A DNA stretch of 32,588 nucleotides from Marinobacter sp. (GTDB lineage: Bacteria; Pseudomonadota; Gammaproteobacteria; Pseudomonadales; Oleiphilaceae). The stretch's first letter is position 1, and every line of letters starts with the position of its first letter. Position numbers and translations under genes: made by a program. Below, piece by piece: positions 1 to 32,588 of this stretch. The notes under the pieces were generated by a model that searched no databases, had not been told where the DNA came from, and saw only the letters and a list, made by a program, of their open reading frames with translations. The stretch is taken from contig JAAZVL010000017.1 of the NCBI GenBank assembly GCA_018623515.1, positions 1 through 32,588 on the forward strand, in the 5' to 3' direction.

Positions 1-595
1 CCCCACTGTCATAAACAACCGTATCCGAGCCGCTCGGAGTAACCCGGATCTGGTAATCGCCGGCTGGTACCTCAAGCGGACCAACGCTTTCTTGGAAAGC
101 AAACGAGAAGGTAGCCTCGGCAGGCAGCTCCGCACCGGCTGCCGTTACATACACATCAACGTCGCCACCGGCTTCCGGCGACAAATGCGCAACACGGAGA
201 CGGACAGAGTCCGCGCTTTCACGCTCGCCGTCGTCAGCAAGAATCAGCGGGGCGATAGTCTGGTCACCAACCTTCCCCACCGCAATCACATCATATTTCG
301 TATCAAAACGAAAAGAGGCGTCAGCCTCGATCACGCTTACCGTATCGCCACCCGGGAGAATGCCATCCACCGCGATTGAGGCCGAACCTGCATTCGGAGT
401 CAGCACCTTGGCCTGTTTGTAATCGGCCGCCGACACCACTGTTTCGTCATTCAGGCGCACATTCACCGCCGGCGCATCGGAAGAAGCATGAATGACCCGG
501 ACACTGGTTTTCGCCGGATCACTGTCACCATCGAAACACCCGGCCAACAACACACTACTGGCCGCCACCAAAGGCAAAGCAAATTTTGTATTCAT
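1..595 (-). CDS. DUF4397-like secreted lipoprotein (C-terminus runs off the window)
   Basis: Minus-strand reading from ATG at 595: MNTKFALPLVAASSVLLAGCFDGDSDPAKTSVRVIHASSDAPAVNVRLNDE...; lipobox LLAGC and VRVIHASSDAPAVNV typical of DUF4397. No stop before the window edge, so it is missing from the ORF track. Confidence 0.8.
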   Translation of the reverse strand, partial: MNTKFALPLVAASSVLLAGCFDGDSDPAKTSVRVIHASSDAPAVNVRLNDETVVSAADYKQAKVLTPNAGSASIAVDGILPGGDTVSVIEADASFRFDTKYDVIAVGKVGDQTIAPLILADDGERESADSVRLRVAHLSPEAGGDVDVYVTAAGAELPAEATFSFAFQESVGPLEVPAGDYQIRVTPSGSDTVVYDSG

Positions 596-747
596 TGTCA
601 CTCATCCTCAATTGCGAGGTTGCAGATCAGGGTTTGATGGTTCGAACCTGCACAGATTCATTCCGTGAACTGTACGCAAAACAATCTACGGATGGGTGCA
701 ACAAACAGATTTACATTTTTTGACAACCGGACTTGCAAGACTGGAAG

Positions 748-996
748 CTAACGCTCATCCGCCAGCATGCGAAGTGTTCGAGCAGTCAGCCGCCCGGCAA
801 GCGGAGCGACGAAAATAACGAGCGGGAATGCCGAGCCCCAGGCCACGAGGAAGGCGGAGCCCCAGCGCTCCAGAAAGCCCTCGGTGAGCCCGGTATTAAT
901 AAACGTGATGATCCCTGACATCATCAGGGACATGATGCCGGACATGTAGAACGCGAAGACAAATTGATGAACACGGGCGAACTTTTGCTTGGACAT
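748..996 (-). CDS. DUF2798-like small membrane protein
   Basis: ORF 748..1179; the sequence from MSKQKFARVHQFVFAFYMSGIMSLMMSGIITFIN looks like the true start (ATG at 996); two hydrophobic segments. Confidence 0.65.
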   Translation of the reverse strand: MSKQKFARVHQFVFAFYMSGIMSLMMSGIITFINTGLTEGFLERWGSAFLVAWGSAFPLVIFVAPLAGRLTARTLRMLADER

Positions 997-1136
997 TGAA
1001 TCTCCATAAGTCAGGGCGTGGCGAGCTTCTGCCGGCTCCATCCGTTCCAGGTCCTGATTCGTAATATCTGGGACAGGGATTGCATGATAATGAGCATGCA
1101 ATGTTTTTCCATAGGGCTTTACGCTGAGGCACCGTG

Positions 1137-2006
1137 ATGAGTTCTCTCGCCTACCAACCGGGCGCCGTGATTCGGGCAACCGTGGTATTCCTGACCATGG
1201 CGTTACTCTCGGCCTGCAGTTCGACGCGTATGGCCTACCGCTACGCGGATTGGGGCGTCAACTGGTGGGTCGAAGACTATGTCACCCTGACCAGCGAGCA
1301 GGAACAGCGGCTGGCGCAGGACCTCGACAACCTTCGCCAGTGGCATTGCACGACGGAACTGCCGCGCTACCGCCAGTGGCTGGATGAACTGGTGCGAGAT
1401 ACCCGGTCGGGCGATCTGGATCGGGCCAGGGTCGGCTACCATCAGCAGCGCCTGTTCGACTTCCTGCCCGGGTTACTGGAGCAGGCCGCACCGGCTGCCA
1501 CCAACTTGCTGGCATCTCTCAGCGACGAGCAGGTGGCGGAACTGGCCCGGAATATGGCAAGGAACCATCGGGAGATGGAGGAGAAATTTCTTCTCGATTC
1601 TCCCGAGGCACGGGCCGATGCCCGCGCCGAACGGACCATTGAGCGCATCGAAAACTGGCTTGGGCCTTTGAATACCCGGCAGCAGAAAATTGCCCGGGAG
1701 TGGTCGGAGAGCCGAGACCAACAGACCGAAATCTGGCTGGAGGGCCGCAGGAACTGGCAACTGGCTCTGCTTGAGGTTCTGGAGGACCGCGGCTCGCCGG
1801 GATTCCGCGAGCAGATCCGATACCTGTTGGTGAACTCGCAGGAGGTTCGCGGAGATGCCTACACGGCGATGATGGCCGAGAGCCTGGAGGCCATGGCCGA
1901 TCTGATGTATGAGCTGATCGAGGCCGGTGCGCCGTCGCATCTGGCGCACCTGGAAGAGAGAGCAACTGAGTTGCGGGGGGATTTCAGGGCGCTGACGTGT
2001 GCGTAA
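1137..2006 (+). CDS. DUF6279-like lipoprotein
   Basis: ORF 1134..2006 with signal peptide and lipobox (LLSACSS), RMAYRYADWGVNWWVEDYV motif; alternative GTG start at 1134. Confidence 0.75.
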   Translation: MSSLAYQPGAVIRATVVFLTMALLSACSSTRMAYRYADWGVNWWVEDYVTLTSEQEQRLAQDLDNLRQWHCTTELPRYRQWLDELVRDTRSGDLDRARVGYHQQRLFDFLPGLLEQAAPAATNLLASLSDEQVAELARNMARNHREMEEKFLLDSPEARADARAERTIERIENWLGPLNTRQQKIAREWSESRDQQTEIWLEGRRNWQLALLEVLEDRGSPGFREQIRYLLVNSQEVRGDAYTAMMAESLEAMADLMYELIEAGAPSHLAHLEERATELRGDFRALTCA

Positions 2007-2024
2007 AGATGGGGTCATCGCACA

Positions 2025-2054
2025 GGGGTCTGATGAACAAGTTCATCTGACCCC
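2025..2054 (+). repeat. REP-like 30-nt palindromic hairpin, subtype B (copy 1)
   Basis: ggggtctgatgaacaagttcatctgacccc; single T.T mismatch at pair 7:24; between convergent genes. Confidence 0.9.
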
Positions 2055-2076
2055 AACTTCACACCAGCCTCCCCCA

Positions 2077-2847
2077 TCAAATCGTCAGGTAACCACCATC
2101 AGCATTGATACAAGCCCCGGTGGTATAACTCGACGCTCCAGACACCAGATACAGAACCGTCCCCGCCATCTCATCCGGATCCGCCACACGCTTCATGGGA
2201 ATGTGCGCCATGGCCTGTTTCTTGATGGCTTCATTGGTGGTCAGGGCGCTGGCGAACTTGGTATCGGTCAGGCCCGGGAGCAATGCGTTGACGCGGATAT
2301 TCTGCTGGCCCAGTTCCATGGCAAAGGACTTGGTCATGGAAATCACCGCCGCTTTGGTAACGGAGTAGATACCCTGGAAATGACCAGGGTTCACGCCGTT
2401 GACGGAGGCCACGTTGACGATCGCGCCGCCCCCATGTTTCTTCATCATCTGGGCACCGCGTGCACACATGAAGAAATAGCCGCGGATGTTCACGTCTACG
2501 GTCTTCTGGAAGGCGCCGAGGTCAGTGTCCTCCACCGGTCCGAAATAAGGATTGGCGGCCGCATTGTTGACCAGGATGTCCAGCTTGCCGTGTGCCTTGT
2601 CGATATGCTCCCAGATGGCCTCGATCTGATCCATTTCCCCGATATGGCAGGCAATCGCCTCGGCGCTGCCACCCTCCTCACGGATGCTGCTGGCAACCTT
2701 CTCGCAGCCATCAATCTTGCGGCTGCTGACAATGACGTGAGCCCCATAGTGCGCGAGGGTCCGGGCAACGCTCTCGCCGATACCACGGCTGGCGCCCGTG
2801 ACCAGCGCCACCTTACCGGACAGATCGAACAGGTTCTTGGTACTCAT
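2077..2847 (-). CDS. SDR family oxidoreductase
   Basis: TGASRGIG nucleotide-binding motif, NNAA, YSVTK catalytic motif; 256 aa. Confidence 0.92.
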   Translation of the reverse strand: MSTKNLFDLSGKVALVTGASRGIGESVARTLAHYGAHVIVSSRKIDGCEKVASSIREEGGSAEAIACHIGEMDQIEAIWEHIDKAHGKLDILVNNAAANPYFGPVEDTDLGAFQKTVDVNIRGYFFMCARGAQMMKKHGGGAIVNVASVNGVNPGHFQGIYSVTKAAVISMTKSFAMELGQQNIRVNALLPGLTDTKFASALTTNEAIKKQAMAHIPMKRVADPDEMAGTVLYLVSGASSYTTGACINADGGYLTI

Positions 2848-2864
2848 GGATTTCCCCTAATGCG

Positions 2865-3554
2865 TTATCGGAATGTCACCAGGGCGGGGTCTTCCGCCTC
2901 CAGGTGGCTATAGTTATTGAAGACGGCCAGACTGCGACGAGGGCCGGAATACAGGATGCGGGAGACGCTGGTGTTGGCGATGACATTGTTCACCGCCAGC
3001 GCTTTTTCATCGGAGAGCTCCAGCAAGTGCTGGGCAATGACAGCTATCGGGCCGCCAGAGGTGGAAACCAGCACATCACCGCCATCGGCGTAACCGATCA
3101 GCTCATCCAGTGCGGCAATGACCCGTGCCTGAAACGCGCCCCAGGTCTCGGCGTATTCATTGTCAAACTCACCGCTGATCCAGCGCGCCATGGCTTCCTC
3201 GAAGACCTGCTGGAACAGCCGCGCAGGTTTGGGAAAGGCCGCCATATCCCGGGCCATGACCTGCCGGTCCGCCCATTCCGGCTTCAATCGCTCGACCACC
3301 TGCATGTGGTCGAACTCGTTCAGACCTTCGACCGCCTGCATATCCGGCAGGGCCTGGCCGAAGCCTGAGGCGATGGCTTCGACGGTTTCCCGATGGCGCT
3401 CCATGTTGCCGCCGAACACCGCGTTGGGCGTAACTTTACCCGCGAGCCAGCGACCGAGCACCTGCCCCTGCTCCCAACCCCGGGGAGACAACTGGTCGTA
3501 GTTGTCCTTGCCGAAACTGGCCTGGCCGTGTCGGATCAGATAGATGGTCGCCAT
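2865..3554 (-). CDS. Histidine phosphatase family protein (PGAM-like)
   Basis: N-terminal IYLIRHGQASFG (RHG motif); 229 aa. Confidence 0.9.
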   Translation of the reverse strand: MATIYLIRHGQASFGKDNYDQLSPRGWEQGQVLGRWLAGKVTPNAVFGGNMERHRETVEAIASGFGQALPDMQAVEGLNEFDHMQVVERLKPEWADRQVMARDMAAFPKPARLFQQVFEEAMARWISGEFDNEYAETWGAFQARVIAALDELIGYADGGDVLVSTSGGPIAVIAQHLLELSDEKALAVNNVIANTSVSRILYSGPRRSLAVFNNYSHLEAEDPALVTFR

Positions 3555-4618
3555 TACAGAGTGCTCTCACTGATCAGCCGCTGACAGCGCTTTTCAAGAT
3601 AATTGGCGGCGTGGCCGAAGGCGGCAAAACGTTTGTCTTTGGTCTGGCCGTGGTAGAAGCGGTAGTAGATCTGCTGGATGATCACCGCCAGCCGGAATAG
3701 ACCATAAATTTCGTAAAAATCGAAATTGTCGGCATGGAAGCCCGACTTTTCCATGTAGTACTCCACCACTTCCTTACGGGTCAGCATTCCCGGCCGGTGA
3801 GTGGGCTGGCGCCGGAGCATCTGGAACGGCCCCTCGTCATCTGCCTCGATCCAGTAGGCCAGGCTGTTACCCAAATCCATCAGGGGATCGCCGATGGTGG
3901 CCATTTCCCAGTCCAAAACACCAATCACTTCGAAGGGATTTTCGGGGTTCAGCACCACGTTGTCGAAGCGAAAATCGTTATGAATCACAACCTGCGCGAT
4001 GTCTTCCGGCATCTTGTCATTGAGCCAGTTCATCACCGCCTCGAAATCACCCACATCTTCAGTCCGGGCCTTGCGGAACCGATCGCTCCAACCGCCTATC
4101 TGGCGTTGCACGTAACCGGCGCCCTTACCCAACTTGTCCAGGCCTGCGGCCTTGGCGTCCACCAGATGCAGATCCACCAGTTTGTCGATCACGTTAAGGC
4201 AAAGCTTGCGGGTGTCGGATTCGCTCAGTTCGAAATCCTTCGGAAAGTCCTGCCGAAGGATGATCCCCTTCAGGCGCTCCATAACGTAGAAATCGCAACC
4301 CAGTACATCGTGATCGTCGCAGATGGCGACGATATTCGGCACGTAGGGGTAGACCGGCTTCAACGCCTGCATGACCCGCGCTTCCCGGAGCATGTCATGG
4401 GCGGATTTGGCGATCTTGCCGAACGGCGGCCGGCGCAGAACGAAGGACTGGTCACCGTAATCCACCTGATAGGTCAGGTTGGAGGCTCCACCCGGGTACT
4501 GTTTGATGGAAGGCTGGCCTTCCAGACCCGGGATCGCCTGCTTCATGAACCGGTCAACAGCGCCGACATCCAGTTCTTCACCCTCACGGATATCCACCGC
4601 CTGATCGATCTGTGTCAT
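3554..4618 (-). CDS. Phosphotransferase family protein (APH / ACAD10-11 kinase-domain-like)
   Basis: VIHNDFRFDNVVLNP (Brenner HxDxxxxN) and IGVLDWEMATIGDPLMDLG; stop overlaps the start of the phosphatase ORF. Confidence 0.9.
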   Translation of the reverse strand: MTQIDQAVDIREGEELDVGAVDRFMKQAIPGLEGQPSIKQYPGGASNLTYQVDYGDQSFVLRRPPFGKIAKSAHDMLREARVMQALKPVYPYVPNIVAICDDHDVLGCDFYVMERLKGIILRQDFPKDFELSESDTRKLCLNVIDKLVDLHLVDAKAAGLDKLGKGAGYVQRQIGGWSDRFRKARTEDVGDFEAVMNWLNDKMPEDIAQVVIHNDFRFDNVVLNPENPFEVIGVLDWEMATIGDPLMDLGNSLAYWIEADDEGPFQMLRRQPTHRPGMLTRKEVVEYYMEKSGFHADNFDFYEIYGLFRLAVIIQQIYYRFYHGQTKDKRFAAFGHAANYLEKRCQRLISESTL

Positions 4619-4648
4619 TCACGTTCTCCTGTGGTCTGTTCTGGCCAC

Positions 4649-5470
4649 TCAGGCGTTTGCCTTGCCGCCCATCTTGTTCATCCAGCGCTTGCTCTCCTGA
4701 TGCATCAGCCAGTCAAAAGCCCAGGGCGCATGGCGCTTCAGCACCCACATCCGGCGTTCTTTCGCATGGGGCAGCACCCAGAAGCTTTTGTCCTTCACGC
4801 TCCGGACAATATCCTCGGCCACATCCTCGGCCGTGATGTTCGAGCGTTTCATCAGCTTGTTCACGTTCTGCTGGATGCCAGGGATGTCCGAGCGCATGGT
4901 GCTGGCCAGGTTGGTCTGGAAGAACGCCGGGCATACACAGCTGACGTGGATACCTGCATCCCGCAGCTCCTGGCTCAGTGTCTCGGACAGGGCAATCACG
5001 CCGGCCTTGGAAACATTGTAGCTGTCCATCAACGGCGCCAACATCAGCCCGGCCATGGAAGCAACGTTCACAAACGCCCCTGAGCCCTGCTGTTTGAACA
5101 GCGGCGTAAAGGCCTTACAGCCACGCACCACGCCCAGCACGTTGATGTCCAGGATCCACTCCCAATCGGCCATGGTGGTGTCTTCAATGGAGCCCGCTGA
5201 AGCCACTCCAGCGTTGTTCACGACAACGTCCACACCACCCCACTTCTTCTCAAGGTCATCCCGGACTTTCTCGAAGTCCGTCAGCCGGCGCACATCACAT
5301 TCGACAAAATAGCCTTCGCCGCCATCCCTGTTAATCTCCTGCTCCACGGCCACGCCCTGATCCGGGTTGATATCCCCGATACAGACCCTGGCGCCTTCTT
5401 TGGCGTAACGCAGCGCAATGGCGCGACCAAGACCAGAGGCCCCGCCGGTAATGAATACTCTCTGTGTCAT
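4649..5470 (-). CDS. SDR family oxidoreductase
   Basis: TGGASGLGRAIA, NNAGVAS, YNVSKAG motifs; 273 aa. Confidence 0.92.
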   Translation of the reverse strand: MTQRVFITGGASGLGRAIALRYAKEGARVCIGDINPDQGVAVEQEINRDGGEGYFVECDVRRLTDFEKVRDDLEKKWGGVDVVVNNAGVASAGSIEDTTMADWEWILDINVLGVVRGCKAFTPLFKQQGSGAFVNVASMAGLMLAPLMDSYNVSKAGVIALSETLSQELRDAGIHVSCVCPAFFQTNLASTMRSDIPGIQQNVNKLMKRSNITAEDVAEDIVRSVKDKSFWVLPHAKERRMWVLKRHAPWAFDWLMHQESKRWMNKMGGKANA

Positions 5471-5570
5471 CGTTGTATCTCTCTGTCACGTTTATAGTTC
5501 GTGTTCTTTTTTCGGTGCAAGAGCCAGCTGATCAGTGCCCCGATACCAGTGGCAAACTCCCAAACTTTGA

Positions 5571-5685
5571 GGGAGCGGGTGGGAGACGGTTTCTGAAACT
5601 GTGCGGAGCCATGGATGGCGGAGCTCAAGCGTCACAGGGACGTGCCGAAGGAGCGGGTTTCAGAAACCGTCTCCCACCCGCTCCC
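5571..5685. repeat. Large structured inverted-repeat element (MITE-like or structured intergenic repeat)
   Basis: Left arm 5571-5599 gggagcgggtgggagacggtttctgaaac is an exact reverse complement of right arm 5657-5685 gtttcagaaaccgtctcccacccgctccc; 57-nt interior contains gccatggatggc and cgtcacagggacg mini-hairpins. Confidence 0.85.
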
Positions 5686-5730
5686 CGCACCCAAGTCAGA
5701 GGCTTGCCGATCCAGGCTCCCAGGCCGACT

Positions 5731-6942
5731 TCAGAGCTTGTACTTCCGAAGCTCAAGCCGAGCCACCATAGCCCGATGAACCTCATCCGGCCCATCCGCC
5801 AACCGCAAAACCCGAGCGTAACCAAACAATGCCGTCAGAGGGAAATCATCATCACTGACCCCCGCTCCCCCATGAATCTGGATCGCATCATCCACAATCT
5901 TCTGCAACATCGACGGCACCACCGCCTTGATCATGGAGACCTCCTGCAACGCCCCCATGATGCCCTTGGTATCGAGCGCCCAGGCGCACTTCAGGGTCAG
6001 CAGACGGGCCTGCTCGATGGACATCCGTGCGTTGGCAATGATGTCCGGGTTGCCACCCAACTTGGCGATCGGCCGACCAAAAGCCTCCCGTGTGGTCGCC
6101 CTCTTGATCAGCAACTCCAGTGCGCGCTCGGCAGCACCGATTGCCCGCATGCAGTGGTGTACGCGCCCCGGCCCCAGACGGCCCTGGGCGATTTCAAACC
6201 CACGGCCCGGGCCGGCGATGATGGCGCTCTTGGGCAAACGTACGTTATCGAACAGGACCTGACCATGGCCGTAGGGCTCGTCGTAGGCTCCGAAGACCGG
6301 CAACATGCGTTCGATGGTGATGCCCGGAGTATCCAGCGGCACCAGCACCATGGAGTGTTGACGGTGTTTGTGGGCATCCGGGTCAGTCAGCCCCATGAAG
6401 ATGCCAACCTTGCAGTCCGGGTGACCGATTCCGGTACTCCACCATTTGCGTCCGTTCAGCACCACTTCGTCGCCTTCAACGATGGCGGTGGCTTCCATGT
6501 TGGTGGCATCGGATGAGGCAACCGCCGGCTCGGTCATGCAGAAGGCTGAGCGGATTTCACCGCTGAGCAGTCTGGGCAACCACTCGGCCTTTTGCTCCTC
6601 GGAACCATAGTGGATCAGCACTTCCATATTGCCGGTATCCGGCGCGTTGCAGTTGAAAATTTCCGGCGCAATGAAGCTGCGGCCGGTTTCTTCCGCGATG
6701 AGGGCATAATCCGAGTTGAGCAGGCCACAACCGTATTTGTCGTCCGGGAAGAACATGTTCCAGAGCCCCTGGGCTTTGGCCTTTTCCTTGAGCTCCCGGA
6801 TGATCGGCAGCACAACCCAGCGGTTTTCCTGCGAAGCCAGTTCTTTGTGGTACTGCTCTTCGATGGGGTAAATCTCATCCTTCATGAATTGCTTCACGCG
6901 GTTGAGATAATCCTGGCCTTTTTCGGAGATATTGAAGTCCAT
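5731..6942 (-). CDS. Acyl-CoA dehydrogenase family protein
   Basis: 403 aa; FCMTEPAVASSDATNMEATA, GRKWWSTGIGHP, QIHGGAGVSDDFPL-type C-terminal motif. Confidence 0.93.
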   Translation of the reverse strand: MDFNISEKGQDYLNRVKQFMKDEIYPIEEQYHKELASQENRWVVLPIIRELKEKAKAQGLWNMFFPDDKYGCGLLNSDYALIAEETGRSFIAPEIFNCNAPDTGNMEVLIHYGSEEQKAEWLPRLLSGEIRSAFCMTEPAVASSDATNMEATAIVEGDEVVLNGRKWWSTGIGHPDCKVGIFMGLTDPDAHKHRQHSMVLVPLDTPGITIERMLPVFGAYDEPYGHGQVLFDNVRLPKSAIIAGPGRGFEIAQGRLGPGRVHHCMRAIGAAERALELLIKRATTREAFGRPIAKLGGNPDIIANARMSIEQARLLTLKCAWALDTKGIMGALQEVSMIKAVVPSMLQKIVDDAIQIHGGAGVSDDDFPLTALFGYARVLRLADGPDEVHRAMVARLELRKYKL

Positions 6943-7083
6943 TATCTGTCCTCACTGATTCTGAAAAGCCGGCGACATTTTGCGCCTGTTGGGACCAGTC
7001 TAGGCAGGACCAAGGTATTAGACGACTGAATTATTCTTATCGTTTACCATTATCGCGACTTATTCGAAAAACGGACCCGAGAT

Positions 7084-7977
7084 ATGGCCCTCAATCGCCT
7101 GGACCTGAACCTGCTGCACGTATTCGACACCATCTACCGGGAGGGCAGCCTGACCCGCGCCGCCAAGGCCCTTCACCTCACGCAGCCAGCGGTCAGTCAT
7201 TCCCTGTCCAGACTGAGGGACCACTTCGATGACCCCCTTTTCACCCGCCAGGGCAACCAGATGATCCCGACGCCCCTGGCGCGGCGGTTTCTGGAATCCA
7301 TGCGCCCGGGGCTGACGCAGATCCAGAGTGCGGTGAACCAGTTCCATGCATTCGATCCGGCCAACCAGCGCAAGACCTACTCGCTCGGACTGCGGGATGT
7401 GCTCGAATCCACGTTTCTCCCGCAACTGATGAAGCGGCTGGACGCCTACCCGGAAATGGAGATTGTGTCCCGTCGGATTGCCCGGCGCGACATGGAAACA
7501 CAACTGGCGGCAGGCAAGCTGGACTTTGCGGTGGATGTGCTCTTGCCCGTGAGCAACCAGACCGGGCACGAATTGCTCCGCAGGGACCGTCTGGTGGTTC
7601 TTGCACGCCAAAACCATCCACTGGCCGGCAGGAATCTGGACATGGAGGGCTATATCTCGGCACAGCATGTGCTCGTTTCATCCCGCACCGAGGGACCAGG
7701 TATCGAGGATTTTGAACTTTCACGTCTTGGCGTGCACCGGAACATCCGCCTGCGCTGCCAGCACTACTTTGCGGCCTGCCGGGTGGTCGAAGGTACTGAT
7801 CTGCTGCTCACCATGCCGGAGACGTATGCCAGGATCATTGCCGAAAACTCGTCCCTGACCCTCATGGATCCACCCACTGATCTACCCTCTCTTGATGTAC
7901 ACCTGTATTGGCACAAGGCCTATGAGAAGGAACCGGCATTGGTGTGGTTCCGGGAGCAGCTGCGCCAGATCGAGTGA
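7084..7977 (+). CDS. LysR family transcriptional regulator
   Basis: N-terminal wHTH LNLLHVFDTIYREGSLTRAAKALHLTQPAVSHSLSRLRDHFDDPLFTR. Confidence 0.95.
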   Translation: MALNRLDLNLLHVFDTIYREGSLTRAAKALHLTQPAVSHSLSRLRDHFDDPLFTRQGNQMIPTPLARRFLESMRPGLTQIQSAVNQFHAFDPANQRKTYSLGLRDVLESTFLPQLMKRLDAYPEMEIVSRRIARRDMETQLAAGKLDFAVDVLLPVSNQTGHELLRRDRLVVLARQNHPLAGRNLDMEGYISAQHVLVSSRTEGPGIEDFELSRLGVHRNIRLRCQHYFAACRVVEGTDLLLTMPETYARIIAENSSLTLMDPPTDLPSLDVHLYWHKAYEKEPALVWFREQLRQIE

Positions 7978-8111
7978 CTGCGGCGGTCCATGCACTGTCG
8001 TTATTGTTCGCTTTGACGACGCTTTCGTTAAAGTCCGCACCTCATCCCTGGTTTACCTTGTCCATAACGTGGACTTCTGCCGATTACAACTCACAAAAAG
8101 AGGGCTCCGCT

Positions 8112-8756
8112 GTGGAAATCCTTGATTTCGTCATGACCAACCTGAACCTGCTGGGCAAGCTCACACTCGAGCACATCGGTCTGGTGGTCGTCGCCGTGGG
8201 TCTGGCAACGCTGACAGGTGTTCCGATTGGCATTGCGATCACCCAGAACGAGCGCATTGCCACCGTTGTGCTCTATGTGGCCTCGGTTCTTATCACCATC
8301 CCATCCATCGCGTTGTTCGGAATCATGATCCCGATTCTTTCGACGATTGGTCACGGGATTGGCTACCTGCCCGCCGTTATTGCGGTGCTGCTGTACTCCC
8401 AGCTACCCATCATCCGGAATACCTACACCGCCATTAACAACGTCAGTCCAGGCCTTCGTGAAGCTGCCAGGGGCATTGGCATGACCAGCGCCCAGCGGCT
8501 CCGGAAAGTGGAAATTCCACTGTCCGTGCCGGTGATCATGGCGGGGGTACGCACCGCAGTGGTTATGAACATCGGTGTCATGGCGATTGCGGCCTATATC
8601 GGCGCCGGTGGGCTTGGCGTGCTGATCAGCCGGGGGATTTCCCAGAGTGATCCCCGGCAACTGGTAGTGGGAGCGATTGCCGTCAGCCTTCTGGCCATTG
8701 TCGCCGACCGTTCCCTGCTGTCACTGCAACGCAGACTGACCCCCAGGGGCCTCTGA
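8112..8756 (+). CDS. Osmoprotectant (glycine betaine/choline-type) ABC transporter permease
   Basis: OpuBB/OpuCB-like sequence PIIRNTYTAINNVSPGLREAARGIGMTSAQRLRKVEIPLSVPVIMAGVRTAVV; probable GTG start at 8112 inside ORF 7944..8756. Confidence 0.88.
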   Translation: MEILDFVMTNLNLLGKLTLEHIGLVVVAVGLATLTGVPIGIAITQNERIATVVLYVASVLITIPSIALFGIMIPILSTIGHGIGYLPAVIAVLLYSQLPIIRNTYTAINNVSPGLREAARGIGMTSAQRLRKVEIPLSVPVIMAGVRTAVVMNIGVMAIAAYIGAGGLGVLISRGISQSDPRQLVVGAIAVSLLAIVADRSLLSLQRRLTPRGL

Positions 8757-8789
8757 TTCCTCGAGATAACAACAACCGGGATACGGAAC

Positions 8790-9953
8790 ATGATTACACT
8801 CGACAACCTGACCAAGATTTTTGATACCGACCGCGGTGTAGTGACTGCCGCCGACCATATCAACATGGAGGTGCCGCAGGGTGAAATCTGCGTTCTGCTG
8901 GGACCTTCCGGTTGCGGCAAGACGACCACCCTGAAAATGGTGAACCGGATTATCAATCCGACCTCAGGCCGTGTCCTGATCAACGGTCAGGACACCACCG
9001 ACCAGGACACCGTTTCCCTGCGCCGGAACATCGGCTACGTCATCCAGCAGATTGGTCTGTTCCCGAACATGACCATCGAGGAAAACATTTCGATCGTGCC
9101 GAAGCTGATCGGCTGGGAAAAAAGCCGCTACCTCAAGCGCGCTTCGGAACTGCTGGAAATGGTCGCCCTGGACCCCGCCATTTTCCTCAAGCGGTACCCG
9201 AACGAGCTGTCAGGCGGCCAGCAACAACGGGTCGGAGTCATCCGCGCCCTGGCTGCGGATCCCCCCGTAATGTTGATGGATGAGCCCTTCGGTGCGATCG
9301 ACCCTATCAACCGGGAAGTGATCCAGGACGAGTTCCTGAAACTGCACCGGGAGCTGAAGAAAACCATCATGTTTGTCAGCCACGACATCGACGAGGCGGT
9401 GAAGATGGCGGACCGTATTGCCATCTTCAAGGACGGCAAGCTGATTCAGTACGACACCCCGGACGACCTGCTCTCCCACCCGGCCAATGATTTCGTCAAG
9501 GGCTTTGTCGGACGGGATCGGGCACTGAAACGCCTTCAGTTGGTGACCGTCTCTGAGGTGCTGGAAACCGAATCCAGTGTCGTCACGGCGGAGGATTCGC
9601 TGGCCACAGCCCTGCAACGCATGGACGATGCCGGATACGAGAGGGCCATCATCGTGGTCGACGGCCATGACCGGCCGGTGGGTTACATCTCCCGCAGTGT
9701 GGCTACCACGACGAAGGGCAAGTGTGGCCAGCACAGCTACAACCTGCGTACCGTGGTTCGCCCCGAGGACGACCTGCGTACGGTCGCCTCCAAGATGTTT
9801 ACCCACGACGCCACCTGGCTGCCCTGCGTTTCCGAACAGGGCAAGCTGATGGGCGTAGTGACCCAGCGCGGCATTACCCACTACCTGGGCGCGACTTACA
9901 AGTCATCCCGCAGTGATGACCAGAGCATTCGGCGTATCAGGGTGGCAACATGA
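8790..9953 (+). CDS. Osmoprotectant ABC transporter ATP-binding protein with C-terminal CBS domains
   Basis: Walker A GPSGCGKTTT, signature LSGGQQQRVGV, Walker B VMLMDEPFGAIDP; C-terminal CBS-like repeats. Confidence 0.93.
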   Translation: MITLDNLTKIFDTDRGVVTAADHINMEVPQGEICVLLGPSGCGKTTTLKMVNRIINPTSGRVLINGQDTTDQDTVSLRRNIGYVIQQIGLFPNMTIEENISIVPKLIGWEKSRYLKRASELLEMVALDPAIFLKRYPNELSGGQQQRVGVIRALAADPPVMLMDEPFGAIDPINREVIQDEFLKLHRELKKTIMFVSHDIDEAVKMADRIAIFKDGKLIQYDTPDDLLSHPANDFVKGFVGRDRALKRLQLVTVSEVLETESSVVTAEDSLATALQRMDDAGYERAIIVVDGHDRPVGYISRSVATTTKGKCGQHSYNLRTVVRPEDDLRTVASKMFTHDATWLPCVSEQGKLMGVVTQRGITHYLGATYKSSRSDDQSIRRIRVAT

Positions 9954-10681
9954 AAAAGCTCAAACAGTCCCGTTTCTTCCAGTTGCCGGCACTGGTTGTC
10001 GTCCTCTTGCTGGGGGTTTACCTCCAGCGCTCGGGTCTGATTGACGGCATGCTGTTCTACTGGGAAGACATCGTTTACCTGACCAAACAGCATATTCAGC
10101 TGACCGCCATTTCAGGGACGCTGGCGATTGCCGTAGGCATCCCGCTCGGGGTTATCCTGAGCCGGCCCCGCTTCATCAAGGTTTCCGAGTGGGCCATGCA
10201 GGGCCTGAATGTGGGCACCACGATCCCGACCCTGGCAATCCTGGCGCTGTCCATGAGCCTCTTGGGTATCGGGTTCATACCTTCAGTATTCGGCCTGTTC
10301 ATCGCCTCCCTGCTGCCGATTGTACGTAACACCTACACCGGTCTATTGGGGGTTCCGGCACACCTGAAGGAGTCAGCCTCGGGCATCGGCATGTCGGCCA
10401 GTCAGATGTTGCTGCGTGTGGAAATTCCGAACGCCGCCTATGTTATTTTCGCCGGCATCCGGACGGCACTGGCCATCAACGTCGGCACCGTGCCCCTGGC
10501 TTTCCTGATTGGCGGTGGCGGTCTGGGCGAGCTGATTTTTACCGGCATCGACCTGTTCGATACCGAAATGATGCTGGCCGGGGCCCTCATGACAGCCCTT
10601 CTGGCCATCACCGTGGACATCCTGGTAGCCGCCTGCGCGTTCCTGATGGTTCCCCGCGGCGTCAATCCATCCCGTGCCTGA
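9950..10681 (+). CDS. Osmoprotectant ABC transporter permease
   Basis: PIVRNTYTGLLGVPAHLKESASGIGMSASQMLLRVEIPNAAYVIFAGIRTALAINVGT; 4-nt overlap with the ATPase gene. Confidence 0.92.
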   Translation: MKKLKQSRFFQLPALVVVLLLGVYLQRSGLIDGMLFYWEDIVYLTKQHIQLTAISGTLAIAVGIPLGVILSRPRFIKVSEWAMQGLNVGTTIPTLAILALSMSLLGIGFIPSVFGLFIASLLPIVRNTYTGLLGVPAHLKESASGIGMSASQMLLRVEIPNAAYVIFAGIRTALAINVGTVPLAFLIGGGGLGELIFTGIDLFDTEMMLAGALMTALLAITVDILVAACAFLMVPRGVNPSRA

Positions 10682-10767
10682 GGTCGCATAGGGCGGCCCG
10701 GGCTGTGATAACTGGCCACTCCGTGTGGGGTGGCCACAAAACAAGAAGTCACCTGGAGCACTGAAAC

Positions 10768-11658
10768 ATGAAAACCCTCAAGAAACTGGCATCCGTAGCG
10801 ACCCTCGCCATCTCCATGACCTTCGGTGGCGTCGCAGCCGCCGAAACCATCGTGGTCGGTGGCAAGAACTTCACCGAGCAGCAACTGCTGACCTCCATGA
10901 CCGCCCAGTACCTGCGCGCCAATGGCTACGACGTGGATACCCGGGCCGGCATGGGCAGCGCCGTTCTGCGATCCGCCCAGGAAAATGGCCAGGTGGACGT
11001 TTACTGGGAGTACACCGGCACCGGCCTGATTGTTTACAACGACGTCAAGGAAAAGCTTGGCCGCCAGGAAGGCTATGAGAAAGTGCGCGAGCTGGACATG
11101 GAAAAAGGCCTGGTCTGGCTGAATCCGTCTGACGCCAACAACACCTACGCCCTGGCAATGCAGGCCGAGGAGGCCAATGCCATGGGTATCAAGACCCTGA
11201 GTGACATGGCTGCCGCCATTAACGATGGCAAGGAGCTGGTATTGGCCAGCAACGCCGAGTGGTACGCCCGTGAAGATGGCTTCCGTCCGTTTGCCAAGGC
11301 CTATGAATTCAAGCTGCCACGCGACCAGATCAAGCGTATGGACTCCGGCCTTACCTATACCGCGCTGAAAGAGGGCGAGGTAGACCTGGCTCTGGTCTTC
11401 GCCACTGACGGACGTATCCCGGCATTTGATTTCGTGCTACTGGAAGACGACCGGAACTTCTTCCCGGACTATGCCATCACGCCGGTGGTACGCCAGGAAA
11501 CCCTGGACCAGAACCCGGAACTGGACGATCAGCTCAACAAGCTCTCCAGCATGCTGGATAACAAGGTTATGTCGCGCCTGAACGCCCAGGTTGATGTGGA
11601 GAAAGAGGAAATCGAGAAGGTTGCCCGCAACTTCCTGGAGCAGAACGACCTGATCTGA
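10768..11658 (+). CDS. Osmoprotectant ABC transporter substrate-binding protein (OpuC/QAT family)
   Basis: Signal peptide, then ETIVVGGKNFTEQQLLTSMTAQYLRANGYDVDTRAGMGSAVLRSAQENGQVDVYWEYTGTG. Confidence 0.92.
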   Translation: MKTLKKLASVATLAISMTFGGVAAAETIVVGGKNFTEQQLLTSMTAQYLRANGYDVDTRAGMGSAVLRSAQENGQVDVYWEYTGTGLIVYNDVKEKLGRQEGYEKVRELDMEKGLVWLNPSDANNTYALAMQAEEANAMGIKTLSDMAAAINDGKELVLASNAEWYAREDGFRPFAKAYEFKLPRDQIKRMDSGLTYTALKEGEVDLALVFATDGRIPAFDFVLLEDDRNFFPDYAITPVVRQETLDQNPELDDQLNKLSSMLDNKVMSRLNAQVDVEKEEIEKVARNFLEQNDLI

Positions 11659-11673
11659 CCCCAGTGGGACTAC

Positions 11674-11706
11674 GCCCTGTGACCCCCTGCGGTTCACAGG
11701 GCTTTT
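11674..11706 (+). terminator. Rho-independent terminator after the ABC operon
   Basis: gccctgtga-...-tcacagggc stem followed by tttt. Confidence 0.7.
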
Positions 11707-11745
11707 GCCGTTTCAAACCCGTCTGTCAATCACCGAGAAGCCGAC

Positions 11746-12582
11746 ATGATTACCAACCTCAATGTGGCCGTCGCACAGATCAACAGCCAGTTGCTGGATG
11801 TTGAAACCAACCTTGAACGGCACCGCGAATATGCTGAGCAGGCCCGTCAGAGTGGCGCGGAACTGCTACTGTTTCCCGAACTATCGCTGACCGGCTACCA
11901 GGTCGGACGCGATGCGCCCTCCGTTGCCATGCGCCGGGACGATCCGGCCCTGCTCAGCCTAGCGAAACAAGCGAAGGGCATCACCCTTGTAATCGGATTT
12001 GTGGAACGGGCGCGGGCAGGTGAACTTTACAACGCCATGGCGTACCTGCGGGACGGTGAGGTGATCCACGTTCATCGTAAACTTAATTTGCCCACCTATG
12101 GCGGCCTGGAAGAAGGCAAGTGGTTCCATTCCGGCAGCCAGATCGGGAACGTAAAGATCCGGGAGCACTGGGAATCCAGCTGCCTGATCTGCGCGGACCT
12201 GTGGAACCCTGCCCTCACCCACTGCGCTTTCCTGAAGCAACCCGAACTGATGCTGGCCCCTATCAATTCCGCCTCCGGCGTGGTCAGCGAGAATTTCTCC
12301 AACGAAGACAACTGGAAGACCAACGTCAGCTTCTACGCCATGATCTACGGCACACCCGTGGTGATGGCCAACCGCTATGGTCACGAGAAAGATCTGTGGT
12401 TCTGGGGTGGGAGCTGTATCCTCGGTCCAAAGGGAGAAATACTCGCGTCTGCTGACGACCGGGAGTGTCTTATTCAAGCCGAGCTGAACCAGGAATCCAT
12501 CGACCGCGCGCGCTTCGAGATGCCGACGGTGCGGGATTCCAACACCCGCCTGATCCGACGTCTGCTCGACGATCAGTACTGA
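11746..12582 (+). CDS. Nitrilase-superfamily carbon-nitrogen hydrolase
   Basis: FPELSLTGYQ (Glu), HRKLNLPTYG (Lys) and SSCLICADLWNP (Cys) catalytic triad contexts. Confidence 0.92.
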   Translation: MITNLNVAVAQINSQLLDVETNLERHREYAEQARQSGAELLLFPELSLTGYQVGRDAPSVAMRRDDPALLSLAKQAKGITLVIGFVERARAGELYNAMAYLRDGEVIHVHRKLNLPTYGGLEEGKWFHSGSQIGNVKIREHWESSCLICADLWNPALTHCAFLKQPELMLAPINSASGVVSENFSNEDNWKTNVSFYAMIYGTPVVMANRYGHEKDLWFWGGSCILGPKGEILASADDRECLIQAELNQESIDRARFEMPTVRDSNTRLIRRLLDDQY

Positions 12583-12593
12583 GTTCAAGGTAC

Positions 12594-12618
12594 AAAAAAA
12601 GGGCGGCCATGGCCGCCC
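12594..12618 (-). terminator. Terminator of the minus-strand amidohydrolase gene
   Basis: Perfect 18-nt palindrome gggcggccatggccgccc at 12601-12618 with an A7 tract at 12594-12600, i.e. a T-tract on the minus strand. Confidence 0.8.
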
Positions 12619-12639
12619 GAAAACATCTTCATCAACGCT

Positions 12640-13527
12640 TCAATCATCAAAGCCATACAGGCGAGCGGGATTGGACACCAGGATTCGCTCGCGGATTCCG
12701 TCATCCGGCACCCAAACCGCCAGATCGTCCAGAAGGTCCGTGTCGTCCGGCATCAGTCCCGGGAAATGGGGATGGGGCCAGTCCGATCCCCAGACACATC
12801 GGTTGGAATTTGCAGCCACCAGGGCACGGGCAATTTCTTCAACGTCCGGATAGGGATACTCCCCCTGCAAAGTGACCCGGTAGCTGCCAGACAGCTTCAC
12901 CCAGGCCCGATTGTCCACGAGCAGCTGCAGCAGCTTCCTGAACCCGGGCTCTTCGGTTCCCAGCGCTGCAGGCATATGACCCATATGATCAAACACTACC
13001 GGAACCGGCAGCTCGCTAACGCGGTCCATGATGTCGTCACAGTCCGAGACGTTGATCAGGAACTGAAGGTGCCACCCCAGAACCGCGATCCGGTCAGCCA
13101 GCCCCAGGACGTCCTTCCACTGCAGGCCACCCCGGAACAGCAAGTTCATCCGTACACCCCGGAATCCGGCCTCATGGAGTTCATTAAGCTCAGTGCTGGA
13201 GATTTCCGGGGCGACCACACACACGCCGCGATAGTCATACCCCCACTCCCTGAGCTGCCGGAGAGCCTGCAGGTGGAGGCTGTTATCGGTGCCGTAGACG
13301 CTGGGCTGCACCAGAACCCCGCGCTCGATACCCAGCATCCGGTGCAGCTCAAGATACTGCTCCAGGGAGGCTTCTGGCGGGGTGTAGGTGCGATTGGGGG
13401 TTAAGGGGTAGTCCTCGTGACGGGCGAAGACATGAGCATGGGTATCGCAGCTCTTTGCCGGAACCGCCACGACCGGCCGGCGTGACACCGTGCGGGCCGC
13501 CTCGCAGAAGGGAATCTCGGAACTCAT
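12640..13527 (-). CDS. Amidohydrolase family protein (2-pyrone-4,6-dicarboxylate lactonase-like)
   Basis: SCDTHAHVFARHEDYPL metal motif, PVVFDHMGHMP, CVWGSDWPHPHFPG. Confidence 0.88.
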   Translation of the reverse strand: MSSEIPFCEAARTVSRRPVVAVPAKSCDTHAHVFARHEDYPLTPNRTYTPPEASLEQYLELHRMLGIERGVLVQPSVYGTDNSLHLQALRQLREWGYDYRGVCVVAPEISSTELNELHEAGFRGVRMNLLFRGGLQWKDVLGLADRIAVLGWHLQFLINVSDCDDIMDRVSELPVPVVFDHMGHMPAALGTEEPGFRKLLQLLVDNRAWVKLSGSYRVTLQGEYPYPDVEEIARALVAANSNRCVWGSDWPHPHFPGLMPDDTDLLDDLAVWVPDDGIRERILVSNPARLYGFDD

Positions 13528-13548
13528 AATCGGTCACTCAAAGGTAAA

Positions 13549-13569
13549 GCGGCGGCCAGGGGCCGCCGC
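13549..13569 (-). terminator. GC-rich hairpin downstream of the alpha/beta hydrolase; possible weak terminator
   Basis: gcggcggcc-agg-ggccgccgc perfect 9-bp stem; only a short T-run on the minus strand. Confidence 0.5.
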
Positions 13570-13579
13570 AGGAGAGCTG

Positions 13580-14470
13580 TCAGAAGGTGGACGTGATCCA
13601 GTCGGCAATCTTGCCGGCAAAGGCCTGGAACTTGGGGTTCTCATCCAGCATCCATTCAGTGTGGCCGCCGCCCTCGAGCAGGAACAGCTCCTTCGGGCCC
13701 GGGTAACGGGCGTAGAGGGAACGTGCCTCGGTGACCGGGTGCAGGTCGTTCTCCGCGCCGTGGGCGATCAGCAGCGGAATCTGCGCGAAGCGATCATCGA
13801 GGTGCGCTTCGGGGCAGAAGCTGATCAGCGAATCCGCAAAATCGAATGTGGAAGTCACGCCATAACCGGGTGCCTTGACCAGCTCGGTGTACACGTATTC
13901 GCGGCTGACCGGATCCAGCGGATAAATCTCGAACGGGTCGATACCCTGGGGCTCTCCGCCTTTGGCAAGACGCAGACGCTCGTTGGCCATGAAGGCGCGG
14001 AACTGCTTCCAGCCATGCTCACCGCGCAGAGCTTTCTGAACACGCACAGCATCGTAGAAACCGTTCATGGCAATCAGACCATCGACCTGATCCTCACAGA
14101 TGCGGAAGGCATCCAGGACAAGACCACCACCCATGCCCCAGCCAGCCAGAACGACTTTGCGCTTTTCTTCCTTGGCGCGCTCGGCGACCAAGGCGACCGC
14201 ATTGGCGATATCACGAACCTGCTCTTCAATGAGGACATGCTCACGCTCACCCTCGGACTCGCCGAAGCCACGGTAGTCGAAACCGAATACAGTGAAGCCC
14301 TTGCGAGTCAGAAAACGGGCATAGCGTTCGGGATGGATATTCTTCTGTCCGGTGAAACCGGAGCAGACGATAACGATCGGCAGACGAGGATCGTCATGCT
14401 CTTCATTCTTGAAGAAGGCGCCGTCGAGGGTGAGCTTGTCACTCTGGAATTTCACTTTTTGTTCGATCAT
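13580..14470 (-). CDS. Alpha/beta hydrolase
   Basis: ORF 13580..14521; VVCSGFTGQKNIHPERYARFL, nucleophile-elbow-like AGWGMGGG, GGGHTEWM His; probable start MIEQKVKFQSDKL at 14470. Confidence 0.85.
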   Translation of the reverse strand: MIEQKVKFQSDKLTLDGAFFKNEEHDDPRLPIVIVCSGFTGQKNIHPERYARFLTRKGFTVFGFDYRGFGESEGEREHVLIEEQVRDIANAVALVAERAKEEKRKVVLAGWGMGGGLVLDAFRICEDQVDGLIAMNGFYDAVRVQKALRGEHGWKQFRAFMANERLRLAKGGEPQGIDPFEIYPLDPVSREYVYTELVKAPGYGVTSTFDFADSLISFCPEAHLDDRFAQIPLLIAHGAENDLHPVTEARSLYARYPGPKELFLLEGGGHTEWMLDENPKFQAFAGKIADWITSTF

Positions 14471-14598
14471 GTCGGGTTCCTGCCAATGGGCGTTGTTGTT
14501 AACGACTACGGGTCCCATCATCAGAAAATCCGGATCGACAAAAATTTAATAAAACGCCATCATGCACTAAAAAAGCGACATTCCGTTCAGGTAGCCCA

Positions 14599-15561
14599 AT
14601 GACAGAACCGGAAACCCGGAAAATCGGCTTTCTCGCCATTCCACAGTTCTCCATGCTTTCGTTCGTCGCGGCACTGGAACCCCTGCGCGCGGCCAACCGC
14701 CTGAGCGAGCAGCCGCTGTACGAATGGCATATCTTTTCCCAGGACAACCAGCCCGTGGCTGCCAGCAACGGCTTGCCAATCAGTCCGGACCGGCGGTTTG
14801 ATGAAACCGGTGATATCGACCTGATGATTGTGGTGGCCGGTATCGGCACTACCCTGATACGGGACAAGAGGCTGTTCGAATGGTTGCGTCAGCTTTCACG
14901 CCGAGGCGTGGCCCTCGGTGCCACTTCCACCGGTTCTCTCCTGCTGGCCCGTGCCCGGCTGCTGTCCAATCATCGATGCACCATTCACTGGGAAAACAAG
15001 GAGAGCTTCGAGGAGGAGTTTCCCGAACTCAACATGACCGGGGAGCTGTATGAGATTGACGGCAATATCATGACCTGCTCAGGCGGGCTGGCCAGTCTCG
15101 ATATGATGTGCCACAAGATCGCCCTGGAGCACGGAGCGGATCTGGCGATGGGATGCGCCGAGCAGTTCATCCATCCCCAGATCCGACCGGCCAATGAAAA
15201 GCAGCGGATGGAGCTTCAGTTCCGGCATAACACCAATCATCCCCGCCTGCTCAAGGTCATCCAGTTGATGCAGAACCACACGGAAGATGTCCTGAGCTGC
15301 AGCGATATCGGCGAGAAGGTGGGATTGTCCACACGTCAGATGGAAAGGCTCTTCCGCACCCACCTGAGAACCACACCAAACGCCTTCTACATGGAGCTCC
15401 GACTGGAACGGGCAAAGCACCTGCTGCTGCAGTCCACCATGAGCATTACCCAGATCGCAACGGCCTGTGGCTTCAACTCCACATCCTATTTTACTCGTTG
15501 TTACACCAAGGGCTTCGGTCTGACACCCCGGGAACAGAGGCAGAAACGGGTTCAGGGCTGA
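14599..15561 (+). CDS. GlxA family (DJ-1/PfpI + AraC) transcriptional regulator
   Basis: N-terminal RKIGFLAIPQFSMLSFVAALEPLRAANRL and C-terminal AraC HTH TTPNAFYMELRLERAKHLLLQSTMSITQIATACGFNSTSYFTRCYTKGFGLTPREQR. Confidence 0.92.
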   Translation: MTEPETRKIGFLAIPQFSMLSFVAALEPLRAANRLSEQPLYEWHIFSQDNQPVAASNGLPISPDRRFDETGDIDLMIVVAGIGTTLIRDKRLFEWLRQLSRRGVALGATSTGSLLLARARLLSNHRCTIHWENKESFEEEFPELNMTGELYEIDGNIMTCSGGLASLDMMCHKIALEHGADLAMGCAEQFIHPQIRPANEKQRMELQFRHNTNHPRLLKVIQLMQNHTEDVLSCSDIGEKVGLSTRQMERLFRTHLRTTPNAFYMELRLERAKHLLLQSTMSITQIATACGFNSTSYFTRCYTKGFGLTPREQRQKRVQG

Positions 15562-15661
15562 CACGATGTTGTCGGCTTTATTACAACCAATGTCGGTTTA
15601 TTTGCAGTCGCCCGAGTCGTGAACCCCAATGATGTAGGCACAATAATAGCGAGTGCCCATC

Positions 15662-17008
15662 ATGTCAGACCTTTCATTACCAAAGAAGATTCTGGAACTC
15701 GACGCCACGGCTCTGCCCGAACCGGTCTACAGGCTGGCACGCATCTGCTTGCTGGACCTCCTCGGCGTATCAGCCGGTGCAACCGGCACGCCCCTGGCCC
15801 GGATAGCGCTCGAGTTTGTGCGCGATCAGTACCCAGGCAGGCAGCCACTGCTGTTCTCGGAGGGCCAGGCCTCAAGCGCCGGCGCCGCGCTTTATGGCGG
15901 CTGGCTGATTGACGCCCTCGATGCCCATGACGGCCATGTCCTGACCAAGGGTCATGCCGGTGTCGCTGTCCTGCCCGGGATGTTGTCGTTGCCCGAAATC
16001 CGGAACTTATCGGGGCGGCAATTTCTGGGTGAGCTGGCCATCGGCTACGAGATTGCCATCCGCGCGGGCATCAGCCTTCACAGTGCAGCCTGCGACTACC
16101 ATACCTCCGGTGCGTGGAACTGCCTGGGCGTGGCCGCCGTGGCGGCCCGGGTGATGGGGCTGTCACCAAAGCAACTGGCCGAGGCACTTGGCACCGCCGA
16201 GTTCTACGGTCCACGCAGCCAGATGATGCGCTGCATAGACCACCCCACTATGCTCAAGGACGGCTCAGCCTGGGGCGCCATGACCGGCATTTCCGCCGCA
16301 TTGCTGGCGAGGGCTGGCTTTACCGGTGCCCCGGCACTGCTGCTTGAGGAATCTGACCTCTGGCGGGACCTTGGAACCCGTTGGCATTTTCTGGACACCT
16401 ATTTCAAACGTTACCCGGTGTGTTATTGGGCCCAACCGGCCGTGGAGGCCGCGCTCTCGCTCCGGACATCAATACCCGACACGGCGCAGATCGAGGAGGT
16501 TCGAGTCACCAGTTTCCATCAGGCGATTCGACTGCATACGTCCCGGCCTCAAAGTACCGAAGAGGCCCAATACAGCCTGCCCTGGGCGGTGGCTTGTGCT
16601 TTGCACCGCGGCACGGTGAATCAGCAGTCGGTAACCAATGATCTGGCGCACCCCGAGGTCCTGCGGCTGAGCGGAAAAGTCCGACTTTACGAATCTGCCG
16701 AGTTCTCGGCCTGTTTCCCGGCACACAGGTATGCCACAGTCAAGGTCCGACTGGGCGATGGCCGGGAACTGGTCAGTGACCGATTCGAGGCCAGAGGCAC
16801 TCCGGGCAACCCGGTTCTCCGAAGCGAACTGGTCACCAAATTCCACGAACTGGCAGGGCCTGTCCTCGGTCCCGCAGCCGATTGCCTGGAGCGGGCCGTA
16901 GATGACCTGTCTGACCACCCGGTGACGCAGCTTCTGGCACAACTGAATCAGACCAAGCCATACCAGAACCAACAGGAAATCAGCCTCAGCCATGCTACCG
17001 CGACTTGA
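15662..17008 (+). CDS. MmgE/PrpD family protein
   Basis: IDALDAHDGHVLTKGHAGVAVLPGML, YEIAIRAGISLH, DYHTSGAWNCLGVAAVAARVMGLS; alternative GTG start at 15653. Confidence 0.9.
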   Translation: MSDLSLPKKILELDATALPEPVYRLARICLLDLLGVSAGATGTPLARIALEFVRDQYPGRQPLLFSEGQASSAGAALYGGWLIDALDAHDGHVLTKGHAGVAVLPGMLSLPEIRNLSGRQFLGELAIGYEIAIRAGISLHSAACDYHTSGAWNCLGVAAVAARVMGLSPKQLAEALGTAEFYGPRSQMMRCIDHPTMLKDGSAWGAMTGISAALLARAGFTGAPALLLEESDLWRDLGTRWHFLDTYFKRYPVCYWAQPAVEAALSLRTSIPDTAQIEEVRVTSFHQAIRLHTSRPQSTEEAQYSLPWAVACALHRGTVNQQSVTNDLAHPEVLRLSGKVRLYESAEFSACFPAHRYATVKVRLGDGRELVSDRFEARGTPGNPVLRSELVTKFHELAGPVLGPAADCLERAVDDLSDHPVTQLLAQLNQTKPYQNQQEISLSHATAT

Positions 17009-20000
17009 GCAGACAACACCGACCCAGTCCCGTTACCTCGCATTCCTCAAGACGCTCAAGGATTCGGGTTTCCGCGGAGAGATGACGCCGGACTATGCAA
17101 CCAGAACGGTACTGGCTACCGACAATTCCATCTATCAGGTGCTGCCGCAGGCGGTGGTTTTCCCGATGGGAAAGGCAGATGTCCAGGCACTTGCTCGCCT
17201 GGCGGCAACAGCTGATTGGGCGGATATCGTGTTCAGTCCCCGTGGCGGGGGTACCGGCACCAACGGTCAGTCATTAACAGACGGGATTGTGGTGGACCTG
17301 TCCCGTCACATGAACCGGATCCTCGAAATCAACGCCGTCGAAGGTTGGGCGCGGGTCGAGGCCGGAGTCGTGAAGGATCAACTGAATTCAGCCGCAAAAA
17401 CTCACGGTCTGTTTTTCGCGCCGGAGCTGTCCACCAGCAACCGGGCCACCATCGGCGGCATGATCAATACCGATGCCAGCGGCCAGGGCTCTGTCATGTA
17501 TGGCAAGACCCGTGATCATGTCCTGGAGCTCGAGACCGTGCTGATGGACGGAAGCCTGCTTCAAACCGCGGCCCTCGACCCTGACCAAGAGACAGCCGTA
17601 ACCGGACAAGCTTCGCTGGCGGGCGACATCTACCGAACCCTAACGGATATCTGGGACCGTCGCCGGACCGATATAGAACAACACTTTCCCAGACTGAACC
17701 GGTGCCTGACCGGTTATGACCTGGCCCACCTCCGCGATGAACAGGGTCGGCTCAACGCCAACAACGTCCTGTGCGGTTCGGAAGGTACGCTGGGCTTCGT
17801 AGTCGAGGCAAAAATCAATCTGGTGCCGATTCCCGATTACCAGGCTCTGGTGGTGGTCCAGTACGACAGCTTCGACGCCTCCCTGCGGGATGCCAGAGCC
17901 CTGATGGAAGCCGGCCCGGCCTCAATCGAAACCATCGACAGCAAGGTACTGGAGCTTGCCAGGGGCGACATCGTCTGGCACGAGGTGGCGCCGTTTTTCC
18001 CGGCCACCTCGGACACTCCGACGAAGGGGGTAAACCTTGTCGAGTTCACCGGGAGCGACGAGCAGGAGGTACGCCGGGCAGTGAGGACTCTGACTGAGCT
18101 GCTGGACGTTCCAAAACGGACGCCAGCCTGCCACTACGCCGTCGCATTCGGTGAACAGGCGGTCAGCCAGGTCTGGAAAATGCGTAAGCGGGCCGTAGGA
18201 CTGCTGGCCAAAACTTCCGGGGAGGCCCGCCCGGTGGCATTCGTTGAGGACACCGCCGTCCCCCCTGAGCATCTCGCGGACTTTATCGGTGAGTTCCGCG
18301 AGGTCCTCGACCGCAAGGGGCTGAGCTACGGCATGTTCGGGCACGTGGACGCGGGCGTGCTCCATGTCCGCCCTGCCCTCGACCTGAAGGATCCGGAAAC
18401 AATCAACATCGTTCGCTCGGTCACCGAGGAAGTGGTCGCGCTGGTGCAAAAGTTTCATGGCCTGCTGTGGGGCGAGCACGGCAAGGGCTTCCGTTCCGAA
18501 TTTACACCCGGCTTTTTCGGGGACCTTTACCCGGAATTGCAGGCCGTGAAACGGGCCTTTGACCCCCGCAATCAACTCAACCCGGGCAAAATTGCGACAC
18601 CCGATGCCCGAATCCCGCTGGTGAAACTGGATGAGCCCGGGCAGCGCGGAGCATTGGATCGCACCATTCCGGTTGCCAGCCGACGCAGCCAGCCGGACGC
18701 AATGAACTGCAACGGCAACGGCGCGTGCTACAACTTCGACCCGGACGATGCCATGTGCCCGTCATGGAAAGCTACTCGCGACCGCCGGCATTCCCCAAAG
18801 GGTCGCGCCTCTCTCGTCCGGGAGTGGCTCAGGCTGCTCGGCGAGCAAGGTGTGGATACCGAATCGCTGGCAGCACAGACAAACTCGACCACGACGCTGC
18901 GGAGCCTGCCCGTGAGGTTTCGGAATACCCGGGCGCGCAACCGGGGGCAGTACGACTTTTCAAATGAAGTCCGGGAAGCCATGGACGGCTGCCTGTCTTG
19001 CAAATCCTGCTCCGGCCAATGCCCTGTCCAGGTCGACATTCCCGAAGCCCGTGCCCGATTCATGCATCTGTACCACGGCCGCTACCTGCGCCCGTTCAAG
19101 GATCATCTGATCGGGAGGCTGGAGCAACTGATCCCTTTCATCGCCAACCCCCTCGCCCGGCCCCTATACAACAGCCTCATGCGCTGGGCACCGGTCAAGG
19201 CGCTGGTCCGCAACATTGGCATGGTGGACAGTCCGCTGCTCTCACCGCAGACACCTATCGCGGCAGCTGCCAGGCTCGGCATCGGTACCGTGAACCACAA
19301 GGAGCTGGCAGGCCTGAGCGAGGAGGAACGGGGCCGGTCGCTGATCATCGTGCAGGATGCGTTCACCAGCTACTTCGAGACCGATACGTTCGCCGCCATC
19401 CTTGAGTCGTTGCAATACCTCGGCCTGCGGATTTGGTTGCTGCCCTTTCACCCGAATGGCAAACCGCTTCACGTCCATGGCTTTCTCAGACAGTTCGAGA
19501 CCATTGCAGGCAGGCATGCCGATCTGCTGAGGTCCCACGCGAAGTATGGTGTTCCTCTGGTTGGCATCGACCCGTCGATGACCCTCGCTTTCCGGTCGGA
19601 GTATCGAAAGTACGTCGGCACAGAGGTTCCCACTGTGATGCTGCTTCAGGAGTTCCTGGCCGGCAGGGTCGGGCAACTGGCTCAAACCCTTGAACCAGAG
19701 CCGGGGGAAAAAATCACCCTGCTGGGCCATTGCTCGGAGAAGACCAACGCCGCCGGCAGCATGGATCAATGGCGGCAGGTGTTTGAATCGCTGGGCATCA
19801 GGATCAGTGTCGAGGCAACTGGCTGCTGCGGCATGGCGGGGACCTATGGCCATGAGACCCGCAATGTCGACAAATCCAGGACCATTTATGACCTGTCCTG
19901 GGGGCCGAAGATCAGCGCTTTGAAAGATGGGCAGGTGGTACTGGCCACCGGTTACTCGTGTCGGTCACAGGTGAAGAGGTTTGCTGGTGCGAAAGTGAGG

Positions 20001-20066
20001 CATCCTCTGGAGTACTTGCGGGACAGGCTTCGGGAGGAGGTTGGTAACCGTGAGCGGGTTGGCTGA
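16992..20066 (+). CDS. FAD-binding and Fe-S-binding oxidoreductase (YdiJ / D-2-hydroxyacid dehydrogenase-like)
   Basis: 1024 aa; FSPRGGGTGTNGQSLTDGIVVD FAD_binding_4 motif, CLSCKSCSGQCPVQVDIP Fe-S motif, GCCGMAGTYGHE C-terminal CCG motif. Confidence 0.92.
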   Translation: MLPRLEQTTPTQSRYLAFLKTLKDSGFRGEMTPDYATRTVLATDNSIYQVLPQAVVFPMGKADVQALARLAATADWADIVFSPRGGGTGTNGQSLTDGIVVDLSRHMNRILEINAVEGWARVEAGVVKDQLNSAAKTHGLFFAPELSTSNRATIGGMINTDASGQGSVMYGKTRDHVLELETVLMDGSLLQTAALDPDQETAVTGQASLAGDIYRTLTDIWDRRRTDIEQHFPRLNRCLTGYDLAHLRDEQGRLNANNVLCGSEGTLGFVVEAKINLVPIPDYQALVVVQYDSFDASLRDARALMEAGPASIETIDSKVLELARGDIVWHEVAPFFPATSDTPTKGVNLVEFTGSDEQEVRRAVRTLTELLDVPKRTPACHYAVAFGEQAVSQVWKMRKRAVGLLAKTSGEARPVAFVEDTAVPPEHLADFIGEFREVLDRKGLSYGMFGHVDAGVLHVRPALDLKDPETINIVRSVTEEVVALVQKFHGLLWGEHGKGFRSEFTPGFFGDLYPELQAVKRAFDPRNQLNPGKIATPDARIPLVKLDEPGQRGALDRTIPVASRRSQPDAMNCNGNGACYNFDPDDAMCPSWKATRDRRHSPKGRASLVREWLRLLGEQGVDTESLAAQTNSTTTLRSLPVRFRNTRARNRGQYDFSNEVREAMDGCLSCKSCSGQCPVQVDIPEARARFMHLYHGRYLRPFKDHLIGRLEQLIPFIANPLARPLYNSLMRWAPVKALVRNIGMVDSPLLSPQTPIAAAARLGIGTVNHKELAGLSEEERGRSLIIVQDAFTSYFETDTFAAILESLQYLGLRIWLLPFHPNGKPLHVHGFLRQFETIAGRHADLLRSHAKYGVPLVGIDPSMTLAFRSEYRKYVGTEVPTVMLLQEFLAGRVGQLAQTLEPEPGEKITLLGHCSEKTNAAGSMDQWRQVFESLGIRISVEATGCCGMAGTYGHETRNVDKSRTIYDLSWGPKISALKDGQVVLATGYSCRSQVKRFAGAKVRHPLEYLRDRLREEVGNRERVG

Positions 20067-20070
20067 TCTT

Positions 20071-20100
20071 GGGGTCAGAAGAAGGCATTCTTCCGACCCC
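20071..20100 (+). repeat. REP-like 30-nt hairpin, subtype A (copy 2a)
   Basis: ggggtcagaagaaggcattcttccgacccc; stem mismatch A.C at pair 7:24. Confidence 0.9.
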
Positions 20101-20130
20101 TGAGTTTGAGTCCAAGTTTGCGGGGAAAAC

Positions 20131-20160
20131 GGGGTCTGATGAACGCCTTCATCTGACCCC
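20131..20160 (+). repeat. REP-like 30-nt hairpin, subtype B (copy 2b)
   Basis: ggggtctgatgaacgccttcatctgacccc; T.T mismatch at pair 7:24; exactly 30 nt after copy 2a. Confidence 0.92.
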
Positions 20161-20164
20161 AAGT

Positions 20165-20521
20165 TCAATACGCCCCCACAGCTGCGAGGAACCCGAAGAA
20201 GCCAGCGGCGGTGATCCCCAGGGACGCCACCACTATCCCCAACCCCCACCACACGGCGGCGGCATCGGAGATATTCACGTCATGGCCGCGCAGGGTGCGG
20301 TAGAAGGCCCACGGGCCGAGTACGAAAGCGCCGGCCACAGCGAATACGAGGCCCACGCTGATACCGGCAAAGGTCCAGGTAGCCAGAACGGTGGCCCGGT
20401 CGGAAACCTGGTCGCTCACACCGTGATGTTCCAGAAACTTTTTACAGAAGAACCAGATAAGCCCGAACAGTATGGCGACAAAGACCAGCGCGCCGATGAT
20501 GGTAATGATGCGGTAGAGCAA
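20165..20521 (-). CDS. Small hypothetical membrane protein
   Basis: 118 aa with several hydrophobic segments (IIGALVFVAILFGLIWFF, FAGISVGLVFAVAGAFVLG, LGIVVASLGITAAGFFGFLAAV). Confidence 0.7.
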   Translation of the reverse strand: MLYRIITIIGALVFVAILFGLIWFFCKKFLEHHGVSDQVSDRATVLATWTFAGISVGLVFAVAGAFVLGPWAFYRTLRGHDVNISDAAAVWWGLGIVVASLGITAAGFFGFLAAVGAY

Positions 20522-20555
20522 TTTCGTGTCCTTTCAGGTTCGGTGAAGGCCCGGA

Positions 20556-21371
20556 TCAGGCAGGATACTCGGGTTCCGGCAGGCACTCAAAACCCGGTTT
20601 GGCAAACAGGAATCCCTGGAACAGGGTGATGCCCTGGGAGCGCAACCAGAAGTATTCTTCTTTGGTTTCCACCCCCTCTGCGATGATGCGACCACCCAGG
20701 CGCTCCATCATCGCAATAATTCCGGCGATAACCGCCTGCTTGTTGGGTTCTGCGTTGATGTTGCGAACCAGCCCCATGTCCAGCTTAAGAAGGTCCGGCG
20801 GACTTGCCATCATGATGTTGTAGCGGGAGTAGCCCGCGCCGAAGTCGTCGATCGCTGTGCTGAATCCCATCTCCTGATAGGCCTCGATGATCGACACCAG
20901 GTGCTGGACGGAGGAGAGGTTTTCATTCTCGGTCAGTTCGAAAATGATCTTGCTGGTGTCGAAGTTGTAGGTTTTGGCCGCTGCCAGCGTCGTCCGGATG
21001 CAGTACTCCGCCTGGTACACGGCGTTGGGCATGAAATTGATGCTGAGCATCGACTCCATGCCCAGTCGTGAAGCGAGCTTGACCGCCTTGACCCGGCAGA
21101 TCTGATCGAAGGCGTAGCGATTCTGATCGTTAACCCGGGCGAGCACATGGTGCGCACCCTGGCCTTCGGTTCCCCGAACCAGGGCTTCGTGGGCAAAAAC
21201 AGAACGGTTGACGACATCGACGATTGGCTGGAAGGCGAAACTGAACGAAAAGCCCAATCCCTCCCCGCAGGCGCATTGACCACAATGGGACGCGTCAAAG
21301 AGAACTTCAGGTTGCTCCACATCTACTCCTGGCTTCTCAGTACAGGCGACGGCCGCATGTCTGTTGAACAT
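20556..21371 (-). CDS. EAL-domain cyclic-di-GMP phosphodiesterase-like protein
   Basis: AFQPIVDV, HEALVRG, INFMPN, FELTENENL, DDFGAGYS, LLKLDMGLV, EGVET; probable start MFNRHAAV at 21371 within ORF 20556..21446. Confidence 0.9.
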   Translation of the reverse strand: MFNRHAAVACTEKPGVDVEQPEVLFDASHCGQCACGEGLGFSFSFAFQPIVDVVNRSVFAHEALVRGTEGQGAHHVLARVNDQNRYAFDQICRVKAVKLASRLGMESMLSINFMPNAVYQAEYCIRTTLAAAKTYNFDTSKIIFELTENENLSSVQHLVSIIEAYQEMGFSTAIDDFGAGYSRYNIMMASPPDLLKLDMGLVRNINAEPNKQAVIAGIIAMMERLGGRIIAEGVETKEEYFWLRSQGITLFQGFLFAKPGFECLPEPEYPA

Positions 21372-21513
21372 ACTTCTCCAAACTATAGTTGTTAGCTTTC
21401 CGTTGGTAAAACCACGTACGCAATGACTGAGGACAAGCAGTGGCATCCCCGGAGCGGGTGACTACACTGACTTTTGTACTTATACGCGTCTTTTATGAAA
21501 AGGAGTCTCCAGA

Positions 21514-22668
21514 ATGGTCCAATCTACACGTATTGCCGTTACACCGGGCGACGGCATTGGTCCGGAAGTGGTAGCGGAGGCAGTACGTTGCCTGGAAACA
21601 TTGCGCGCCAAGCATGGGCTGGCGCTGGAATGGACCCGTTTCCCCTGGCCCTCTCACGCCTGGCATGAAGAAAACGGGGAATCATGGCCTGCGGATGCAC
21701 TGGAGCAACTGAAACAGTTTGACGCCATCCTGCTCGGCGCCCTGGGTGACCCCGGGCCCATGGATGACCCGGAGCGTTACCTGCTACCGGACAGCATTTC
21801 CCTGGCCCCACTTCTGGAAATGCGCAAGGGGTTTGACCAGTGGGTGTGCGAGCGCCCTGCCCGTCTCCTCGAGGGCGCACGGCAGTACCTGGCCGATGAG
21901 CGCGCCAGGGATATCGACATGCTCGTGATTCGTGAAAACAGTGAGGGAGAGTATGTCAGCCAGGGTGGCCGCCTGCGCCAGGGCACGCCCGATGAAGTGG
22001 CAACCCAGATGGAGGTGTTCACCCGCAAGGCCACCGACCGCATCATTCGTTATGGCTTCGAGCAGGCCCGGAGGCGGGCGGAAGAACGGGTCCGGGATGG
22101 CCGCACCCGCAGCTTCCGCACCCTGGACGGTCGCACCTGTGAAAGCCAGGTGTGTCTGGTGACCAAGCGTAACGCCTTGCGTTACTGGGGTGACATGTAC
22201 ACCGAAGTCTTCGAGGAGATCAGCAAGGAGTACCCGGATGTCGCGACCCACCACGAGTTGGTGGACGCCGCCTGCATGAAGTTTGTTCAGGCTCCCTGGG
22301 CATTCGATGTCGTGGTTGCCAGCAACCTGCAGGGGGACATCCTCACCGATCTGGCCGCCGTGTTGTCCGGAGGTATGGGGGTGGCGCCCTCCTGCAACCT
22401 GAACCCCACCGATTCGGACATGCCGTCCATGTTCGAACCCACCCACGGCAGCGCCCCGGATATTGCCGGACAGGGCCTTGCGGATCCGACCGCGATGCTG
22501 TTTACCACCGCCCGCATGCTGGAATGGCTGGGCCGGAAGGATCCGACCCTGGCTGCGGCAGGCAAGGAACTGTTCGATGCGGTAGCCGCCGATCTGGCAC
22601 AGAATGCCGGAAAACAACGCGGCACCCACGAAATAGGCCAGGCTATTTGTAAACGTCTGGAGGCCTGA
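21514..22668 (+). CDS. Isocitrate/isopropylmalate dehydrogenase family protein (tartrate dehydrogenase-like)
   Basis: TPGDGIGPEVVAEAVR, VIRENSEGEYVSQGGR, NLQGDILTDLAAVLSGGMGVAPSCNLNP, EPTHGSAPDIAGQGLADPTAM. Confidence 0.9.
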   Translation: MVQSTRIAVTPGDGIGPEVVAEAVRCLETLRAKHGLALEWTRFPWPSHAWHEENGESWPADALEQLKQFDAILLGALGDPGPMDDPERYLLPDSISLAPLLEMRKGFDQWVCERPARLLEGARQYLADERARDIDMLVIRENSEGEYVSQGGRLRQGTPDEVATQMEVFTRKATDRIIRYGFEQARRRAEERVRDGRTRSFRTLDGRTCESQVCLVTKRNALRYWGDMYTEVFEEISKEYPDVATHHELVDAACMKFVQAPWAFDVVVASNLQGDILTDLAAVLSGGMGVAPSCNLNPTDSDMPSMFEPTHGSAPDIAGQGLADPTAMLFTTARMLEWLGRKDPTLAAAGKELFDAVAADLAQNAGKQRGTHEIGQAICKRLEA

Positions 22669-22712
22669 CTAGTCTGCAAAAGAGGTATTCCCCCCACTTC
22701 TGGAGGTAAGAT

Positions 22713-23972
22713 GTGACCGAGCACAAAGGCAAGTTATCCCCCCTGCTCAAGCAGGCCACCGGCATCACTGCCGCCAAGGGCGAAGGCGCCTACATTATTG
22801 ATCCGGAGGGTAAGCGCTATCTGGATTTCACCTCAGGGATCGGGGTAACCAGTACCGGTCACTGCCACCCGAAGGTTGTTGAGGCGGCCCAGAAGCAGGT
22901 GGCCACCATGATCCACGCCCAGGCCACCACGGTGATGAACCCCAGGTTGCCGGAGCTGGCCGAAAAGCTCGGTGAGCTGACCCCGGATCCCCTGAACGCC
23001 TTCTTCTTCTCCAATGCCGGGACAGAAGTGGCCGAGGGCGCCATCCGGCTGGTGCGCCAGGCCACAGGTCGGCCGAACATCATCGTGTTCCACGGGGGTT
23101 TCCATGGCCGGACCATGGGCTCGCTATCCCTGACCACTTCCAGTGTCGGCCTGAGGGCCGGTGTAAGCCCGATGATGGGTGGCGTGGTCGTAGCCCCCTT
23201 CCCCCACGCCTTCCATTATGGCTGGAGCGTGGAGGAAGCCACGGATTTCTGCCTGAAGGAGCTGGACCGGATCTTCGTGACCTACTCGGCCCCGAAAGAA
23301 ACCGCAGCCATGCTCATCGAACCGGTTCAGGGTGAAGGCGGCTACGTGCCCGCCAACGCCCGATTCATGCAGGGCCTGCGGGAACGCTGTGACAAGCATG
23401 GCATCATGCTGGTGTTCGATGAAGTTCAGGCGGGGTTTGGCCGCAGCGGCAAGTTCTGGGCCCATGAGCACTTCGGTGTCACCCCGGACGCCATCATGAT
23501 CGCCAAAGGCCTGGCCAGCGGCTTCCCGATCTCGGCGCTGGCAGCCTCAGAAGAAACCATGGCGAGGGGCTGGCCTGGGTCCCAGGGTGGCACCTACGGT
23601 GGTAATGCGGTGTCCGCAGCCGCGGCTATCGCCACCATCGATGTCATCAAGGAGGAAGGCCTGGTGGAAAATGCCGCCAACATGGGCCAACGCCTCTGGA
23701 ACAACCTTCATGCCCTGAAGAAGGACTATCCCGAGATGGCGGACATCCGGGGCAAGGGCCTGATGGTCGGTGTTGAGATGCGCCGTGGTGACTGTCCGGA
23801 CGGCGAGCGGGCCGGCAACCTGCTCAAGGAATGCGAGAAACGGGGATTGCTGATGCTGCGCTGTGGCCCCTACCACGAGATCGTGCGCTGGCTGCCCCCG
23901 CTGATTGTGAACCAGCAGCAGGTTGACGAGGCGACGGGGATTTTTGAGGAGGCGCTGAAGGCGACTGCCTGA
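22713..23972 (+). CDS. Class III aminotransferase (4-aminobutyrate/acetylornithine-type)
   Basis: GTG start; FHGGFHGRTMGSLSLT, LIEPVQGEGGYVPA, LVFDEVQAGFGRSGKFWA, MIAKGLASGFPISAL (PLP Lys). Confidence 0.92.
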   Translation: MTEHKGKLSPLLKQATGITAAKGEGAYIIDPEGKRYLDFTSGIGVTSTGHCHPKVVEAAQKQVATMIHAQATTVMNPRLPELAEKLGELTPDPLNAFFFSNAGTEVAEGAIRLVRQATGRPNIIVFHGGFHGRTMGSLSLTTSSVGLRAGVSPMMGGVVVAPFPHAFHYGWSVEEATDFCLKELDRIFVTYSAPKETAAMLIEPVQGEGGYVPANARFMQGLRERCDKHGIMLVFDEVQAGFGRSGKFWAHEHFGVTPDAIMIAKGLASGFPISALAASEETMARGWPGSQGGTYGGNAVSAAAAIATIDVIKEEGLVENAANMGQRLWNNLHALKKDYPEMADIRGKGLMVGVEMRRGDCPDGERAGNLLKECEKRGLLMLRCGPYHEIVRWLPPLIVNQQQVDEATGIFEEALKATA

Positions 23973-24006
23973 CCCGACGGGAACCCCCGGAGTCAGAACG
24001 AAATCT

Positions 24007-24036
24007 GGGGTCAGAAGAAGGCCTTCTTCTGACCCC
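24007..24036 (+). repeat. REP-like 30-nt hairpin, subtype A (copy 3a), perfect palindrome
   Basis: ggggtcagaagaaggccttcttctgacccc is its own reverse complement. Confidence 0.93.
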
Positions 24037-24042
24037 TTTTTT
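24007..24042 (+). terminator. Probable terminator of the aminotransferase gene built from the REP-like hairpin
   Basis: Perfect hairpin at 24007-24036 immediately followed by TTTTTT at 24037-24042. Confidence 0.65.
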
Positions 24043-24056
24043 ATGCCCGCGAAGAC

Positions 24057-24086
24057 GGGGTCAGATGAAAGCTTTCATCAGACCCC
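24057..24086 (+). repeat. REP-like 30-nt hairpin, subtype B (copy 3b)
   Basis: ggggtcagatgaaagctttcatcagacccc; A.A mismatch at pair 7:24. Confidence 0.92.
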
Positions 24087-24105
24087 ATGTTGATGCACCC
24101 CACTG

Positions 24106-24678
24106 TCATTCGTTATCCATCACGAATTCCAGCCGCCCGGGCGCCACCCGCACGTCCATCGGCACCATCCCGAACATCCGCTGGGTAAAGTCGGTCTCGT
24201 CCAGGCGGTACACCGGCATGGTTTCCAGCATCTGCGCCACCACCCGCATCACAGTATCGGTTACCGGCGCCAGATCACCCTTGAAGAACGGGGAATCGAT
24301 GCTGCTTTCCAGCAGCTGCAGCCGCCGGATGTATACGGCCTTTTCCTGGCTGTCATAGTAAGGCGCGCCCTCGACTTTCAGGGCAATGTCCACAGGCAGT
24401 TTCGCCATCAGGGCATTGAGCGCCACCTGACCACGCACATCAATCACGGCCACGTCCCGACCGTCCGGCCCCAGAGTGATGTCGGCATCATCCAGACTGA
24501 GGCTGAGCGGAGACCCACTCTGCAGTTGCTTGCGGTCATACTCCGCTACCACATCTTTCAGGTGGCTCTCCAGCTCTCCTTCTGAAATTGCATAGGGAGA
24601 GATGCTGGCGCAGCCACTCGAGAGCAGTGTCACGATGGCCAGAAGCGCCCACAGGGCGCCGTTGGGTAATATGTTCAT
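24106..24678 (-). CDS. DUF1439-like lipoprotein
   Basis: 190 aa; lipobox LLSSGCAS; ISPYAISEGELESHLKDVVAEYDRKQ. Confidence 0.75.
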   Translation of the reverse strand: MNILPNGALWALLAIVTLLSSGCASISPYAISEGELESHLKDVVAEYDRKQLQSGSPLSLSLDDADITLGPDGRDVAVIDVRGQVALNALMAKLPVDIALKVEGAPYYDSQEKAVYIRRLQLLESSIDSPFFKGDLAPVTDTVMRVVAQMLETMPVYRLDETDFTQRMFGMVPMDVRVAPGRLEFVMDNE

Positions 24679-24771
24679 GAATGGTTCCTCCGAAAGATGC
24701 TCTTATCCTGCGCCAGGGGACAGGATCGGGCAACCACAGGGTATTAAAGATTGGTCAGGAACGACCCGGGC

Positions 24772-24963
24772 CTATTCATTCTCGGCCCGGGCTTGGACGT
24801 GCGGTGTGAGATTTTCGTCAATGGTCACATGCAGCAGGATCGGCTGACAGCAGACCTGGCAATCCTCCACGTACTCCTGCTCCGCCACTGACGGGTCGAC
24901 GCTGATGTCCAGCGTCTCCCAGCAATAGGGGCATTGGATGAGTACTGACTCCAGGGCAGACAC
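24772..24963 (-). CDS. CPXCG-motif cysteine-rich protein
   Basis: 63 aa; CPYCWETLDISVD and CQVCCQPILL. Confidence 0.85.
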   Translation of the reverse strand: MSALESVLIQCPYCWETLDISVDPSVAEQEYVEDCQVCCQPILLHVTIDENLTPHVQARAENE

Positions 24964-24972
24964 GCAAGCTCC

Positions 24973-26199
24973 TTACAGTTGCTGCTTGGCCATCCAGGGG
25001 ATGATGCGGTCAAACGCTTCTTCGAGCCGTTCGCAGGTGGTGGAAAAACTGATGCGTAGTGCGTTGGTGCACTCCTCACCGAAGGCATCCCCTGGCACCA
25101 CGCAGACGCCGGTTTCCTTGAGCATCCGAAGCGCCAGATCGGAACCGTCCACATGGGGCGGCAGGTCGGGGAACGCAAAGAACGCACCGCCGGGTTTATA
25201 GCCGGTCATGTAGGGGGTCTGGTCGATCAGCTCCACCACCTTGTCCCGGCGCTCCCGGTAGATATCCACCATGTCCCGCACACACTGCTGGTCACCGGTC
25301 AGGGCCGCCACACCGGCGAACTGAGCCGGGGTATTGGCTACCGAGGTGGTGAACATGTGGTACCGGCGCAGCGACTTGATGGCCGCCTGGCTGGAGATCA
25401 CCCAGCCGACCCGCAGGCCAGCCATGCTGTAGGTCTTGGAAAAGCTGCTGATGCACATGATGTTGTCCAGGTCCATGGAGCAGTTGAGGACACTGGCAAA
25501 ATCATCGTCATCGAAGATCAGGTGGTCATACACCTGATCGGCGTACACCTGGATACCCCGGTAGGCGCACTCCTCGAGGATAGTTTCCACGGTACTGCGC
25601 GGATACACCGCCCCGGTGGGGTTGTTCGGGTTGTTCAGAACCAGCGCAAAGGTCCGGGAGCCCATGGCACGGATCACGTCGTCCGGATCCAGCTGATGGT
25701 TGTTCTCGGCCCGGGTAGGCACGTATTTCACCTCGCCGCCGTTCATCCGGATCAGCGGAGCGTACAACAGGAACGACGGATCGGTGACGATGAACTGGCG
25801 GCCCGGAGCCGAGGTGGCGGACAACGCCAGGTACATGGCCTCGGTGGCGCCGCTGGTGATCAGGATGTTGTCCCGGGTGAGCTTCCGGTTGTAACGCCGG
25901 CCGTAATAGTCTCGCAGTGCCACCAACAGCTCCGGCAGGCCGGCATCCATGGTATAGCCGGTCTGGCCCGCATTCAGGGCGTCGACATAAGCATCGATGA
26001 TGTGCTTGGGCGTCGGCAGATCCGGCTGGCCGATGGACAGGTGGATCACATCCTTCATGCTCGAGGCCATATTCACCAGACGACGAATACCGGATACCGG
26101 AATCGCCTGCATGGCAGGGTTCCAACTGGCCTTCGCCTTACGATACTTGACCTTGCGCGGCTTGGCCTGGCCGGTTTCGCGGTTGGGAGCTTCTGCCAT
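24973..26199 (-). CDS. Pyridoxal phosphate-dependent aminotransferase (class I/II)
   Basis: 408 aa; NNPNNPTGAVYP, ADQVYDHLIFDDD, SSFSKTYSMAGLRVGW. Confidence 0.93.
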   Translation of the reverse strand: MAEAPNRETGQAKPRKVKYRKAKASWNPAMQAIPVSGIRRLVNMASSMKDVIHLSIGQPDLPTPKHIIDAYVDALNAGQTGYTMDAGLPELLVALRDYYGRRYNRKLTRDNILITSGATEAMYLALSATSAPGRQFIVTDPSFLLYAPLIRMNGGEVKYVPTRAENNHQLDPDDVIRAMGSRTFALVLNNPNNPTGAVYPRSTVETILEECAYRGIQVYADQVYDHLIFDDDDFASVLNCSMDLDNIMCISSFSKTYSMAGLRVGWVISSQAAIKSLRRYHMFTTSVANTPAQFAGVAALTGDQQCVRDMVDIYRERRDKVVELIDQTPYMTGYKPGGAFFAFPDLPPHVDGSDLALRMLKETGVCVVPGDAFGEECTNALRISFSTTCERLEEAFDRIIPWMAKQQL

Positions 26200-26374
26200 A
26201 AATACCTCCTCGGGCGGGACGGGAAAAGACCTACCTCTGCAGGTTAGTCAGTAAAAACAGGCGGTACAAGACAAAAACCAATAAAGATGGGATAAGTAAA
26301 AATACGGCCTCGGGCGCAAGGCTCCGGGCCCTGAAAACTCGGACTATCGGCCGGAGAGGGGACAACGCGAACCC

Positions 26375-26404
26375 GGGGTCTGATGAACGCTTTCATCTGA
26401 CCCC
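26375..26404 (+). repeat. REP-like 30-nt hairpin, subtype B (copy 4)
   Basis: ggggtctgatgaacgctttcatctgacccc; T.T mismatch at pair 7:24; in a divergent intergenic region. Confidence 0.92.
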
Positions 26405-26521
26405 ATTTTGATGAACACCCCAAGGTTGACCGCACTGCAAGCTCAAACCAGACTGTAGGAAGCGGTACACCCAACCCACCGCAGCAATTTCAGTGTTCAC
26501 CCATAACGAGGCGGAGGCCCA

Positions 26522-27505
26522 ATGACTCAGCAAAGCAAACCGGTTGTAACCGTTTTGACAGCTCCTGGCGAACAGCAGCCACCGGGCATGGATGCGTTAA
26601 AAGCCCGGGCCGAGGTCCGGTTTGCCTGCGATGAACAGACGCTGAGAGACACCCTGCCGGGCACGGACGTGATGATGGTGACCGATTTCAGGACCGAAGC
26701 CCTGGAAGCCGCCTGGCACTGTGCCGACAAACTCCAGTGGATCCATGCCACCAGTGCCGGCGTCGATGCCCTCATGTTTCCGGGCCTGATCGAAAGCGAT
26801 GTGGTGGTCACCAACGCCCGGGGCATCTTCGACCGGACCATTGCCGAGTATGTGCTTTGCACCATCCTGATGTTCGCCAAGGATTTTCCGAATTCGATCC
26901 GCCTCCAGCACCGGCATGAATGGAAACACCGGGATACGGAGCGGGCCGAAGGCAAGCAGGTGCTGGTGGTCGGCGCCGGCTCCATTGGCCGTCAGATCGG
27001 CCGCCTGGTCCGGGCGGCGGGGCTCCAGCCCCATGGCATCGCCCGCACCCCACGCCACGACGACCCGGATTTCGTGGCGGTGCATGGCAACGATGATCTG
27101 TTCAATCAGCTGCCCCACTATGATTACGTGGTCATTGCCGCTCCCCTCACCCCGCAGACCGAGGGCCTGTTCGACCACAAGGCGTTCAAGGCCATGCGTA
27201 AAAGTGCCCGACTCATTAACATTGGTCGTGGCCCCATCGTGAAAACCGATGACCTGATTGTCGCCCTGGAGGATGGGGAAATCGCCGGCGCCGCCCTGGA
27301 TGTCTTCGAGGAAGAGCCGCTGCCCAAGGGCCATCCGCTCTGGGATATGGAAAACGTGATCATGACCGCCCACATGGCGGGCGATTTCATCGGCTGGAAG
27401 CGGGCCCTGACCGATCAGTTCCTGGAGAACTTCGATCTGTGGCACAAGGGCCGGAACCTGTTCAACCTGGTGGACAAGAGACTCGGTTATGCCGGCAGCA
27501 AATAA
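26522..27505 (+). CDS. D-2-hydroxyacid dehydrogenase
   Basis: VVGAGSIGRQIGRLVRAAGLQPHGIART NAD motif, INIGRGPIVKTDDLIVALEDGEIAGAALDVFEEEPLP. Confidence 0.92.
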   Translation: MTQQSKPVVTVLTAPGEQQPPGMDALKARAEVRFACDEQTLRDTLPGTDVMMVTDFRTEALEAAWHCADKLQWIHATSAGVDALMFPGLIESDVVVTNARGIFDRTIAEYVLCTILMFAKDFPNSIRLQHRHEWKHRDTERAEGKQVLVVGAGSIGRQIGRLVRAAGLQPHGIARTPRHDDPDFVAVHGNDDLFNQLPHYDYVVIAAPLTPQTEGLFDHKAFKAMRKSARLINIGRGPIVKTDDLIVALEDGEIAGAALDVFEEEPLPKGHPLWDMENVIMTAHMAGDFIGWKRALTDQFLENFDLWHKGRNLFNLVDKRLGYAGSK

Positions 27506-27540
27506 CGCCGGCAGTTTCGGAATTACAGGCCATAGAGACA

Positions 27541-27568
27541 AAAACGGGAGCCCTCAGGCTCCCGTTTT
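27541..27568. terminator. Bidirectional Rho-independent terminator
   Basis: aaaacgggagcc-ctca-ggctcccgtttt, perfect 12-bp stem with A/T tracts. Confidence 0.85.
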
Positions 27569-27580
27569 CAGGTCAAAGCC

Positions 27581-27610
27581 GGGGTCAGATGAAAGCTTTC
27601 ATCTGACCCC
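27581..27610 (+). repeat. REP-like 30-nt hairpin, subtype B (copy 5), perfect palindrome
   Basis: ggggtcagatgaaagctttcatctgacccc is its own reverse complement. Confidence 0.93.
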
Positions 27611-27618
27611 AACTTCCA

Positions 27619-28284
27619 TCAACCACCCGAAAGCGACTGATCCGAAGGATCGATCTCCATCTGCTGGATCGCGATCACTGCCTGGGTCCGGTTACGAACC
27701 CCCAGCTTCCGGAATACTGCGGTGATATGAGCCTTGATGGTCGCCTCGGAGACATCCAGATCATAGGCGATCTGTTTGTTCAGAAGCCCTTCGGCCAGCA
27801 TGCCCAGCACCCGGAACTGCTGCGGAGTCAGTGACGCCAGACGTTCGGAGAAGTCCGTCGACTCGGACTGCATCCGTTCGATCCTCTCTGCCACCCCCTC
27901 CGGCAGCCAGACATCCCCTTCCAGGACCGCCTGAATCGCCTCGGTAATGGTCGGCAGCGGCGCCGACTTCGGAATGAAGCCGGACGCCCCGTAGTCGATC
28001 GAGCGGCGCATCACCTGCAGTTCCTCTGATCCTGACACCACCACCACCGGCAAGCCCGGATACTGCCCGCGCATGAACACGAGCCCGGAGAAGCCGTGGG
28101 CACCCGGCATGTTCAGGTCCAGCAGAACCAGATCCGCGTCCGGGTGCGACTCTACCGCCGCCTGCAGTGACTTGATGCTGTCGACTTCCACCGTCTTGGC
28201 ATCCGGCACCGCCTGACTGACCGCCTGCTTCAATGCTGCTCGGAACAGCGGGTGATCATCAGCGACGATAATTGTTTGTGTCAT
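27619..28284 (-). CDS. NarL/LuxR-type response regulator, ErdR/AgmR-like
   Basis: IIVADDHPLFRAALKQAV receiver, LVLLDLNMPGAHG, C-terminal HTH LTPQQFRVLGMLAEGLLNKQIAYDLDVSEATIKAHITAVFRKLGVRNRTQAV; adjacent to acs. Confidence 0.9.
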   Translation of the reverse strand: MTQTIIVADDHPLFRAALKQAVSQAVPDAKTVEVDSIKSLQAAVESHPDADLVLLDLNMPGAHGFSGLVFMRGQYPGLPVVVVSGSEELQVMRRSIDYGASGFIPKSAPLPTITEAIQAVLEGDVWLPEGVAERIERMQSESTDFSERLASLTPQQFRVLGMLAEGLLNKQIAYDLDVSEATIKAHITAVFRKLGVRNRTQAVIAIQQMEIDPSDQSLSGG

Positions 28285-28323
28285 TCAACAGATTCCTCAC
28301 AGGTTATTGGCTGACAGCCGGCC

Positions 28324-30273
<1,950 letters not shown>

Positions 30274-30572
30274 TGTGCTCCCCCTTTGAGTTAGAGTCTG
30301 TTGTCATTATCGGTTTTAAAAAACAGAGCGATCGGGCCTCTCCGGCCCGGAAGACGGATAGTGGTAGTTCAACATGTGTGCCACCACACAATGAATTAGA
30401 CTAACGTCCTAATGTGCCTGCACTTTTAGCCCTAAACTGACGGCAAACTGCAACAAACGGCTGGAAAAAACACAAACTGAGAAGCTATCTTGAGGATAGT
30501 CCGGGACAGGAAAATCGCCAGTAAAAATGACCGGATCCGGTTAGTGCCACCGGATCCGTATACCCGGCCGGG

Positions 30573-32114
30573 TCAGGCCGCTTTCTTTTTACGGTCGCGG
30601 GCTGTGCGCAAACTGTACAGTTTTCGTTCCTTCAGGGCATAGCGATTCAGGCCGGCGAGGTGAATCTTGCGCAGATACATTGACCAGTCAATCTGGCGCG
30701 CATCCACGGGGAACAGCGCCTGATCCAGGCTGCCCATTTTCTCTGAAAGGCCCAGCAACTCGTCATTCCGGAAAATATAGTCCGGCGCGGTATAGAAGCC
30801 GAAGATTGTCGCCAGCGAGCGGGTGGTATCCAGATTCCGAAGCATCTTCAGTTCCCGGGTGTGGCCCAGCAGCTTCAGCAGCCGGTCCGTCAGCCGAAGC
30901 GGGATACGAACACCGCCAACCACCGTGTCGAACAGCTTACGATTCACTGCCACAAAAGGCTTGGTGGGCTGACGATAGAACAGTTGGTCGTACTCGGCAT
31001 AATTGCTTTTCGACTCGGCCATGAGGTGGTCGATGAACTCGCCCAGGGAAATCGGATTGGAACTGCCGCTGCAGCATTGGTAGATACGGTGATCTGCCGG
31101 CTCGGACAGCGCCTCGGCGAGCCCCAGGATGATCGCGTTCGCCACCAGATCCACCGGAATCACGTCGATGACACCGGAGCGCTTGCCCGGAAACAGCGTG
31201 ACCTTCTCTCGGGCATAAGCCAGGATGATCGCGTCCGCCACTTTTACGCCCTCGATCCAGCCCGGAGCCGGCTCCTCCAGCGCACTCTCGATGATGGAGG
31301 GGCGAACGATAGTCAGCGGGCGACCCTGCAGCGCTTTCATCAGCCGCTGTTCGCCAAGCCACTTGGTGAAGGTGTAGGTGTCACTCCAGCCATACCGATT
31401 GGCTTCCTGGATCCCCAGCTCCACCAGTTTCTTTTCGAGGAGTTTGCCGGAATAACGCGAGCGGACATCGGCAATCTTGTCGTCGAGCAGGTTCACCAAC
31501 TCGTCAATCTCGAAATAACCATGTTCGCTCCGGGGAATGGCTTCGCCAGCGGGCTTGATGACGGACTCGGTCACCTGCCCTGCATTCATCCCGTTCACGT
31601 AACAGGTAGAAACCTGAATCACCGTCAGTTCGCGGTTGCTGAGCGCCAGTTCGGCGAGATTGTCCAGGCAGAGCGTGTTGATGGCCAGAGCCTTGTCGAG
31701 CTCCTCCCGGAAATTCACACTCGCGGCAGAGTTGATCACCGCATCCAGACCGGAGGCCAGGGTGTTGAAATCCTTCCGGGGCAAGCCGAAGCAGGGTTCG
31801 GTCACTTCTCCGGTGACACAATGGACCTTGTCTTCAATAAAGGCCTCGAAACCTTCGGAATCCTCCGCACGCAAGCGCTCGAACACGGACGACGTGGCGA
31901 TTTCGTTCAGAAACCGGCCACGGGCATCCGGGTGACGCTTGTTCCCCCGAATGAGCAGGTGCACACCACCAATGTCCGGCACAGTCCGGATCAATTTCTC
32001 CAGGACAACCTTGCCCAGAAAACCGGTGGTTCCGGTCACCAGGACCTGCTTGCCGCGAAGTGCATCGAGTACCTTCGATGAGGATACTTCGGGGGTGAAT
32101 TGCTTTGTTGCCAT
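30573..32114 (-). CDS. Fatty acyl-CoA reductase (alcohol-forming, Marinobacter FAR-like)
   Basis: ORF 30573..32279 with probable ATG at 32114 giving 513 aa; VLVTGTTGFLGKVVLEKLIR, YGWSDTYTFTKWLGEQ, RPSIIESALEEPAPGWIEGVKVADAI; closely resembles remembered Marinobacter FAR sequence. Confidence 0.9.
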   Translation of the reverse strand: MATKQFTPEVSSSKVLDALRGKQVLVTGTTGFLGKVVLEKLIRTVPDIGGVHLLIRGNKRHPDARGRFLNEIATSSVFERLRAEDSEGFEAFIEDKVHCVTGEVTEPCFGLPRKDFNTLASGLDAVINSAASVNFREELDKALAINTLCLDNLAELALSNRELTVIQVSTCYVNGMNAGQVTESVIKPAGEAIPRSEHGYFEIDELVNLLDDKIADVRSRYSGKLLEKKLVELGIQEANRYGWSDTYTFTKWLGEQRLMKALQGRPLTIVRPSIIESALEEPAPGWIEGVKVADAIILAYAREKVTLFPGKRSGVIDVIPVDLVANAIILGLAEALSEPADHRIYQCCSGSSNPISLGEFIDHLMAESKSNYAEYDQLFYRQPTKPFVAVNRKLFDTVVGGVRIPLRLTDRLLKLLGHTRELKMLRNLDTTRSLATIFGFYTAPDYIFRNDELLGLSEKMGSLDQALFPVDARQIDWSMYLRKIHLAGLNRYALKERKLYSLRTARDRKKKAA

Positions 32115-32161
32115 GGACGAACTCCTTCTCTGACTGAACGGATTAGCCGGATCAATAACTG

Positions 32162-32179
32162 TCGGGGCGTCGGCCCCGA
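32162..32179 (-). other. GC-rich hairpin in the putative 5' leader of the fatty acyl-CoA reductase gene
   Basis: tcggggc-gtcg-gccccga, about 50 nt upstream of the ATG on the minus strand. Confidence 0.5.
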
Positions 32180-32335
32180 ACCAAATCCAACCTTGCACCG
32201 AATGCCGTGCATATTGCGGGCCACTGCGCCCTTCTTTGCGATCAATGTTTGCACAATCTCCGTGACAACACGGTGACAAACCGCAAAATTACGACACAAA
32301 AAACGTACAAATGAAATGACCAAAAAGGAGGCATA

Positions 32336-32584
32336 TCAGAAGTGGTCTGTGCCGTGACTGGCGAGCGCCCGAAGCAACTGATCAAGGGATACGTCGGCCG
32401 GCTGCTCCCGTAAAGCCCGCACCAGTCGCTCCTGCTCGCCCGGGCTGATGCGGTCAAACAGTGGGGCGGATGTTTCAGCCGGCGCAGCGGCTGGCGCCTC
32501 GGGGTTCTCATCCTCCGGAGGCGTAATCTGGTCTGCCAGATGCCTTAAATGTGTGGCCATGTGTTGCCGGTCCCCCGGCTGCAT
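32336..32584 (-). CDS. Hypothetical protein (start uncertain; may extend beyond the window)
   Basis: ORF of 82 aa ending ...SLDQLLRALASHGTDHF; frame stays open close to the window edge. Confidence 0.4.
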   Translation of the reverse strand: MQPGDRQHMATHLRHLADQITPPEDENPEAPAAAPAETSAPLFDRISPGEQERLVRALREQPADVSLDQLLRALASHGTDHF

Positions 32585-32588
32585 GTTC

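Follow-up and report, generated by a model that had tools for sequence, protein, structure and literature searches.

The closest described systems are the TIRtrons/TIRYT, whose TIR motif is GGGGWSAS and whose TIR copies are found as singles, dimers and groups; one TIR family of Stenotrophomonas maltophilia is self-complementary (Di Nocera et al., 2013, PMC3733652). In the TnpA_Y1 classification, automatic and manual searches alike detected no REP-like sequences for subclasses 2.1 and 2.3, and the C-terminal extension of subclass 2.1 resembles HTH domains (Bac_DnaA_C, HTH_23, HTH_28) (Quentin et al., 2018, PMC6006769). For the REPs of P. fluorescens, next-neighbour distances above 200 bp are not significantly different from random (PMC3116915). 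How REP/REPIN repeats begin, and whether RAYTs outside the GTAG-reading groups make them, is open in the cited literature. No earlier account of the Marinobacter hairpins described below was found in a literature search that covered few subscription papers.

The window (the whole stretch of 32,588 nucleotides analysed) comes from a Marinobacter assembly that is 88.8% complete and consists of 303 contigs. The first-pass annotation had listed seven REP-like hairpins in it. All seven were found where it had placed them (Table 1), each an exact match to the proposed core GGGGTC N GAWGAA-N4-TTCWTC N GACCCC, and none was found in 100 dinucleotide shuffles. The whole-genome count that it had proposed was carried out and gave 189 hairpins at two mismatches or fewer. 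The reversed pattern gave no match in the source genome, nor in any of 124 genomes; zero matches in shuffles and reversed controls rule out chance or a pattern artefact. The seven window hairpins are members of a family of about 190 near-identical 30-nt palindromes in the source genome. A phage origin is unsupported, as there was no match among 2.9 million viral contigs. The core as first written matches exactly, but its N positions 7 and 24 are constrained and not free: they are nearly always A..T (paired) or T..T or A..A (mismatch), and T..A is almost absent. The W pair at positions 10/21 varies in a compensatory way, being either A-T or T-A in 673 of the 682 distinct contexts. The palindrome is exactly 30 nt long, as had been noted, but the element extends beyond it by a tag, AWNTTCA, on the 3' side only; tag positions four and five are T in 93% and 98%.

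Table 1. Hairpins in the window and copies found at the orthologous sites (G numbers denote genomes compared).
Feature	Position	Strand	Type and tag	Arrangement	Orthologous site
Hairpin	2025..2054	+	T..T mismatch type, tag AACTTCA on right	Single, between convergent genes 2006/2077	Two copies in G002
Hairpin	20071..20100	-	A..C at 7/24	Left member of doublet, convergent genes 20066/20165	Three copies in G145
Hairpin	20131..20160	+	T..T type, tag AAGTTCA on right	Right member of doublet, start-to-start 60	
Hairpin	24007..24036	+	A..T fully paired type, then TTTTTTA	Left member of doublet, convergent genes 23972/24106	1 to 3 copies in five relatives
Hairpin	24057..24086	.	A..A type, tag ambiguous (ATGTTGA on right, GAAGAC on left)	Right member of doublet, start-to-start 50	
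Hairpin	26375..26404	+	T..T type, tag ATTTTGA	Single, between divergent genes 26199/26522	Hairpins in five relatives, 0/3 outgroups
Hairpin	27581..27610	+	A..T type, tag AACTTCC	Single, between convergent genes 27505/27619	One copy, intact or slightly decayed, in 5/5 clade relatives; no hairpin in G085/G144; a different hairpin (26 nt) in G086

The hairpins had been described as all intergenic. This is true of the seven in the window, which lie between called genes (convergent genes border four of the five loci, divergent genes the fifth), but genome-wide the placement is nearly, not strictly, intergenic. In G145, for which placement was counted over 2.0 of the 2.9 Mb of its contig, 9 of 252 copies overlap an ORF called by a simple gene caller (2 Mb). 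There the hairpins occupy 38 of 218 convergent regions, 52 of 885 tandem regions and 7 of 268 divergent regions (convergent versus tandem, p = 3e-7), and 81 of 101 clusters contain two to five copies. Pairs with tags inward show spacing peaks at 46–48 and 64–67. The doublet 20071/20131 folds as a single hairpin (z = -5.5), and its left member forms the right-hand edge of a ~12-kb indel segment. No clear strand bias along the replichore was seen for the hairpins of G145. Against the refuting conditions set out in the first-pass annotation the results are mixed: the genome has many copies (189) and their number varies from species to species, but the insertion sites are seldom different. None of the 44 comparable orthologous sites (ingroup, G145) was empty, so that no clean pair of empty and filled sites was obtained for reading the target and the joint; outgroup orthologous sites are too diverged for reading the insertion joint. 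Between species, hairpin sites are common to the genomes while the number of copies per site changes.

The mobilising RAYT had been predicted to be elsewhere in the genome. No Y1_Tnp gene was found in the source assembly, but a hairpin-flanked one is present in every other hairpin-rich Marinobacter. It encodes a Y1 transposase of 215 aa (E. coli RayT, PDB 4er8, has 165 aa). The suggested search for hairpin-flanked RAYT genes found hairpins on both sides of the gene in G092, G120, G145 and G127, and a fragmented transposase copy in G002 carries a hairpin at its assembled ends. The REPtron feature, i.e., a gene with its own dispersed palindrome on both sides, is present at L147, L148, L150 and L154–L156. 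The transposase locus is similar across the lineages examined: MvaT, UDP-sugar dehydrogenase and Beta-CASP genes adjoin it or lie close by. Polysaccharide genes lie alongside. The RAYT-MvaT-UDP-sugar-dehydrogenase block occurs in 9 of 9 relatives compared and is absent from the source assembly, which most likely lacks a RAYT because this stretch is missing from it. A second Y1_Tnp gene of G002 (L043/L149) was rejected as the mobiliser since its flanks carry no hairpins. Across the 124 genomes, hairpin number follows transposase identity, with 248–395 copies at 88% or more, 25–72 at 68–70% and essentially none at 55% or less; most Marinobacter genomes have zero copies. The eight carriers whose gene has been sequenced fall in a single clade (94/91). 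The tree requires a single change, and none of 500 shuffles gave a value as low.

In the Marinobacter transposase, HVH and YIELNP align with H59/H61/Y115/N119 of E. coli RayT, and the class-2 TnpA_Y1 signature (HuH + Y---NP) is conserved. The Pfam Y1_Tnp score is 64 bits. A C-terminal extension is present, in which no HTH was matched in Pfam at E ≤ 10, and the protein has no sequence match in PDB. The flanks of the enzymes with hairpins contain the sequence GGGGTCAG(A), as do those of most of their 44–55% relatives. Judged by these features, and not by tree placement, the enzyme probably belongs to the TIRYT branch, subclass 2.1, of the RAYT superfamily. In sister genomes the 68–70% enzymes are flanked by a nested double palindrome, GGGGTCAGATGAAAAT[GGGGTCAGATGAANNNTTCATCTGACCCC]ATTTTCATCTGACCCC, whose outer arm opens with the tag ATTTTCA. 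This nested palindrome is likely to be the precursor of the hairpin, the outer arm surviving as the hairpin tag. The copies crowd around the transposase gene: in four genomes, 15–20 copies were counted per 10–15 kb where about one is expected, and in G145, 35 of 101 clusters lie within 100 kb of the gene (expected: 10 by length, 17.8 by intergenic bases).

We consider it quite probable that the hairpins are dispersed palindromes that stem from the terminal inverted repeats of a TIRYT-branch Y1 (HuH-tyrosine) transposase gene, present in single copy, and that the enzyme spreads them mostly near that gene. The repeat with its structure and polarity, the hairpins beside the gene, the phylogenetic link, the likely precursor and the crowding are observed; that the Marinobacter Y1 protein performs the cutting and copying, and does so by a single-strand route, we infer. 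Once the DNA is single-stranded, as for example in the lagging-strand template of a replication fork, a hairpin of 12–13 bp would form from the 30-nt palindrome. The transposase would recognise this hairpin, its strand polarity being read from the mismatch at positions 7/24 and from the TTCA/TGAA tag present on one side; the enzyme's tyrosine would cut beside the hairpin and the piece would then be joined at another place. New copies would enter intergenic DNA, often beside an existing copy, giving rise to inverted doublets and arrays, and would land preferentially within ~100 kb of the transposase gene. After the spread, sites would be long-lived, with mainly local gain or loss of copies. Several observations speak against this explanation. 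No transposase was detected in the source assembly and no recent insertion was caught at the 44 sites in G145. In G127 the gene is interrupted by an in-frame TAG where a tryptophan is conserved, and still this genome contains 377 copies, and 15–23 copies each are found in G080, G085 and G138, which have no transposase gene.

In favour of a canonical GTAG-type REP/REPIN system of the E. coli or Pseudomonas kind are the short polar intergenic palindromes in inverted doublets, their ~100 copies per Mb, and the single-copy flanking Y1 gene carrying the class-2 Y---NP motif. Such a system is largely refuted and we regard it as highly improbable. A GTAG/GTGG/CGTC foot occurs in 1 of 682 distinct contexts, both sides inspected; the residues that read GTAG in E. 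coli RayT (Q95, E100, H101, R104) are E, S, C and D; the NF047646 score is 73.4 bits, below the NCBI REP-transposase cut-off of 80 (E. coli RayT, 179); and the hairpin end GGGGTCAG fits the GGGGWSAS motif of TIR-associated transposases (PMC3733652). For these reasons the hairpin is not an ordinary REP. What holds of the REP/RAYT reading in the first-pass annotation is that the repeats are dispersed, palindromic and intergenic, form REPIN-like inverted doublets and are tied to a hairpin-flanked gene of the Y1_Tnp/RAYT type. Another reading is that the hairpins serve the host in regulation, chiefly as bidirectional transcription terminators or as stabilisers of mRNA 3' ends, that selection has multiplied and kept them, and that the transposase gene has them only as its own terminators. 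This would account for the enrichment between convergent genes, for an RNA fold of great stability (-17 to -22 kcal/mol) with a T-rich tag behind it, for the compensatory changes and for the perfect palindromes that persist intact in gene-less genomes. However, copy number tracks the transposase clade and most Marinobacter genomes do without a copy, arrays of two to five copies and crowding around one gene are unexpected for terminators, and the copy at 27581 has a separate hairpin resembling a terminator (ACGGGAGCC..GGCTCCCGT) just upstream of it. Convergent sites may be just the least harmful places for insertion. We find a regulatory origin quite unlikely.

For the crowding alone, a tolerant chromosomal neighbourhood instead of local enzyme action is possible, although we think it the less probable cause. 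The gene sits at a similar place, beside polysaccharide genes, in the lineages examined, and the replicates of the crowding therefore share one region. On the other hand, the three palindrome sequence types each crowd separately around the gene, near-gene copies also flank housekeeping genes such as those for argininosuccinate synthase and exonuclease I, and G085 has the block without the gene and its copies are dispersed. In E. coli, the 100 kb around rayT contain 16 REP-like matches, compared with 12 in 100 kb elsewhere.

It is a tentative proposal, which we hold to be nearly as probable as not, that a TIRYT of a sort not believed to produce REPs has converted its ends into a population of REP-like repeats and spreads the copies mostly near the gene, the population growing outward from one chromosomal point. 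If true, the series from a 51-nt palindromic TIR through the nested double palindrome to the 30-nt tagged hairpin would represent a stepwise origin of REP-like repeats. In Marinobacter there are three related types of palindrome with a cognate gene for each, 0 to ~395 copies in sister species and a spatial gradient around the gene. With these it can be tested directly how specific the cutting is, whether copies spread locally or over the whole genome, and how they decay once the gene is lost.

Compared with the GTAG REP/REPIN systems with TnpA_REP, the Marinobacter system shares short intergenic hairpins (in Marinobacter with an internal mismatch), inverted doublets (spacing ~65 bp, against 71 and 110 bp in P. 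fluorescens REPINs; PMC3116915) and a flanked single-copy gene. It differs in that the hairpin has no GTAG foot, the enzyme is ~20% identical to E. coli RayT and, unlike the P. fluorescens REPs, the copies crowd near the gene. The enzyme resembles TnpA_Y1 subclass 2.1 (RAYT group 1; PMC6006769) in Y---NP, HuH, the C-terminal extension and non-conserved GTAG-reading residues; unlike the members surveyed, the gene is flanked by REP-like hairpins with up to 395 dispersed copies, and Pfam showed no HTH domain in the C-terminal part. With the TIRtrons/TIRYT (PMC3733652) it has in common a RAYT-like gene between inverted repeats with GGGGWSAS, here GGGGTCAG, and dispersed copies that occur singly, as dimers and in groups; as in the S. 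maltophilia family, the repeat is self-complementary. In contrast to them, the Marinobacter element has become a short, polar hairpin that contains a mismatch and bears a tag on one side only, and it is present in REPIN-like doublets and hundreds of copies. Evolutionary stages leading from the nested TIR to the hairpin can be seen, and the copies crowd around the gene.

The seven 30-nt hairpins reported in the first-pass annotation (2025-2054, 20071-20100, 20131-20160, 24007-24036, 24057-24086, 26375-26404 and 27581-27610) all fit its pattern exactly, where none is expected by chance. All seven lie between called genes, as had been claimed, and convergent gene pairs enclose four of the five loci. 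A search of the own assembly (G000; 3.29 Mb, 303 contigs, 88.8% complete) found 189 copies at ≤2 mismatches; the reversed control gave none. Matching contigs are labelled Marinobacter. M. pelagius 114J, M. pelagius CGMCC 1.6775, Marinobacter sp. C7 and the MAG Bin_10 are hairpin-rich, and other Marinobacter carry few copies. Copies are also found in one MAG labelled Halomonas (SAT58). This MAG (PAKW01000105.1 and related contigs; loci L046 and L151) appears to be G114, listed within Marinobacter; it carries a transposase of 70% identity and its Halomonas label looks wrong. No hairpin copy was found in IMG/VR viral sequences or in 21 genomes from other genera of the same order.

A RAYT gene outside the window, where the first-pass annotation expected the mobilising enzyme, was found in relatives only: no Y1_Tnp match was found in the G000 assembly, and Y1_Tnp is present in 5/5 other genomes examined by locus, with a hairpin-flanked Y1 gene in the hairpin-rich ones among them (in G002 the flanked gene is split across two contig ends). 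The best match to the 215-aa protein was compared with the hairpin count in 124 Marinobacter genomes. The hairpin-bearing transposases form a single clade (support 94/91).

Transposase match, hairpin count (≤1 mismatch) and local copies in Marinobacter genomes
Genome	Transposase identity	Hairpins	Copies in 10-15 kb around gene
G092	100%	390	15 (about one expected)
G145	98%	395	20 (about one expected)
G120	94%	248	20 (about one expected)
G127	89%	377	16 (about one expected)
G002	fragments, 88-95%	364	
G114	70%	28	
G086	70%	72	
G135	68%	25	
G144	68%	59	
Listed genomes with full-length relative	≤55%	0, except G101 (36% identity): one copy	
Genomes lacking a match or with short, weak matches only		0 to 23	

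The exception to this link is G000 itself. The block adjoining the gene (MvaT-like regulator and UDP-sugar dehydrogenase) is present in 9/9 relatives tested and absent from the G000 assembly, in which contig C46 starts about 430 bases ahead of the next syntenic match. A real deletion of block and RAYT is possible; we prefer to read their absence as an assembly gap, not as proof of loss. The RAYT of Marinobacter sp. C7 (L157, G127) has an in-frame TAG at codon 99, a conserved tryptophan, reflecting either recent inactivation or a sequencing error. G080, G085 and G138 have no transposase, yet carry 15-23 hairpins each, possibly relics or host-used elements. The copies listed for G080 and G085 are scattered; almost all are perfect palindromes with full pairing, and the loop AGCT recurs unchanged in many of them.

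Hairpins are markedly concentrated near the gene. Of the 101 clusters in 2 Mb of G145, 10 are ≤10 kb from the gene (1.0 expected by length) and 35 are ≤100 kb away, with 10.1 expected by length and 17.8 by intergenic bases, the latter figure itself inflated by genes that the gene caller missed. In G086, 25/115 copies fall in the 241 kb around its gene. These stretches were picked post hoc and some counts cover the matches listed, so the p-values are only indicative. A second family, 51-nt palindromes that belong to less closely related Marinobacter RAYTs, has 1-27 copies in each of 20 genomes (among them G018, G081 C13, G013 C1 and G109 C1), and where its placement was examined it too crowds round its own transposase gene. 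In G018 every copy among the matches listed is within the 121 kb holding the gene (C23:606952-727930), and in G013 5/5 matches are ≤72 kb away. Crowding could instead mark a chromosomal region that tolerates insertions, a real rival because the gene appears to occupy a similar neighbourhood throughout; against it, G085 has the block without the gene and its copies are dispersed, and the 100 kb around E. coli rayT hold 16 REP-like hits vs 12 elsewhere, no comparable crowding. G145 also contains a transposase fragment (C1:1292058-1292246) with a second local hairpin excess on one side (C1:1300000-1360000), possibly marking a former position of the gene.

The anatomy was examined across 682 distinct contexts, which comprise 158 different 30-mers. 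Positions 10/21 are T-A in 362, A-T in 311 and unpaired in 9, so pairing has been preserved through two-sided changes. A one-sided tag, AWNTTCA, follows the hairpin (TGAANWT ahead of it on the opposite strand), with T at tag positions 4 (93%) and 5 (98%). Positions 7/24 read T..T in 399, A..T in 228, A..A in 37 and T..A in 4, and this mismatch gives most copies a direction. Orientation for both statistics was picked by the tag itself; in the T..T class taken separately and oriented independently of the tag, the same Ts stand at 87% and 98%. A GTAG, GTGG or CGTC foot was found in 1/682 contexts. The 252 copies in 2 Mb of G145 make up the 101 clusters, of which 81 hold two to five copies each. 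For inward-tag pairs the start-to-start distance has maxima at 46-48 and 64-67, and folded doublets can form long hairpins. This doublet and cluster organisation is a REPIN-like architecture.

At the five window loci, close relatives carry one to three hairpins wherever the site is comparable, and the outgroups G085, G144 and G086 are without the 30-nt hairpin at comparable sites. The presence/absence comparison that the first-pass annotation suggested was made with the related genome G145, in which 0/44 comparable sites are empty and 26 differ in copy number. The spread therefore mostly predates the species split, and later change was local. Copies occupy 38/218 intergenic regions between convergent genes, 52/885 between tandem genes and 7/268 between divergent genes. 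This preference for convergent sites is consistent with insertion where it does least harm, and a secondary role as terminators would be compatible with it. A ~12-kb indel segment (7962-20069) has its right edge at the hairpin doublet 20071-20160; in six relatives the sequence at about 7844-7964 directly abuts that at about 20115-20190. Its content includes an ABC transporter with OpuAC substrate-binding protein, a carbon-nitrogen hydrolase, MmgE/PrpD and an FAD-linked oxidase.

Next to the gene, the 44-55% relatives mostly have a long palindrome, GGGTCAGACCC-N5-CATTT-N9-AAATG-N5-GGGTCTGACCC; it occurs in 20 genomes, with at most 27 exact copies in any one. A nested double palindrome, GGGGTCAGATGAAAAT enclosing GGGGTCAGATGAANNNTTCATCTGACCCC, is found in the 68-70% relatives, along with 38-115 hairpin copies (loop lengths 2-6). 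In the M. pelagius clade the form is the 30-nt hairpin, with ATTTTCA-like tags after it. Ordered by the transposase tree, the long palindrome would have given rise to the nested form and this to the tagged hairpin, the tag being the likely remnant if the outer arm ATTTTCATCTGACCCC is truncated. The G086 orthologue of window 27506-27619 (L194) carries a different 26-nt hairpin, GGGGTCAGAACTTCGGTTCTGACCCC, in place of the 30-nt element.

The protein matches Pfam Y1_Tnp and carries HVH and YIELNP, the class-2 signature, aligning with the catalytic residues of E. coli RayT. The E. coli residues that read GTAG (Q95, E100, H101, R104; PMC6006769) align with E, S, C and D, and the protein scores 73 with the NCBI REP-transposase model (cut-off 80; E. 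coli RayT 179). The REP/REPIN assignment of the hairpins is upheld in their doublets and the hairpin-flanked Y1 gene; the missing foot and the changed residues set them apart from canonical REPs. TIRYT enzymes, as described by Di Nocera et al. (PMC3733652), lie between terminal inverted repeats carrying GGGGWSAS, a motif with which the Marinobacter end GGGGTCAG agrees. Most of these enzymes fall in subclass 2.1 (Quentin et al., PMC6006769). Because of its signature, altered GTAG-reading residues, sub-cut-off score and end motif, the Marinobacter enzyme, which probably spread the hairpin copies, looks like a member of this branch. The system is best understood as a TIRYT-type Y1 transposase with ends that have probably turned into a REP-like population able to form REPINs. 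No REP-like sequences were reported near subclass 2.1 genes (Quentin et al., PMC6006769), and the Marinobacter system differs from that subclass by its REP-like population.
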